Shown piece by piece: positions 1 through 64,000 of a stretch of 64,000 bases of DNA. Position 1 is the stretch's first letter, and every line of letters begins with the position of its first letter. Location: positions 119,086,015-119,150,014 of the forward strand of contig OX328123.1 of the NCBI GenBank assembly GCA_946811695.1, in the 5' to 3' direction. The notes beneath the pieces are model-generated. The model was given only the letters and a program-made list of their open reading frames with translations. It ran no database searches and was not told the origin of the DNA. The stretch comes from Gonocerus acuteangulatus. Its lineage: Eukaryota; Arthropoda; Insecta; Hemiptera; Coreidae. The position numbers were made by a program, and so were the translations under genes.

Positions 1-439
1 ATGCCGAATATTCCTTAAGCAAATGGGCATTTAAACAAATTTTCAGTTGCAGGTATTTGACAAATTAATATTTATATTATTGTGCACAAAATAAGGCGGA
101 AGAAGAAAATCGTTAATAAGCTTCCAGGTACACTTATTATTGGTATTATTAACCAGTTGCGAGAGCAAAGGAGGAGATAGATTTCGATGCTTCGGTGTAT
201 CTTGACGTCCCTTCAATCCAAAGATAGAACACTTTGGATACATTTAAAAATAAGGAGGTTTAAAAAAAAAATTGTAAAAAAAACTTGAGCAATTTCGCTT
301 GGTTTCATGAATATCACGAAAATGGCAGAGAAAATGTAGTTATTGGAGAGTGTCCACTCGAAAGACTGACACATTTGCTACAAAATTACCCAGCAATAAT
401 AACGGTAAGAACACCCCATTAGTGCATCCAATCTAGGCT
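1..439. other. No gene seen; AT-rich, possible decayed LINE start
   Basis: I see no supportable gene here. From about 350 the plus strand gives short stretches that look like a frame-shifted continuation of the RNase H fragment that follows, but no single frame is open. Confidence 0.4.
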
Positions 440-1161
440 TTCTACAACACACTACTGTATACACAGCAGAACTACACGCAATCCTTTTAGCACTCAAAAA
501 CATTGAAGATACAGACACGGACGACACAACAATATGCACTGACTCATTAAGTTCCTTACACTCAATGACAAACATTTACAGCACACACCCTATTGTCATA
601 GAGATTTTTACACAATTTTTCCGACTACAAACAAAGAACAGACATATCACTATGTTTTGGTTACCTGGACATGAAGGGATTTTACAGAGCACTACAGTAG
701 ACTTACTAGCGAAAACTGCAACTCAAAGACCTACACCTGACCTGAACAAAATGACAGCAACTGACCTATGCAAACTAGCTGAAAATAAGACAGTAAACGA
801 CTGGCAGACAGAATGGACTAATTCCCAAAGCAAACTACGGGAAATAAAAAATACAATAAGACCCTGGTCAAGAGAAAGCCTAACAAGACGCGACCAAGTT
901 ATTATTACGAGACTTCGCTTAGGACACAGTTTACTAACGCACTCCTATCTAATGGAACGACAAGACAGACCTGTATGCGCATGTTGTAACGAGACATTAA
1001 CAGTTAAACACACACTTACTGACTGCAGATTACGAGACAACCTAACAATTCCTCACGACTTACAAGCCGAAAATAGTCCACATATTAACACCATACTAAC
1101 TCACTTAAAGATAATTAACCTATATTCAAAAATCGATCCCTATCTCCAATTTACCTCCTAA
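440..1161 (+). pseudogene. 3' fragment of a non-LTR retrotransposon: RNase H domain and C-terminal zinc knuckle
   Basis: This is the C-terminal end of a LINE ORF2. In the frame that is open to 1161, an acidic segment reading AELHAILLAL is followed by TDSLSSL, then WLPGHEGI and VDLLAKTA; these are the successive catalytic blocks of a retroelement RNase H. Further on, RLRLGHSLLTHSYL and a CACC-x8-H-x4-C cluster match the C-terminal knuckle of Jockey/I-type elements. The larger LINE at 33.7-37.8 kb has the same arrangement. The reverse transcriptase and endonuclease parts are missing, and the frame upstream of about 440 is disrupted, so this is a 5'-truncated dead copy. A Met occurs at 565, but the domain starts before it. 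Confidence 0.75.
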
Positions 1162-1660
1162 AGTTAATTTAAAATAATGAACGAAATAGCCTTTAGAAAA
1201 TTATTTACATTTTTAAACAATTATTATTATTATTTTTTTTTTTTAAATTACTGATTGGCAAATTTTGCTTGTAATAGCCTTCCTCCTCTGAGGAGTCTAC
1301 ACTTCCCTGGGAGACAGCCCGAACGGGAAGCGAATTAAGTTAATTAACCTACATTTAAAAATTAAGCCCTATCTCCAAAATAATCTTACCTCTTCTACCC
1401 CCTTTTTTTATTTTTTTTTAAATTTTTTATTTTATTTTATTATTTTTTTTTTTTATTTTTTTGTTCACACTCTATTTAATATCTATTATATTACCGTATT
1501 GTTATTGTGAAATATATTATATCAAAAATGTTATTGTCATTATTAATTAGCTCACTAATGTACTAGCTATACTATAAAATGTACTGACTTGTTATATCCC
1601 CAAAAAAACATAAATGTGAAATAGAGGCCAAGTTCCTGCCCCCACAAAGAAACACTCCCT
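1162..1660. other. LINE 3' flank and T-rich low-complexity DNA
   Basis: A degenerate duplication of the LINE 3' end is visible: a block beginning TTAATTAACCTA recurs at about 1110-1160 and 1337-1395. The rest is runs of T and A, with no gene. Confidence 0.4.
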
Positions 1661-1679
1661 TCCTCAAAAATATCCCCTC

Positions 1680-2220
1680 TTAAAACCCCCAAAAACGCCT
1701 TGCCATTCTACTACACTCCAAAAAAGTAGTATGAGTTGGTGTATTAATTCAACCAAAAATATTTGCCAATACAAGAGATGATACAAGAAAGAAATGTCCA
1801 AGTTCATTACTTGGAAGACCTCATAGTTACTTAAGAACAGTAAAGACACTTCAACTGACCTTTAAAAACAACAATAAAAATTCTTATATCCAGTTACTAA
1901 AATATCACTTTCCTCAACCAGGTATATTCTTAAACTTGGCAATGTTTTTTTTTTGTGCCGAAATTATCTTTAGAGAAGCTCTTCCAGATGACATTACTCT
2001 AGAGGACAAATTGATTGCTCTCTTAACTACACTATTACACTGTAAAACACAGGAATCTTATCCCGAGGATAAAAATCACAATAGGGAAAGTGCAGAAGGC
2101 CTTCCAGAAAAATATAAGAACAAAGACGAAACATTTTGGGTTTGTGATCCTAAACTTTGTAATTTAGATGGCTCGACTTTGAAAAACTTAGTATCTGCTT
2201 TGAAGTATATTATGCAGTGA
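1680..2220 (+). pseudogene. Unrecognised open frame with one internal stop; possible gene remnant
   Basis: One plus-strand frame is open from about 1687 to the stop at 2218-2220 except for a single TGA near 1729. The part after the TGA runs over 160 codons, much longer than the Met at 1936 suggests. Its composition looks protein-like: a basic N-terminal half, a hydrophobic stretch containing FFFCAEIIF, an acidic middle, and a cysteine pair in WVCDPKLC. I do not recognise the family. It could be a terminal exon, a processed pseudogene or a transposon fragment. No splice context or neighbour helps decide. Confidence 0.3.
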
Positions 2221-2298
2221 ACCCCTACGACTTTATTTACTACATTTAAGAAAGAAGTCACAACTTTTTTTGTTAAGATGCGTCGAAATGTTTTTTCA

Positions 2299-3011
2299 AA
2301 CATCAAATATAGGTTCTCCTTACCAAGACGATTCATTTGATACCCCACATGATGGGTTTCAGAAGAAATGATGGCATTTCGATGGAACAAAAAGTAAAAA
2401 CGTCATAGGTAATATGACACTCCCGTATCAAGACCTACCTACCTGCGTGCCAAGTTTGGTCAAAATAGGCCAAACGGTGTGAATTTGTATAAGGAACAAA
2501 CATACAGACAGACAGCGGAAAGATCTTTTTACCAGCCTAGTGCATTCCCCGGACCAAGGCTTACCTGTGTGCCAAGTTTCGTCAAAATCGGTCAAATGGT
2601 GTGAATTTTTGTAAGGAACAAACATGCAGACAGACAGCTGATAGACGATTTTGACTAGCCTATGACACTACCTGGATAAAGACCGACATGTGTGTCAAAT
2701 TTTGTCATAATCCGTCAAACGGTGTGTATTTGTATAAGGAACAAACAGACAGACAGACAGCTGATAGACAAGTTAACCTAGCCTATGATTCTCCCCGTAT
2801 CAAGACCCATCTGTGTCCCAAGTTTGGTCAAAATCGGTCAAACGGTACGGATTTGTAAGAGGAACAAACATACAGGCAGACAGCTGGTTTAAGATTTTTA
2901 CTGAGACTATATGCGCCTAATTGTTTCTTAAAACATCAAATATAGGTTCTTCATACCGAGACAATTCATTTGATACCCCACATCACGGGTTTCGGACGGG
3001 ATGATGGGTTT
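2299..3011. repeat. Tandem array of about 121-bp units bracketed by 75-bp direct repeats
   Basis: Between about 2400 and 2900 a unit of roughly 121 bp recurs four to five times. Each unit carries CCAAGTTTGGTCAAAAT, a block GTCAAACGGTGTG, and a tail AGGAACAAACATACAGACAG. The array is flanked by direct copies of a block beginning CATCAAATATAGGTTCT, at about 2299-2376 and 2934-3011. The same unit recurs at 62.2-62.5 kb. This is a satellite-like repeat carried by a transposable element; I cannot name the family. Confidence 0.7.
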
Positions 3012-3167
3012 CCGAAGGAAGTACAAAACTGGAACGCCCCCGCCCCGGAAGCGGAGTAAAACACAACTTTTCGCGATTTTTCGATTTTTTCCTTTAATAA
3101 CGTCTTCATATCTATCTTCATGCAAAATTTCAAGTCTCTAGCATCATGGGAAGTGCCTAATAATTTT

Positions 3168-3224
3168 GATGAGTGAGTGAGCTCACTCACTCACTCATTC
3201 ATAGGACTCACTAGTGAGTCCTAT
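3168..3224. repeat. Two adjacent perfect palindromes
   Basis: A GAGTGA/TCACTC palindrome centred on GAGCTC lies at about 3170-3197. A 24-bp perfect palindrome occupies 3201-3224, with the half-site ATAGGACTCACT followed by its exact complement. They lie in AT-rich DNA with no nearby gene, and could be the end of a transposable element. Confidence 0.7.
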
Positions 3225-3917
3225 AAATCCCGATTTTCGATGGCTTATATCTCAGAAACTATTCGATGTAGAATTATGAAAATTTCCAGTTTTATTCACA
3301 TCTAGTAGTATAATACCTGTGTAAAATTTCATAACCTTATCTTTACCTGGTTGAAAGTTATGAGAGGGTAAAAATCGGCTCTAAGACCGCCTGTAATATA
3401 CACACAGTATGCTTAGGCCTGGCGCACTACCGTGCGCCTAGATACACAATCTGCAAAAAGTATTTTGTAATATCTTGATGTACTGTTAAAGAGCAAGACG
3501 CCAAAAGTTGCGATACTCTTAATAAATAAATATCACATATCAAATACAACACACCAGACACCTGATTTAAACATTTAATTAAAACGCACTAAGATCACAC
3601 AGATCCTGCTATATGTACTTTTCTTTTAATTATAATTAAAACAAAAGTACAGGGGTAGATAATAATTATTATCTATCCTTTCTTTAGGAAAATCCCATTA
3701 CTTTAAGCTGTTCTATATCTGAGCTGAGATTAAATATTAAGATGTTAATGATTCAACAATCGGCGCTTATTATGCAAAACAGTTCGATTAGTATTCGTCA
3801 TAGATTTATTCTGAATGAATGTGTCTGACAAGAAATTCCAAACCTAGAGAAAAATTCTTTCTTTAAGATAGGACTCGCTCGGACATTTTGAAAGCATGAT
3901 TACAACGGCTCGATTAC
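3225..3917. other. No gene seen
   Basis: AT-rich, with no recognisable coding frame, SINE head or long repeat within the window. Confidence 0.4.
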
Positions 3918-4275
3918 TTGTGTCTGCGATTATCAACGTAGTTGTTACGGAATGGAGTAATTTGGAAAGGAAAAGCTAGTAGAATTCCTGCTGATAAGAA
4001 GATTGCCTGCGTGTTTTTCTTAGAATAGTGAATATCTGAGCTAAACATGTTCTTTCTGTAGCTCTGTTTTATTTTAAGACAAAGCATAATGTTAAATTAA
4101 AAGAATGAAATATTATACAGCAAAGTTACTTTTTATCCCGTTTCCTGCCTCCCTTCATAAGAAGAAAAGCCCGCTTAAGATTTCGACCAGATGACCAATC
4201 CAGAAATACCGATTGGAAAATTTCGCGTTTCAGAACTCATTGAACACGAAAATTATTTTACACAGTTTCCACTTG
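3918..4275 (+). repeat. Diverged repeat, inverted relative to 12,690-13,065
   Basis: A segment beginning GTGTCTGCGATTA aligns, with many differences, to the reverse complement of 12,690-13,065, including GGAATGGAGTAATTTGGAAA and CTGTTTTATTTTAAG. Its last part (4130-4260) resembles the head of the F1 element family: a CCCGTTTCCTGCCTCCC block, then TTTCGCGTTTCAGAAC. It is an old relic. Confidence 0.55.
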
Positions 4276-4419
4276 CTTCTTGAAAAGTCCCCTAATTTTG
4301 TAGGCAATCAAAAAATCGATGGCAGTTTATTTACGTAGTTATTTTATTTATTAATGCTCCTCATCACTGGCTTCCTAAGTATTTCTATGAAAGGACAATT
4401 TTAATGGGGACAATATCCA

Positions 4420-4790
4420 ACGGGGCATACCCACGTTGAATACATCAATCTCGTGCACCAGCCAAGTTAAGGAACGTTGGGCCTGGCCAGTATTTGGATG
4501 GCTGACCACCAGGGAAAACCGTGCGCATTTGATGTTTACAAAGGGTGGCAACCTGAATATAGCCCGGCTTTAATAGGTACCTCAGAAGTTCATAAGCTGT
4601 AAAAGACCATTTACAATTCGGGACAATTGGAGGACCGATGGTCGTGACTGGATAAGGCTCTGTGCCTAAGGATTCGATTTCTATTAGATGCGGAGACTTT
4701 TCTTCCGAAAAATAGTATTCATGATCCCTATGATGGCTACGAAAGGGAGGTTACCTGAAGATACCCCGACCTAAAAAACTGTGTTGAAAT
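4420..4790 (+). repeat. 5S rRNA-derived SINE (SINE3-like), non-functional
   Basis: From about 4420 to 4530 the sequence follows a eukaryotic 5S rRNA: GGCATACCCACGTTGAATAC near the start, then CCAAGTTAAGGAACGTTGGG, then GGATGGCTGACCACC at the 3' side. The internal pol III control region is therefore recognisable. Several substitutions and the continuation into non-5S sequence ending near 4790 argue against a functional 5S gene. They favour a 5S-headed SINE or a 5S retropseudogene. Confidence 0.65.
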
Positions 4791-5165
4791 TTAACTATAA
4801 AATAAGGACAATTTTACTGTTCCTATAATCAAAGAATAACATCCGTTTGTCATGGAGCTTGAGTTCGTGCGAGACCTCGCACATCCCGTCTTCGTGAGTC
4901 ATAAGCTAAAGTTCATGGTTCATCACGCGTTAAACATGGGGACACACGATCAGCGAAAACACGACGTTCTTGTTCCTTGATGTGAACCCACTGGTTTTCC
5001 CTCACGAACACATGAGACCAAAATTAAGGAGAAGTAATATAGCACTTTGTTGGTGAATTAAGGCAAAGATTATACGTAATTTTCATAATTGTTTTACGTA
5101 TAAGTTGATTCCGATCTTGCAAAACGTCTTCATAGTCAAATGCATTGAGCTATAATACATCAATA

Positions 5166-5168
<3 letters not shown>
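4791..5168. other. No gene seen
   Basis: Unique-looking sequence with no long open frame or recognised repeat. Confidence 0.4.
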
Positions 5169-5237
<69 letters not shown>

Positions 5238-5238
5238 A
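5169..5238. repeat. (TA)n/(TG)n microsatellite
   Basis: About 60 bp of pure TA dinucleotides, followed by a short TG run. Confidence 0.95.
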
Positions 5239-5469
5239 CTCATCGGCTTATATTTTTTAGATTTAAACTAACCTAACGTTCGGTTGCTGTCATTGAGATT
5301 TCTGTATTAACTATACTTCTGCACACCTAAGTACTTCTCAGACTGAAGAACGAAAGCAACTACGGAGAAAATGCAATAAACATGCATTGGTCGACATTTC
5401 ACCTGTTGCCGAAAACTTAATTTTTTTTTATCAACGCGTAATCAATAATTGTGATGCCGAATAAATTTA

Positions 5470-5692
5470 TTATTATGTATTATTTAAATTTTAAAGTTCA
5501 TTATTATTAACTAAGACTTTTAGGACAGGTTATCTATAGGTTACCACCCTTTTCTAGCCAGGAGAGGGCTGATGCCTTTTCTTTTTTCTAAATAAAAGCC
5601 GTCACCCCATAGTAGGAATCGAACCCACGACCCTTGGCACGGAGTGTTAAGTGCTCACGCCTTAATACTCACGGCCACCAGGCCACCAGATT
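5470..5692 (-). repeat. tRNA-derived SINE (family A), minus-strand copy
   Basis: On the minus strand the copy opens with a tRNA-like head: a box A region around GTGGCCGTGAG and a box B GGTTCGATTCC. The non-tRNA body follows, with the block CATCAGCCCT and CTGGCTAGAAAAGGGTGG. The copy at 8984-9190 shows the same order in the opposite orientation. Confidence 0.8.
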
Positions 5693-5904
5693 TTGGAAAA
5701 AATGGTTTAAAAATGCATTCAATACAAAAAAAAAAATCTCCACGTGCTTGAACAAAGTCCCCATCAAAAAGTAGGATGGAAAATTTATTTTTAAACAACT
5801 GTAAGACAGGAAAATGGAGCAGAAGTAACGGCGAGAGCAGCCGAGACCGGGAGCACCGCGATGTTGTCAGTGATACGGTGTAATCAGATCCAGCCCATTC
5901 TCTC

Positions 5905-6187
5905 ACCATGGGCGTATAGAGAAAATAATTTCGGAGGGGGCTGGGAAAATTTCGGGGTGGGGCTGAGACCATTTCCGGTGTATGGAATACTAACAATTTA
6001 GATCTTGAGAGTTTTAAGAGTTTTAGCCAACTTAAACGCTATTACACCCAAAATAGAATATGTTTTATGAACTAAATGATCTTATTTAATTTATTTTTAA
6101 GGTTTTTATGAAATTTTTACCGATCAAATCAAAATTTCGGGGGGGGGGGGGCTGCAGCCCCCCCACCCCTTATATACATGCCCCATG
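5905..6187. repeat. G/C-run MITE-like element, diverged copy
   Basis: This shares a layout with 41,755-41,942 and 55,352-55,548: GGCTGAGACCATTTCC, then a block with CTTATTTAATTTATTTTTAAGG, then a G-run followed by CTGCAGCCCCCC. The ends are inverted (ATGGGCGTATA type), suggesting a short non-autonomous DNA transposon. Confidence 0.6.
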
Positions 6188-6903
6188 CCGCTCACACCTG
6201 TAGCTGAACCGTCATGCGGTAATAAGGTTAACCACAGATTATCAAAGAAAACGATTTTGCTTATATTAAAGGTCAATTTCACTATAGTTATCTTCATTGG
6301 GGATCATTTGTCACAATGTGCTTTTATATATCTAACTAATTATTCGTAAGTGAGAAATTGCTTGTAAGGCCTTGCACACCCTGGTAAGGAGATAACGGGT
6401 CAGTGATAGCTCCGAGCTACAAGCTGAGTCCTTATAGCCGTGAGTATTTCTGTCACTAAATTAGCAATTTCCTCCCTACTTGGCTATTCGAAAGAAATCA
6501 TCTCTTATACAACTCCCTTGAGACGCCTATATTATACTCACTTACTTTTGGGTCGAAAGAAATTTTCAAAAATGCCTTAAAATATTTATCGATCCTATCC
6601 ATTATGCAACAAAACTGACTATGCCGTTAAAATGCATTTCCAAGTTACGAGTATATTCTTTCATTCATACATACTTACATTTACACACACAAACTCAACC
6701 ACTCACACAGACACATACATTTATACAAACATACACTGAGTGTCAAAATGTTAAACACACTATGCAAAATATTACTTCTGACCTATCATGTGACGAGATC
6801 AATGAAAAATTCTAATTCAATTATCTTTGACTTGCCTGAAACGTATCTGGCAATGCCATTTAGTATTATACCCCCCAAAAAAATATATAGAAAATAAAAA
6901 TAT
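6188..6903. other. No gene seen
   Basis: Short open frames here (for example the ACA-rich one at 6621-6815) are low complexity and have no recognisable domain. Confidence 0.4.
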
Positions 6904-7241
6904 GCAAACATGGAATAGTTGGGATTCGGCTAAAAAGAAACCTCAATATGATTTTTGTAAAAAATCTATATTCAGGACTTTTCGGCTACTCTTTGGTAGC
7001 CTTCGTAAGCTAAAATGACAAGAAACAAAGAGAAAACATATATATAAACGCCAAGATAATATAAACATTTATCTTACTTATAAACTTTTTTCTGTGTATT
7101 AATTTCTGTTTTCTCCTTGTTTCTTTTCATTTTAGCTGACGAAGGCTACCAAAGAGTAGCCGAAACGTCCTGAATATAGATTTTTTACAAAAATCATATT
7201 GAGGTTTCTTTTTAGCCGAATCCCAACTATTCCATGTTTGC
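6904..7241. repeat. Foldback repeat, 134-bp arms, with ribozyme-like motif
   Basis: Positions 6904-7037 and 7108-7241 are inverted copies differing at only a few positions, separated by a 70-bp AT-rich spacer. Each arm carries the sequence that forms the hammerhead-like motif described separately. This is probably the end structure of a Penelope-like or related retroelement, or a foldback element. Confidence 0.8.
7131..7175 (+). ncRNA. Hammerhead-ribozyme-like motif (type I, minimal stem III)
   Basis: The conserved core is present in order. CTGACGA is at 7136-7142. Stem II is GGCTAC (7144-7149) paired with GTAGCC (7156-7161) over a 6-nt loop. GAAA follows at 7162-7165, then CGTC at 7166-7169. 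TTTAG before the core can pair with CTGAA after the cleavage site to make stem I, with one G-U pair. Stem III is only AC/GU with no loop, as described for Penelope-like element hammerheads that work as dimers. The mirror copy on the minus strand (about 6970-7012) has core changes (CTTACGA and a disturbed ACGT) and should be inactive. Activity is inferred. Confidence 0.55.
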
Positions 7242-8983
7242 TTGTCACCTCGACGGCTAACTATCTAATCTTCATGAAAATAAAAATGTATTCTAGATGC
7301 GTCAAAATGTTAAATACTTTACACGAGGCAAATAGTAAAAGAAGAAATTAAAATTCTGTGACTTTTCCATTATCTTTCATTACTTCAAATTTTTTTTTTG
7401 GAATTGAATAAAATTATATTTTTAATGTTTCTTTGAGTTTCTTTCAGGAAGATAGATTTGCACTTTTTAAGTCGCCAATTGTGAAATATTGTCTTGACTT
7501 CCAATATTCTCTTCCAGTAAGAATTCCCAAACCATAAAATTTCCTCCGACAATTTGCCGCCAAGATAATATAAGTTCTTTTCTTATTAAATCAAGGAAAG
7601 AAAAAGAAATAGCTATGAAGTCCGTCCAAATTAAATGTTTCCTCACCAGAAGAAATAACTTCCTTCCATTAATCGGTCCATAATTTAACCATTTCTGCAA
7701 AACTCATTCGACTCAACGTCTTCTTGAGGACACTAATATGAAGCAACTTGGTCAACTGATGATTCTGCTTTACGTCCAGGAATAATGGTTCTCTTGTCTA
7801 TGTTGAAAACAGAAGATATTCGAACGGAGAAACGAACTTCCTGGGGAACATTGCGGTATTTTAACAAGCCTTCAAATAAGGGCCCATATTTAAACCACCC
7901 CCATTAAGGAAAGATGACGAGTATCATATGTGTTCTAAAAGCATGCGTGACTTAAGGTATGCTTTAAATGTAGCATAAGGTGTCTCAGATTTATGGGTAT
8001 CGCTGTGAAATTATTTTTAACTAAGAATAAGAACATTAAGAGAGAATCCTCTGAGATTTTTCACCTCATCGCGGCACTGGTTCGTGTGAAGAAATTGACT
8101 TGCTGTATATAGGAGGATGTCGTAATTGAAAGAAGCGATCGTCTACACGGGAGTAATTCGTTGAGACTGTTTCAATTAGCAGCATCCTTTCTCGTCGGCG
8201 ATTTGAGAAGATGTATCCTTTCAACAACTACTCCGAGTCTTTTAGTCACTTGCCCGACAAAGGAGGCAATACAATGGTGCAACGTGTACAAGGCCAGTGT
8301 GCAATCCTCTTGCCAACTATAGTAACATATACAGTAATTGCTTTCTTCTCTCTTCATCTTCAGCACATGCTGCACGCACACACACACGTGTGCGTGAGAT
8401 CATGTGTCTTGATGGTTAATTAGTAAAATTTGTTATTCTATTTCCGTTAACATATTCACAATTTGCATTTCTGAATAAATTTAAATCTATATACATGCAT
8501 AAATATGCGACAAAAGAGTTGTACGGTGAGAAATCAGCTTGTTCTTAAAGTTTGCTATTCTGTGATGATTTTCTCAAGATAGTTTAAAAAAAACGCACTC
8601 TAATTTACTTATTGCAATTGTGTATGGCCGGCCTTGCACTGCCAAGTTTCAGAAAAGAACAACAAACAATTTTCTTGTGATATCTTTCTTTTGTCCAAAA
8701 GAAAATTCTGAGGACAATTAGTTAAAAGCGCCTTAATTCGTTCATCAGCTCTAACCCCAAAACTTCTTTATTTAATTCTTCTTAAAACTAAAGTTTCGGT
8801 TCAAACAACTAGAAAAAAAATAAAGAAAGTGTTAACACCTCATTAAACCCTCTTATTTCATCATTTATATTAATATTACTACCTTATTCAATATTTTTAT
8901 ATAATTTAAAAACTTATATTACCTCAAAACCAGCAGCTCCTTTTTTACACACACTATTCTAAGCAAGTTTTTAATCTTTTGTT
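7242..8983. other. No gene seen
   Basis: I see no recognisable gene or repeat in this 1.7 kb. The short open frames around 7467-7700 and 8172-8423 lack recognisable domains and overlap each other on opposite strands. Confidence 0.4.
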
Positions 8984-9190
8984 GGAGACCCGGTGGCCGT
9001 GAGCGTTAAGGCGTGAGCACTTAACACTCTGTGCCAAAGGGTCGTGGGTTCGATTCCCACTAGGGGTGGTGGCTTTTCTTTAGGAAGGAAAACGCATCAG
9101 CCCTATCCTGGCTAGAAAAGGGTGGTGACCTATAGATAACCCGTCCTAAAATTCGTAGTTAATAATAAATGGACGCTAAAAATTGAATAA
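8984..9190 (+). repeat. tRNA-derived SINE (family A) with 12-bp target duplication
   Basis: The copy begins with a tRNA-like head (GTGGCCGTGAGCG, then GGTTCGATTCCC as box B) followed by a body with ACGCATCAGCCC and GGCTAGAAAAGGGTGG. It is flanked by identical 12-mers TAATCTTTTGTT at 8972-8983 and 9191-9202. This is a classical target site duplication and proves LINE-mediated retroposition. The 3' tail is an AATTGAATAA-type repeat rather than poly-A. Confidence 0.85.
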
Positions 9191-9221
9191 TAATCTTTTG
9201 TTACTTCAAATAAGGCGTAAA

Positions 9222-9575
9222 ATCATACCCTTGATCCATAGATTGTGATTCAATTTCTAAATTTCTTTCTCTAATATTGATCTATATTTGCCTGGTAATA
9301 CCGATTTTTTGGTGCTAATGACCTAGGCAGTCGAAGCACCTTAATAGGAAAAAAAATACCTCTTGTGTGTAATTGTACATGTGTGTAATTGTACAAAATA
9401 CCCCTTTGTGTGTAATCATACCCTTGATCCATAGATTGTGATTCAATTTCTAAATTTCTTTCTCTAATATTGATCTATATTTTAGTAATACCGATTTTTT
9501 GGTGCTAATGAAGTAGGCAGTCGAAGCAGATTAATAGGAAAAAAAATACCTCTTGTGTGTAATTGTAAAATGTAC
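9222..9575. repeat. Tandem duplication, period about 188 bp
   Basis: A block starting ATCATACCCTTGATCCATAG occurs at about 9225 and again at about 9415, with near-identical sequence up to AATACCTCTTGTGTGTAATTG. Each unit includes GGTGCTAATGA followed by CAGTCGAAGCA, which also appears next to the family B SINE near 61,150-61,180. Confidence 0.75.
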
Positions 9576-11065
9576 ATAAATTTGGAGACTATGTAGTTCT
9601 ATTAATCACACAAAAGGCTAAAAAATAATGAACGATATGTATGTATGTGGATATAAAAAAAAAATATTAGGGACGTCTTAGTGCAATGCCTTAATAATAT
9701 CGTTCAATTCAATTTTATCGCAAATGGTGATAAAAAGCTATAAAGATATTGCAGTTATCCGATTGACCTATCTTTTTATTTTGATTAGATATTGCCGGAA
9801 GAATTGGCTGTATTTTATCTTTAGAACGTTCCAAAAAACCGTTATTTGGTTGTGTGTCCGTTGCATTTTTGTATTATTCTTTGTGTTATATAAATGAATC
9901 TGACATTTGTACGAAGGTTGTTCAAGGAAACTAAAGTTGGCTTTGGCTAATGTGATAATCAATAAAGGTGGTAGAAAAATTGATTGATTTATTTATTATT
10001 TGTACACATTAAATAGTAAATCACCCCTTTCCAAGTCTTCTCCATTATTGATGACACCTATCACGAGTAGTTTCTACTCGTGATAGAGTCTACTTTTCTT
10101 TATACTATACGCAGATTTATCATTGATAAATTTAGAAAATATTTTAATCGAAGGAATGTGAATAAAACATCTCTACACGCTTTCACTATATTTATTTTCA
10201 TCCCTTCATGTTTCATGCCTTTTGGTGGTTCTTTAGAGGAAACGTTTATAAAGAAACTAGCTTCAGCCTCAACTTGAGGAGGAGAACCATCCACTAGTAG
10301 GTACTGTCTCGACGTGCCCCTACTAATGAAATCCTCTTTTGAACTTTATAATAGTATTTCCCACTCTTATGACGTTGACCTGATGACGCCATTAGGAGGT
10401 GCCGACAAGAAATGTCGACGTAACCCTCAGGTCGTGGAAAAGTTCTGTCGTTCAAATTTTTATGACTATATATGGTATATTTATTGCTTAGCCGAGAAAC
10501 CATAGAAAAGTTAATTAAAAAATGATTTGACACCTAGAAGGTGTCGCTGACATGAATACTTGTACAAAACAAATGTGATTTTTTTTTAGATTTAAAAAAA
10601 AAAACGTTCCGAAAAATGACTGATTTTTGCATACCTAAATTATTGTGTATTTCAGGTCTTCCGAAAATATAAAAAAAAAAAAAAAAAAATAGCGTGCCCC
10701 CTCAACACTCAACTATAGCGACCTTTTTATTACAGATGCGCCTAGGACAAGTAACTAACCACTGGGAATCGCTAGTTGTACCGCAGAAGTACTTACATTC
10801 TTTGGGAATAGTAATCATCTCTGAGTTACAAGCGCAAAACCAAACTGGTCATACGTTAGTTAGTTGGTGCTTATGACCTCAGCAGTAGATGCACCAAAAG
10901 AAAAGAAAAAAAAAACACGTCAGTTAGTATGTGTAGTACAGTAGCTATGTCCATTTATACAGAAGCGTACTAAGATTTACAAAATTTGAAATGAAATAAT
11001 GACACATTAATAATTGAAGGGGTCGGGGCAAAATAGTGCCAAGCAACATTTTGAACACAACTTCT
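9576..11065. other. No gene seen; short homopolymers
   Basis: No supportable gene. The open frames at 10,080-10,530 lie on both strands over the same DNA and show no domain. An A-run lies at about 10,671-10,689, and a GGTGCTTATGACC / GATGCACC piece at 10,867-10,895 resembles the SINE-linked block seen at 9.3 kb. Confidence 0.4.
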
Positions 11066-11220
11066 GTAGCTGCTATATGTTGGATATTATGTAGGACAAT
11101 CAGTCTATGATGCAAATGCTATTGAAATATGACTACAAGCTCTGTATGCTACTTAATCTTGTTGCCCCAAACCATTTCAACTGATTGTCCCGCATAATAT
11201 CCAACATATAGCAGCTACAG
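11066..11220. repeat. Foldback repeat, about 39-bp arms
   Basis: Positions 11,066-11,105 and 11,181-11,220 are inverted copies (GTAGCTGCTATATGTTGGAT and its complement) around a 75-bp loop. This is MITE-like and contains no coding sequence. Confidence 0.75.
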
Positions 11221-11264
11221 CTAAGGTTTGTTAAAAATGTTGTTTGAAATATTTATCAAGACTG

Positions 11265-11418
11265 TAAACAAGGATGAACAGAGTTAATTCTAATTTATAA
11301 ACAGAAGGATACGATTTTTTTTAAATTTTAATCCTTTTTTACATAAATTAGTATTACCTCTGTTCATTCTTGTTTACAGCCCAGATGAAGACTTGAATCT
11401 CTAGCCGAAACGTCGATA
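11265..11418. repeat. Second foldback repeat with a degenerate ribozyme-like tail
   Basis: Arms CTGTAAACAAGGATGAACAG (from 11,268) and its inverted partner ending at about 11,379 flank an AT-rich loop. Immediately downstream, 11,382-11,414 has an AGATGAAGA block, a short stem and GAAACGTC. This resembles the hammerhead-like motif at 7131-7175 but with a broken CTGA core. Confidence 0.6.
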
Positions 11419-12689
11419 AAAATAAAACTCATTTTCTTATAATAAAATGTAGTTTAATTATGATACAACACGACCGAACCCTGACAATATCTTCCGTCAT
11501 AAAAAATATTACTTTCGCACAAAAAAAATAGGAAGTTTCATCCCAATTTATTTAACCTAGTCATTGAGTATAAATTGTTGGTTGGTTTGTTGTTCTATTT
11601 TGAAGTTCAGCAGACATGTTTTGGAAGGAGTGTTGAGTTGAACTGGCGACGACCAGGCCATGGGCTATGGCCTTCGTTTTATTTTATCTCACTTCTTATC
11701 GTGCATTCTCGCTTACAATCTTCCTTGTTGTGTCTTTATTTTCATTTTTTGCGTAGTGTTGACTTTGTTATTGACGTGCAACGGGTCGGTTATGAAGTTT
11801 TCGATTATGAAATTCGCTGTAGTATTCCTAAACCACCCCAAAATGTGTTAAAATTTACAAATCAATATCAGATTTTAATACATGTCATCTTTCGCATTTA
11901 CAATGTATAGCTAGTATTTGGTGGTTTGGGACACAATAGGTCTTATAGGTCGTGTTACTTTCCCCTTAGGGTGCCCTGATTCTATCTATCTAGTATTTGT
12001 TTCAAAGATGTTCTACGTAACTGGGATTTACATTTTAGTTTTTCAGGTAAGCGTTCATCAACTTAGAAACCAGTAGGTAGGATAGACAACAGTTCTGATA
12101 CTTGAAACCAAAGACTAATTAATCTCATGTTCTTTGTTTGTACAAGTCCAAAAAGGCAGTAACTTCGTCATCTTAGCCTGTTTCCTTCGTATCATTTCAA
12201 AAACTTGGAATAGATACAGTTTTTATTTATATTTAGTTTTGATATTTCGTGAAGATTTGAAACACCAACTCCAATGACATTCGAGTTATAAGAAGCAGTT
12301 CAAACGAACGAAAATGTTTTCAAAGAGAATTTTGTTACCTTCGAATGATAACTATTACTTACCATGATCTCCCACTAGTTTTCGAGATATTTAAGAAATA
12401 TATTGATAATATAAGAAACTTCTCATGTCCGTTCATACATTTTTTTCTTATACTTCCTCGACAACAACTGTAGGCAAGATTTTTTTTCTTACTTTGGAAA
12501 TGTCAAACATCTCTAACTTTTTTTTAACTCAATCCGCCAGCTTCAGGTATCCAAAACTCTATTGTGGCCCACTTCTCTCAAAATCTGCTACAGGTAATTG
12601 CTACTATTCTTTTTATGGGGTTTAGCCGAAAAAAATCAATATTCCGCTAGGTGGATTTGGTATTTAAGAAGCCTCACTTTTCGTTTAAG
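11419..12689. other. No gene seen
   Basis: A 111-codon open frame at 11,575-11,910 is hydrophobic and aromatic-rich with no recognised domain. I do not consider it a supported gene. Confidence 0.35.
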
Positions 12690-13065
12690 AAAGAATATTT
12701 TTATACCAAAATATATATATTTTGTACACACACAAGTTTCCTTGCTCCCCTTAGGCTGGAAACCAGCATGAGTATTTATATTCCTATTATGAAATATATA
12801 GAAATATATACATGGTGAACTAGGATTTCTGAAGCGTGAAACGTTCTTTTGCGTTGACGTCATAAGCCGGATTCCTCACGGGGAGAGAGGAAACGCGCTA
12901 AGTGCTATTACTTAAAATAAAACAGAGTTGCAGAGAGAACATGTTTACAACAGCTATTTAGTATTCTGAGAAGAACAAGCAAACGGTGTTATCTAGGAAT
13001 TCTTCTAAACTCTTTTCCAAATTACTCCATTCCTCTATGACTCCGCTGCTAATCGCAGACACGTG
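12690..13065 (-). repeat. Diverged repeat, inverted partner of 3918-4275, at the Polinton edge
   Basis: Read on the minus strand it matches the 3.9-4.3 kb repeat (GGAATGGAGTAATTTGGAAA, CTGTTTTATTTTAAGT) and ends in an F1-like head (GCGCGTTTCCTCTCTCCCC, then a TTATGACGTCAACGC block). The Polinton inserted just beyond it. Confidence 0.55.
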
Positions 13066-13079
13066 CAAATATTTCGAAT

Positions 13080-13085
13080 ATCTAC
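13080..13085. repeat. Left target site duplication of the Polinton (ATCTAC)
   Basis: ATCTAC directly precedes the left terminus and is repeated exactly after the right terminus at 29,312-29,317. Six bases is the size known for Polinton insertions. Confidence 0.95.
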
Positions 13086-13757
13086 AGTAGATGTAATATA
13101 GGGTTTCTGGCGCAGTCTTCAAAATTCCCTATTTCCCCGAAAAAACCTGATCGTCGATTTTTGTAGGATTTTTCATTTTTATCTCAAACATCTAATTTTT
13201 TTAAAAAATATACATTTTCTAACATATTTCTTTAAAACCTAACAAATAAAAAAAAAATACATATTTTTAACATATTTCTTTAAAACGATACAAAAATTGG
13301 GATCACCCCCAAAAAGTAAAAATATTATATAATTAATTTAATTATTATTTCCATTTGTTATACACGTTTAATCATCAATATCACTTTCAGATTTCTTAGA
13401 TTTAGATCTATTTTCATTTTTATTTTCTCGGAAGTCAATAATATGAATTTTCTTCCCATCATTTAATTCTTTTAAACCGTCATAAACGAATAATAGTTTT
13501 TGTGAATTTAATTGTTGAATATCTTTTTTATTTAATTTGTCATTAAATCTATCTGGTAGATAAACTTGAAATTTATCTTCCTTATCTTTTAACGTAACAA
13601 CTATACGTTTTCCAAATTTTGTAATACTTTCTTTAAATTCTTTAATTGAATAAGATTGACCACATTCCAATTCTGTTAGTTTCTTTATTGGATTATTTTG
13701 ACATTGACCAACTCGTTGGATCTTTTTTAATACTTCCATTTATTAGAAATGAAATTT
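13086..13757. repeat. Left terminal inverted repeat of the Polinton, 672 bp
   Basis: It matches the reverse complement of 28,640-29,311 from AGTAGATGTAATATAGGG inward. I saw no differences by eye. It stops abruptly at 13,757, where the two sides diverge, and includes the whole gene at 13,368-13,739. Confidence 0.95.
13368..13739 (-). CDS. TIR-borne conserved Polinton protein, left copy (123 aa)
   Basis: The protein is identical to that at 28,658-29,029 because the whole gene lies inside the terminal inverted repeat. It has a small globular part with the pattern TKFGKRIVVTL, VYLPDRF and LLFVYDGL, and a lysine-serine-acidic tail ending SDIDD. Similar small proteins recur in Polintons of invertebrates. 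The strand-rich pattern could suit an OB-like nucleic-acid-binding fold, but that is my inference. The start is ATG within AATAAATGG at 13,739. Upstream of the start this copy leaves the TIR after 18 bp, so its promoter differs from that of the right copy: here a TTTTATAAAA box lies about 40 bp upstream. Confidence 0.85.
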   Translation of the reverse strand: MEVLKKIQRVGQCQNNPIKKLTELECGQSYSIKEFKESITKFGKRIVVTLKDKEDKFQVYLPDRFNDKLNKKDIQQLNSQKLLFVYDGLKELNDGKKIHIIDFRENKNENRSKSKKSESDIDD

Positions 13758-14612
13758 ATCAAATAAAATTAATCAATTTTATAAAAACCTTTATTACAAT
13801 TATATTTTCGTACACTGAGAATGCTCTATATAAATCCACCATTTGTTATCGAAGTGGGGCGGGGTATCTGAATGATATCACATATGGGCGGAGGTTCCGG
13901 TGGGTGTACTCGCTTGATTGCTGCTGCAGTCTGGTATTGATTTTTTGAACTACCAACAACTAACAACCTTTCTATTTGTTAATTTTCGACTGATTTCGAG
14001 AATTTCTTAAATATTAATTAATGAAAATAGATTAATCTGATAATTTAAAACTATTAACTAAATAACAAACAAATACTTGGATGGAATAAACAATCTAATA
14101 ACAAGTAATAGACTATTAAAGTCGTAAGTTCTCGGTTTCATCATTCATACAGGATTCTAGTATATATACAACAGTCAATAGTATTTCAGACGTGGAAAAG
14201 TGAGAGAACCAAATGTATCTCATCACCGATGTACCGAGATGGCCATAGGTACACCGGAAACGATGTGACGCATGCGGTGATCTCATAGAGCATGCCATTT
14301 TCCTCAAAAATACCTCACGCTCACCTTACTTTGTAAAATCTAAAAAAAAGTTACCAAGCCTGAAAAGTTGACAGACGGCTATAAACGCCTGATGGTCCGT
14401 GATGGGCTCAAGCAACTCAAAAATAACGAGTTGAACACTTCCAAAGGAAGTACAAAGGTAACTAAAGAACAAAGTAAGGTTGAAGCCAAAAGGAGAGAGG
14501 AAGGAGAATACGGGGTATTTTTGCACATTTTTAGAAAAAATTAAAAATAAAAAAATTAACCATTACTTTCAAAGTCTTGAGAGACATAAATAAATCTTAA
14601 ATATTTGTCATT
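13758..14612. other. Non-coding gap in the Polinton with a GC-richer patch
   Basis: No convincing viral gene lies between the left TIR and the capsid gene. Positions 14,160-14,525 are less AT-rich than the rest of the element. They include a plus-strand frame (about 14,343-14,544) with a lysine-rich composition and a minus-strand frame at 14,116-14,307; neither has a recognised domain. The patch may be captured host or transposon DNA. Confidence 0.45.
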
Positions 14613-15821
14613 CTAAATTTCTATTAAATCATTCTTTATAAAATCATATTTCAACTTTTTCTCAGAAACAATAATCACATATATATTTGTACCACCAGGA
14701 ACTACATTCTGAAAATCAACATTCAGAATAATATTATTTTTACTATTTGAAATATTAATTGGTCCTTTTCTAACATCTATTACATATAAAGGTCTATTTT
14801 TTATGAAATCATCAGGATCATAAAGCATATTCATATTTCCGATATAAGACCTTTTATAATCTTTATACATATCATATAATAATGAATAATTGTTCTCTTT
14901 AATATCTAAATTTAACATTTCTTCCGGATAATATGTTTCATTAATTTTAACTCTAATATTTCTAACATCAACATGGTCAAATTTAGAAGGATCTTTCTTT
15001 TGATCATTTCTTCTCGATGTTTGGAATCCTACAATTATGAATTTCGGTTTATCAATGTTCCTATAAATATTAGTTATATCAAAACTTAAATTTGATCCCA
15101 TAATACCAGTTTTTTCAATACACTCCCAAGTTTTAAATACAAATTCTTGTGTTCCACCAAACTTGTCCATCTCATTAATTAATTCAATTTTTGAAGGTGT
15201 TGAATACTCTATGATAGGAACACGTAAATAAAAATCAGTTATTGTAATTTTACCTGTAGGTGCATAAGACTTTCCATCTGCTTGAAGTGATAGAAAAATC
15301 CCGTCATCATCAGTGTTTCTAAGAAATGTTATTAAAAATCCTCCTTTGTATATTGGTATGTTTATACCTCCAAAATATCCTAATCCTAAATCGTTTAAGG
15401 TTCCACAATAATTAAATTTTCCATATTTATGATCACATTTCACTGCACCATTCATTTTAGACAAAGTTTCATCTTGAGACAGTGATATCGTATGTTTTAC
15501 AGTACTTATAATACCTGGATCTTCAATTCTATCAATTAATTTGTTATGTTTTTTTACTTCTATACTTCGAAATAAGAAAGGAATAAAATTATCTATTAAT
15601 TTAGTTCCCGAATTCATACCATAGTGTTCACCATCTTTGGCATTGAAAGAACCTGAAATAACAAACTGAAAATGGGAACTTAAAAAATTATCACCAACAT
15701 CGATTAAGAATTCTATTCTCTGATTTTCTTTATTAAAATTCAATTCGGTATTATTCGATGGGAAAAAATGTTTAAATTGTTGTTTTTCTATATTAGGATT
15801 ATATTTTGAATACATCTCCAT
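14613..15821 (-). CDS. Polinton major capsid protein (double jelly-roll, hexon-like)
   Basis: At 402 residues it is strand-rich throughout. It carries the C-terminal signature of Polinton capsid proteins: IIVGFQTSRR, then FDHVDVRNIRVKIN with YPEE, a SLLYDMYKDYKRSYIG helix segment, and a LYVIDVRKGP strand near residues 345-360. In the family, two jelly-roll domains trimerise to build the icosahedral shell. The gene starts at 15,821 in the AATAAATGG context, following the tryptophan-repeat gene in the same direction with a hairpin at 15,871-15,894 between them. The frame is complete and no residue loss is evident. The assignment rests on sequence pattern; a structural model would settle it. Confidence 0.85.
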   Translation of the reverse strand: MEMYSKYNPNIEKQQFKHFFPSNNTELNFNKENQRIEFLIDVGDNFLSSHFQFVISGSFNAKDGEHYGMNSGTKLIDNFIPFLFRSIEVKKHNKLIDRIEDPGIISTVKHTISLSQDETLSKMNGAVKCDHKYGKFNYCGTLNDLGLGYFGGINIPIYKGGFLITFLRNTDDDGIFLSLQADGKSYAPTGKITITDFYLRVPIIEYSTPSKIELINEMDKFGGTQEFVFKTWECIEKTGIMGSNLSFDITNIYRNIDKPKFIIVGFQTSRRNDQKKDPSKFDHVDVRNIRVKINETYYPEEMLNLDIKENNYSLLYDMYKDYKRSYIGNMNMLYDPDDFIKNRPLYVIDVRKGPINISNSKNNIILNVDFQNVVPGGTNIYVIIVSEKKLKYDFIKNDLIEI

Positions 15822-15870
15822 TTATTAAGATAAAAAATCTTTATAATTTAAAAACTAGTTTATAATTATT

Positions 15871-15894
15871 AGACCCCGTCTCAGAGACGAGGTT
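15871..15894 (-). terminator. Hairpin between tryptophan-repeat and capsid genes
   Basis: ACCCCGTCTC and GAGACGAGGT can pair over a very short loop. The hairpin sits 8 bp downstream of the stop of the gene ending at 15,902. It resembles the hairpins after the 487-residue gene and PolB, so a role in mRNA 3'-end formation is inferred. Confidence 0.5.
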
Positions 15895-15901
15895 TGAAAA
15901 T

Positions 15902-16333
15902 TTAAAAAACATAATTTATTAATGAAGGTACAGTATCAACATTAAATCTATTTTTATAATATTTCGAAAATTCTTCATAATGTTCTTGTTTAAATTCATT
16001 TGATATATCAGTTCTTTCGAAAATTATTATCCAATTAACCAAATGTTTATATTTTATTAAATTATCTGGAGAAAACTTTTGATAAAAAGACATAATGTTC
16101 CAATCAAATAATGAGTAATAAAACTCGATCTTTTGTTCATCAATTTTCTGATATCTCGAAATGATTTTCCAATCTATTTTATTTGAAAACATTCCTAATT
16201 CTTCTAATTTAAACGGATGGTATTGTGAAACAAGTTTCCAATTTAATTTATTCTGAAATACAATTAAAAATTCTGTTGTTAAACCAGGAAATGAAGATAT
16301 TTCATCCCAATCATTATTTTGTGTTGTCTCCAT
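15902..16333 (-). CDS. Tryptophan-repeat protein (143 aa)
   Basis: Four to five degenerate units of about 23 residues each contain W-x-x-(I/L/V) followed by S-x-(Y/F)-(Q/H): NWKLVSQYH, DWKIISRYQ, DWNIMSFYQ and NWIIIFERT. Between them lie helices with aromatic and acidic residues. Repeats of this kind occur in proteins of large DNA viruses and some Polintons, but I know no assigned function. The gene sits in the late-type minus cluster between the coiled-coil gene and the capsid gene and starts at AATAAATGG, so a structural or assembly role is possible. Confidence 0.7.
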   Translation of the reverse strand: METTQNNDWDEISSFPGLTTEFLIVFQNKLNWKLVSQYHPFKLEELGMFSNKIDWKIISRYQKIDEQKIEFYYSLFDWNIMSFYQKFSPDNLIKYKHLVNWIIIFERTDISNEFKQEHYEEFSKYYKNRFNVDTVPSLINYVF

Positions 16334-16390
16334 TTATTAAGAAAAAAATCTTTTTAATTTTCAAAATTGTTACCACTTTAGGAAATAATA

Positions 16391-17227
16391 CTATTCGGAA
16401 GGTAAAGCAATATAATGAAGTTCTCTTCGCAGTTCTGATACTTTTGTGTTTAATTCTTTTCTTATTATTTCTATTTCTTTAAGAATACTTTCATTTAGTG
16501 ATTTTTTATATTCTTCTTTCGCTATGTCTTTTTCCAGTTCTTCTATTTTATTGTTTAAATCTTTCATAAATTGTTCTACTTGTGGGTAATAACTATTATA
16601 TAAAGTGTCAGAAAATATTTGAAGATGTATTTGTAACTCTTCTTCTTTCAAATATTCTTCCATTTTGTTCTTTATATCACTATCAACTTGTACTGGTATA
16701 ACATCACTAATTAAATCCTGAGTGAGTTTTTTCATCTTTTCATCTAAATCTTCTTTAGTTGTATATTCAAATAATTTCTCATCGATGATCTCTTCAAATT
16801 CTTTTGTATCAGTTGTTCTTTTATCTCTTTTATTTTCATTAATTGCCCTCTCTATCATCGTTTTCACTTGTTTCATAATAACTACATCATTATTATCTCT
16901 TCCTTCTGAAACACTGACAAGTCTTTTTTTATTAAAACCAATATAACTTTTAGTAAATGTAAACAATGAACCGATAATTTCATCAACTTTTACTTTTAAT
17001 TCATTCTTTAATTTATTATTAAAATCATTTTTTAAATCATTCTTTAATTTATTTTCATCATCTTTTAATTTTGTTTGGAATGTTGAGAATTCTGTTCTAA
17101 AAGAATTTGAAAGTTCATTTACAATATCACTTTTTAATTTCGTTTCATCAATATCGCCAGATTCCGGAAAAACAATTTGATTTCCTAAAACATCAAATTT
17201 TAAAATAACTCTTGAATAAGATTCCAT
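16391..17227 (-). CDS. Coiled-coil virion-type protein (278 aa)
   Basis: Two long heptad-like regions are visible: residues about 25-85, rich in K/D/N with regularly spaced L, I and F, and residues about 205-275, ending in a run of helix-forming residues such as KEIEIIRKELNTKVSELRRE. The N-terminus (VILKFDVLGNQIVFPESG) looks like a short strand pair. No enzymatic motif is visible. The start ATG at 17,227 lies inside the 3' end of the protease gene (28-bp overlap), so the two are probably expressed from overlapping transcripts. A trimeric fibre or tail-like role is possible but unproven. Confidence 0.7.
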   Translation of the reverse strand: MESYSRVILKFDVLGNQIVFPESGDIDETKLKSDIVNELSNSFRTEFSTFQTKLKDDENKLKNDLKNDFNNKLKNELKVKVDEIIGSLFTFTKSYIGFNKKRLVSVSEGRDNNDVVIMKQVKTMIERAINENKRDKRTTDTKEFEEIIDEKLFEYTTKEDLDEKMKKLTQDLISDVIPVQVDSDIKNKMEEYLKEEELQIHLQIFSDTLYNSYYPQVEQFMKDLNNKIEELEKDIAKEEYKKSLNESILKEIEIIRKELNTKVSELRRELHYIALPSE

Positions 17228-17547
17228 TTCTTTCTATTTATTATATTTAAAATTTCATTAAAATCCATATCTTTAGAAAAGAATTTAAGAACTAACAAAC
17301 ATAAATGTCCACAAATAGGTGGATCATTAATTTCTTGAAGTCTGTCTTCATTATATATTAAATTATCTTTTCCCAAATATATAACTAATTCCTTTGATGG
17401 ATGTAAGTTTCCATATGAATTAAAATAATATTTTTTATTTCCATTTTTATAATAAGAAACCCAGTGAGTACCATTTCCGAAAGAATTATCAATGTTTACA
17501 ATTCCACACTCAATATTTCTAGGATGTTTCGGAAGTTCATCTTTCAT
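17200..17547 (-). CDS. Adenain-like cysteine protease (maturation protease)
   Basis: The catalytic set of adenovirus/Polinton proteases is present: His28 in GTHW, Asn43 in FNSYG and Cys79 in ICGHLC, with Gln71 placed for the oxyanion hole. The family's N-terminal helix and the strand before this Met are also encoded, at 17,548-17,622 in the same frame, but no ATG precedes them. That frame is closed by a TAA at 17,632-17,634 and begins within an A12 tract shared with the upstream pX gene. The Met at 17,547 is thus likely not the true N-terminus. In the family this enzyme cleaves capsid precursors during maturation. Confidence 0.85.
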   Translation of the reverse strand: MKDELPKHPRNIECGIVNIDNSFGNGTHWVSYYKNGNKKYYFNSYGNLHPSKELVIYLGKDNLIYNEDRLQEINDPPICGHLCLLVLKFFSKDMDFNEILNIINRKKWNLIQELF

Positions 17548-17633
17548 AAAAACTCCTCTAAAATGTTTTATGTTTAACTTCTTAACGATATTCTCGATAT
17601 CAAAATTAGATAAAGGAGTTATTTTTTTTTTTT
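17548..17633 (-). other. Upstream extension of the protease frame and A12 slippery tract
   Basis: The minus strand shows twelve A at 17,622-17,633, at which the pX frame ends in four lysine codons and TAA. In the -1 frame relative to pX, translation continues without stop through sequence typical of the protease N-terminus into the annotated ORF. Either programmed slippage or frameshifting at this tract makes a pX-protease product, or a base is missing from the tract (mutation or sequencing error). Confidence 0.6.
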
Positions 17634-18035
17634 AACTGTTACAAGTTTTCCTCCCTGTTTCTTTTCCATTTCTTTATTATGTCTTGTTTGTTCTTCTATT
17701 AGTTTATCTTTATATCTTTTATCGATAACCGAGTTTGCAATAGAACTTGCTCCACTCGCTAAAGCAGCTAAAGCTCCTAATCCTGCAAAAATTAAAGGAA
17801 GTATTCCACCATCTTTTTCATTTTCTCTTAATTGTTTATATGTTAATTTAATTCTAGTTCCCTTTCCGTCTTTAGCATTTCTGTTAATCTTATCGATCTG
17901 TCTTTGAGTTAACAAAATTGAATTATTTCCTTTTTTTGTATCGATTGTAACATCAGTTTTCTTTTTTACAGCACCAATAATTTTAGATTTTTGACCTTCC
18001 GTTAGTGAAATTTTAAAAGGTTTATACTCACTCAT
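17619..18035 (-). CDS. pX/pVI-like small basic protein with hydrophobic segment (138 aa)
   Basis: The N-terminal half is basic with GQKSKIIGAVKKK and LTQRQIDKI. Residues about 76-98 form a small-residue hydrophobic helix (ILPLIFAGLGALAALASGA). The C-terminus is a charged helix ending in four lysines. This order resembles the minor core and membrane-active proteins that adenoviruses and Polintons encode next to the protease, usually as protease substrates. The small GG motifs at the segment's edges could be cleavage sites, which is inference. The gene is immediately upstream of the protease and ends in the A12 tract. Confidence 0.7.
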   Translation of the reverse strand: MSEYKPFKISLTEGQKSKIIGAVKKKTDVTIDTKKGNNSILLTQRQIDKINRNAKDGKGTRIKLTYKQLRENEKDGGILPLIFAGLGALAALASGASSIANSVIDKRYKDKLIEEQTRHNKEMEKKQGGKLVTVKKKK

Positions 18036-18090
18036 TTTCTTTAATTTATAATGAATAAAAAAGAATATAAATTCTTTCTACTGGAAATTT

Positions 18091-18125
18091 TTGCAGGATT
18101 TAAAAATGTTCGTTTCTAATAAATG
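18091..18125 (+). promoter_or_regulatory. Early-type promoter motif of the BRO gene
   Basis: TTGCAGGATTTAAAAA is followed by TTCGTTTCTAATAAATGG, ending at the start codon. The same arrangement precedes PolB (24,489-24,522) and the right TIR gene (28,627-28,660), and a weaker version precedes the gene at 24,054. Confidence 0.65.
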
Positions 18126-18953
18126 GAGGGGATTCTAAATATTCTGAACAACAAACTTAACTATAATAATAAAGAAATATTTATGATTTTAGATGAAAAT
18201 AACGATCCTTGGTTTAAAGCTAGAGATATTGCTGAATTATTAGAGTATAAAAAAATAACCAAAGCATATAATCTTGTTGATGAAGAACATAAAACAAATC
18301 TAAATCTTATTTTAGAAGGGTGCTCCTTAGAAGAGCACCCTTCAAATATGCAAGCACATACTATTTTTATTAACGAATTAGGTTTATATTCTTTGATTAT
18401 GAAATCGAAATTACCTCAAGCAAAAGAATTTCAAAAATGGGTTTACAATGTTATCAAAACAATTAGAAAAACAGGGGAGTATAAATTGAAGGAAGAATTA
18501 TACAGTAAAGACAAAATTATAAAAAAGAAAGATGAAAAAATTGAAAATTTAAATAATAAAATAACAAATATCAAATCTGATGTTGTACCTAAAACTAAAG
18601 ATGAAAAATTAAGACATTTTTTCCTATTATTTAAGTTAAACGACTATGAATGTGAATATAGTTATTATGTTATAAGATGTCAAAAAGTATATTTAAAAAG
18701 AGCTGTTGATAAAATAGTTTTAGAACATCAAGATTGTGAGGAGATAATAAAATTCTATGATCCAAATAGTGTTAATTTATATTCTAGAATAAAAGAAAAA
18801 TTAAAAAATGATTTAGAATTTCATGGTAATTATTTTAGAATAAATAATGAAGAATTTAGTGAGGAATATCTAATTATAAAAATAGAGGAATTACACAGTG
18901 AAAAAGAAAATTTAATTCACAACATTTTTTTTATTTATCCAAGTATTATGTGA
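18123..18953 (+). CDS. BRO-family (Bro-N) protein with DUF3627-like C-terminus (276 aa)
   Basis: Residues about 10-118 match the Bro-N domain, with PWFKARDIAELLEY, INELGLYSLIM and AKEFQKWVYNVIKTIRKTG. A lysine-rich coiled coil (about 120-160) follows. The C-terminal region starts at KHFFLLFKLND-like sequence (here LRHFFLLFKLND) and has YYVIRCQKVYLKRA. BRO proteins in baculoviruses, iridoviruses and phages bind DNA and are thought to regulate host or viral expression. This gene is the only plus-strand gene amid the minus cluster and carries the early-type promoter motif. Its last 42 bp overlap the integrase gene tail-to-tail. An 11-bp perfect inverted repeat lies inside the Bro-N coding part at 18,315-18,343. 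Confidence 0.85.
   Translation: MEGILNILNNKLNYNNKEIFMILDENNDPWFKARDIAELLEYKKITKAYNLVDEEHKTNLNLILEGCSLEEHPSNMQAHTIFINELGLYSLIMKSKLPQAKEFQKWVYNVIKTIRKTGEYKLKEELYSKDKIIKKKDEKIENLNNKITNIKSDVVPKTKDEKLRHFFLLFKLNDYECEYSYYVIRCQKVYLKRAVDKIVLEHQDCEEIIKFYDPNSVNLYSRIKEKLKNDLEFHGNYFRINNEEFSEEYLIIKIEELHSEKENLIHNIFFIYPSIM
18315..18343. repeat. Perfect 11-bp stem inside the BRO coding sequence
   Basis: GAAGGGTGCTC at 18,315-18,325 and GAGCACCCTTC at 18,333-18,343 flank a 7-nt loop. It is much more GC-rich than the surrounding gene. Confidence 0.85.
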
Positions 18954-19853
18954 ATTATCAAAACCTAACCATTTGACATAAACTTTATCCCCTTTTCTTT
19001 TTAAAACCTTTTCAACAAGATAATCATGTGGATATTTGGTTTTCATTAATTCTTCTTTATAAAATCTACCTTCGATTTCTTCTTCCTTCAAATCTTTTAA
19101 TTTATAAGTAATAGGAATGGAATTTATTATTTTATTTATTTTAAATACCTCTGTAGACCAATTAGGTGTATATCCTTTTTCAAATATTCCTTTATATTTA
19201 CTTATCCTTACATAATCGTTTAATTTAAATTTCGGTTTTTCATTTTTAACATTGTTATCATTATAAATATTCATTAATACTTCTTCTTCATTTTTCTTAT
19301 TAACTTCTATAGGTTTCATTTTTATAGTTCTATGATAGGAATTATTATATGTTTTAATCAAATCATCTAAAATATCTATCCATTTATAATTTCCTCTCTT
19401 AGAAAATTCTTTCCACATTTTTTCTTTTAATGTTCTATTAAATCTTTCTACTATAGCAGATTTTATTTCACTATAACTAGAATAATGATTGATATTATAT
19501 TCTTTCATTAAATTCTGAAATTCTTTATTATAAAATTCTTTTCCGTTATCCGTTTGTAAATTTTTTGGTTTATTTTTATCGTTCAATATACTTTTTAATG
19601 CTTCAGTCACTAATTTACCAGTTTTATCTTTAACAGGAATTGCCCAAGAAACTTTAGAAAATGTATCTATTACAGTTAAAATATATTTAAATCCTTTATT
19701 AATTTTTGATATTCCTTTTAAACTTCCAGTATTCATCTCAACTAAATCAGATTGCCACAGGTCATTTATTCCTCGAGTTATAATTTTTGTTCTTTCAAAA
19801 TTTCTTCTAACCGGTTTATGAATTTCTTCAATTATTCCTTCTTTTACACTCAT
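18912..19853 (-). CDS. Polinton retroviral-type integrase with chromodomain (313 aa)
   Basis: The DDE core has Asp36 (WQSDLVEM), Asp102 (QTDNGKEF) and a Glu near 136 (AIVERFNRT). The C-terminus (about 265-313) is a chromodomain with YLVEKVLKRKGDKVYVKWLG and HNTWI. The family inserts the element's free ends into host DNA with a 6-bp stagger, which fits the duplication seen here. The N-terminus is short: there is no HHCC zinc finger, and translation begins only about 35 residues before the first Asp. The ATG overlaps the stop of the zinc-ribbon gene as ATGA, so the two may be translated from one mRNA. The 3' end overlaps the BRO gene. Confidence 0.92.
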   Translation of the reverse strand: MSVKEGIIEEIHKPVRRNFERTKIITRGINDLWQSDLVEMNTGSLKGISKINKGFKYILTVIDTFSKVSWAIPVKDKTGKLVTEALKSILNDKNKPKNLQTDNGKEFYNKEFQNLMKEYNINHYSSYSEIKSAIVERFNRTLKEKMWKEFSKRGNYKWIDILDDLIKTYNNSYHRTIKMKPIEVNKKNEEEVLMNIYNDNNVKNEKPKFKLNDYVRISKYKGIFEKGYTPNWSTEVFKINKIINSIPITYKLKDLKEEEIEGRFYKEELMKTKYPHDYLVEKVLKRKGDKVYVKWLGFDNSHNTWINKKNVVN

Positions 19854-20008
19854 TTCTTTTTCATTTTTTGACCTAAAAAAGTATTCTTTTTACTTCCACA
19901 AATTTCACAAATTCCTTTACCCATGAGTTTTCCATTTTTAGAAGTTTCTTCATGATAATTCTTACTTTCTGTTTGTTTTTTACACTTTACACAATATATA
20001 AGTACCAT
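19850..20008 (-). CDS. Small zinc-ribbon protein (52 aa, DUF5679-like)
   Basis: The frame starts in AATAAATGG at 20,008. It encodes YCVKCKK near the N-terminus and ICEICGSKK near the C-terminus, two CxxC knuckles spaced by about 25 residues with a central NGK-x-MGKG turn. This matches the tiny zinc ribbons common in Polintons, adintoviruses and some large DNA viruses. Function is unknown; a role in DNA or partner binding with the integrase is possible because the stop codon overlaps the integrase start (ATGA). Confidence 0.75.
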   Translation of the reverse strand: MVLIYCVKCKKQTESKNYHEETSKNGKLMGKGICEICGSKKNTFLGQKMKKK

Positions 20009-20025
20009 TTATTATAGGATAAAAT

Positions 20026-20703
20026 CTAGTCTTTAAAATAGATAAATTTCTCTAGTTTATGGATATACTTTCCATTGTTTAATTTATTATATGTATTTAT
20101 CGATAGAAAACCATAATCATCCTCCCAACAATCATTACAAATTTTTTTAAAGCTATCAAAGGATGAAAAATCACTTCCAGCAAAATCTTTATATATCATT
20201 TCAGTGTAATGAAGAGATTGTTTAAAAGAACAAATAAAATTAACATTATTTCTAATAAACTTTCTATCAACTTTACTATAACATTGACTTAAATAAATAC
20301 AAGAAATATTTTTATGTCTACCTCTAACAAAATATTCATTAATTTTTTCATGATTTTCAAATATAATATCATCAAAGATAACTAAACTATTTGGTTCACA
20401 AGTATCTACATTTTCCATTTCTTCAATATCATTATAAAAACACCCTACATCCTCTCCTATTTTATTTCCAATATCACTAAACAACTCAATCATTTCTTGA
20501 TAAATATCTTGATCTAAAGATTTACTACATACATATAATTTAGAATAATCTAACCAATCTCCATAAATAAAATTTGTTAATAAAGTTGTTTTTCCAGAAC
20601 CACTACTACCGATAATTATACATCTTAATGGTAATGGAAAAGGTTTATTGTTAGTCTTATTTTTATCTTCGTGGTAAATTTTTATACGATACTTTTTTTC
20701 CAT
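20026..20703 (-). CDS. FtsK/HerA-type genome packaging ATPase (225 aa)
   Basis: Walker A GSSGSGKTT lies at residues about 32-40 and Walker B as LVIFDDI at about 107-113. A sensor-like IYLSQCY follows near residue 137, and the arginine-rich RGRHKN segment precedes it. This is the A32-like packaging ATPase of Polintons, which in the family drives genome packaging into the capsid. It is transcribed away from the penton gene, with only 24 bp between start codons (20,703 and 20,728). That spacer is AT-rich with TATAAAT on one side and TATATAAG on the other, so it must hold both promoters. Confidence 0.92.
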   Translation of the reverse strand: MEKKYRIKIYHEDKNKTNNKPFPLPLRCIIIGSSGSGKTTLLTNFIYGDWLDYSKLYVCSKSLDQDIYQEMIELFSDIGNKIGEDVGCFYNDIEEMENVDTCEPNSLVIFDDIIFENHEKINEYFVRGRHKNISCIYLSQCYSKVDRKFIRNNVNFICSFKQSLHYTEMIYKDFAGSDFSSFDSFKKICNDCWEDDYGFLSINTYNKLNNGKYIHKLEKFIYFKD

Positions 20704-20727
20704 TATAAATAGAGTAATTTATATAAG
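20704..20727. promoter_or_regulatory. Compact bidirectional promoter between ATPase and penton genes
   Basis: Twenty-four bases separate the divergent start codons and contain TATAAAT next to the ATPase start and TATATAAG next to the penton start. Regulatory elements must overlap the coding ends or lie within this spacer. Confidence 0.5.
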
Positions 20728-21450
20728 ATGAAATTGTTAAAAATAACTGGTAAAACTTCTGAGTTGACTTTGAAATTAGCACATCCAATATTTCTAGACG
20801 AAAATATAAATTATAAAATAGGTCTTGTTGGTTTTTATTCGGATAATAACATTCCTAACATACAAAAAGATTCATTCATTTCATTCGATATTAATAAATC
20901 AAGAAAACATATTAAAATTGAAAAAGGATTTTGGAGTTTAAAAGAAATCGATAATCTAATAAAGAAAGAACTTGTAAACGAAAAGTTCTATATAAAAAGT
21001 AATAATGATGGAAAGGTAAAAATGTTTTCACCGTATCCACTTGATCTGGACGTAAATCTTAAAAACATTTTTGGTTTCGAAATACCAACTAAAAATGAAA
21101 TTTCAACAGATTATGCAAGTAACACAGTACATGTTGGAAAATTCAGACCTAAATTAAGACCTTTTGATGTTATCGAAATTCATTGTAATTTAGTTGAATC
21201 TAGTTTAGTGAGTCATTCTTCTAATGAACACATACATGAAGAAACTGATTTAGTATATAGTTTTTTCCCGAATGTTCCTTTTGAATCAAAGATTTCAGAA
21301 AAACCCTTAGAAATTGTTTATGTTCCAATTAGAAACGATATTCATAAAATTCAAAAAATAAATGTAACTATTAGGAATGAAAGACATGAATTATTAAATA
21401 ATGAAAATGTTAATAATATTATATATTTAAGTCTGATTCATGACAAATAA
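20728..21450 (+). CDS. Minor capsid (penton-like, single jelly-roll) protein (240 aa)
   Basis: The protein starts with strand-rich sequence (LLKITGKTSELTLKLAHPI, then NYKIGLVGFYSDNNIPNI). This is the typical opening of Polinton/adintovirus penton proteins, in which a small jelly-roll occupies the vertices. Later strands include VHVGKFRPKLRPFDVIEIHCN and PLEIVYVPIR. It is next to the packaging ATPase and upstream of the PLA2-bearing gene in the same direction, consistent with a structural module. Confidence 0.82.
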   Translation: MKLLKITGKTSELTLKLAHPIFLDENINYKIGLVGFYSDNNIPNIQKDSFISFDINKSRKHIKIEKGFWSLKEIDNLIKKELVNEKFYIKSNNDGKVKMFSPYPLDLDVNLKNIFGFEIPTKNEISTDYASNTVHVGKFRPKLRPFDVIEIHCNLVESSLVSHSSNEHIHEETDLVYSFFPNVPFESKISEKPLEIVYVPIRNDIHKIQKINVTIRNERHELLNNENVNNIIYLSLIHDK

Positions 21451-21514
21451 ACTTAACGAAATGTTAAACTTAGTTAAATCTAGTTAAACCGTTCTGAACT
21501 TTTTAATATAATAA
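21451..21514. other. Spacer with repeated TTAAAC/GTTAA words
   Basis: The 64-bp gap between the penton gene and the next gene contains TTAACGAAATGTTAA (5-bp arms) and repeated AGTTAAA words. It may be a weak 3'-end hairpin. Confidence 0.35.
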
Positions 21515-22978
21515 ATGGATCCAAAACAAACTATTAAGATAAGAGATAGATTAATTAAAAAATTTGAACATGCCAGAAAACAAAGAATACTTGAAGAAGA
21601 TTTAAAAGGTAAAGAATATTTACCGATAACGAGTGCAATCAATAAACTTGATAATACTTTTAATGAAAAGATTTCTCAAGTCGACAAGAGTATAAAAAAT
21701 GTGTTAGAACAAAATAAAACATTAATTACAGATCTTGTACCGTTTACAAGAAACATAGCAGATATGGAAATTCCACCTTCGGGAGAAGAAACATCTTTTG
21801 AAGGAGAATTATACGATAAAGATACACCACTTGCAAAAAGTACACCTTTTTCAAAAGACAAAAAGAGAGTTACATTTGTTCCAATGGAAAAAGTTTCAGA
21901 AGACGAGTCAGATTTAAGTGAAGACAGTTTAAATGAATCAGATACTCCATTGAATATTTCATCATCTGTTATCGGTCAAATAATTGGTCCTCTTGGAGCA
22001 ACATATTTACCAAAACTAACTGATAAACATTATGGAATTACTTACGATGAAAAAAAATTATTTTTTAAAATCGGAAAGAATAAAGTTAATATAGATGGAA
22101 ATGATTTAATTATTGATGGAAAAAAATATATTGGAACAAAAGGATTATGGGTTCTCTTAACACAAAATTATGAAAACTTATTTGATAATAAAGGTGAAAA
22201 ATTATATTCACCAGAAGAATTTAATACCTATAAAGAAATTTTAATTAATAGTGAGGTTTTATATAACAAAAATAACTCATCAACAAATAGACCAAAAGCT
22301 CCACAATCAAAAAAATATAAAAATTTATTAAAACCTATATACGAAGAATTAAAGACCATTCCGGTTACCGGAAAAGGAATAGTTAATTATAATGAACATT
22401 CTGTTATGTATATACAAAATTTGAATGAATTGATTTCAAGATTGAATTTAATATATGCTTCAGAATTGGCTGGAGATAATAATTTTCATAATGAAAAAGT
22501 CGGTATTATCAGATTTTTAACAAATCTTTTAGAAAAACATATTGATGATCGAAAAGGAACTGAATATTTAATAAGATTAGTGAATGCTCTTCCACATAAA
22601 ATAATTAAGGATGAAACTATAGGATCTGGATTGTTTAATAAAATATTAAGTGGATTACCATTTGAATTACATTATCCGGGTTATAACTATTTAGGTCCAG
22701 GTACTAAATTAAATGAAAGATTGGAAAGAGGTGATAAACCAATTAATAAATTAGATGAAGCTGCAAAAGAACATGATATATCTTATAGAGATCATAAAGA
22801 AGTATCAGATAGACATATCGCAGACAAAATTTTAGAAAATAAAGCATGGGAAAGAGTTATTTCGAGTGATGCTGATATAGGAGAAAGAACTGCGGCATAT
22901 TTGACAACGAATGCAATGAAAATTAAAAGACATTTAGGAATGGGTTTGATACATTCAGAATTTGATATATTTCAGTAG
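21515..22978 (+). CDS. PLA2-domain virion protein with Polinton-specific central domain (487 aa)
   Basis: Three regions are visible. Residues 1-150 are a charged, acidic linker region (EDESDLSEDSLNES). About 150-265 contains HYGITYDEKK, VNIDGNDLIIDGKKYIGT and GLWVLLT, a conserved Polinton domain (I believe the one called DUF8207). Residues about 375-455 form a parvovirus-type phospholipase A2 domain: the calcium loop YLGPG at 392-396 and the catalytic LDEAAKEHDISY at 413-424, with His420-Asp421. In parvoviruses this domain breaches endosomal membranes during entry, so a role in delivery of the particle is inferred. A hairpin lies 43 bp past the stop. Confidence 0.82.
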   Translation: MDPKQTIKIRDRLIKKFEHARKQRILEEDLKGKEYLPITSAINKLDNTFNEKISQVDKSIKNVLEQNKTLITDLVPFTRNIADMEIPPSGEETSFEGELYDKDTPLAKSTPFSKDKKRVTFVPMEKVSEDESDLSEDSLNESDTPLNISSSVIGQIIGPLGATYLPKLTDKHYGITYDEKKLFFKIGKNKVNIDGNDLIIDGKKYIGTKGLWVLLTQNYENLFDNKGEKLYSPEEFNTYKEILINSEVLYNKNNSSTNRPKAPQSKKYKNLLKPIYEELKTIPVTGKGIVNYNEHSVMYIQNLNELISRLNLIYASELAGDNNFHNEKVGIIRFLTNLLEKHIDDRKGTEYLIRLVNALPHKIIKDETIGSGLFNKILSGLPFELHYPGYNYLGPGTKLNERLERGDKPINKLDEAAKEHDISYRDHKEVSDRHIADKILENKAWERVISSDADIGERTAAYLTTNAMKIKRHLGMGLIHSEFDIFQ

Positions 22979-23020
22979 AAACAATTTATATTAACTTTTT
23001 ATCAACCTGCAAAAATTTCA

Positions 23021-23046
23021 AAGGGGTCGGAAATCACGACCCCCTT
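23021..23046 (+). terminator. GC-rich hairpin after the PLA2 gene
   Basis: AAGGGGTCG and CGACCCCCTT pair around an 8-nt loop, in otherwise very AT-rich DNA, 43 bp past the stop codon. It is placed like the hairpin after PolB. Confidence 0.6.
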
Positions 23047-23093
23047 GTTTTTGAAGAATTTGAATATAAATATAGAATTTTTTAAAACTATAA

Positions 23094-23237
23094 ATGAAGA
23101 AGGTAAGATTTAATGATCTTGTAACTATTTATGAAATACCTTATGAATGTAGAATTAATTTTAATTTAATCAATAATCAGAGGTTTAAAATGAGAATATT
23201 TGAGTTTGAAAAGATATTTAACAAAATATTTCGATGA
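23094..23237 (+). CDS. Small protein resembling the PPP1R15/GADD34 core (47 aa)
   Basis: The frame runs from an ATG in TATAAATGA to a TGA at 23,237. Residues 3-6 are KVRF, the protein phosphatase 1 docking motif, followed by a VTIYEI strand. Residues 30-35 are RFKMRI, which resembles the RFxxRI element by which PPP1R15 proteins engage eIF2-alpha. Several large animal DNA viruses carry compact proteins of this design that dephosphorylate eIF2-alpha and keep translation running. The order and spacing fit, but the match is short and the intervening aromatic/acidic segment is diverged. Chance or a different PP1 ligand remains possible. Confidence 0.5.
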   Translation: MKKVRFNDLVTIYEIPYECRINFNLINNQRFKMRIFEFEKIFNKIFR

Positions 23238-23272
23238 TAAATTTTATATTGATAAAAATTATTTCTAAATAA

Positions 23273-23986
23273 ATGGAAGACCTGAAAAATAAGACAGTTA
23301 AAGATTTACAAAAAATATGTAAAGAAAATAAATATCAGGGTTATTCTAAACTGAGAAAACAATCATTAATTGATTTAATATTAGAAAAATCTAAAACTAA
23401 AGAAAAATTAAGTGATAAAAAAATAGTTGAATTAAGACGTTTGGGAAGTCAGTATAAAATAAAAAATTATTATAACATGAAGAAATCTGTTTTAATTAAG
23501 TTATTAGAAGAAAAAGAATCTATGGAAGAATTTAAATTACCTCCACATTACGAAGACGAATTTGAATTAACTTCAGTTTATGGAGACGATTTAAAAAATT
23601 CAGATACAGAAGGAAACTTTATAGATGAAAATTTGGATCATGGAGAAATGGAAATGTGTAGTATATGTGGAAGGTATAGTGTATTAAATAATAATTGTTA
23701 TAATTGTGTAACAGACATTAAAATAGGTAAATATAATCGTAAATCGTATAGAATAAATAGATTTCGTAAAAAATTGAATAATTTAATAGAAAATGTTAAT
23801 GATAAGGTTGAAATTGAAAAAATATTTGAAACTTTTATTAATAATTATAGAGGTAAATATATACCTTATAAATATTTAGTAAAAAAGATTGCAGATTATT
23901 TAAAAGTAGGAAATAATATTGAAATTAAGGAAACTAAGAGAATGGTGAAAATATGGAATAACTTTGAATATAAATTAATCTATTAG
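23273..23986 (+). CDS. SAP-like and zinc-ribbon protein, paralogue 1 (237 aa)
   Basis: Residues 1-38 (TVKDLQKICKENKYQGYSKL, then SLIDLILE) and 47-80 (KIVELRRLGSQYKIKNYYNM, then VLIKLLEE) are two SAP-like helix-extended-helix modules of the kind also found at the start of PolB. An acidic linker follows. Cys129, Cys132, Cys142 and Cys145 form a zinc ribbon, and the C-terminal helical region has IEKIFETFINNYRGKYIPYK and KKIADYL. That region is shared with the next gene, so they are paralogues. The layout faintly recalls VLTF3-type late transcription factors, a tentative idea. The start is in AATAAATGG. Confidence 0.7.
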   Translation: MEDLKNKTVKDLQKICKENKYQGYSKLRKQSLIDLILEKSKTKEKLSDKKIVELRRLGSQYKIKNYYNMKKSVLIKLLEEKESMEEFKLPPHYEDEFELTSVYGDDLKNSDTEGNFIDENLDHGEMEMCSICGRYSVLNNNCYNCVTDIKIGKYNRKSYRINRFRKKLNNLIENVNDKVEIEKIFETFINNYRGKYIPYKYLVKKIADYLKVGNNIEIKETKRMVKIWNNFEYKLIY

Positions 23987-24020
23987 AGAGTATATTTTAA
24001 AACAAATGATGATGTAAAAT

Positions 24021-24056
24021 TTTGTAAGATCTAAAAAAGTTCGTTCCTAATAAATG
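24021..24056 (+). promoter_or_regulatory. Degenerate early-type motif before paralogue 2
   Basis: TTTGTAAGATCTAAAAAAG followed by TTCGTTCCTAATAAATGG corresponds position by position to the motif before BRO and PolB, with several changes in the first half. Confidence 0.5.
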
Positions 24057-24470
24057 GAGGAATTAGAACCTTTCGAATTTCGTCAGATCTGTTGTAAACA
24101 ATCGGTATTAGATAATCGTTGTTATAGTTGTTATCCACCAACAAGAAATCCTCATAATAATTTTAAATATAGACAGAGATATTTTCATGAACATTTATTA
24201 CAGTTAATAGATGAACCTGAAGATAGAATTAAAATTGAAGAAGTGTTTGAAGTTTTTAATGAAAATTATAAACGAAAAGCCCTACCATATAAATTTTTTA
24301 TTGCAAAAATTGCAGATCTATTAGAAATTAAACATAATGTTCGAATAAGAAAATTTAAGAGAAATGAAGAATTGTGGAATGAATTTTTAGAGATGAAACC
24401 ATTTGAGATAATTGAAAAGAAAAACCAATTTAGAGGATATATTTTGAATCAGTTTAAAAAAATGTATTAA
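24054..24470 (+). CDS. Zinc-ribbon paralogue 2, lacking SAP modules and one cysteine (138 aa)
   Basis: The protein aligns with the C-terminal part of the gene at 23,273: ICCKQSVLDNRCYSC replaces the zinc ribbon, and IEEVFEVFNENYKRKALPYK and AKIADLLEI match the helical part. The first ribbon cysteine is replaced by Arg10, leaving Cys13/14, Cys23 and Cys26. Metal binding may therefore be altered. The N-terminal SAP-like part is absent. It sits 67 bp after its paralogue and 49 bp before PolB, so local tandem duplication is the simplest origin. Confidence 0.7.
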   Translation: MEELEPFEFRQICCKQSVLDNRCYSCYPPTRNPHNNFKYRQRYFHEHLLQLIDEPEDRIKIEEVFEVFNENYKRKALPYKFFIAKIADLLEIKHNVRIRKFKRNEELWNEFLEMKPFEIIEKKNQFRGYILNQFKKMY

Positions 24471-24488
24471 TTTCTAGGATGGAAAAAT

Positions 24489-24522
24489 TTGCAGGATTTA
24501 AAAAGTTCATTTCTAATAAATG
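24489..24522 (+). promoter_or_regulatory. Early-type promoter motif of PolB
   Basis: TTGCAGGATTTAAAAA followed by GTTCATTTCTAATAAATGG ends at the PolB start codon. It is nearly identical to the motifs before BRO and the right TIR gene. Confidence 0.65.
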
Positions 24523-27500
24523 GAGAACCAACTGAGAAGTCAAACTCTCAAAAACCTTCGAGATTACTGTAAATCTCACAATATTAAAGGATATTTTAAA
24601 TATAATAAGAAAGATGATCTTATAAATCATATTATTGATGAAATAGAGAAAAAGAAATTTATAAATGAATTCAATTTTGATTCTAGTTTGTTTTCTAGAC
24701 CAAAACCTGATAAAAACTTTGAATTATGGACGATGAAACAATTACAAGATTATTGTAGATCACGTAATATTAAAGGATTTTCAAAATTAAAGAATAAATC
24801 TGATCTTATTAAGTTGATCACTAATGATGAAAAAAGAAAGAAAAACCGAAAGAGATTAATAAATGAATCCATTAAAAAATCGATAAATCAATCCAAAAAA
24901 ACATCAATAAATGAATTCAATTTCCATCCAAGTTTATTTTCAAAACCTAAACCTCCTAGGGAAAAACAAATCAAATGTGATGATTGTAATAAATATTATA
25001 AAAAATCGTATAAAGAGAAACATATTGAATCTTTAGCACACAAGAAAGTAAACATTAATGATGAACAAGAAATTCAGGAAATTGAAACAGCTTATGAATC
25101 AAGATTAAAAACCTATATAGTTAGGAATATGGAAGGATTTTTTCATCCGAGAGAATTCTTGGAAGATAAAAGAAATATAATAATCGATAAGATAACTGAA
25201 AATGTAAAAAATATGGATTTGAAAGTTAATCTTAAATTTTTCCTTACCTTTAAAAAAAGGGGGGGAGAAAAATGGTTTGGTGGAGCACACTATTTTCTGG
25301 AAGAATTTTCATTTAAAACTAAAAATGAAATCATATTACAATCTTCAGATCTAAATACATTTTATGATAGTGCTATTGAGAAATTGATAAAAGAAATGGA
25401 TGATTTTGAAAAAAATGGTTCAGGATGGGAGTTAGTAAGTATTGATTATTTAGAACTTCGAATCAATAAATATAATCCATTGAGAGGTTCTTCATATATC
25501 GATTTACCAGAAAAAATAAAATCTAAAAAAGCAATTATTAATGTAAAAAATAATGATAATAAATGTTTTATGTGGTCAGTTCTATCAGCATTACATCCAG
25601 TAGACAAGGATCCTCAAAGAGTTACAAAATATGAAATGTATAAAGATGAATTAAATTTTGATGGAATCAACTTCCCAGTTTCCTTTAAAGATATTAGTAA
25701 ATTTGAAAAACAAAACGATATATCTATAAATGTATATGGGTATGAAGAATCTGTTCATCCTTTAAGAATTACAAAACATAAATTAGATAAACATGTAAAT
25801 TTATTTTATATTAAAGATAATGAAAATGATCATTACTGTTGGATTAAAGATCTTTCTCGATTGATCAAAACACAACTAACAAATATGAAAGTAAAAATTT
25901 ATCCATGTGAAAGATGTTTAAGATATTATTATTCAGCTGAAAAATTAGAAAATCATGAACTTGATTGTAAAACTAAAACGGCGGTAAAAATTGAAATGCC
26001 GAAAAAAGGTGAATATTTAAATTTCAAAAATTATAACAGATCGTTAAGAGTTCCTTTCGTAATATATGCAGATTTTGAATGTTTAACTAAAAAAATTGAT
26101 AATTGTCAACCTGATTCATCAGGTTCTTATACTATGAAATATCAAAAACATGAACCAAATAGTTTTTGTTATTATATAAAATATCAAAATTATGATTACA
26201 AACAACCTGTAGTATATAGAGGATCTGATTGTACTGATAAATTTGTAGAAATGATTCATGAGGAAGTTAAAAATATTCAAAAGATTTATGAAGAAATTAA
26301 ACCGTTGGAGATGACTTTTGAAGAAGAAAAACAGTTTCAGAAAACTGATATTTGTCATATATGTGAAAAGGATATAATAACATGGAATAATTATAAGAAA
26401 TATGGGGAAAAACCTATTGGGATATTAGGAAAAAAGGTAAGAGATCATGATCATTTAACTGGAAAATATCGAGGTCCGGCTCATGAAATTTGTAATTTGA
26501 ATTATAAAAATCCTTCCTTTGTTCCAGTATTCATTCATAATTTATCTGGATATGATGCACATCTATTTGTTAAAGCGATGGGGAAATTTAAAGAAAATAT
26601 TGAGGTAATTCCAAATACTGAAGAAAAATATATTTCATTCACACAGAAAGTTGATAAATTAGAAATTAGATTTGTTGATTCATTCAGATTTATGGCTTCG
26701 AGTTTAGATTCATTATCTACGAACTTAAGAAAAATTCCTGAAGAAATGAAAGGTAAAAAGTTAGAAGAATATAAATTCTTGAAATCTATGTTTAGAGAAA
26801 CCAGTAAATATTATAAAGATGAAAAATTAGATTTGATTACGAGAAAAGGTGTGTATCCTTATGATTACATGGATTCAGAAGAAAAATTTGAAGAGTCAAA
26901 ATTACCTTCAATCGAAGAATTTTATAGTAAATTGAATGATTGTGATATTTCTGAAAACGATTATAAACATGCGAAAAAAGTATGGAAAACATTTGAAATT
27001 AGAAATTTAGGAGAGTATTCAGATTTATATGTTAAATCAGATGTTTTAATATTGTCTGATATATTTGAAAATTTTAGAGATGTCTGTTTAAAAACTTATA
27101 AACTTGATCCAGCTTGGTATTTTACAGCTCCAGGATTATCTTGGGATGCAATGTTAAAAACGACAGAAATCGAGTTGGAATTATTAAGTGATTATGATAT
27201 GATTTTGATGTTGGAAAAAGGAACTCGTGGTGGAATATCTCAATGTTGTAATAGATATTCTAAAGCAAATAATAAATATATGAAAAAATATGATAAAAAT
27301 CTACCATCTAGTTATTTAATGTATTTAGATGCAAATAATTTGTATGGTTGGGCGATGAGTCAATATTTACCTTATGGAGGATTTAAATGGATAAAACCAG
27401 AAGAAATGGAAAATTTAGATGATGATTCAGAGAAAGGTTATATACTAGAAGTTGATCTTGAATATCCAAAAGAGTTACATGATGATCATTCTGATTTACC

Positions 27501-28518
27501 TCTAGCTCCAGAAAATGGAATACCAGGTAATTCAAAACATGTAAAATTATTAACGACATTATTTGATAAAGAAAAATATGTGATTCATTACAGAAATTTA
27601 AAACAATGTTTGGATATGGGATTAAAGCTAAAAAAAGTTCATAGGGTATTAGAATTTAAACAATCGAATTGGTTACAAAAATATATTGATCTCAATACAA
27701 AAATGAGAACTAGAGCTGTAAATGATTTTGAAAAAGATTTCTATAAACTAATGAATAATTCAGTGTTTGGAAAAACTATGGAAAATATAAGAAAACGAAT
27801 TGATGTGAAATTGTGTAATAATTATGGGAAAGTTGAGAAATTAATATCAAAACCAAATTTTAAAGGAAGAACAATATTTGATGAAAATCTATCAGCAATT
27901 CATATGAACAAAACAAAAGTTAAATTTAATAAACCGATTTATGTAGGAATGAGTATTCTAGATTTATCGAAACATTTAATGTACGATTTTCATTACAATA
28001 CTATGAAACGGAAATATGGAAATGATCTTAAATTAATGTACATGGACACAGACAGTCTTATATATAATATTAAAACAGACGATTTTTATGAAGACATGAA
28101 AAAAATGATTGATCTGTTCGATACTTCAGATTTTCCTGTTGATAACAGATTCAATATACCTAGAGTAAATAAGAAAGTATTAGGTAAAATGAAAGATGAA
28201 AATAATGGAGTTATTATGACAGAATTTATTGGATTAAGATCTAAAATGTATTCTCATAAAAATGAGATATCTATTTGTAAGAAATCAAAAGGTATTAAGA
28301 AATGTGTTGTAAATAAGAAAATATCATTTGAAGATTATAAAGATTGTTTATTCAATAAAAGAGTTCATTATAGAACAATGAATCAAATCAGGAGTTATAA
28401 ACATGAGATATATTCAATTCAAGTTAATAAAAAAGCTTTATCACCAGATGATGATAAACGTTATATTTTAGAAGATGGAATCCATACTAGAGCATTAGGA
28501 CATTATAAAAATATTTAA
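24520..28518 (+). CDS. Protein-primed type DNA polymerase B (1332 aa) with SAP-like N-terminus
   Basis: Two SAP-like modules at about 5-40 (TLKNLRDYCKSHNIKGYFKY) and 70-105 (MKQLQDYCRSRNIKGFSKL) precede a C2H2 finger at about 150-175. The exonuclease motifs are YADFECL (about 515), HNLSGYDAH (about 673) and YVKSDVLILSD (about 838). Polymerase motif A is LDANNLYGWAM (about 935), motif B is NNSVFGKTM (about 1078) and motif C is YMDTDSL (about 1175). All catalytic aspartates are present. A cysteine/histidine insertion (CHICEKD, then KVRDHDHLTGKYRG) lies before exo II, as in other Polinton polymerases. The enzyme should copy the linear element from a protein primer. It looks intact. Confidence 0.97.
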   Translation: MENQLRSQTLKNLRDYCKSHNIKGYFKYNKKDDLINHIIDEIEKKKFINEFNFDSSLFSRPKPDKNFELWTMKQLQDYCRSRNIKGFSKLKNKSDLIKLITNDEKRKKNRKRLINESIKKSINQSKKTSINEFNFHPSLFSKPKPPREKQIKCDDCNKYYKKSYKEKHIESLAHKKVNINDEQEIQEIETAYESRLKTYIVRNMEGFFHPREFLEDKRNIIIDKITENVKNMDLKVNLKFFLTFKKRGGEKWFGGAHYFLEEFSFKTKNEIILQSSDLNTFYDSAIEKLIKEMDDFEKNGSGWELVSIDYLELRINKYNPLRGSSYIDLPEKIKSKKAIINVKNNDNKCFMWSVLSALHPVDKDPQRVTKYEMYKDELNFDGINFPVSFKDISKFEKQNDISINVYGYEESVHPLRITKHKLDKHVNLFYIKDNENDHYCWIKDLSRLIKTQLTNMKVKIYPCERCLRYYYSAEKLENHELDCKTKTAVKIEMPKKGEYLNFKNYNRSLRVPFVIYADFECLTKKIDNCQPDSSGSYTMKYQKHEPNSFCYYIKYQNYDYKQPVVYRGSDCTDKFVEMIHEEVKNIQKIYEEIKPLEMTFEEEKQFQKTDICHICEKDIITWNNYKKYGEKPIGILGKKVRDHDHLTGKYRGPAHEICNLNYKNPSFVPVFIHNLSGYDAHLFVKAMGKFKENIEVIPNTEEKYISFTQKVDKLEIRFVDSFRFMASSLDSLSTNLRKIPEEMKGKKLEEYKFLKSMFRETSKYYKDEKLDLITRKGVYPYDYMDSEEKFEESKLPSIEEFYSKLNDCDISENDYKHAKKVWKTFEIRNLGEYSDLYVKSDVLILSDIFENFRDVCLKTYKLDPAWYFTAPGLSWDAMLKTTEIELELLSDYDMILMLEKGTRGGISQCCNRYSKANNKYMKKYDKNLPSSYLMYLDANNLYGWAMSQYLPYGGFKWIKPEEMENLDDDSEKGYILEVDLEYPKELHDDHSDLPLAPENGIPGNSKHVKLLTTLFDKEKYVIHYRNLKQCLDMGLKLKKVHRVLEFKQSNWLQKYIDLNTKMRTRAVNDFEKDFYKLMNNSVFGKTMENIRKRIDVKLCNNYGKVEKLISKPNFKGRTIFDENLSAIHMNKTKVKFNKPIYVGMSILDLSKHLMYDFHYNTMKRKYGNDLKLMYMDTDSLIYNIKTDDFYEDMKKMIDLFDTSDFPVDNRFNIPRVNKKVLGKMKDENNGVIMTEFIGLRSKMYSHKNEISICKKSKGIKKCVVNKKISFEDYKDCLFNKRVHYRTMNQIRSYKHEIYSIQVNKKALSPDDDKRYILEDGIHTRALGHYKNI

Positions 28519-28558
28519 ATAGATTTTAAATAAGAATCTTATAAATTAATATCTTTAA

Positions 28559-28596
28559 ATGTTAAAGAAGTAAGAATATATCTTACTTCTTAACAT
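28559..28596 (+). terminator. Long hairpin after PolB
   Basis: ATGTTAAAGAAGTAAGA and TCTTACTTCTTAACAT pair over 16 bp with one bulged A and a 5-nt loop, 41 bp past the PolB stop. It probably marks an mRNA 3' end. Confidence 0.65.
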
Positions 28597-28626
28597 GTAA
28601 AGAGTATAGAATTGAATTGAAATATT

Positions 28627-28660
28627 TTGCAGGATTTAAAAATTTCATTTCTAATAAATG
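28627..28660 (+). promoter_or_regulatory. Early-type promoter motif of the right TIR gene
   Basis: TTGCAGGATTTAAAAA followed by TTTCATTTCTAATAAATGG. Most of it lies outside the TIR, which begins at 28,640, so the left copy of the gene does not have it. Confidence 0.65.
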
Positions 28661-29311
28661 GAAGTATTAAAAAAGATCCAACGAGTTGGTCAATGTCAAA
28701 ATAATCCAATAAAGAAACTAACAGAATTGGAATGTGGTCAATCTTATTCAATTAAAGAATTTAAAGAAAGTATTACAAAATTTGGAAAACGTATAGTTGT
28801 TACGTTAAAAGATAAGGAAGATAAATTTCAAGTTTATCTACCAGATAGATTTAATGACAAATTAAATAAAAAAGATATTCAACAATTAAATTCACAAAAA
28901 CTATTATTCGTTTATGACGGTTTAAAAGAATTAAATGATGGGAAGAAAATTCATATTATTGACTTCCGAGAAAATAAAAATGAAAATAGATCTAAATCTA
29001 AGAAATCTGAAAGTGATATTGATGATTAAACGTGTATAACAAATGGAAATAATAATTAAATTAATTATATAATATTTTTACTTTTTGGGGGTGATCCCAA
29101 TTTTTGTATCGTTTTAAAGAAATATGTTAAAAATATGTATTTTTTTTTTATTTGTTAGGTTTTAAAGAAATATGTTAGAAAATGTATATTTTTTAAAAAA
29201 ATTAGATGTTTGAGATAAAAATGAAAAATCCTACAAAAATCGACGATCAGGTTTTTTCGGGGAAATAGGGAATTTTGAAGACTGCGCCAGAAACCCTATA
29301 TTACATCTACT
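28640..29311. repeat. Right terminal inverted repeat of the Polinton, 672 bp
   Basis: This is the exact inverted counterpart of 13,086-13,757, the same length and ending CTACT at 29,311. Confidence 0.95.
28658..29029 (+). CDS. TIR-borne conserved Polinton protein, right copy (123 aa)
   Basis: The product is the same as that of 13,368-13,739: an ITKFGKRIVV, VYLPDRF and LLFVYDG core with a lysine/serine/acidic tail. This copy follows PolB and its hairpin and carries the early-type motif directly upstream. It is therefore probably co-expressed with BRO and PolB, unlike the left copy. If the fold is nucleic-acid-binding, as I suspect but cannot show, early expression would suit a role in replication. 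Confidence 0.85.
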   Translation: MEVLKKIQRVGQCQNNPIKKLTELECGQSYSIKEFKESITKFGKRIVVTLKDKEDKFQVYLPDRFNDKLNKKDIQQLNSQKLLFVYDGLKELNDGKKIHIIDFRENKNENRSKSKKSESDIDD

Positions 29312-29317
29312 ATCTAC
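29312..29317. repeat. Right target site duplication of the Polinton (ATCTAC)
   Basis: Exact copy of 13,080-13,085 directly after the right terminus. Confidence 0.95.
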
Positions 29318-29481
29318 GTTATCATTAGAAACTTTTAGATGGAATTAATTTTTTTCCTTGCGAAGATTCTTATATATTAGAGCGATAACACATATTTATC
29401 TTGTTAGAGATTTACCTACTTACTGAATGGTGTTGTCAAACCCTTCTTCATAATCTTGCTCAAATCCACTCTATCGTCGGG

Positions 29482-29554
<73 letters not shown>

Positions 29555-29636
29555 AGCACATAAACTATTTTTAGCGGGGGGTTTCTTCTGGTCGAGATAA
29601 TCGAGCCATTCTGACTGCTTGTCTGAGTCAGTCTTC
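29318..29636. other. Flank with a 69-base T homopolymer
   Basis: No gene. A pure T-run spans 29,485-29,553 and may be the complement of a retroposon poly-A tail, though I see no retroposon body beside it. Confidence 0.6.
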
Positions 29637-29794
29637 TTTTAGCACTTTCCTCCGAAGGAAAGTAGCTATTGAGGTTGGACTCATGACGGAATTTTTGAAA
29701 AATGTCTTCAAATCTTTATCGATCCTACCTAGTAGACACCGAAAATGACCCCCGTTAAAATTTATATATATATATGCATATATATATATATATA

Positions 29795-29842
<48 letters not shown>

Positions 29843-30756
29843 TGTTAACACGATAGCGACCAGAGTTTTTGTTTTTTCGTCACGAAACTTGCTATATAGC
29901 ATTCAATTAGCAAACGATTGAACGAGTTCGTTAACCACCAAAGTCGGTCCACCGGAAGGGGGGGGGGTTTACCCCGAACCCAAAACACTAATTTGACTAT
30001 GTCAGCCGTAATATTTGTTATATTTCAACGAAACTTGGTATTCGTAGTGGTAATATAGACAGAAAAGTGAGATATAAAAATGAACTAAATCGGTTCATTA
30101 GAAGGGGGGTTTACTCCAGACCCACAATACCAATTCGCACTGCCAGCCGTGATTTTTGGTATATTTCGACGAAACTCGGTATTCGTAGTGGTAATCCACA
30201 GGTGAATATGTGTTGTAAAAATAAACTAAATCGGTTCATTAGGAGGGGGGGGGGGGTTTACTCCGGATCCAAATTCCTAATATACTCATACCGGTCGTAA
30301 TTTCTGCTGTATTGTAACGAAACGCGGTATACGTCGTGGGTAACTCATGAGAAAGAAGTGTTGCAAAAATGAGCTGAATCGGTCAATCGTAAAGCGGGGG
30401 TTTAATTTGTAATATATTTCAATAGAAAAGCCCGCCAAACGTAGGTTCACTAAGCCGCCGCAAGGAGCGCTTTCTACCACTAGAGTGACTGTATCCTGTT
30501 CCTGCGTTAGATCAAAATACGATAATATGAGTTTTTTTGTATTTATTACGTAGTGTAGTAGGTACCATGTGTAAACATAACTCTGGAAGCAAATTAATAA
30601 TTGATCAGTTACTCATTACAAATTTAAAAGAGAACTATTCATGTTTTTATTTAATTTATGTAGGATATTTTAAGCAAATTGTTCTGGAAAGCAGTCTACA
30701 CTACCCAAATTCTGAGGAAAGTGCTTAGTTATGCAGCTCCTGCGTGACGGACTTTT
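29637..30756 (+). mobile_element. F2 family non-autonomous element, full-length copy 1
   Basis: Starts TTTTAGCAC with a hairpin CTTTCCTCCGAAGGAAAG, then a TCATGACGG block, CCCGTTAAAATTT, a long (TA)n, TGTCTGTTAACACG, and three to four diverged repeats of about 140 bp carrying G-runs and AACTAAATCGGTTCATTAG. It ends GCAGCTCCTGCGTGACGGACTTTT. No coding sequence. The same ends and order are shared by the F1 family. The (TA)n core, end hairpins and T-rich target suggest Helentron-like non-autonomous elements, an inference. Confidence 0.7.
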
Positions 30757-31481
30757 CTTAATATATTGTTACTATAATAGGCTTGGCAAACTACTAATAG
30801 TTCAGGGGTCGTCCTGACTTTCTAGACAGTCGATATCGAGCCGAAATATCTTCCTAAGGATTCTTCTAATACAACTCCTTAAAGTAAATTAAAAAAAAAT
30901 CTGACTCTCAGGATACTGATGAAATGTTTACTAATGCCTTAAATTTAATTCGCTATTGAGAAAAATATGATGTTTTCCATTTACTATAATTTCCCAACCT
31001 ATATCGAGATACATAAGAATATATCCGAAAATCCATTATTTCACTTTTTCTCGCCAACGCTTATAAATATGGCATTGAAAATGGCTTCTTTAGATTTTCC
31101 ACGCCAATACTAACAAAACGTGCACCTGGAAGCCTAGTAACGCCAAAACGTTAGAAATACTATTTTTTGGGCTCAATCATTGCCCATAAAATAATGTTCA
31201 TATGGACGGATCTTGCTGGTTATCAAATTTTACCTTCAAAGAACACAAAGTCTTTTTACCAAATTTCATTAGGATCGGTTCATTTTTGACACATACGGCC
31301 GAGTACCACAATGAAATTTATATGAAAGCAACTTCAGAACATGTACTTTCAGGTAAAGCTATACGGGGAGGATAGTACCGTTTTTTTTTCTATATTGTTT
31401 TACTTTTCACAAAAACTGTGAGATTTTTTCTCAGTGAGAAAGCGGTCAACAAAAAGGTTTTTTATGATCATACCTATTAAT
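30757..31481. other. Spacer between inverted F2 copies
   Basis: No gene. A diverged element piece is visible at about 31,200-31,330 (GGACGGATCTTGCTGGTTA, then TTTACCAAATTTCATTAGG), related to the TE sequence that follows (TA)n in F1. Confidence 0.4.
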
Positions 31482-32221
31482 AAAGTCCGTCACGCAGGAG
31501 CTGCATAACTAAGCACTTTCCTCAGAATTTGGGTAGTGTAGACTGCTTTCCAGAACAATTTTCTTAAAATATCCTACATAAATAAAATAAAAACATGAAT
31601 AGTTCTCTTTTAAATTTGTAATGAGTAACTGATCAATTATTAATTCGCTTCCAAAGTTATGTTTACACATGGTACCTACTACACTACGTAATAAATACAA
31701 AAAACCTCATATTATCGTATTTTGATGTAACGCAGGAACAGGATACATTCCCTCTAGATACAAAGCGCTCCTTGCGGCGGCTTTGTGAACCTACGTCTGG
31801 TGGGCTTTTCTATTGTAATATATTACAAAGTAAACCCCCGCTTTCCGATTGACTGATTCAGCTCATTTTTACAACACTTCTTTCTGATGAGTTACCCACG
31901 ACGTATAACGCGTTTCGTTTCAATACAGCAGAAATTACGACCCGTATGAGTATATTAGGAATTTGGGTCCGGAGTAAACCCCCCTTCTAATGAACCGATT
32001 TAGTTTATTTTTACAACACATATTTACCTGTAGATTCGTTGAAATATAACAAATATTACGGCTGACATGGTCAAATTAGTGTTTTGGGTTCGGGGTAAAC
32101 CCCCCGTTCCGGTGGACCGACTTTGGTGGTTAACGAACTCGTTCAATCGTTTGCTAATTGAATGCTATATACCAAGTTTCGTGACGAAAAAACAAAAACT
32201 CTGGCTGCTATCGTGTTAACA

Positions 32222-32279
<58 letters not shown>

Positions 32280-32425
32280 TATATATATAGATATATATAA
32301 ATTTTAACGGGGGTCACTTTCGGTGTCTACTTGGTAGGATCGATAAAGATTTGAAGAAATTTTTCAAAAATTCCGTCATGAGTCCAACCTCAATAGCTAC
32401 TTTCCTTCGGAGGAAAGTGCTAAAA
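31482..32425 (-). mobile_element. F2 family element, copy 2 (inverted)
   Basis: Reads from AAAGTCCGTCACGCAGGAGC to the hairpin end TTTCCTTCGGAGGAAAGTGC and TAAAA at 32,425, the reverse of copy 1. It is shorter because one internal repeat unit is missing. With copy 1 it forms an inverted repeat of about 1 kb arms around a 725-bp spacer. Confidence 0.75.
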
Positions 32426-32646
32426 TGGAAAAACAATATTACAACAGTATCCTACAACTAATTACGTATAAAAAAATGTTAGTTCAAACGCGATTGAACA
32501 CCTTCGGTATTGGAGGTTTTTTCCCTCTCTTCGCCACTACGCGCCGTATACTAGGATAATGCTAATTAAAGTTTTTAAATTAGTACCTTCGCAATTCTGT
32601 GGATGTATATAATATCCTACAGCATAAAGACTCATTGTGACCACCG

Positions 32647-32773
32647 TTTTAGCACTTTTCTCCGAAGGAAAGTAGCTATTGAGGTTTCACTCATGACGGA
32701 ATTTTTGAAAAATTTCTTCAAATCTTTATCGATCCTACCTAGTAGACACCGGAAATGGCCCCCGTTAAAATTT

Positions 32774-32843
<70 letters not shown>

Positions 32844-33180
32844 CTGTTAACACGATAGCGGCCAGAGTTTTTGTTTTTTGGTCACGAAACTTGGTATATA
32901 GTATTCAATTAGCAAACGATTGAACGAGTTCGTTAACCATCAAAATCGGTCCACCGGAAGGGGGGTTTGCCCCGAACCCAAAACACTAATTTGACCATGC
33001 CAGCCGTAATATTTGTTATATTTCAACGAAACTTGGTATTCGTAGTGGAAATTCAGAGAGAAAAGTGAGATGTAAAAATGAACTAAATCGGTTCATTAGG
33101 GGGGGGGGGGGGTTTACTCCGGACCCAGAATACCAATTCGCCACTACCAGCCGTGATTTTTGGTATATTTCGCCGAAACT
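32647..33180 (+). mobile_element. F2 family element, copy 3, 3'-truncated
   Basis: Begins TTTTAGCACTTTTCTCCG and runs through (TA)n/(TG)n and two internal repeats, then stops mid-repeat after CGCCGAAACT at 33,180, where a different repeat (GCACTGGCGTC) begins. Confidence 0.7.
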
Positions 33181-33649
33181 GCACTGGCGTCATTTTTGAC
33201 TTTCATGTATTTATTTTATTTCTAGTTCCTAGAAATAATTTTTCGTCAATTATCAAATCTCTAACTGTACTCGTTTTGAGGGAATAAGGGTTGAAACCCC
33301 TAACTTCAAAGTCGTTTTTCTATGAAACTGTACTAGATATTTAAATGAAACCAACGAGAACTGAAGCTATTGATTAGGTGTACCTTGCGTATTTTTTTAA
33401 TAGTTTTCGGACCACTTATAAGATAAGAAAAAAAAATTGTGAAGATTTGAAGGGCGGTTTTCCCTAACTACCCCTCAAAGCACACCTACCCAAAAAATTA
33501 CGTACATTTTTTTTTTTAATATTTATTTATGAGTATCCTCATAAATAAATATAAAAAGAATTGTATTCAATGAAACATTCGATATTTCTTGCTATTGAAG
33601 TGCCGATAACGAACTTTGTATTTATGTCTTCGTCTGTTAGCTCTGTAGC
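33181..33649 (+). repeat. Duplicated segment X, locus A, left part
   Basis: Matches 50,286-50,664 and then 52,431-52,523. Here ATAAATATAAAAAG runs directly into AATTGTATTC, whereas at the other locus an F1 copy lies between these words. This is therefore the empty site of that F1 insertion. Confidence 0.8.
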
Positions 33650-33754
33650 TGCCCCATAATTGTTATTATTTTGAAAATTTATTTTTCTAATTTAGATGTT
33701 CAAGTTCATTAATCAGAAGAATCCACTTTTTTTGTGAGTGTGTTTGTCAGATTT

Positions 33755-36700
33755 AGGGTACTAAAATCCAAATAACAACGAAAATAGAACAGGCAAAGAT
33801 AGAAAATAGATAATCTGTATCCAGGAGGGCTCATTTAAAAGAATCCAGTACTGTCAGGCTTACCGGCTTTAACATTTTCAGAAAAGATTTTTTGGATGGT
33901 GTCATCGATTTGGAGGGGTGTGTATAATTACTTCTGATAACCTGCCATGCACACACATTCCACTAAGAACAAATTTACAAGCAGTTGCTATACAAATCTA
34001 CAAACCCTTTGAACTCACAATATGCTCAATATATTTACCTCCAGGCCAACCGTTCACTACTTCCCAGCTGAATGACCTCTATGCTCAGTTACCTCCTCCT
34101 GTACTCCTTATGGGAGACTATAATAGTCACAATAGTCTGTGGCATTCACCCACTACAGATAGAAGAGGGAAAATACTAGAAGCGTTTATTAATATCAATC
34201 AGTTATGCATCCTGAATGATGATTCGCCAACGCATCTCAATGCTCGAACAGGATTAGAGTCAATCATAGATCTCTCCATAGGCAGTCCTATTCTTGCACC
34301 TCGTTGCACTTGGCGTGCTCATGGAGACCTCTATGGCTCAGACCATTACCCCTTGGTAATTACCTTTGAAGAAACCGTACCTGAATCGTGTGGTTTATCC
34401 AAATGGAAAATAAAAGATGCTTCCTGGAGTAAATACCAAGACCTTGCCCAACTAAAACACATTGACACGGAAACTACTGATGTTGACCAAATTATTCAAT
34501 GTCTCAATTCTTCAATTTTACAGGCGGCTGAACAGTCAATACCAAAAATTAAAAACATTAGTAGGAGAACCTTAGTGCCCTGGTGGGATAAACAATGTGA
34601 AGAGGCAATCAAGAATAGAAAAAGAGCATTAAGAAAATTTCAAAGACATCCCTGCTCTGAGCATTTAAACATATATATGATCGCTAGGAGAGAAGCAAGA
34701 AAAACCATAAACATCGCGAAAAGGAAATCTTGGCGGGAGTATGTCAGTCAAATCAACTGCCATACTCCTGCAAGCGATATATGGCACATTGTAAAGAAAA
34801 TTATAGGCCGGAAAGGAACAAACACTATAAATCTACTTAAATCTGGACTATCAGTAATTACGAGACCTATAGGTATCGCGAATCTTCTTGCAGAACATTT
34901 TAAAAACATTTCATCTAACCCTAACTACTGCCCTGAATTCTTAGTAACGAAACATCTGGTAGAATCACAACCAATAGAAATAAATAGAGATCCTATTAAT
35001 CCACTAAATTTACCATTTACTTATTTAGAATTAACTCTAGCTCTGGAATCTCGCAAGGACACCTCTCCTGGTCCAGACAACATTACTATCTTAATGATAA
35101 AAATCTTTCAATAGATAATAAACAAATCCTCTTAAAGGTATTCAACAAAATTTTCGTCTCTTCGCATTTCCCTAACATTTGGTGAAAATCGGTGTGCATA
35201 CCTATACTTAAAAATGGCAAACCACAAGATGAAACTGCAAGTTATCGTATCATCTCCCTGACCTGTTCACTCTGTAAATTAATGTCAAGGATGATAATGA
35301 AAAGGCTACATTGGTACATGGAGAAAAATAATCTTTACACTAATTGGCAGAGTGGATTTAGGCCAGGACGCAGTACTAGAGATAATCTAGTAAGGTTAGA
35401 GACAGATATTAACTCTGCTTTTAATTCTAATGAAAAAGTTCTAGCCGTATTCATTGACATCAAAAATGCATTCGATTGTGTCTGGAGGAGGCTTATACTT
35501 GACAAACTCATTCAAATCGGAGTAAACGGTCATATACTTAATTTTATTCAAAGTTTTTTGACAAATAGAAATTTTTGTATTCGAAATGGTACTCAGCTCT
35601 CGGCAGAGACACTTCAAGAAAATGGGGTCCCACAGGGAAGTGTGATCAGTGCCTTTCTGTTTTCCATTGCAATAAATGATTTACTTAATCACATAGAAGA
35701 ACCTGTCAAGGCAATGCTGTACGCAGATGATATAGTCATTTATTGTAACGGAAAAGTAATCCAAAATGTGCACGAGAACATACAACTATCTCTAGACAGA
35801 ATTAATGACTGGTTAAAAAATCAAGGCTTCACCATTTCTAATACTAAAACTGAATGTATATATTTTGCTAAAAAGAAAGTAGAAAACCCAATCCCGTTAT
35901 TTGTAAAAGGAGCTCGTATAAAGTTTGTAGATAATACTAAATTTCTGGGACTTATTTTTGATCAAAATCTTAATTGGAAAAAGCATATAAAAACTCTGCG
36001 GACAAATTGCTTCAAGGCACTAAATATCCTCAAAATGTTGTCTTGCACTAAATGGGGAGGAGACAAGGTCAGCATGTTGATGTTATATCGCAGCCTGGTG
36101 TGAGCCAAGATGGATTATGGCTGCACGGCCTATGGTTCAGCTTCCCCCACAACTCTCAAAATGCTTGATAGCATTCATCATGCTGGCATCAGACTAGCAA
36201 CCAGAGCATTCCGATCCAGCCCTGCAAACAGTTTATGCGTTGATGCAGGAGAACTGCCTTTGGAACTTCGTAGAGAATTATTAACACTTAACTTCTACAT
36301 TACAATCATATCCTCCAAAAATCACCCCTTTAACGACTATATCCAGGATCTTGTAACCATGCCTAGACGAAGAGTACCAAGAAAGCCTTTCCCCATCAGG
36401 GTATCAGAATTATTGACTTAATTCAACATTATCCTACCGCCTATTATTCATAATGCTGTACCCTCCAGAGAACCATGGTCTCTACCCTTTCCCAATATCA
36501 ACCTTGCATTAACCAAATTCATGAAGAAAGATACAAACCAATATATTGATCAGCAAGAATTTCTTAAAATACGAAATGAATTACCACAAGCTAGTCATAT
36601 TTTCACTGACGGTTCTAAGGATATCGATGGAGTTGGTGCTGCTACACTCTCCAATGCCACAAAGAATGTGTTCACCCTCAGCAATATGTGTAGCATTTTC

Positions 36701-37387
36701 ACTGCCGAACTGTTGGCCATAACGAATGCCTTAAATATAAATACTAACAATAATTATCTTGTAATTTTTACGGATTCGTTGTCTGCACTTCTTGCTTTAA
36801 GGAATCCATTCTCAGATCATCCATTAATCACACTTACTCATGAAACCATAGCAGAACTTCACAGTAAAACAGTTCTTTTCGTATGGGTCCCCGGCCACTC
36901 TGGAATTAAAGAGAACGAGGAGGTCGATACCTTAGCGAAAAGAGCTGTAAATAAAGGAATCCCCTATCACAATGTTCCAAAGAATGATATCATTAATTAC
37001 CTCAAGCAAATAGTCTGGCAAAACTGGCAATATACATGGCAGATAATAGAGGACAATAAATTCAGAGAAATAAAATCGACAGTTAAAGCTTGGAAGACCC
37101 CACCCAGCATCAATAGAAAACATGAAGTTGCCTTAAGTCGATTGCGGATTTGGCATACAAGATTAACGCATTCATTCCTTTTTTCTAAAGAACCGCCCCC
37201 AATCTGTGAATCATGCAACGTTCAAGTAACAGTAAAACACTTACTTACAGAATGCCAAATATATCAATCAATTAGAGAAGAGCTAATGTTATCAGACGTC
37301 ATGGATGAAATCCTTGGAGATGATGCTGATAACGTTAGAAAGCTATTAAACTTTATAGACAAAACGGAACTAATTAATAAAATCTAA
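33755..37387 (+). pseudogene. Non-LTR retrotransposon ORF2 (endonuclease, reverse transcriptase, RNase H), broken
   Basis: The AP endonuclease begins near 33,755 in disturbed frames and continues at 33,918 with SIYLPPG, GDYNSHN and SDHYPL. The reverse transcriptase (from 35,192) has FIDIKNAFD, GVPQGSVISAF and MLYADDIVIY. RNase H (from 36,521) has FTDGSK, FTAELLAI, FTDSLSAL and WVPGHSGI, followed by a C-terminal CESC-x8-H-x4-C knuckle. The order fits a Jockey/I-group element. Breaks: frame changes before 33,918 and between 35,114 and 35,192, and in-frame stops at about 36,102 and 36,421. No ORF1 is present. The 3' UTR ends with TAATGACCCTAAGGTTGACA and a 63-nt poly-A. Confidence 0.88.
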
Positions 37388-37714
37388 AGCATACAATTGA
37401 ACAGATAGCGAATGGTGAGTGTGTTTGATGTTTGTGAGTAAGGCTGAATGGAACTGCGTTTGTGTATGTGCGTAGGTGTGTCCATGTGTGTATGTATACA
37501 TTTTGAGTATGTTTGTATCTATATTTGCCAATGAAAATGACATTGCAAGTAATCTCAGTAAGCAAAATAAACCAGAATCAATAATAAATAATTAAATAAA
37601 ATTCAAAAGCTGATCTAACCATTTAATAAATTCAAAAGTAATAAGAAAATATTTCACCACAAAATATAATAAAACATTCACTCGATGGCGTTAATGACCC
37701 TAAGGTTGACACGC

Positions 37715-37717
<3 letters not shown>

Positions 37718-37780
<63 letters not shown>
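37718..37780 (+). repeat. Poly-A tail of the LINE (A63)
   Basis: An uninterrupted run of 63 A follows the LINE 3' UTR. Its purity suggests a fairly recent insertion despite the broken ORF. Confidence 0.85.
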
Positions 37781-37782
<2 letters not shown>

Positions 37783-38097
37783 TAGAAAATAGAATTTTGC
37801 CTCGGATATTTTCCTGCTAAAATCCTTGCCTACAAGTTATTCATTATTCTAAATTAATTCTGCAACTCTTCTTTGTTTCTATTGCTCCCCAGCGCTAGAT
37901 AGATAGAATCGCGATGAAAATTTGCATCCAGGGTCTACAGCATGTGACCTAATTACCATCCCGTAGTTATTTACGTACAACAGCGTCAAAGCAGAGGGGA
38001 TTTTTATGAAAAAAACAACAGTTAGATAACAACTTCTTGAAACTATTTCACAGTGGTCTGTATCTCAAATTTCGGTAGAAAAATATCCTATAAAATG

Positions 38098-38213
38098 AAT
38101 CAAAATAATTTGTACCGTTTGCTATTTAATATTAAAACATATTTTTGAACTTAGAAACTATGGAAGGAACACAAGAAGTATAATGAAACTGACCACACAT
38201 CAGCTGCATACAT
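38098..38213 (+). repeat. Duplicated segment X, locus A, right part
   Basis: Matches 52,524-52,640, from AATCAAAATAATTTGTACCG to CAGCTGCATACATG. Confidence 0.8.
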
Positions 38214-38214
38214 G

Positions 38215-38232
38215 GAAATGGCCCCCGTTAAA

Positions 38233-38299
<67 letters not shown>

Positions 38300-39204
38300 A
38301 GTGTGTGTGTGTCTGTTAACACGATAGCGGCCAGAGTTTTTGTTTTTTCGTCACGAAACTTGGTATATAGTATTCAATTAGCAAACGATTGAACGAGTTC
38401 GTTAACCATCAAAATCGGTCCACCGGAAGGGGGGTTTACCCCGAACCAAAAACACTAATTTGACCATGCCAGCCGTAATATTTGTTCTATTTCAACGAAA
38501 CTTGGTATTCGTAGTGGAAATTCAGAGAGAAAAGTGAGATGTAAAAATGAACTAAATCGGTTCATTAGGAGGGGGGGGGGGTTACTCCGGACCCAGAATA
38601 CCAATTCGCCACTACCAGCCGTGATTTTTGGTATATTTCGCCGAAACTCGTTATTCGTAGTGTTAAATATGTGTTGTAAAAATAAACTAAATCGGTTCAT
38701 TAGGAGGGGGGGTTTACTCCGTACCCAAATTAGTAATATACTCATACCGGTCGTAATTTCTGCTGTATTGTAACGAAACGCGGTATATGTCGTGGGTAAC
38801 TCATGAGAAAGAAGAGTTGTAAAAATGAGCTGAATCGTTTAATCGGAAAGGGGGGTTTACTTTGTAATATATTTCAATAGAAAAGCCCGCCAGACGTAGG
38901 TTCACAAAGCCGCCGGAAGGAGCGCTTTCTACCACTAGAGGGACTGTATCCTGTTCCTGCGTTCGATCAAAATACGAAAATATGAGGTATTTATTACGTA
39001 GTGTAGTAGGTACAATGTGTAAACATAACTCTGGAAGCAAATTAAGAATTGATCAGTTACTCATAACAAAATTAAAACAGAATTATTCATGTTTTTATTT
39101 TATTTATGTAGGATATTTTAAGCTAATTGTTCTGGAAAGCAGTCTACACTACCCAAATTCTGAGTAAAGTGCTTAGTTATGCAGCTCCTGCGTGACGGAC
39201 TTTT
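38215..39204 (+). mobile_element. F2 family element, copy 4, 5'-truncated
   Basis: Starts at GGCCCCCGTTAAAATTT just before a (TA)n tract and has the full set of G-run internal repeats and the 3' end CTCCTGCGTGACGGACTTTT. Confidence 0.75.
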
Positions 39205-39334
39205 ATTATGTCCTACACTGTGAGATTATTTCCAGTTACGATTCGTCCGAGGCACCTAGCTGTAGTCCCAGAGGATGTGCTCATTACATCTCCTTTCTTA
39301 GAAACTCTATCTTTAGTGGGTCATTATGTGTTTC

Positions 39335-39585
39335 TTGTGGGCGAGGTACTCAGTGGTTGAGCACTGTAAAATAAAAATAAAAATAATAGTATGATGGTGG
39401 ACCTGAGTTTAAATCCCGAGCGCACTAAAGATTTTTATCTTCTTCATGTGTTGATTGGGACCTTCAATAGGGGAAAAAGGCGACCGGAGCATAGTGCTAA
39501 CCACACTATCTCCCTAGTGTGTATTATGGTAAAGAATCAGATACCTCTATGGTATCGGCCCCTCTGGGCCCTTGTAACGTGTTAC

Positions 39586-39630
<45 letters not shown>
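39335..39630 (+). repeat. tRNA-derived SINE (family B), plus copy
   Basis: Head with GTACTCAGTGGTTGAGCAC (box A region) and GAGTTTAAATCCCGAGCGC (box B region). The body contains GCGACCGGAGCATAGTGCTA and CAGATACCTCT, then CCCTCTGGGCCCTTGT. The head is interrupted by an AAAATAAAAATAAAAATAA insertion. It ends in T43 at 39,588-39,630. The other copy lies at 61,022-61,362 on the minus strand. Confidence 0.75.
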
Positions 39631-39634
<4 letters not shown>

Positions 39635-39793
39635 GTATTTCTTGATGGAAATATTACAATGCTATTTTATTACAGCTGCGTTCTGTACATTCATTGAACG
39701 CCCGGATTATATTTATTGTTCATTTTTCGTCAGCTTGGCGCGCCAACAGTTTAAACATTTGCTTAGAATTGGTTGCCTAAGTTATATATATAT

Positions 39794-39849
<56 letters not shown>

Positions 39850-40433
39850 GTGTGTTTGTGTGTGCGTGTGTTTGTGTGTGCGTGTCTTTATATAGAGATA
39901 ATGGCTTAAAAATTGATTTCTCAACTATAATAACATTCCTGGCGATTGACAATTTAATCGAGTTTCATTTTCAACCTACAAAATTAACTTTCCTCATTTG
40001 CGATAGCTATAATTAATTAATTAAAGTTGTATTGCATCTGTAATAGTGAATTCTGAATTTTTCTTCATAAGAAAATGAAGTGTTATCATTTCTTCCAGTG
40101 ATCCGCTTGTCATTTTCTCTCTGATATTACATTAAAATTATTACATTATCAAATTATTGTCTCTGGAAGAATAAGATCCTGAATAGTTTAGTTATTTTAA
40201 TAAAGACCAGAAATTTAAGTCCTTTCGTCGTTTAGGTTACTCTATCTCTAATCTTATTATCACGACGCTTATGAAACATATGAGAGAGGGATTATATAAA
40301 TCAGTGAAGCTATGTAGGGGGGGGGGGTGCTTTACTGGGTTGGAACGCTGCATACGCATAATACCCGGAAGAAAATTTAAGTTTTAAAACTAAGCATTTA
40401 TTCGTAAATAAATACTGTTGAAACTGTTTCAAC

Positions 40434-40436
<3 letters not shown>
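39631..40436. other. (TG)n microsatellite and gene-free DNA
   Basis: About 110 bp of TG-rich repeat lies at 39,785-39,890. The apparent open frame through it is low-complexity. Nothing else recognisable except a G10 run near 40,318. Confidence 0.6.

Positions 40437-40503
<67 letters not shown>
40437..40503. repeat. (TA)n microsatellite
   Basis: About 60 bp of TA dinucleotides. Confidence 0.95.
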
Positions 40504-41458
40504 TATAGCTGAACCATAAACCGCGGGAAGTAAAATATCACCTGTAGAAAATTCATTGTGTAATTTTCCTTAAAAAGTCATTATGTTGTTTCTGCTTTTC
40601 TTCATGCAGCTTCTTGACTTGTTGAGTATCATTAGTGTCATTGCTTATGATCAGATAGAAAAAGGCATCCCTGTGTTTTCATTCTACTCTTATTTCTTTT
40701 GATGGTTATCCAAGTGGTGAAATCGTCTTTGTTTTTTCTTAGTCCTTGAAACGTTTGAAAAAATGTTATGCGTACATTTGACTAACTTCCACGTTTGTTG
40801 TTCATTGAGAGTAATTTTCTATTGATTATTTGTGGGTTTTCTTCCATAGGGAGGAAAACTGGGTTGTGATTTGGGCCTGATAACGCATTTCAAAAAGTTA
40901 ATCAACGAACAATGACGACGTGGTCATAAAATTACATCGACCTGTTAACGCGTTTTCTCCTTCCCTCCATAGGAAGCAAACTCACTTTACCGGGGACGCA
41001 ACGACGTAATTCAATAGTGGACAATGGAACATGAAAATAACGGTGATTCAAGATTTACTATATGCGTATGTATGTTTGCGCTGTAGCTGCCCCATAAACA
41101 TGGTATGATTTTGATAAAATTTGGTACAAAATTACTTTACTGATTGAAACATCAAGTTCGTTAACCAGCAGACTCCGTCCACCGTAAGACGATTTTTGGA
41201 ACGAAATTCCAGCGAAAAACGTCGCGGCCCTTGCGTTTTTCCGTTAATATGCTCAGTGATATTTTCTGTAGAGAAAAGTGCACGAATTCGCCCTTCTGAT
41301 CTGCACAGCTATCGGTCATACCGAACCCCTTAGTTTTTATTATTATTTAGAATTGTTTTTTTGTACAACTCAACAAACTGCACCTATCACAATGTTCGTT
41401 GTTAATAAACGAGAAAAACATTAAAATAAAAACACTGTTGGAGCTCCGATAATTATAT
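40504..41458. other. Diverged F1-like fragment, otherwise no gene
   Basis: At about 40,940-41,240 the F1 order is recognisable but degraded: GCGTTTTCTCCTTCCCTCCA, then AAAATAACGGTGATTCAA, AAATTTGGTACAAAAT and AAGTTCGTTAACCAGCAGA. No (TA)n is left. Confidence 0.5.
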
Positions 41459-44280
41459 AAAAGTCCGACTCGCAGGAACTGCAGCATCTTAGCGCGGTTC
41501 CGTTCATGTCCCTAGTGCCATTTGATAAGCTTAGAAAAGAAATAAACTTATTTTTTTTTATATATCTCGTGAAAATTGTCAAAATCCTCTCGAACATCTC
41601 GAATAAAAGTGATATTAAGGCGTCAGGGACACCGACAGTAGCTAACTTTTAGACAGAAGCGGAAATTACAGAATCTGGCTCTCATTCTAAAGCAAAGCTC
41701 TATAAATCAATACAAAATATGCCTAATAAAGCCTTTCTAGAGGATACAGAAGCATGGGCGTATATGAGGGGGGGGCTGAGGGGGCTGCAGCCCCTCCCGA
41801 AATTTTGAATTGATGATAAAAACTTCTCGTAAAACCCTTAAAAATAAATTAAATAAGATCACTTAGCTCTAAATATTTAGTATTCCATACCCTGGAAATG
41901 GTCTCAGCCCCCCCCCCGAAATTGTTTTTATATACGCCCATGTACCGAAGGATCAAGAAGAAGTACACAAGATTGAGTAGAATACCCTGCCTAATATAGC
42001 CTATATAGAATAACATGCCGAATAAAACCTATCTAGTAAATACACAAGGACAAATAAAAGTCTTGACGAATAACAAGTCAATAAAAAAACCTTTATTTAA
42101 CAAAATAAAACAAAGTTTAATTGCCCAACTACAATAGAATAATATACCTAATTAAGTCTATGGAGTAGACACAAATGGACCAAAAACAAGTCTTGTGGGA
42201 TATTGTTTTTTTTCTAATTAAATACTTTTTATCAATATTTAGTATATAACCTTTGTTGAAAACTATTGATTGCTAATTGATGAATCGGTTTACAACTAAG
42301 TAGTCTTTATGAATATTTAGTATATAACCTATGTTTGGATCTGAGTTTTCGGGGTGCTCTCCGCCTAGGCTTTGTATTTATGTCGGCAGATTCCTGGGGT
42401 ATATTTACAGCTCTTGAGGATTAACTCTTAGCAGGTAAATTTCCTGCGGCCCCTTGTTTCTACGGGCATTGAACCGCCATATTCGCTCATAGTATCTAAC
42501 CGTTGTGAAGTTTATTTTTTGGATTTAGGACTTAATATACATATGTAGACTAAATTGTAGCAAGAAGTAATCCTCCGTCGTCGGTTCTTAACTATGTAGA
42601 CTCGCTAATGTTATCCAATCTTAGACACATCGTATTTAAAATCCACAGCAAAAACACGACATTTCATCAGAATCCCCTGCTAAATAAAACATATATAGAA
42701 TAACATGCCAAATAAAGCCTATCTAGTGGATAAAAATAGAGGAAAAAAGCCGTTCGTGGTGGTAGAAAATCTTAAAAGTATTTCGCTCAGAAATCTCCGA
42801 AATATTGTCACTAATTTTACGTATCCTGTTTTATAGCCAAATAGAATTTATATTCTATAATCAATAAGAAAAACATACTAACAATAAAAAACTATGGGTA
42901 ACAGATGAAAATAGGGAATACCAAGAATAATTCTAAAGAACGAAATCAACACCAGTACTGTAATCTAGATATTCATACGGCATCTTCGAATTCTAACAAA
43001 CAAAATATTGATTCTAATTATACGTATCCTGTTTTATTGACAAATACATTTGACTACTATAAGTAATTAAAAACACTAGGGAATATGTCAAAGAACTCGG
43101 AGTAGGAGCCTCGACAGCTTCAAGACATTTGAAGGAAATCGACAAATCCAAAACTGACATTTCATACGGTACAGCCTGATATATTTTTTACAATGAATTG
43201 TTTTTCTTATTTTAATTAATCTGTTTTATTGTCAAATACATTTTTCCAACTTTAAGCAATTAAAAAATAACAAGGAATAAAAACAAACAAAATGAACCGT
43301 TCGAATAAACGAAATCAATTACTTCAAAGTTTAAGCACTTATTTCTCCGATTGACATAGCCTAATCAAAAATTGTTTCAGAATCTTTTTTGTAGAACATT
43401 TAGTAAGCTTTCGCATGGTAACCCTCCGTTTACCAATATTCCTAGCCGTCTTCGAGATATTAGGGAATGTATACGAAGTTCCCAAAACATTTCATGTCTG
43501 TTAATAAAATATTTTATTCTAATCCTTCCTTAGCTCCAAACGTAACCAAAATTTTAACATATTAGTGTTGATGAAATTCAAACATGCAGAAAATGTTTCA
43601 ACTGAATCCCATAATTTTAAGTATCAAAATCAAAGACAAAAAGAACAGTTCGAATAAGCGAAATCAATTACTTTAAAGTTTTAAGCACTTATTTCTCCGA
43701 TTGACATCGCCTAATCAAAACTTTCATTAGAACCTTTTTTGTAGAGCATTTAGTAAGCTTTCTAATGGTATTCTTCCGTTTCCCAAATTCTCAACCTTTT
43801 TCGAGATATTAAGGAAAGTATACAAAGTTACCAAAACTTTTTTATGTCTGTTAATAAAATATTTTATTCTAACCCTTCCTTAACTCCAAACGCAACCAAA
43901 ATTTCAACATATTAGTTTTAATGAAAGTAGAACATGCAGTAAATGTTTCAACTGAATCCCATGATTCTAAGTACCCAAACCAAAAACGGCATTCAAAAAT
44001 TATTTTTTCAGTTTTCTCGAAAACGGTTAAAGCTATCGCCTTGAAAATGGTTCCATTCGTTTTCCTAGCCCAATAAGCCTATAAAAAGAGTACTTACAAG
44101 CTTATGAACTCAAAAACCTAAGCGTTACGATTTTTTTTGCGCGAATTTCGCCCCAAACGCCATCTTCCAGTGGGCGGATTTTGCTGGTTAACGAACTTGA
44201 CCTTTCAAATTGGACGACAGATTTTTGTACCAAATTTCATCAAAATCGGACCATCAGGGAAGCCAGAAATGAGCGAACAG

Positions 44281-44341
<61 letters not shown>

Positions 44342-44342
44342 A

Positions 44343-44435
<93 letters not shown>
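41459..44435 (-). mobile_element. F1 family element, copy i, main part (interrupted)
   Basis: Reads on the minus strand. Its 3' end AAAAGTCCGACTCGCAGG is at 41,459 and its (TA)n lies at 44,286-44,435. The remainder of the copy is at 49,684-49,875 beyond an LTR retrotransposon. Inside are a MITE-like block (41,755-41,942) and about two tandem units of about 354 bp (43,300-43,930) containing TGTCTGTTAATAAAATATTT and CTCCGATTGACATCGCC. No coding capacity. Copy ii at 52,814-55,844 is its near-identical inverted partner. Confidence 0.8.
41755..41942. repeat. MITE-like G/C-run block inside F1 copy i
   Basis: Inverted ends ATGGGCGTATATGAGGGGG and TTTTATATACGCCCATG enclose CTGCAGCCCCTCCCGAAATT and TGGTCTCAGCCCCCC. 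Copies also occur at 55,352-55,548 and 5905-6187. Confidence 0.65.
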
Positions 44436-44439
<4 letters not shown>

Positions 44440-44605
44440 AGGGGAGTAATAGACTCTGTAAATGTAAACAAACAGGCTGAGGCTATATAAGCCTCAGCCG
44501 GATTAAATAAAGTTAGTTGTAATCTGATAGTCAGTGCGTTCTGTTGTCCCCGTGTGACTTACTATCTTTTTTAAAAACATCCTCTCCGTCTTCCAACTCA
44601 TAAGT
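44436..44605 (+). repeat. 5' LTR
   Basis: Runs from TGTTAGGGGAGTAATAG to CCAACTCATAAGT. A perfect 9-bp inverted repeat (GGCTGAGGC and GCCTCAGCC) holds TATATAA in its loop at about 44,475-44,499, and AATAAA follows at about 44,505. Confidence 0.93.
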
Positions 44606-44629
44606 GGTGCCGAAACCCGAATAACTCGG
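44605..44629 (+). promoter_or_regulatory. Primer-binding site
   Basis: TGGTGCCGAAACCCGAATA follows the LTR directly; TGG is the complement of a tRNA 3' CCA end. I did not assign the tRNA. Confidence 0.7.
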
Positions 44630-44706
44630 AGTGAACCGCGTTACGGGAGTGCATGAAGGAGAGGCGGAACCGTCTTACCGTCCAGGATAGATTGAATCAA
44701 CTCAGG

Positions 44707-45851
44707 ATGGATACAGGTGCAGGCGCGTCCGCAACGATCGAATGGCTTAAGTTCAAAGCCGCAGTCGTTATATGTTATATATATGCGTTCAGCTATAAGC
44801 CAAATAGACAAGTTCTCTGGTGATGTCGGAGAACTCACGCACTTCCTCAAGGATGGGGACCGTCTCACAGATGCGATTGATAAAAAGGCGGAGGCTGGAT
44901 GGCTGGATGAATGTGATGCAGCGACGTTGAAGGCTGCGCTCATAGGTAGAGTTCGGAGACAGGTACTGAATCAGGTCCAGAGCGACACCAATACACCTTG
45001 GGACACGCTTAAAGAGCGTCTGAAGAAAGCCTACGGCGGAGGCCGGTGGGCACCCGAGGAAGATTTCCTGAGGATGCTGCGGGAAACACGAGGTCCACGA
45101 CAATCCGTCGGGAGTTTTGCAGCCAAGCTGATCGCGTGGCACAACAAGATCCTGGACAAACTTAGCGAAAGGCCTGCCGCACCCGAATCGGTAGCAACGT
45201 CTCTGGTCATGCAGCGAGTGCTCAAAGTACAACTGAGCAAGGAAACAGGTCGAGTCATAGCAGCAGACACAGACTTCCTGACTGCCGCACAAGCCATGGT
45301 CGACGAGGGTGAGAAGGAGGCGGAGCTTCACACCGCGGCGCAAGAAGAAGAACCCTGGACCAAAGTAATAACTCGACGACCCCAAAGGGATCACCCGAGA
45401 AGTCATGATAGAGACAGCCGAGAGCGGAGGAGGAATTGGAGAGCTTCTAGAGATGACGTGCGCAGAGACACAGCTCGACGGGAACCTTTCAGACGTCGCG
45501 AAGGTGAAAGACGGGAGCAATCGAAACGATGCTACGAGTGCGGGCGATCGGGGGGGGGGGGGGGTCGCTGCGCGCTGCCCCGAAATAAAGTGCTTCGAGT
45601 GTGATAACCGAGGGCACGTGGCAAGACACTGCCCGTTCATAAGAAAGCAGAAGAAGGACCTTGGTGAAGCGATGGAGGTCAATTTCCATCGCATGCGTCG
45701 TGCGAGCTCGAGGCACAGTGCGGGGGGGTCTCAGCTGGACTCCGACGATAGCAGCGATTCGGAAGAAGAAAGGGTGCAGAGGAAGCCCCAGACGATCACC
45801 TCGTATGCTACCGTTTTGAGGAACACCCAGGTACGCAGGAGAGAAACTTGA
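44707..45851 (+). pseudogene. gag: gag: capsid/nucleocapsid, frame-broken
   Basis: An ATG at 44,707 opens MDTGAGASATIEWLKFKAA, but the helical capsid part (SQIDKFSGDVGELTHFLKDG, then ERLKKAYGGGRW) lies in another frame from about 44,786. That frame reaches a basic region rich in R/D/E and a first zinc knuckle CYECG at about 45,530. A G15 run at 45,550-45,564 then shifts the frame. The second knuckle CFECDNRGHVARHCP and an acidic/serine tail follow in the third frame to the TGA at 45,849-45,851. The breaks at simple-sequence points may be mutations or sequencing errors. In intact elements this protein forms the particle and binds RNA. Confidence 0.75.
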
Positions 45852-48800
45852 GGACGGTGCAAGCAGCGCGGCGACCCGAAAAAAGACCCCGTATCGAGAC
45901 AATATGGGTTGCCGATTATCGTGGAAGAGGGAGTGAGCTGGCTGGTGGACACGGGTAGCACGTGCACCCTGATCAGCAAGAAAGCGTTGGCGCGTCAGAC
46001 CCGGAGCTGGATGACACAAGAGATAAGAGCTTGCAGCTGTAAACTACAAACACTGGCGGGTAACTGTGACGTGGCGGGGGAAATAGACATACCCGCAGAG
46101 ATTTGGGGTTCCCCGGAGAGAGTGGTGACAGCGCACGTAGTCCCTAAAATGCCCAGGGAATACGATGGGATCTTGGGATGTGACGCACTTGCAACTTTGA
46201 GTGGGAAAATGAAAATTTCCAGTGAAAAATGGAAGATGCAGGTTGGATTAAAAACGTACTCGTGCTTGTCGGAGGCGATCGAAGACCATCTGCGTGTTGG
46301 GGCTATCGGACAAGAAGAAGGGACACTAAGTGCGTTGGTCAATGAGTTCCAAGATGTCTACCATCAAGAGGGCCAGCCACTCAGCGCGACGGGAAAAACA
46401 CGCCATGAAATTCATTTGAAAGAGGACCGCAAGATCTTTGTCAAGGAGAGAAGGTACCCGCAAGCGTTGAAGGAGGCCATCGCGGAAGAACTCCGAGACC
46501 TCGCTAAACAGGGCATAATAAAGCCAAGCACATCAGGGTTTAACAGTCCCCTGTGGGCGGTCCCAAAAGCAGGTTCGCCAGGGAGGTACAGAGTTGTCAT
46601 TGATTATAGGAAGCTCAACGAAGCCACTCAGGACGAAAAATACCCCATGCCACGGCTGGAAGATATCCTGGATCGACTTAGCGGAGCACGGATCTTCAGT
46701 ACCCTGGATCTGAAAGCTGGGTACCACCAGATCAGAATGAACCCACGAGATGAAGAAAAGACGGCGTTTTCGTTCGAACGAGGCCATTTCCAGTTCACGC
46801 GAATGCCCTTTGGCTTAAAGAACGCGCCCGCAACATTCCAAAGACTGATGGATGAGCTCCTCAACGGCCTGGACCCCAACTTTTGCCAGGGGTACATGGA
46901 TGACCTCCTAGTGTTTAGCCGGTCTTCGACAGAGCACACACAGCACTTAAGACAAGTGTTCCAACGGCTAAGAGAGTTCGGGCTGAAGTTGTCCAAGGAG
47001 AAGACCCGCATCGGATTATCCGAGGTTACCTTCTTGGGACACGTTGTCTCAGGAGAGGGGATACGCCCAGACCCAACGAAAATCGAGGCCCTATCTGGAA
47101 TAAAGGTACCCACGGACGCGAAAGGAATCCGGCAGGTGCTTGGAGCGCTTAACTACTATAGACGTTTCGTGCCAAGCATGGCGCGAGGGTTAGTGGAGGT
47201 CAACGATCTCTTAAAAAAAGGGCGAAAGGTGAGAGTAACCCCTCAGATGGTCAGGAACATTGAAGGATGTATTGAAATGCTGAAATCCGACCCCGTGCTG
47301 GCATTCCCAGACTTTACTAAGGAGTTCATCGTGACTACAGACTCCAGCAACTTCGCATTAGGGGCAGTCCTGACGCAAGAATGGCCCCAGGGGGAGCGCC
47401 CTATCGCCTACGCCAGCAGACGCCTTACTGGAGCAGAGGAGAGATATAGCGCCCTCGAAAGGGAACTCCTCGCCGTCGTCTGGGCCATAGACCACTTCCG
47501 ACCTTACCTCTATGGCAGGCGTTTCATAGTCCACACGGACCACAAGCAACTGCAATGGGTGTCAACACTTAAAGAAAACTCTGCCCGCGTCCAGCGATGG
47601 AAGGAAAACTTAAATCAGTACACCTTTGAGGTCCGATACAAACCGGGAAAGGATAACGTGGTGGCCGACTGGCTCTCTCGCCTCCAACATGTCAACGTGG
47701 TCACTACGTCCAGTGAGGGAAACAGCCAATCATTGCGTCAGTTCTTCCAAGAGTGGAATCCTGACGGAGAACAGAGCACGCGGGCCGACAGCGAAGCAAC
47801 CGCCTCCGCAGAAGAAAGGGAGCGAACTATGGCAGAAGTCGATGACATCGTTGTAGGTAAAAGTCGTCACATCGTCTGGGTGTCAACAGCGCAAGGCTCT
47901 CCACAAATTACTTACAGCAGGAAAACAAAGGACGGCCTCCGATGCACGGTGCGTGCCCCAGTCGCAGCAACAGATGAAGTCATTTGCCGACTGTTAGAAG
48001 ATGCATCAGTCCCGGGTACCACCACCTACCTCTATGTTGGCAACGCTACCGTGTGGACCAAAATCGCGCGCCTCTGGGAGCAAGAACGCATAGGTACGGA
48101 CAGGGTATTCGTCCAGTGCACGCGGCTAGGTGAAGTAATCACAGACCCTCCCACGCAGCGAGATTTGGTGCTGGCGCAACATCAAGGTAAATCTAACCAC
48201 AGAGGAGTCACGGAAACGCTGGCAGGACTGAGGCGAAAATATTACTGGAAAGGTATGGCTATGCTGGTCCGGGCTGTAGTAGCCGAATGTACCGTGTGCA
48301 ATCGGACGAAGTACGACCGACACCCCCCCCCCCCAAGCAGTTCAGGAGGAAACAATGACCCCCCTTACCCCGCTACTAGTGCTGCAAGCAGATGTCTTCA
48401 CGTGGCAGAACCAGTTGTGGGTTACCATTATCGACACGTTTAGTAAGGTAATCATGGCGAACCCTATCGTTGCGAAAACAGCAAGTGAGATTGTCAGAAG
48501 TTTCCTGCGTTGGGGTCAAACCTACGGAACTCCTGAGCTCCTAATAACTGATGGCGGGCGCGAATTTCGCAACGCTGATGTCAGGAACCTCTTGCGTCGA
48601 TGGGGTACACAGCATCATATAATGACGCCGGGTCACCCTCAGAGTCACGGGAGCATAGAAAGAGTACACAACACGCTGAGTGAGCACCTGAGGATCGTAC
48701 AAATGGACCGGGGGATCTCAGGAGAGGAAGCAATGGCAATAGCAGTGACTGCCTACAACCACTCAGTGCATAGTGTCACAGGGTTTACTCCATTCGAGGT

Positions 48801-49209
48801 ACTCTTCGGGACGCTGAGGGTAGGACGGGACGTGCAGGATTCAGCGGGAGAACCAGGTATAGTGGCTGCGGTGGTTCAACGCCAAGGAAATCAGAGACGA
48901 ATAACCCGAGAGACCAGGACACGTCTGCAGAAAGAAAAGAGAGATAGGGTGCAGAAACATAACCTGCAGGTGAAAGACCCGGGGACACATCTCAGGTTAG
49001 GAGATATCGTGTTTCGCAAACTGTCTACCAACCGAGCCAAGCAGGACCTTCGGTATGACGGGCCCTATACAGTCGTTGCGCTAAAGGAGCACAACGTCGT
49101 GACCATCCGATCACAGGAAACTCCACCTAGGCTGCGGACAGTCCACCTAGAACAACTACGCATACCGGCGAAGCAATCTCACGAACGAAGGACGGGCAAC
49201 GGAGTGTAG
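45852..49209 (+). pseudogene. pol: pol: protease, reverse transcriptase, RNase H, integrase, one frame break
   Basis: Pol is in the same frame as the gag tail, separated only by the TGA at 45,849-45,851. The protease has WLVDTGSTCTLIS. The reverse transcriptase has IFSTLDLKAGYHQI, MPFGLKNAPATFQ and GYMDDLLVF. RNase H has TTDSSNFALGAVL, ALERELLAVVWA and HTDHKQLQW. The integrase zinc finger (HQGKSNHRG, CTVCNRTK) lies before a C12 run at 48,323-48,334, where the frame changes. The core continues from 48,355 with LQADVFTW, ITDGGREF and SIERVHNTL, and a C-terminal domain ends at 49,209 with LRTVHLEQLRIP. Catalytic residues are all present. Confidence 0.88.
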
Positions 49210-49513
49210 TGTAGTGGTTTATATTTTCAGACGTATGTAGATAGATATCTTAAGTTATACTATTATTTTCGTTTAAGATTCATTTAATCTGAAGTTATCA
49301 TCCTTTTTTTTTTTTTTTAACCTGAAGTTTTTATCTTTTATTGTCTTAGCGTTAATTTCCTTATTAGTGTGTATTAGTATTAGTCTTTTTGTTTTTCTTT
49401 CTTGTGTTTTTTTTTGTTTGTTTCGTTGTATTTTATTAAGCTTGTGTATTACTATCCCCGCCCCTTTGGAAGTTTTCAAGTTTCTGGAAGAGTTCCAGAA
49501 ACTGGAGGGGGGT
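49210..49513 (+). other. 3' untranslated region of the LTR retrotransposon
   Basis: T-rich DNA between the pol stop and the polypurine tract. I see no env gene. Confidence 0.6.
49502..49513 (+). promoter_or_regulatory. Polypurine tract
   Basis: CTGGAGGGGGGT abuts the 3' LTR and would prime plus-strand synthesis. Confidence 0.75.
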
Positions 49514-49683
49514 TGTTAGGGGAGTAATAGACTCTGTAAATGTAAACAAACAGGCTGAGGCTATATAAGCCTCAGCCGGATTAAATAAAGTTAGTTGTAA
49601 TCTGATAGTCAGTGCGTTCTGTTGTCCCCGTGTGACTTACTATCTTTTTTAAAAACATCCTCTCCGTCTTCCAACTCATAAGT
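49514..49683 (+). repeat. 3' LTR
   Basis: Same sequence as the 5' LTR, with the same TATA-in-hairpin and AATAAA. Confidence 0.93.
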
Positions 49684-49690
49684 TATATAT

Positions 49691-49737
<47 letters not shown>

Positions 49738-49875
49738 AATTTGAACCACCGTTATTTTCGGTCTCTAGGGGTTCTGAAACGCGAAATTGTCTTGTCGGCA
49801 CTTCCAGATTGTTTCATTGTATCAACCTTATAAGCGGGGTTCCTCCCTATGGGGGAGGGAGGAACCGCGCTAAAA
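49684..49875 (-). mobile_element. F1 copy i, remainder beyond the LTR element
   Basis: The (TA)n resumes, then CAAATTTGAACCACCGTTAT, TGTCTTGTCGGCACTTCC, and the end hairpin GCGGGGTTCCTCCCTATGGG with AGGGAGGAACCGCGCTAAAA. Added to 41,459-44,435 it restores the full layout of copy ii. Confidence 0.8.
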
Positions 49876-50285
49876 AAGAAAGAAAAAAAAATACACATTC
49901 TCTAGGTTTTCCAACGTAGGTAACGAATGAAAGCCTATCTCAGTAACTCATTGCTATAAAAGTTGATACAACTTCCGAGCCGATTCAAATACGACTGATT
50001 CCGTTGAAAAAAGTTCCAGACTTTCGACATTCATCTAAACTATTTAAATTTTTAATACCTTTGGACTTAAGGAAGTATTAGAAAGGAAAATTATTAACAG
50101 ACTTGAAACGTTTTTGGATATTTTCTTAAATATCTCGAAAACGGTTGGAAAATCGTGGTACGTGGAAGGTGACTATTCGAAAGCTTCCTAAGTTCTGTAC
50201 AAAAAGCGGTTCTTTAGCAATTTCCCATGAGACGATCATAAAAATAACGTTTGTTCAAAGGGTCTCACCGTGTTTCCATATGAAA
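49876..50285. other. Diverged F1-internal sequence, no gene
   Basis: Weak similarity to F1 interior (TTAAATATCTCGAAAACGG, then AAATCGTGGTACGTGGAAG). No coding sequence. Confidence 0.45.
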
Positions 50286-50659
50286 TCTGCACTGGCGTCA
50301 TTTTTGACTTAGATGTATGTATTTTATATCTAGTTCCCAGAAATAATTTTTCGTTAATTACCAAACCTCTAACTGTACTCGTTTTGAGGGAATAAGGGTT
50401 GAAACCCCTAACTTCAAAGTCGTTTTTCTATGAAACTGTACTAGATATTTAAATGAAACCAACGAGAACTGAAGCTATTGATTAGGTGTACCTTGCGTAT
50501 TTTTTTAATAGTTTTCGGACCACTTATAAGATAAGAAAAAAAAATTGTGAAGATTTGAAGGGCGGTTTTCCCTAACTACTCCTCCAAGTACACCTACCAA
50601 AAAAATTACGTACATTTTTTTTTAATATTTATTTATGAGTATCCTCATAAATAAATATA
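50286..50659 (+). repeat. Duplicated segment X, locus B, left part
   Basis: From GCACTGGCGTCATTTTTGAC to ATAAATATAAAAAG, matching 33,181-33,560 with few differences. Confidence 0.85.
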
Positions 50660-52233
50660 AAAAGTCCGTCTCGCAGGACTGCATCATCTTAGCGCGGTTC
50701 CGTTCATATCCCTAGTCTAATTTGGAAAGATTAAAATAGAAGCAGTTATTATTTTGGTTCCACCAGTCTTTTTTTTTAAATTAATTATTATAATGGCGTG
50801 TCAACCCTTAAGGTCACTAACGCCATTCCTGTGAGTAGTAAAGTCTTGAAAGGTCATGATTTACAATCTTACCTGGAAGGGTCCGCTACACTAGAAACAG
50901 ACCCGCTAGTGACAAGGTCTTGGAATCTTGGAAATCTATATTTCTAACAATAAATTGTTTTTGTTATTTTACTTAACAAGTTTTATTGTCAAATACATTA
51001 TCCAACTATAAGCAATTAAAAAATAACAAGAAATAAAACAGACAAAAAGAACCATTGGAATAAACGAAATCAATTAATTTAAAGCTTTAAGCACTTTTTT
51101 CTCCGATTGACATCGCCTAATTAAAACTTTCTTCAGAACCTTTTTTGTAGAGCATTTAGTAAGTTTCCGAATGGTAATCTTCCGCTTCGCAAGATTGTCA
51201 ACGGTTTTCGAGATACTAACGAAATTATACAAAGTTACCAAAACTTTTTTTGTCTGTTAATAAAATATTTTATTCTAACCCTTCCTTTACTCTAAACGTA
51301 ACAAAAATTTCAACATATTAGTGTTGATGAAACTCGAACATGCAGAAAATGTTTCAACTGTATCCCATAATTCTAAGTACCAAAATCAAAGACAAAGAAC
51401 CCTCCCTATGAAGGACGCTAGGCAGTTGAAAAGCTATATATCTTGGAAATCCATATCTCTAACATTAAATTGTTTTTCTTATTTTTCTTAACCTGTTTTA
51501 TTTTCAAATACATTATCCAACAATAAGCAATTAAAAAATAACAAGGAATAAAAAACAGACAAAAAGAACAGTTCGAATAAGCGAAATCAATTACTTTAAA
51601 GTTTTAAGCTCTTATTTCTCCGATTGACATCGCCTAATCAAAACTTTCATTAGAACCTTTTTTTTAGAGCATTTAATAAGCTTTCTAAAGGTATTCTTCC
51701 GTTTACCAAGATTTTCAACCTTTTCCGAGATATTAAGGAAAGTAAACAAAGTTACTAAAACTTTTTATGTCTGTTAATAAAATATTTTATTCTAACCCTT
51801 CCTTAACACCAAACGTAACCAAAATTTCAACATATTAGTTTTGATGAAAGTAGAACATGCAGAAAATGTTTCAACTGAATCCCATGATTCTAAGTACCCA
51901 AACCAAAAACGGTATTCAAAAAATATTTTTCCAATTTTCTCGAAAACGGTTAAAGCTATCGCCTTGAAAATGGTTTCATTCGTTTTCCTAGCCCAGGAAT
52001 CATATAAAACGAGTACTTAGAAGCTTATGAACTCAAAAACGTAAGCGTTACGAATTTTTTTGCGCGAATTTCGCCCCAAACGCCATCTTCCAGTAGGCGG
52101 ATTTTGCTGGTTAATGAACTTGACCTTTCAAATTGGACGAAGGATTTTTGTACCAAATTTCATCAAAATCGGACCATTCGTCTTCTATCTAGAGAGCGAA
52201 CAGACAAATATATATATATATATATATAAATAA

Positions 52234-52292
<59 letters not shown>

Positions 52293-52430
52293 AATTTGAA
52301 CCACCGTTATTTTCGGTCTCTAGGGGTTCTGAAACGCGAAATTTTCTAGTCGGCACTTCCGGATTGTTTCATTGTATCAACCCTATAAGCGGGGTTCCTC
52401 CCTATGGGGGAGGGAGGAACCGCGCTAAAA
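50660..52430 (-). mobile_element. F1 family element, copy iii (internally deleted)
   Basis: Minus orientation, from AAAAAGTCCGTCTCGCAGG to AGGGAGGAACCGCGCTAAAA. It contains the 50.77-50.84 kb LINE 3' end fragment, tandem F1 units and a (TA)n at 52,208-52,290. The uninterrupted sequence at 33,545-33,575 shows the pre-insertion site, so the ends of this copy are fixed to within a few A/T bases. Confidence 0.8.
50765..50840 (-). repeat. 3' end fragment of the LINE family, inverted
   Basis: On the minus strand it reads GGCGTTAGTGACCTTAAGGG and TTGACACGCCATT, matching the 3' UTR end of the LINE near 37,686-37,716. Confidence 0.6.
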
Positions 52431-52640
52431 GAATTGTATTCAATGAAACATTCGATATTTCTTGCCATTGATGTGCCGATAACGAACTTTGTATTTATGT
52501 CTTCGTCTGTTAGATCTGTAGCTGAATCAAAATAATTTGTACCGTTTGCTATTTAGAATTAAAACATATTTTTGAACTTAGAAACTATGGAAGGAACGAA
52601 GAAGTGTAATGAAATTGACCACACATCAGCTGCATACATG
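52431..52640 (+). repeat. Duplicated segment X, locus B, right part
   Basis: GAATTGTATTCAATGAAACA through CTGTAGCTG and directly AATCAAAATAATTTG to CAGCTGCATACATG. It lacks the 4.4-kb LINE-bearing insertion of locus A. Confidence 0.85.
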
Positions 52641-52813
52641 TAATGTATGTATATACACACACACACACACACAAACACACAGGGTGTATCTCATATATAT
52701 GGCAATACTCAAGGGTGTGAAACTAAAAAAAAAAAGTTAGTTCAATGCTGCCAACTTCACGTTTCCGTCTGTTTTTGTTCAAGACATATACCGAGTATTC
52801 CGAAAAAAACGTG
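52641..52813. other. Short (AC)n tract and no gene
   Basis: An ACACAC run near 52,655-52,680; no gene. Confidence 0.5.
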
Positions 52814-52957
52814 TTTTAGCGCGGTTCCTCCCTCCCCCATAGGGAGGAACCCCGCTTATAAGGTTGATACTATGAAACAATCCGGAAGTGCCGACAAGAA
52901 AATTTCGCGTTTCAGAACCCCTAGAGACCGAAAATAACGGTGGTTCAAATTTGTATA

Positions 52958-53028
<71 letters not shown>

Positions 53029-55844
53029 CTGTTCGCTCATTTCTGGCTTCCCTGATGGTCCGATTTAGATGAAATTTGGTACAAAAATCTGTCGTCCAAT
53101 TTGAAAGGTCAAGTTCGTTAACCAGCAAAATCCGCCCACTGGAAGATGGCGTTTGGGGCGAAATTCGTGCAAACAAAATCGTAACGCTTAGGTTTTTGAG
53201 TTCATAAGCTTGTAAGTACTCTTTTTATAGGCTTCTTGAGCTAGGAAAACGAATGGAACCATTTTCAAGGCGATAGCTTTAACCGTTTTCGAGAAAACTG
53301 AAAAAATAATTTTTGAATGCCGTTTTTGGTTTGGGTACTTAGAATCATGGGATTCAGTTGAAACATTTACTGCATGTTCTACTTTCATTAAAACTAATAT
53401 GTTGAAGTTTTGGTTGCGTTTGGAGTTAAGGAAGGGTTAGAATAAAATATTTTATTAACAGACATAAAAAAGTTTTGGTAACTTTGTATACTTTCCTTAA
53501 TATCTCGAAAAAGGTTGAGAATTTGGGAAACGGAAGAATACCATTAGAAAGCTTACTAAATGCTCTACAAAAAAGGTTCCAATGAAAGTTTTGATTAGGC
53601 GATGTCAATCGGAGAAATAAGTGCTTAAAACTTTAAAGTAATTGATTTCGCTTATTCGAACTGTTCTTTTTGTCTTTGATTTTGATACTTAAAATTATGG
53701 GATTCAGTTGAAACATTTTCTGCATGTTTGAATTTCATCAACACTAATATGTTAAAATTTTGGTTACGTTTGGAGCTAAGGAAGGATTAGAATAAAATAT
53801 TTTATTAACAGACATGAAATGTTTTGGGAACTTCGTATACATTCCCTAATATCTCGAAGACGGCTAGGAATATTGGTAAACGGAGGGTTACCATGCGAAA
53901 GCTTACTAAATGTTCTACAAAAAAGATTCTGAAACAATTTTTGATTAGGCTATGTCAATCGGAGAAATAAGTGCTTAAACTTTGAAGTAATTGATTTCGT
54001 TTATTCGAACGGTTCATTTTGTTTGTTTTTATTCCTTGAGTTGGAAAAATGTATTTGACAATAAAACAGATTAATTAAAATAAGAAAAACAATTCATTGT
54101 AAAAAATATATCAGGCTGTACCGTATGAAATGTCAGTTTTGGATTTGTCGATTTCCTTCAAATGTCTTGAAGCTGTCGAGGCTCCTACTCCGAGTTCTTT
54201 GACATATTCCCTAGTGTTTTTAATTAATTATAGTAGTCAAATGTATTTGTCAATAAAACAGGATACGTATAATTAGAATCAATATTTTGTTTGTTAGAAT
54301 TCGAAGATGCCGTATGAATATCTAGATTACAGTACTGGTGTTGATTTCGTTCTTTAGAATTATTCTTGGTATTCCCTATTTTCATCTGTTACCCATAGTT
54401 TTTTATTGTTAGTATGTTTTTCTTATTGATTATAGAATATAAATTCTATTTGGCTATAAAACAGGATACGTAAAATTAGTGACAATATTTCGGAGATTTC
54501 TGAGCGAAATACTTTTAAGATTTTCTACCACCACGAACGGCTTTTTTCCTCTATTTTTATCCACTAGATAGGCTTTATTTGGCATGTTATTCTATATATG
54601 TTTTATTTAGCAGGGGATTCTGATGAAATGTCGTGTTTTTGCTGTGGATTTTAAATACGATGTGTCTAAGATTGGATAACATTAGCGAGTCTACATAGTT
54701 AAGAACCGACGACGGAGGATTACTTCTTGCTACAATTTAGTCTACATATGTATATTAAGTCCTAAATCCAAAAAATAAACTTCACAACGGTTAGATACTA
54801 TGAGCGAATATGGCGGTTCAATGCCCGTAGAAACAAGGGGGCCGCAGGAAATTTACCTGCTAAGAGTTAATCCTCAAGAGCTGTAAATATACCCCAGGAA
54901 TCTGCCGACATAAATACAAAGCCTAGGCGGAGAGCACCCCGAAAACTCAGATCCAAACATAGGTTATATACTAAATATTCATAAAGACTACTTAGTTGTA
55001 AACCGATTCATCAATTAGCAATCAATAGTTTTCAACAAAGGTTATATACTAAATATTGATAAAAAGTATTTAATTAGAAAAAAAAAACAATATTCCACAA
55101 GACTTGTTTTTGGTCCATTTGTGTCTACTCCATAGACTTAATTAGGTATATTATTCTATTGTAGTTGGGCAACTAAACTTTGTTTTATTTTGTTAAATAA
55201 AGGTTTTTTTATTGACTTGTTATTCGTCAAGACTTTTATTTGTCCTTGTGTATTTACTAGATAGGTTTTATTCGGCATGTTATTCTATATAGGCTATATT
55301 AGGCAGGGTATTCTACTCAATCTTGTGTACTTCTTCTTGATCCTTCTGTACATGGGCGTATATAAAAACAATTTCGGGGGGGGGGGGGCTGAGACCATTT
55401 CCAGGGTATGGAATACTAAATATTTAGAGCTAAGTGATCTTATTTAATTTATTTTTAAGGGTTTTACGAGAAGTTTTTATCATCAATTCAAAATTTCGGG
55501 AGGGGCTGCAGCCCCCTCAGCCCCCCCCCCCCCTCATATACGCCCATTCTTCTGTATCCTCTAGAAAGGCTTTATTAGGCATATTTTGTATTGATTTATA
55601 GAGCTTTGCTTTAGAATGAGAGCCAGATTCTGTAATTTCCGCTTCTGTGTAAAAGTTAGCTACTGTCGGTGTCCCTGACGCCTTAATATCACTTTTATTC
55701 GAGATGTTCGATAGGATTTTGACAATTTTCACGAGATATATATAAAAAAAAAAAAGTTTATTTCTTTTCTAAGCTTATCAAATGGCACTAGGGACATGAA
55801 CGGAACCGCGCTAAGATGCTGCAGTTCCTTCGAGTCGGACTTTT
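52814..55844 (+). mobile_element. F1 family element, copy ii, full length (about 3.0 kb)
   Basis: Starts TTTTAGCGCGG with a hairpin of GCGGTTCCTCCCTCCCCC and its complement. The blocks GGAAGTGCCGACAAGAAAAT, AAAATAACGGTGGTTCAAAT, (TA)n, TTGTCTGTTCGC, AAATTTGGTACAAAAATCTG and AAGTTCGTTAACCAGC follow, then about two 354-bp tandem units and the MITE-like block. It ends GTCGGACTTTT. It is the near-perfect inverted partner of copy i. No protein-coding capacity. Confidence 0.8.
55352..55548. repeat. MITE-like G/C-run block inside F1 copy ii
   Basis: Inverted counterpart of 41,755-41,942 with longer G and C runs. Confidence 0.65.
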
Positions 55845-56003
55845 TTAAATTTAGAAAACCCTCCATTTCTTCTGCTTGTACATATTATTTCTCAGCATTA
55901 CATTTTCTTCACGCTATTGTACTTTCAATAATTACGGATGTCTTTTTCAAACCATAATTACTCTTCAATGAGTTGATATTTATAAAATACTCTGTCTTTA
56001 ATT

Positions 56004-56086
<83 letters not shown>

Positions 56087-57286
56087 GCATACACACAGTC
56101 AAAAATGTGAAAGACCGATAAAAGGCAGAAAAACTAAGTATTCTGGAATTAAATTAGATTATCTTGATCTCAGATTAATTATTTCTAAACTGCTCATAAA
56201 TTATCACGCTGATGTAATCTTGGTGAACATTTTATGTCGAATGTTTTTTTTTCCTTTCCGTGATAATGAAGCTTCTGTTTAATGATCGCCCTTTTCTTGT
56301 AAATAAGTATAATGTACGGTAATGTTAGGAATACATTCAGTTTTCATCCCATTGTTTGCAATCTGCGCTGTAGCACGAGGACTTTAGTTCACCTGAATAA
56401 TTTATTAGTTCCCTTGTGATATGCTGGCATTGTATGACCTTAGAACAAGATCCTTATTATTTTTTTTTTGTTTTATATTTATTTAAGAAAACAAATTGTT
56501 ACATATATACATCACATACATTCTTACAAATGTAAATTTATATTTACAAATGGAATTATACATATACATCAGTTATGTAGTTCATTATACATCTAATTAT
56601 ACAAAAATACAATATTAAAATGATTCATTCACGATTTGACGATTAATATTCATTTCGGAAAATTTGATATATTATCCCTGAGGTCTATACTATTTACAAG
56701 CTATACTTTATAAAAAAAATTCAAAACTTTTTGTGTCAGTCAATATTTTTTTTTCGGCACTGAATCTCTTCCAAACTACCACTATTTGTCAATCTTAGTT
56801 CTGTTGAATGTGTTAACATGAGGAAAAAAATGTATCCAAGGGACTTAAAAGAACTGGAAAGAACTAAGAAGTAACTACTAAAAACTCTCCAAATTTAAAA
56901 GTAGATTTTGCTGGTTCATGCATGAGCCGGAAATTTTAAATTTGGTGACGTACCTTTTCTTCAAATGTATCTGTAAACTTTTGTGGATGCCAGATCATGA
57001 AATTCTAACACACCCATACTGACAAATAATGTAGAGGTATCTAATTGATGGCTGTACTTCCATTATCGAGGTGGTATGTTCAGAACATTGAGCGTTTAGC
57101 GGAAAAGAAAATTTGCACAACTTTCTTTTTCTTACGACAGCGAAAAGTATTTATGCTTTCATTCTCATTAGAATATTAATTTAATTGCATAATATTAGCC
57201 TTTGGGTAAGATTAGAGAAACAATGAAGAAAATTCTTATATTAATTACATCGGAATAATTCATTTTCTTTTAAAGTCGTGTCTTCC
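55845..57286. other. No gene; (TA)n at 56,008-56,085
   Basis: A long (TA)n lies at 56,008-56,085. The rest shows no gene, domain or recognised repeat. Confidence 0.5.
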
Positions 57287-57431
57287 TTTTAGCGCGGTTC
57301 CTTCCTACCTCCATAGAGAGAACCCGCTTATGAGGTTGACCTCACGACGCTATCCGGAAGTGCCGACTAGAAACTTTCTCGTTTCAGACCCCATAGATCA
57401 CGAAAATATAGGTGGTTCCAATTTGTGTATA

Positions 57432-57462
<31 letters not shown>

Positions 57463-57633
57463 GCTTGTCTGTTCGCGCTCCTGACGGCTCAAAAATGGTC
57501 TGATTTTGATGAAATTTGGTATAAAAATCTTTTGTCTAATTTAAAAGGTCAAGTTCGTTAACCAGCAGAATCCACCCAGTGGGAGATGGTGTTTGGGGCG
57601 AAATTCGCGCAAAAAAAATCGTAACGCTTACGT
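57287..57633 (+). mobile_element. F1-related element, truncated copy iv
   Basis: TTTTAGCGCGGTTCC head, a short (TA)n and the AAGTTCGTTAACCAGCAGA block, then it stops at CGTTTTTAGC where the next copy begins head-to-tail. Confidence 0.7.
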
Positions 57634-57770
57634 TTTTAGCGCGGTTACTCCCTATCTCCATAGGGAGAACTCGCTTATGAGGTTGACCTCACGACGCAAT
57701 CCGGAAGTGCCGACCAGAAACTTTCACGTTTCGGACCCCATGGATCACGAAAATATAGGTGGTTCAAATT

Positions 57771-57837
<67 letters not shown>

Positions 57838-59055
57838 TTGTCTGTTAACGCTCTAGCAAGCTCAAAAATGGCCCGTTTTTGATGAAATTTGGTACAAAAA
57901 TCTGTCTTCTAATTTGAAAGGTCAAGTTCGTTAACCAGCAGAATCCGCGCACGGGAAGGTAGTGTTTGGGGCGAAATTCGCGCAAACAAAATCGTAACGC
58001 TTACGTTTTTAAGTTTATATGCTTGCAGGTACTTGTTTTATAGGTTTCTTAACATAAGAAAACGAATGAAACCATTTTTAAGACGTTATCTGTAACCGTT
58101 TCTGAGAAAAGTGGAATCAATGTTTTTGAAAGTCATTATTTTTTTGGGAGTACTTAGAATCGCGGAATTCAATTGAAATATTTTCTACTTCTTGGAAATT
58201 AATCCCAACTAAGATGTTTAAATTTTGGTTATATTTGGAGTTAAGGAAGTATGCGAAAACCATTATCTTATTAATAGACATGAAAAGTTTTCGGATCTTC
58301 ATACATTTTTCGTAAATATCTCGACAACGGTTGGGAAATCGTGGTAAGTGGAAAGTGACAATTCGAATCCTAACTAAATTCTCTACATAAAGGTTCTGAA
58401 GCAATATTCGATGGGGCAACGTCAATCAGAGATATAAGCGCTTAAAACTTAAAAAGTGTTTGTTTTGAAAGGGTTTTTCTCTTTGTTTATCTCACTTTTT
58501 AATTGGTTGTTTCTTGTTTTAAATTGAATTTATCAGTAAAATTAGTATTGTAGTAAAATTAGCTAAGAAACGATGAAACGTATTGGTAATAAGTTTGGAG
58601 TGGCTGTGGTAATCATGAGGGCTGTGGCTAATCATGATGACGTAGTTTTTTTTTAATTCTCCTATCTATATAACCTTCCTCATAGCCTCCAACTGAAGTT
58701 ATCGTTATTTCTTATTTTATAGAAAGATTTAACCCACGACAGAATGGAATTTTATTCGCTATGAAGCACATATTTACAGTTGATTATAACAGTAAAACGA
58801 ATTTTCTAGTAAAACAAGATACTTAAAATGACAACGAATTTTTGGTTCTTTAGAATAGTGCCTTCTCAGCAGTAGTCAAAGAGTAAGTACGTTTTCCGTA
58901 CATAATTGTTTTGACTTATACAGATTAAGAATTATCCGCTTCTGTGTAAGTTGGCTACTGTCAGTTTCCTGTGATTTGTGATGCTAATCTATTCCATTTC
59001 TTCGAGATGTACGTAACCGCGCTAAGATGATGCAGTTCCTGCGAGTCAGACTTTT
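57634..59055 (+). mobile_element. F1-related element, copy v
   Basis: Head TTTTAGCGCGGTTACTCC, (TG)n(TA)n at 57,772-57,835, one internal unit, and an end with GCTAAGATGATGCAGTTCC and CTGCGAGTCAGACTTTT. Confidence 0.75.
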
Positions 59056-60091
59056 GAGTTCATATGCTTGCAGGTACTTGTTTTATAGGTTTCTTAACGT
59101 AGGAGAACGAATGAAACCATTTTTAAGGCGATATATGTAACTGATTTCAAGAATAGTGGAACAAATGTTTTTGTAAGTTATTATTTTTTTGTGGTACATA
59201 GAATCGCGGGATTCAATTGAAATATTTTTTACATCTTGGAAATTAATCTCAACTAAGATGTTTTAATTTTGGTTATATTTGGAGTTAAGGAAGTACGCGA
59301 AAATTTTTTTTATTAATATACATAAAAGTTTTCGGATCTTCGTACATTTTTCGTAAATAACTCAAAAACGGTTTGGAAATCGTGGTAAGTGGAAGGGGAT
59401 GATTCGAACGCTTGCTAAATTCTCTACACAAAAGGTTCTGAAGCAATATTCGATGGGGCATTGTCAATCAGAGATATAAGCGATTAAAACTTAAAAAGTG
59501 TTTGTTTTGAAGGGTTTTTTCTCTTTGTTTATCTCACTTTTTAATTGGTTGTTTTAAATTGCATTTATCAGTAAAATTAGTATTTTAGTAAAATACGCTA
59601 AGAAACGGTGATAGGTATTGGTAATAAGTTTGGAGTGGCTGTGGTATTCAAGATGGCAGTGGCTAATCGTGATGGCGTATGCATAGTTTGTTTTGAATTC
59701 TCCTATCAATATAACCTCCCTCGTAGCCTCAAACTGAAGTTATCGTTGGTTCTTATTTTATAGAAAGAATTAACCCTCGACAGAATCGAATTTTATTCGC
59801 TATTGCTATTTATTCGAATTTGCTAGTAAAACAAGATACGTAAAATGACAACGAATTTTTGGTTGTTTAGAATAGAGCCTTCTCAGCAGTAGTCGAAGAG
59901 TAAGTACGTTTTCAGTACATAATTGTATTGGCTTATTCAGCCTTTCTCAAGAATGAGGATTACGAATTATCCGCTTCTGTGTAAGTTGGCTAGTGACAGT
60001 TTCCTGTTATTTGTGATACCTAATCTATTCCATTTCTTCGAGGTTCACGGAACCGCGCTAAGATGACGCAGTTCCTGCGAGTCGGACTTTT
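59056..60091 (+). mobile_element. F1-related element, copy vi, head-less tandem copy
   Basis: Begins inside the unit at TTCATATGCTTGCAGGTAC (equivalent to 58,012 in copy v) directly after the end of copy v, and ends with the same CTGCGAGTCGGACTTTT. The tandem arrangement suggests unequal exchange or rolling-circle concatemers. Confidence 0.7.
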
Positions 60092-60958
60092 GTTTATTTG
60101 AAATCGGTACATATATTATTATGAGTGTAACGTGAATAGTTACTGTCCCTCGGATGTGATAAAAAAGGCTTCCCCGCATCCTTTTTCAGATAGTTATTTC
60201 TGACTTGGATCTAGGATAGGAACGAGTAGGAAAAGCGAGGACGGAAACAGCTTTGGAAGGATGAAGTGAAAGTGTTGAGGTCGTCGGTAGCACACCATCA
60301 GCACTATAAAGGTTACTTCAGGCAATCACGATGTTTCCTAGAAAGCCTTTGCCTTAGGTAACCTCAAACAACCTTTAACCCAACAGGGATGCACATTTTC
60401 TCAATCTTCTTATGTACATCTCCTTCTACAACTAGAACTCTAGTAACTGCTTACAAAAGCCCGTTAATCATTTTATTTTTTTTTATTTTTTTTTTTTGTC
60501 ATTCCGAAAATCATTCGAAACAGGAACTGAACTCCGATCCACAGAGTGCCAAAGTTATACTAAATACAAATAAGAAAACTCTCAAGATAATTCTGAATTT
60601 AAGTTACATTTTGTAACTGCTCGTGAGATGATGTCTTGAACATGTGACAGCCTTGCAGTAATAATGCTTCTCTAACGCATCAATTTGAAGCATATCGCCT
60701 GCTTCTCAATCATACCCCGTCTGAATAATACTGTCTCTAAAACATATTGGATTGTAGGGTTTCAGTAAAAACCATGTTTAGGGTTATGAACATAAGAACC
60801 AAATTATAAATATTACCTAAAATATTTACAATTAATGAAATGTATTTTCATTAGCCTCAATGGTGACTGAAAGAATCCAAGGGTAAACAAAAAGACAAAA
60901 TAAAAGGTTTTTAGTGCACGTGCAGTTGATTTTTTAACGTTATTAATGGCAAAAAAAC

Positions 60959-61021
<63 letters not shown>
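60092..61021. other. No gene; (TA)n at 60,962-61,021
   Basis: No recognised gene. T-rich runs lie near 60,470-60,500 and a 60-bp (TA)n abuts the following SINE. Confidence 0.5.
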
Positions 61022-61024
<3 letters not shown>

Positions 61025-61360
61025 CAGTCCCGTAACAGGCCACAAGGGCCCAGAGGGGCAGATACTGTAGAGGTATCTGATTCTTGACCATACGGCAATT
61101 AGGGAGATAGTGTGGTCAGCACTATGCTCCGGCCGCCTGATTTTCCCCTTGGCTGCTTCGACTGCTATAGTCATTAGCACCCAAGGTACCCATTATTGAT
61201 TAAATTAATTAAAGGCTGGGTGAGCCTAGGGACGATCTGGGACCCCAAATCCAACCCTCGAACGGCAGCACTAGAAGAAAAAATCTTTGGCGCGCTCGGG
61301 TTTTGAACCAGGTCCTCCAGTTCATAAGTCGAGTGCTCTACCACTGAGCTAACCTCGTCC

Positions 61361-61362
<2 letters not shown>
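61022..61362 (-). repeat. tRNA-derived SINE (family B), minus copy
   Basis: On the minus strand the head reads GAGGTTAGCTCAGTGGTAGA and GACCTGGTTCAAAACCCGA, a clear tRNA-like box A and box B. The body has GGGTGCTAATGAC, CGGCCGGAGCATAGTGCTGA, and CCTCTGGGCCCTTGTGGCC. Both ends abut microsatellites. Confidence 0.8.

Positions 61363-61435
<73 letters not shown>
61363..61435. repeat. (AT)n(GT)n microsatellite
   Basis: Compound dinucleotide repeat. Confidence 0.95.
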
Positions 61436-61438
<3 letters not shown>

Positions 61439-62149
61439 GCCATGCAACAACCGGAATCAATTATAATAGTGCATAAGATTACTTCGGGCCCTAATTGTTA
61501 TGTACCGGATCGTAAAACGGCTTTTATAGATTGTGTTGATTAAATAATAAACTGTATATTTATTGCAATTGTTGTTTTTCTGCGGAAGTTGCCCAATTTA
61601 CTCATCTCCTTAGGCTTACGGAAAATTTAGCTCAGATGAGTGATTCTTGAAATGAATTATCCCTTGCTGAGAAAAAAAGAAGAATATGATATAAATATGT
61701 ACATGGTTAACATGGGAGAGAAGGACGAAGAGATGAACACCAAAGCTTTTCTTAATTGCTTAGTTATTAATTTGCCCTTATTGTCGTTAAATGATGTTCC
61801 TCCGACGAGAAAAAAGAGTTATGAAAAAAGGCTTATTGGGAGCTGGGGTTTACTCAGTATGATGTTTAATTTTTTTTTTTTTTTTTTTTTTAATTTATTT
61901 GTAAGCACACCGTATTCACATTTAACTAAGCCGCTAAACTAAAGGCCATGGTTGTTACGGCCACGACCACAGGCGGTGAACAGCTTATGATTGTGGGTGT
62001 TATGTATTATGTAGATTTCTCTGTACATGTGAACATTTTTATTATTCAGTAGCTGTTACCCAGCGTGCCAGGCTACACCTACTTTCTGCACCTAGAAAAG
62101 CAAAGGAAGAAATTAGAAACCAAATAACTAATAATAAAATCTAGACGAT
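61436..62149. other. No gene seen
   Basis: AT-rich with a T22 run near 61,870; the open frame at 61,640-61,942 has no recognisable domain. Confidence 0.4.
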
Positions 62150-62510
62150 TTTAACCTAGTCCTCGAATCAAGACCTACTTGCGGTGCGCTAAGTTTGTTC
62201 AAAATCCAAACTGTGTAGATTTGTATAAGGAACAAACATACAGACAGACAGCTGGGAGACGATTATTGTCGATTTTGACCTAGCCTATGACACTCACCAG
62301 AGCACGACTTACCTGTCTGCGAAGTTTGGTCAAAATAAGTCAAACGGTGTGGATCTGTTTAAGAAATAAACAAAAAGACAAACATCTGGTAGACGATTTT
62401 GACCTAGCCTAAGACATTCTCCGTATCAAGACCTACCTGTGTTACAAATTTAATCAAATGGTGTGGATTAGTATAATGAATAAACAGACAGACAGATAAA
62501 CACTTGATTT
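62150..62510. repeat. Three units of the 121-bp tandem repeat
   Basis: Same unit as at 2.4-2.9 kb: AAGTTTGGTCAAAAT, AAACGGTGTGGAT, AGGAACAAACATACAGACAG and ACGATTTTGACCTAGCCT. Confidence 0.7.
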
Positions 62511-63286
62511 ATATATATATGCAGGCAAGTAAACAAGAATTTGACTTTCAGACTGCCAATGACCCAGGAGGGTAGAGGCAGTATAATTGAATAAATAAAG
62601 TATGTCAAGTTTTTGTTTCTTTATTAAGTATTGTAATGCACACACGACAATACTGAATAATATTTCTCAAAAGATTTAAAGAATAAACGGAATCAATACA
62701 TTACAAGTTGAGATTTGTCCCGAAAAAAAAAATTAATAATTGAGTCAACTGTTTATTACATTATAAAGTTCCAAAACTATTAATTTTGTTGAATTGTATT
62801 TATTAGGTCCTGTTCTTGTCCGTGCAGAGAGTCTTGAGTTCGATTCCCACTAAGGGTGATAACTTTTTTTTCGAAATCTAGGAATTCAACTTACCCCACC
62901 ATTATTTTGAGAAAAGTTGTTAATAATGCAGCTCCTGCGTTGCATTTGAGTGATGCATGTTATTTTTTGTATGTTCCCTTACACTTTCTTCGACTTAGAG
63001 TTTTTACTAGGACAATAATTAAACTTGTATTACCTTTAACATAATTACTACAATTTGATCTGCCTTATATTTATTTAAGTGTAAATCGCTTAAGTTATAA
63101 AATAGAATTTCTTTGAATTTTTTTAAGTGGTGACGTCACAGATATTATTCCAAGTGGTTGTGTGTTGCTCGCTGTTCGGCGTCATACGTCCTGCCCCGAT
63201 AGTTTCCGCATTAGCATGTTTTCGACGTCGCGTGTTTCTTTCTTAAAAGATTTGGATATTGCTTTTAGTTATATTTATTTGAATGC
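62511..63286. other. tRNA-like SINE scrap at about 62,805-62,860, otherwise no gene
   Basis: GAGTTCGATTCCCACTAAGG at about 62,837 matches the box B region of SINE family A. No other feature is supported. Confidence 0.45.
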
Positions 63287-63434
63287 ATTTTAGCGCGGTT
63301 CCTCCCTCCCTTTATACGAAAGAATCTCCCTTATGAGTTTGACCTCATGACGCAAACCTGAAGTGCCGACAAGAAAATTTCACATTTTAGATCCCACAGA
63401 ACACGAACAGAACGGTGGTTCAATTGTGTGCGTT

Positions 63435-63465
<31 letters not shown>

Positions 63466-64000
63466 CTGTTCGCGCTCTAGCTTAGTGAATAATGGTCCGA
63501 GTTTGATGAAATTTGGTACAAAAACCATTCGTCTAATTTAAAAGGTCGAGGTCGTTAACCAGCAAAATCCGTCCACCTGAACATAGTTTTTGGAGCGAAA
63601 TTCGCGCGAAGAAAAATCGTAGCACTTACCTTGTCAGGTTCATATGCTTGCAGGTAACGTAGAAACGTGAATGGAACCATTTTTAAAGCAGTATCTGTAA
63701 CCGTTTTCGAGAAAAGTGGAAACATAGTTTTTGTATCTACAAAAAAGATTATGAAGTAATTTTCGATGGAACGGCCAAATTTAGAGAATTAAGTGCTTAA
63801 AACTTTGAAGTAATTGATTTCGTTTATTTGAACGTTTTTTTTTGTTTTTTTTTGTTTGTTTTCCTTAGTTTTTTTTTTTGTAATAGCTTATTGTAGGAAA
63901 AATGTATATGCCAATAAAACAGGATATGTAAAATTAGAAAAAAAAATCTTGTTTTTATGAAATAGAGTTTTCTGAGCAAAATTTAATGATGCTGTTGAAT
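63287..64000 (+). mobile_element. F1-related element, copy vii, continues to window end
   Basis: TTTTAGCGCGGTTCCTCCC head, AAGTGCCGACAAGAAAATTT, a short (TA)n(TG)n at 63,436-63,465, AAATTTGGTACAAAA and TCGTTAACCAGCAAAATCCG. It has an internal deletion near 63,735 and runs off the window. Confidence 0.7.

Follow-up and report, generated by a model that had tools for sequence, protein, structure and literature searches.

The window, the whole 64-kb stretch of DNA that was analysed, contains a 16,226-bp element (13086-29311) bounded by terminal inverted repeats (TIRs) and flanked by a target site duplication (Table 1). It had been described in a preliminary description as complete, with apparently identical 672-bp TIRs and an exact ATCTAC duplication. 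Comparison of the two TIRs revealed no difference over exactly 672 bp, and ATCTAC was found directly outside each of them, so that completeness is borne out for both ends and the duplication. A 6-bp match in this exact register is estimated to arise by chance in about 1 of 4,096 cases, and 672 identical bp rule out a chance inverted repeat. The body (14613-28639) had a GC content of 0.246; the two flanks had 0.350 and 0.365. The 855-bp stretch next to the left TIR is possibly captured DNA; three pieces of it gave no Pfam match. No known RNA families or tRNAs were detected in the whole window.

The gene set comprises 15 of the 17 open reading frames (ORFs) of at least 80 aa; a 100-aa TTG ORF (13646) and an 85-aa GTG ORF (16225) were left out because they overlap others. 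The 15 genes span 84% of the element, with long ORFs over about 13.7 kb.

Table 1. Positions of the features of the element, numbered from the first letter of the window.
Feature	Position	Strand	Start	Basis
Target site duplication ATCTAC, left	13080..13085	.		outside left TIR
Left TIR, 672 bp	13086..13757	.		same sequence as right TIR
123-aa ORF inside left TIR	13368..13739	-	TAATAAATGG	ORF
855-bp stretch without long ORF, GC 0.336, differing from remaining element	13758..14612	.		composition, ORF scan
Double-jelly-roll major capsid protein, 402 aa	14613..15821	-	TAATAAATGG	Pfam and fold
143-aa ORF	15902..16333	-	TAATAAATGG	ORF
278-aa ORF, many charged residues (by eye)	16391..17227	-		ORF
Adenain-like cysteine protease, weakly supported; first ATG gives 115 aa	17200..17547	-		Pfam, PDB, L006
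Adeno_PX-like core protein, 138 aa	17619..18035	-		similarity to L006 protein
45-nt upstream repeat ending in TAATAAATGGA	18083..18127	+		repeat comparison
BRO protein, Bro-N and DUF3627	18123..18953	+	TAATAAATGG	Pfam
Integrase, rve catalytic core and C-terminal chromodomain	18912..19853	-		Pfam, PDB
Integrase zinc-ribbon N-terminal part, different frame, 52 aa	19850..20008	-	TAATAAATGG	frame translation
A32/FtsK-type packaging ATPase	20026..20703	-		PF04665
240-aa ORF, putative penton/minor capsid	20728..21450	+		position
487-aa protein, C-terminal phospholipase A2-like domain	21515..22978	+	TAATAAATGG	Pfam
237-aa Rho_N/SAP-like, Cys-bearing protein	23273..23986	+	TAAATAAATGG	domain search
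138-aa Cys-bearing ORF	24054..24470	+	TAATAAATGG	ORF
PolB DNA polymerase, 1332 aa	24520..28518	+	TAATAAATGG	homology, motifs
Right TIR, 672 bp	28640..29311	.		same sequence as left TIR
123-aa ORF inside right TIR, identical to left	28658..29029	+	TAATAAATGG	ORF
Target site duplication ATCTAC, right	29312..29317	.		outside right TIR

Gene products

The capsid protein matched PF21738 (E 1.6e-37), and Foldseek aligned its predicted model (pLDDT 82.5) with the capsids of iridovirus, PBCV-1, and mavirus (E 1.7e-13 to about 1e-12). The structure search also matched it to predicted proteins of adomaviruses, virophages, and adintoviruses, one of them labelled Adintovirus sp. The ATPase matched PF04665 with 41.6 bits against a cut-off of 22.8. 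The 240-aa product, for which neither a capsid match in Pfam nor any match in a PDB sequence search was obtained, is by its position a putative penton or minor capsid protein. The Adeno_PX-like protein gave no Pfam match itself and was 51% identical over 39 aa to a protein of the relative L006 that matches PF05829. The protease showed weak matches to the Pfam C5 family (E 0.085) and to adenain, its best PDB match (E 0.078), and 35% identity to an L006 protein whose own C5 match reaches only E 0.064.

The integrase resembled the PFV integrase structure (E 6.6e-8) and, at its C-terminus, that of chromobox protein homolog 5 (E 7e-4); the Pfam Chromo match (E 1.2e-4, 22.4 bits) fell below the cut-off of 25.1. 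By eye, the L006 integrase ORF has no zinc ribbon, so this part may be dispensable.

PolB carries N-terminal SAP-like repeats and an internal endonuclease VII-like insert. The 123-aa ORF of the TIRs gave sub-threshold Pfam matches to IPK (E 2.6e-4) and an OB-fold (E 0.05), a poor predicted model (pLDDT 42), and no homologue at E<=1e-3 among three candidates. A 47-aa ORF at 23094 matched nothing in Pfam or the PDB, and searches of PHROGs and NCBIfam added little.

Relationship to known Polintons

Taken together, the ends, the target duplication, PolB, the rve integrase, the A32 ATPase, and the double-jelly-roll capsid protein support the Polinton/Maverick identity proposed earlier, and we are confident that the element belongs to this known kind of virus-like mobile element. 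Among the core genes then listed, PolB, integrase, ATPase, capsid, and phospholipase A2 were recovered, the protease only weakly and the integrase not as a single open frame. The ends, duplication, gene set, and capsid fold were shown for this element; from established knowledge of the family, a linear copy would be replicated before insertion from its inverted ends by PolB, presumably of the protein-primed type, could be packaged with the capsid protein, ATPase, and protease, and would be inserted by its own integrase, giving the 6-bp duplication.

When residues 480-1332 of PolB were compared with 7982 candidates, 7898 matched at E<=1e-3 (best 69%); among the best 120 of these 7898, five carried PF03175, four were named DNA-directed DNA polymerase, and the others showed neither the domain nor the name. 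The DANNxYG and DTDS columns were invariant in an alignment of 24 rows, with x nearly so. The PolB of the element itself gave no Pfam PolB match. In a 28-row tree, PolB clustered with spider and scorpion rows (support 97/97), and the element is most like arthropod Polintons. Viral contigs scanned with PolB, the capsid protein, the capsid alignment, and the TIR ORF yielded no relatives; a scan with the PolB alignment found two loci.

Intact vertebrate Mavericks, as described in PMC8097293, measure 12.7-24.6 kb with TIRs of 46-1447 bp and a 6-bp target duplication. The present element agrees with them in size, duplication length, AG-starting ends, and long TIRs, and in having PolB, rve integrase, ATPase, double-jelly-roll capsid, and probably protease. 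In contrast to those Mavericks, its PolB lies closest to rows from spiders, scorpions, and bugs; BRO, phospholipase A2, and SAP-like genes are additional, each TIR holds a copy of the same ORF, and the integrase is in two frames; and most of its genes share the TAATAAATGG start sequence. With adintoviruses, as described in PMC11071296 and, for Drosophila-associated ones, PMC8363768, it shares PolB, an integrase with C-terminal chromodomain, an FtsK-type ATPase, a capsid protein, and a length of about 13-16 kb; unlike them, it was found as an integrated copy, and neither virion nor free genome was observed. The defining adintovirus features given there (PMC11071296) include a hexon BLASTP match and an OTU-like PolB domain. 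The earlier label "adintovirus-like" is compatible with what was found, but a Pfam search of PolB returned no OTU match.

Age and integrity of the insertion

The insertion is probably recent, as had been proposed. This is plausible with identical TIRs, although zero differences in 672 bp set no tighter limit on the divergence than about 0.45% (95% upper limit) and identity might also come from gene conversion or assembly. An old insertion whose TIRs were kept identical by gene conversion or assembly collapse would fit the TIR identity equally well, but is improbable given the long ORFs and the exact target duplication.

The proposal of a functional virus or mobile element, with integrase in an open frame, fared less well. 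The zinc-ribbon and catalytic parts of the integrase lie in two frames, as opposed to one in an aphid relative. Ahead of the first ATG, the protease frame continues open as far as about 17620, with no further ATG; its L006 relative has 35 residues ahead of the common MKDEL stretch. Because of the split integrase and the protease frame without upstream ATG, functionality is unsupported as it stands. Because its integrase lies in two frames, the copy may be unable to integrate by itself, unless the frames are joined by a frameshift or reinitiation, or the assembly is wrong at the break. It is a real possibility that these changes have already inactivated a recent insertion, leaving it without further self-mobility. 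Against this, the remaining ORFs, the 1332-aa PolB included, are open; the integrase split coincides with the overlap of a stop and a start codon, and this junction and that of the protease both fall within A-rich runs, a setting that permits reinitiation, slippage, or a sequencing error. Moreover, no alignment to L006 was obtained for the upstream protease piece of 29 aa, leaving the loss of an N-terminus unproved, and the L006 integrase suggests that the ribbon may not be needed. Whether animals still harbour Polintons that move and form viruses is a question for which complete copies with perfect ends are the obvious material.

A sequence shared by gene starts

TAAATG was found at 10 of the 15 gene starts, counting the identical TIR gene twice, whereas of the element's remaining 591 ATGs only 25 have it (p 5e-11); the other five starts lack it. 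It occurs mostly in the form TAATAAATGG and touches the ATG exactly at each start bearing it, and ATGGA is present at 11 of the 15 starts. A dedicated start signal at these genes is likely, and in this compact layout most genes would probably be turned on via one common signal spanning the start codon (TAATAAATGGA). This signal and the age of the insertion are less sure than the Polinton/Maverick identity.

The same sites could instead be polyadenylation signals (AATAAA) of the preceding gene overlapping the next start codon, which we consider unlikely. Nine of the 10 TAAATG starts have a same-strand gene upstream, and the divergent starts of the ATPase and putative penton genes lack the motif. 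However, the exact abutment on ATG and the frequent ATGGA speak for a start signal, the exceptional BRO gene (18123) bears the motif without a preceding same-strand gene in the element, and the left TIR gene bears it 0.87 kb from its neighbour. Under the Kozak rule on translation start context, a good context is ruled out as the cause, since TAAATG itself sets T at -3.

The TAAATG start matches the late consensus of poxviruses as PMC3061580 quotes it. Endogenous mavirus-like elements (EMALEs) have type-specific promoter motifs, and the TCTA of one type matches a giant virus late promoter, according to PMC8547959. Like them, the element is integrated, bounded by TIRs, and furnished with a common motif upstream of genes; unlike them, whose hosts are protists and whose TCTA matches a giant virus, its motif has no known helper. 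Helper-virus dependence would be speculation. That an arthropod-type Polinton is read by transcription of the cytoplasmic-virus type, as an animal counterpart of virophages expressed during co-infection with a large DNA virus (e.g., an entomopoxvirus), is a very long shot. A literature search of titles and abstract openings yielded no report of a start motif for animal Polintons, the term "promoter" led to nothing of such kind in the available text of PMC8097293 and PMC11071296, and no relative bearing the leader pattern was found among the viral contigs by exact matching. The common gene-start sequence offers a testable handle on Polinton expression.

The 45-nt upstream repeat at the BRO gene recurs at 24014, 24480, and 28618 (69-91% to the reference copy), and the 40 nt upstream of the 143-aa ORF are 80% like the sequence upstream of the capsid gene; some of the repeats ahead of genes could reflect simple duplication.

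Ends and age of the element

The Polinton/Maverick element is 16,226 bp long. AGTAGA forms the first bases of both ends, and ATCTAC adjoins either side, in agreement with the exact target duplication reported in the preliminary description. The terminal inverted repeats (TIRs), described there as looking identical, showed zero differences over exactly 672 bp; the 677 bp given by the repeat search included two mismatches at the inner end. The 95% upper limit of arm divergence is therefore ~0.45% (0 differences in 672). At an insect mutation rate of about 3e-9 per site per generation, that limit would place the insertion less than roughly 0.7 million generations ago; the ceiling would be less secure if gene conversion or a collapsed assembly had made the arms identical. 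The GC content of the body was 0.246, compared with 0.350 and 0.365 in the flanks and 0.336 in a segment of the element with no long ORF. That segment looks like foreign or captured DNA, and for part of it folds of some stability were predicted (z -2.4 and -2.5).

Coordinates of the element and of other features in the window
Feature	Position	Strand
Element	13086-29311	
Left TIR	13086-13757	
Segment of higher GC	13758-14612	
Predicted folds	14150-14450	
Body	14613-28639	
138-aa ORF	17619-18035	
Integrase, catalytic frame	18912-19853	-
Integrase, zinc-ribbon frame	19850-20008	-
ATPase/putative penton interval	20704-20727	
47-aa ORF	23094-23237	+
Right TIR	28640-29311	
Repeat family	29637-33180, 38214-39208	
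Inverted duplication	41450-44355, 52954-55853	
LTR retrotransposon	44436-49683	

Motif at the gene starts

TAAATG was present at 10 of the 15 gene starts, with the integrase taken to start at 20008 and the protease at its first ATG. Of the element's remaining 591 ATGs, both strands counted, 25 had it (binomial p 4.5e-11). Because ORF calling favors the first ATG after a stop, ORFs of at least 90 aa called in this way from 17 PolB-bearing loci served as a second control. In these lists, which take in chance ORFs and to which locus L009 contributed none, TAAATG occurred at 2/93 starts (2/59 when only the 12 loci whose GC did not exceed 0.36 were counted). The 10-mer TAATAAATGG had nine copies in the element, all at gene starts (eight in the ORF list and a ninth at the integrase ribbon frame), and one elsewhere in the window; 60 Markov simulations gave a mean of 0.18 and a maximum of 2. 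ATGGA was found at 11/15 starts. The TAAATG sites are not fully independent, since one and the same TIR gene, a 123-aa ORF in each repeat, supplies two of the ten and a 45-nt upstream repeat is common to four. In TAAATG, position -3 is occupied by T, which is unfavorable under the Kozak rule. The same letters form the poxvirus late start consensus, as quoted for an entomopoxvirus in PMC3061580. According to PMC8547959, endogenous mavirus-like elements carry type-specific motifs upstream of genes; for type 4 the motif is TCTA, which corresponds to the late promoter of CroV, a giant virus. The analogy with these systems makes a dedicated start signal likely in the present element, whose dependence on a helper virus would be speculation.

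Gene content and intactness

Among the genes previously listed as open frames, capsid, PolB, ATPase, and PLA2 were recognized; the integrase domains were also found, but in two frames, the protease match was weak, with no ATG upstream, and the penton is putative.

The 402-aa capsid protein matched Pfam DJR-like_dom (E 1.6e-37) and had 31 homologues among 2537 candidates (best identity 78%), a single one of which carried an organism name, that of the leafhopper Cuerna arida. Its AlphaFold model (pLDDT 82.5; alignment of 18 rows) matched capsid structures of iridovirus, PBCV-1, and mavirus, with E values from 1.7e-13 to about 1e-12 and TM scores of 0.5-0.6 by query length. Against predicted structures, the named matches, which ranked below the top two, included proteins of adomavirus, virophage, ascovirus, and adintovirus.

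No Pfam PolB match was found for the window's own 1332-aa PolB. Residues 480-1332 as query gave E≤1e-3 for 7898/7982 candidates scored; among the 120 matches listed, five carried PF03175 and four the name DNA-directed DNA polymerase. The DANNxYG and DTDS columns were invariant across 24 alignment rows. In a tree of these rows plus four loci (28 rows), the window protein grouped with the spiders Uloborus, Araneus, and Trichonephila and the scorpion Centruroides (97/97). Elements of this kind may move from host to host.

The integrase has an rve core and a chromodomain scoring below the Pfam cut-off. Its 52-aa zinc-ribbon frame, which opens the gene, matched the N-terminus of the Aphis glycines (aphid) protein P0082 (39% over 46 aa, E 9e-6), and its stop coincides with the start of the catalytic frame; P0082 holds ribbon and core in one frame, whereas the two parts here lie in different frames. 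In the Polinton-like contig L006, which belongs to a bacterial MAG, a single ORF (912-2120) joins a PLA2 domain to the rve integrase. Since no ribbon was seen there by eye, it may be dispensable.

Upstream of its first ATG, the protease frame stays open, without an ATG, into the A-rich run ending the neighboring gene, whereas 35 residues precede the shared MKDEL in L006; the short upstream piece gave no alignment with the L006 protein. The breaks in the integrase and protease frames may be lesions or sequencing errors, or may be bridged in expression by slippage or reinitiation; as read, the element is not clearly intact.

The ATPase matched Pox_A32, and a BRO protein with DUF3627 is present. 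The 138-aa ORF resembled an L006 protein (51% over 39 aa) that matches Adeno_PX (E 6e-7). A Pfam search gave no capsid match, and a PDB sequence search no match, for the putative penton, whose start diverges from that of the ATPase at 24 bp, the pair lacking TAAATG. The 47-aa ORF, with the start TATAAATG, gave no Pfam or PDB match and holds a KVRF..VT stretch that resembles a PP1-docking motif.

Neighboring repeats

The sequence just right of the element holds several copies of one repeat family, which occur in both orientations. Further along, an LTR retrotransposon, assumed from its ORFs to be Ty3/Gypsy-like, is bounded by 170-bp direct repeats that are identical to each other, sits within a TA microsatellite, and is flanked by a 2.9-kb inverted duplication of 98.15% identity.
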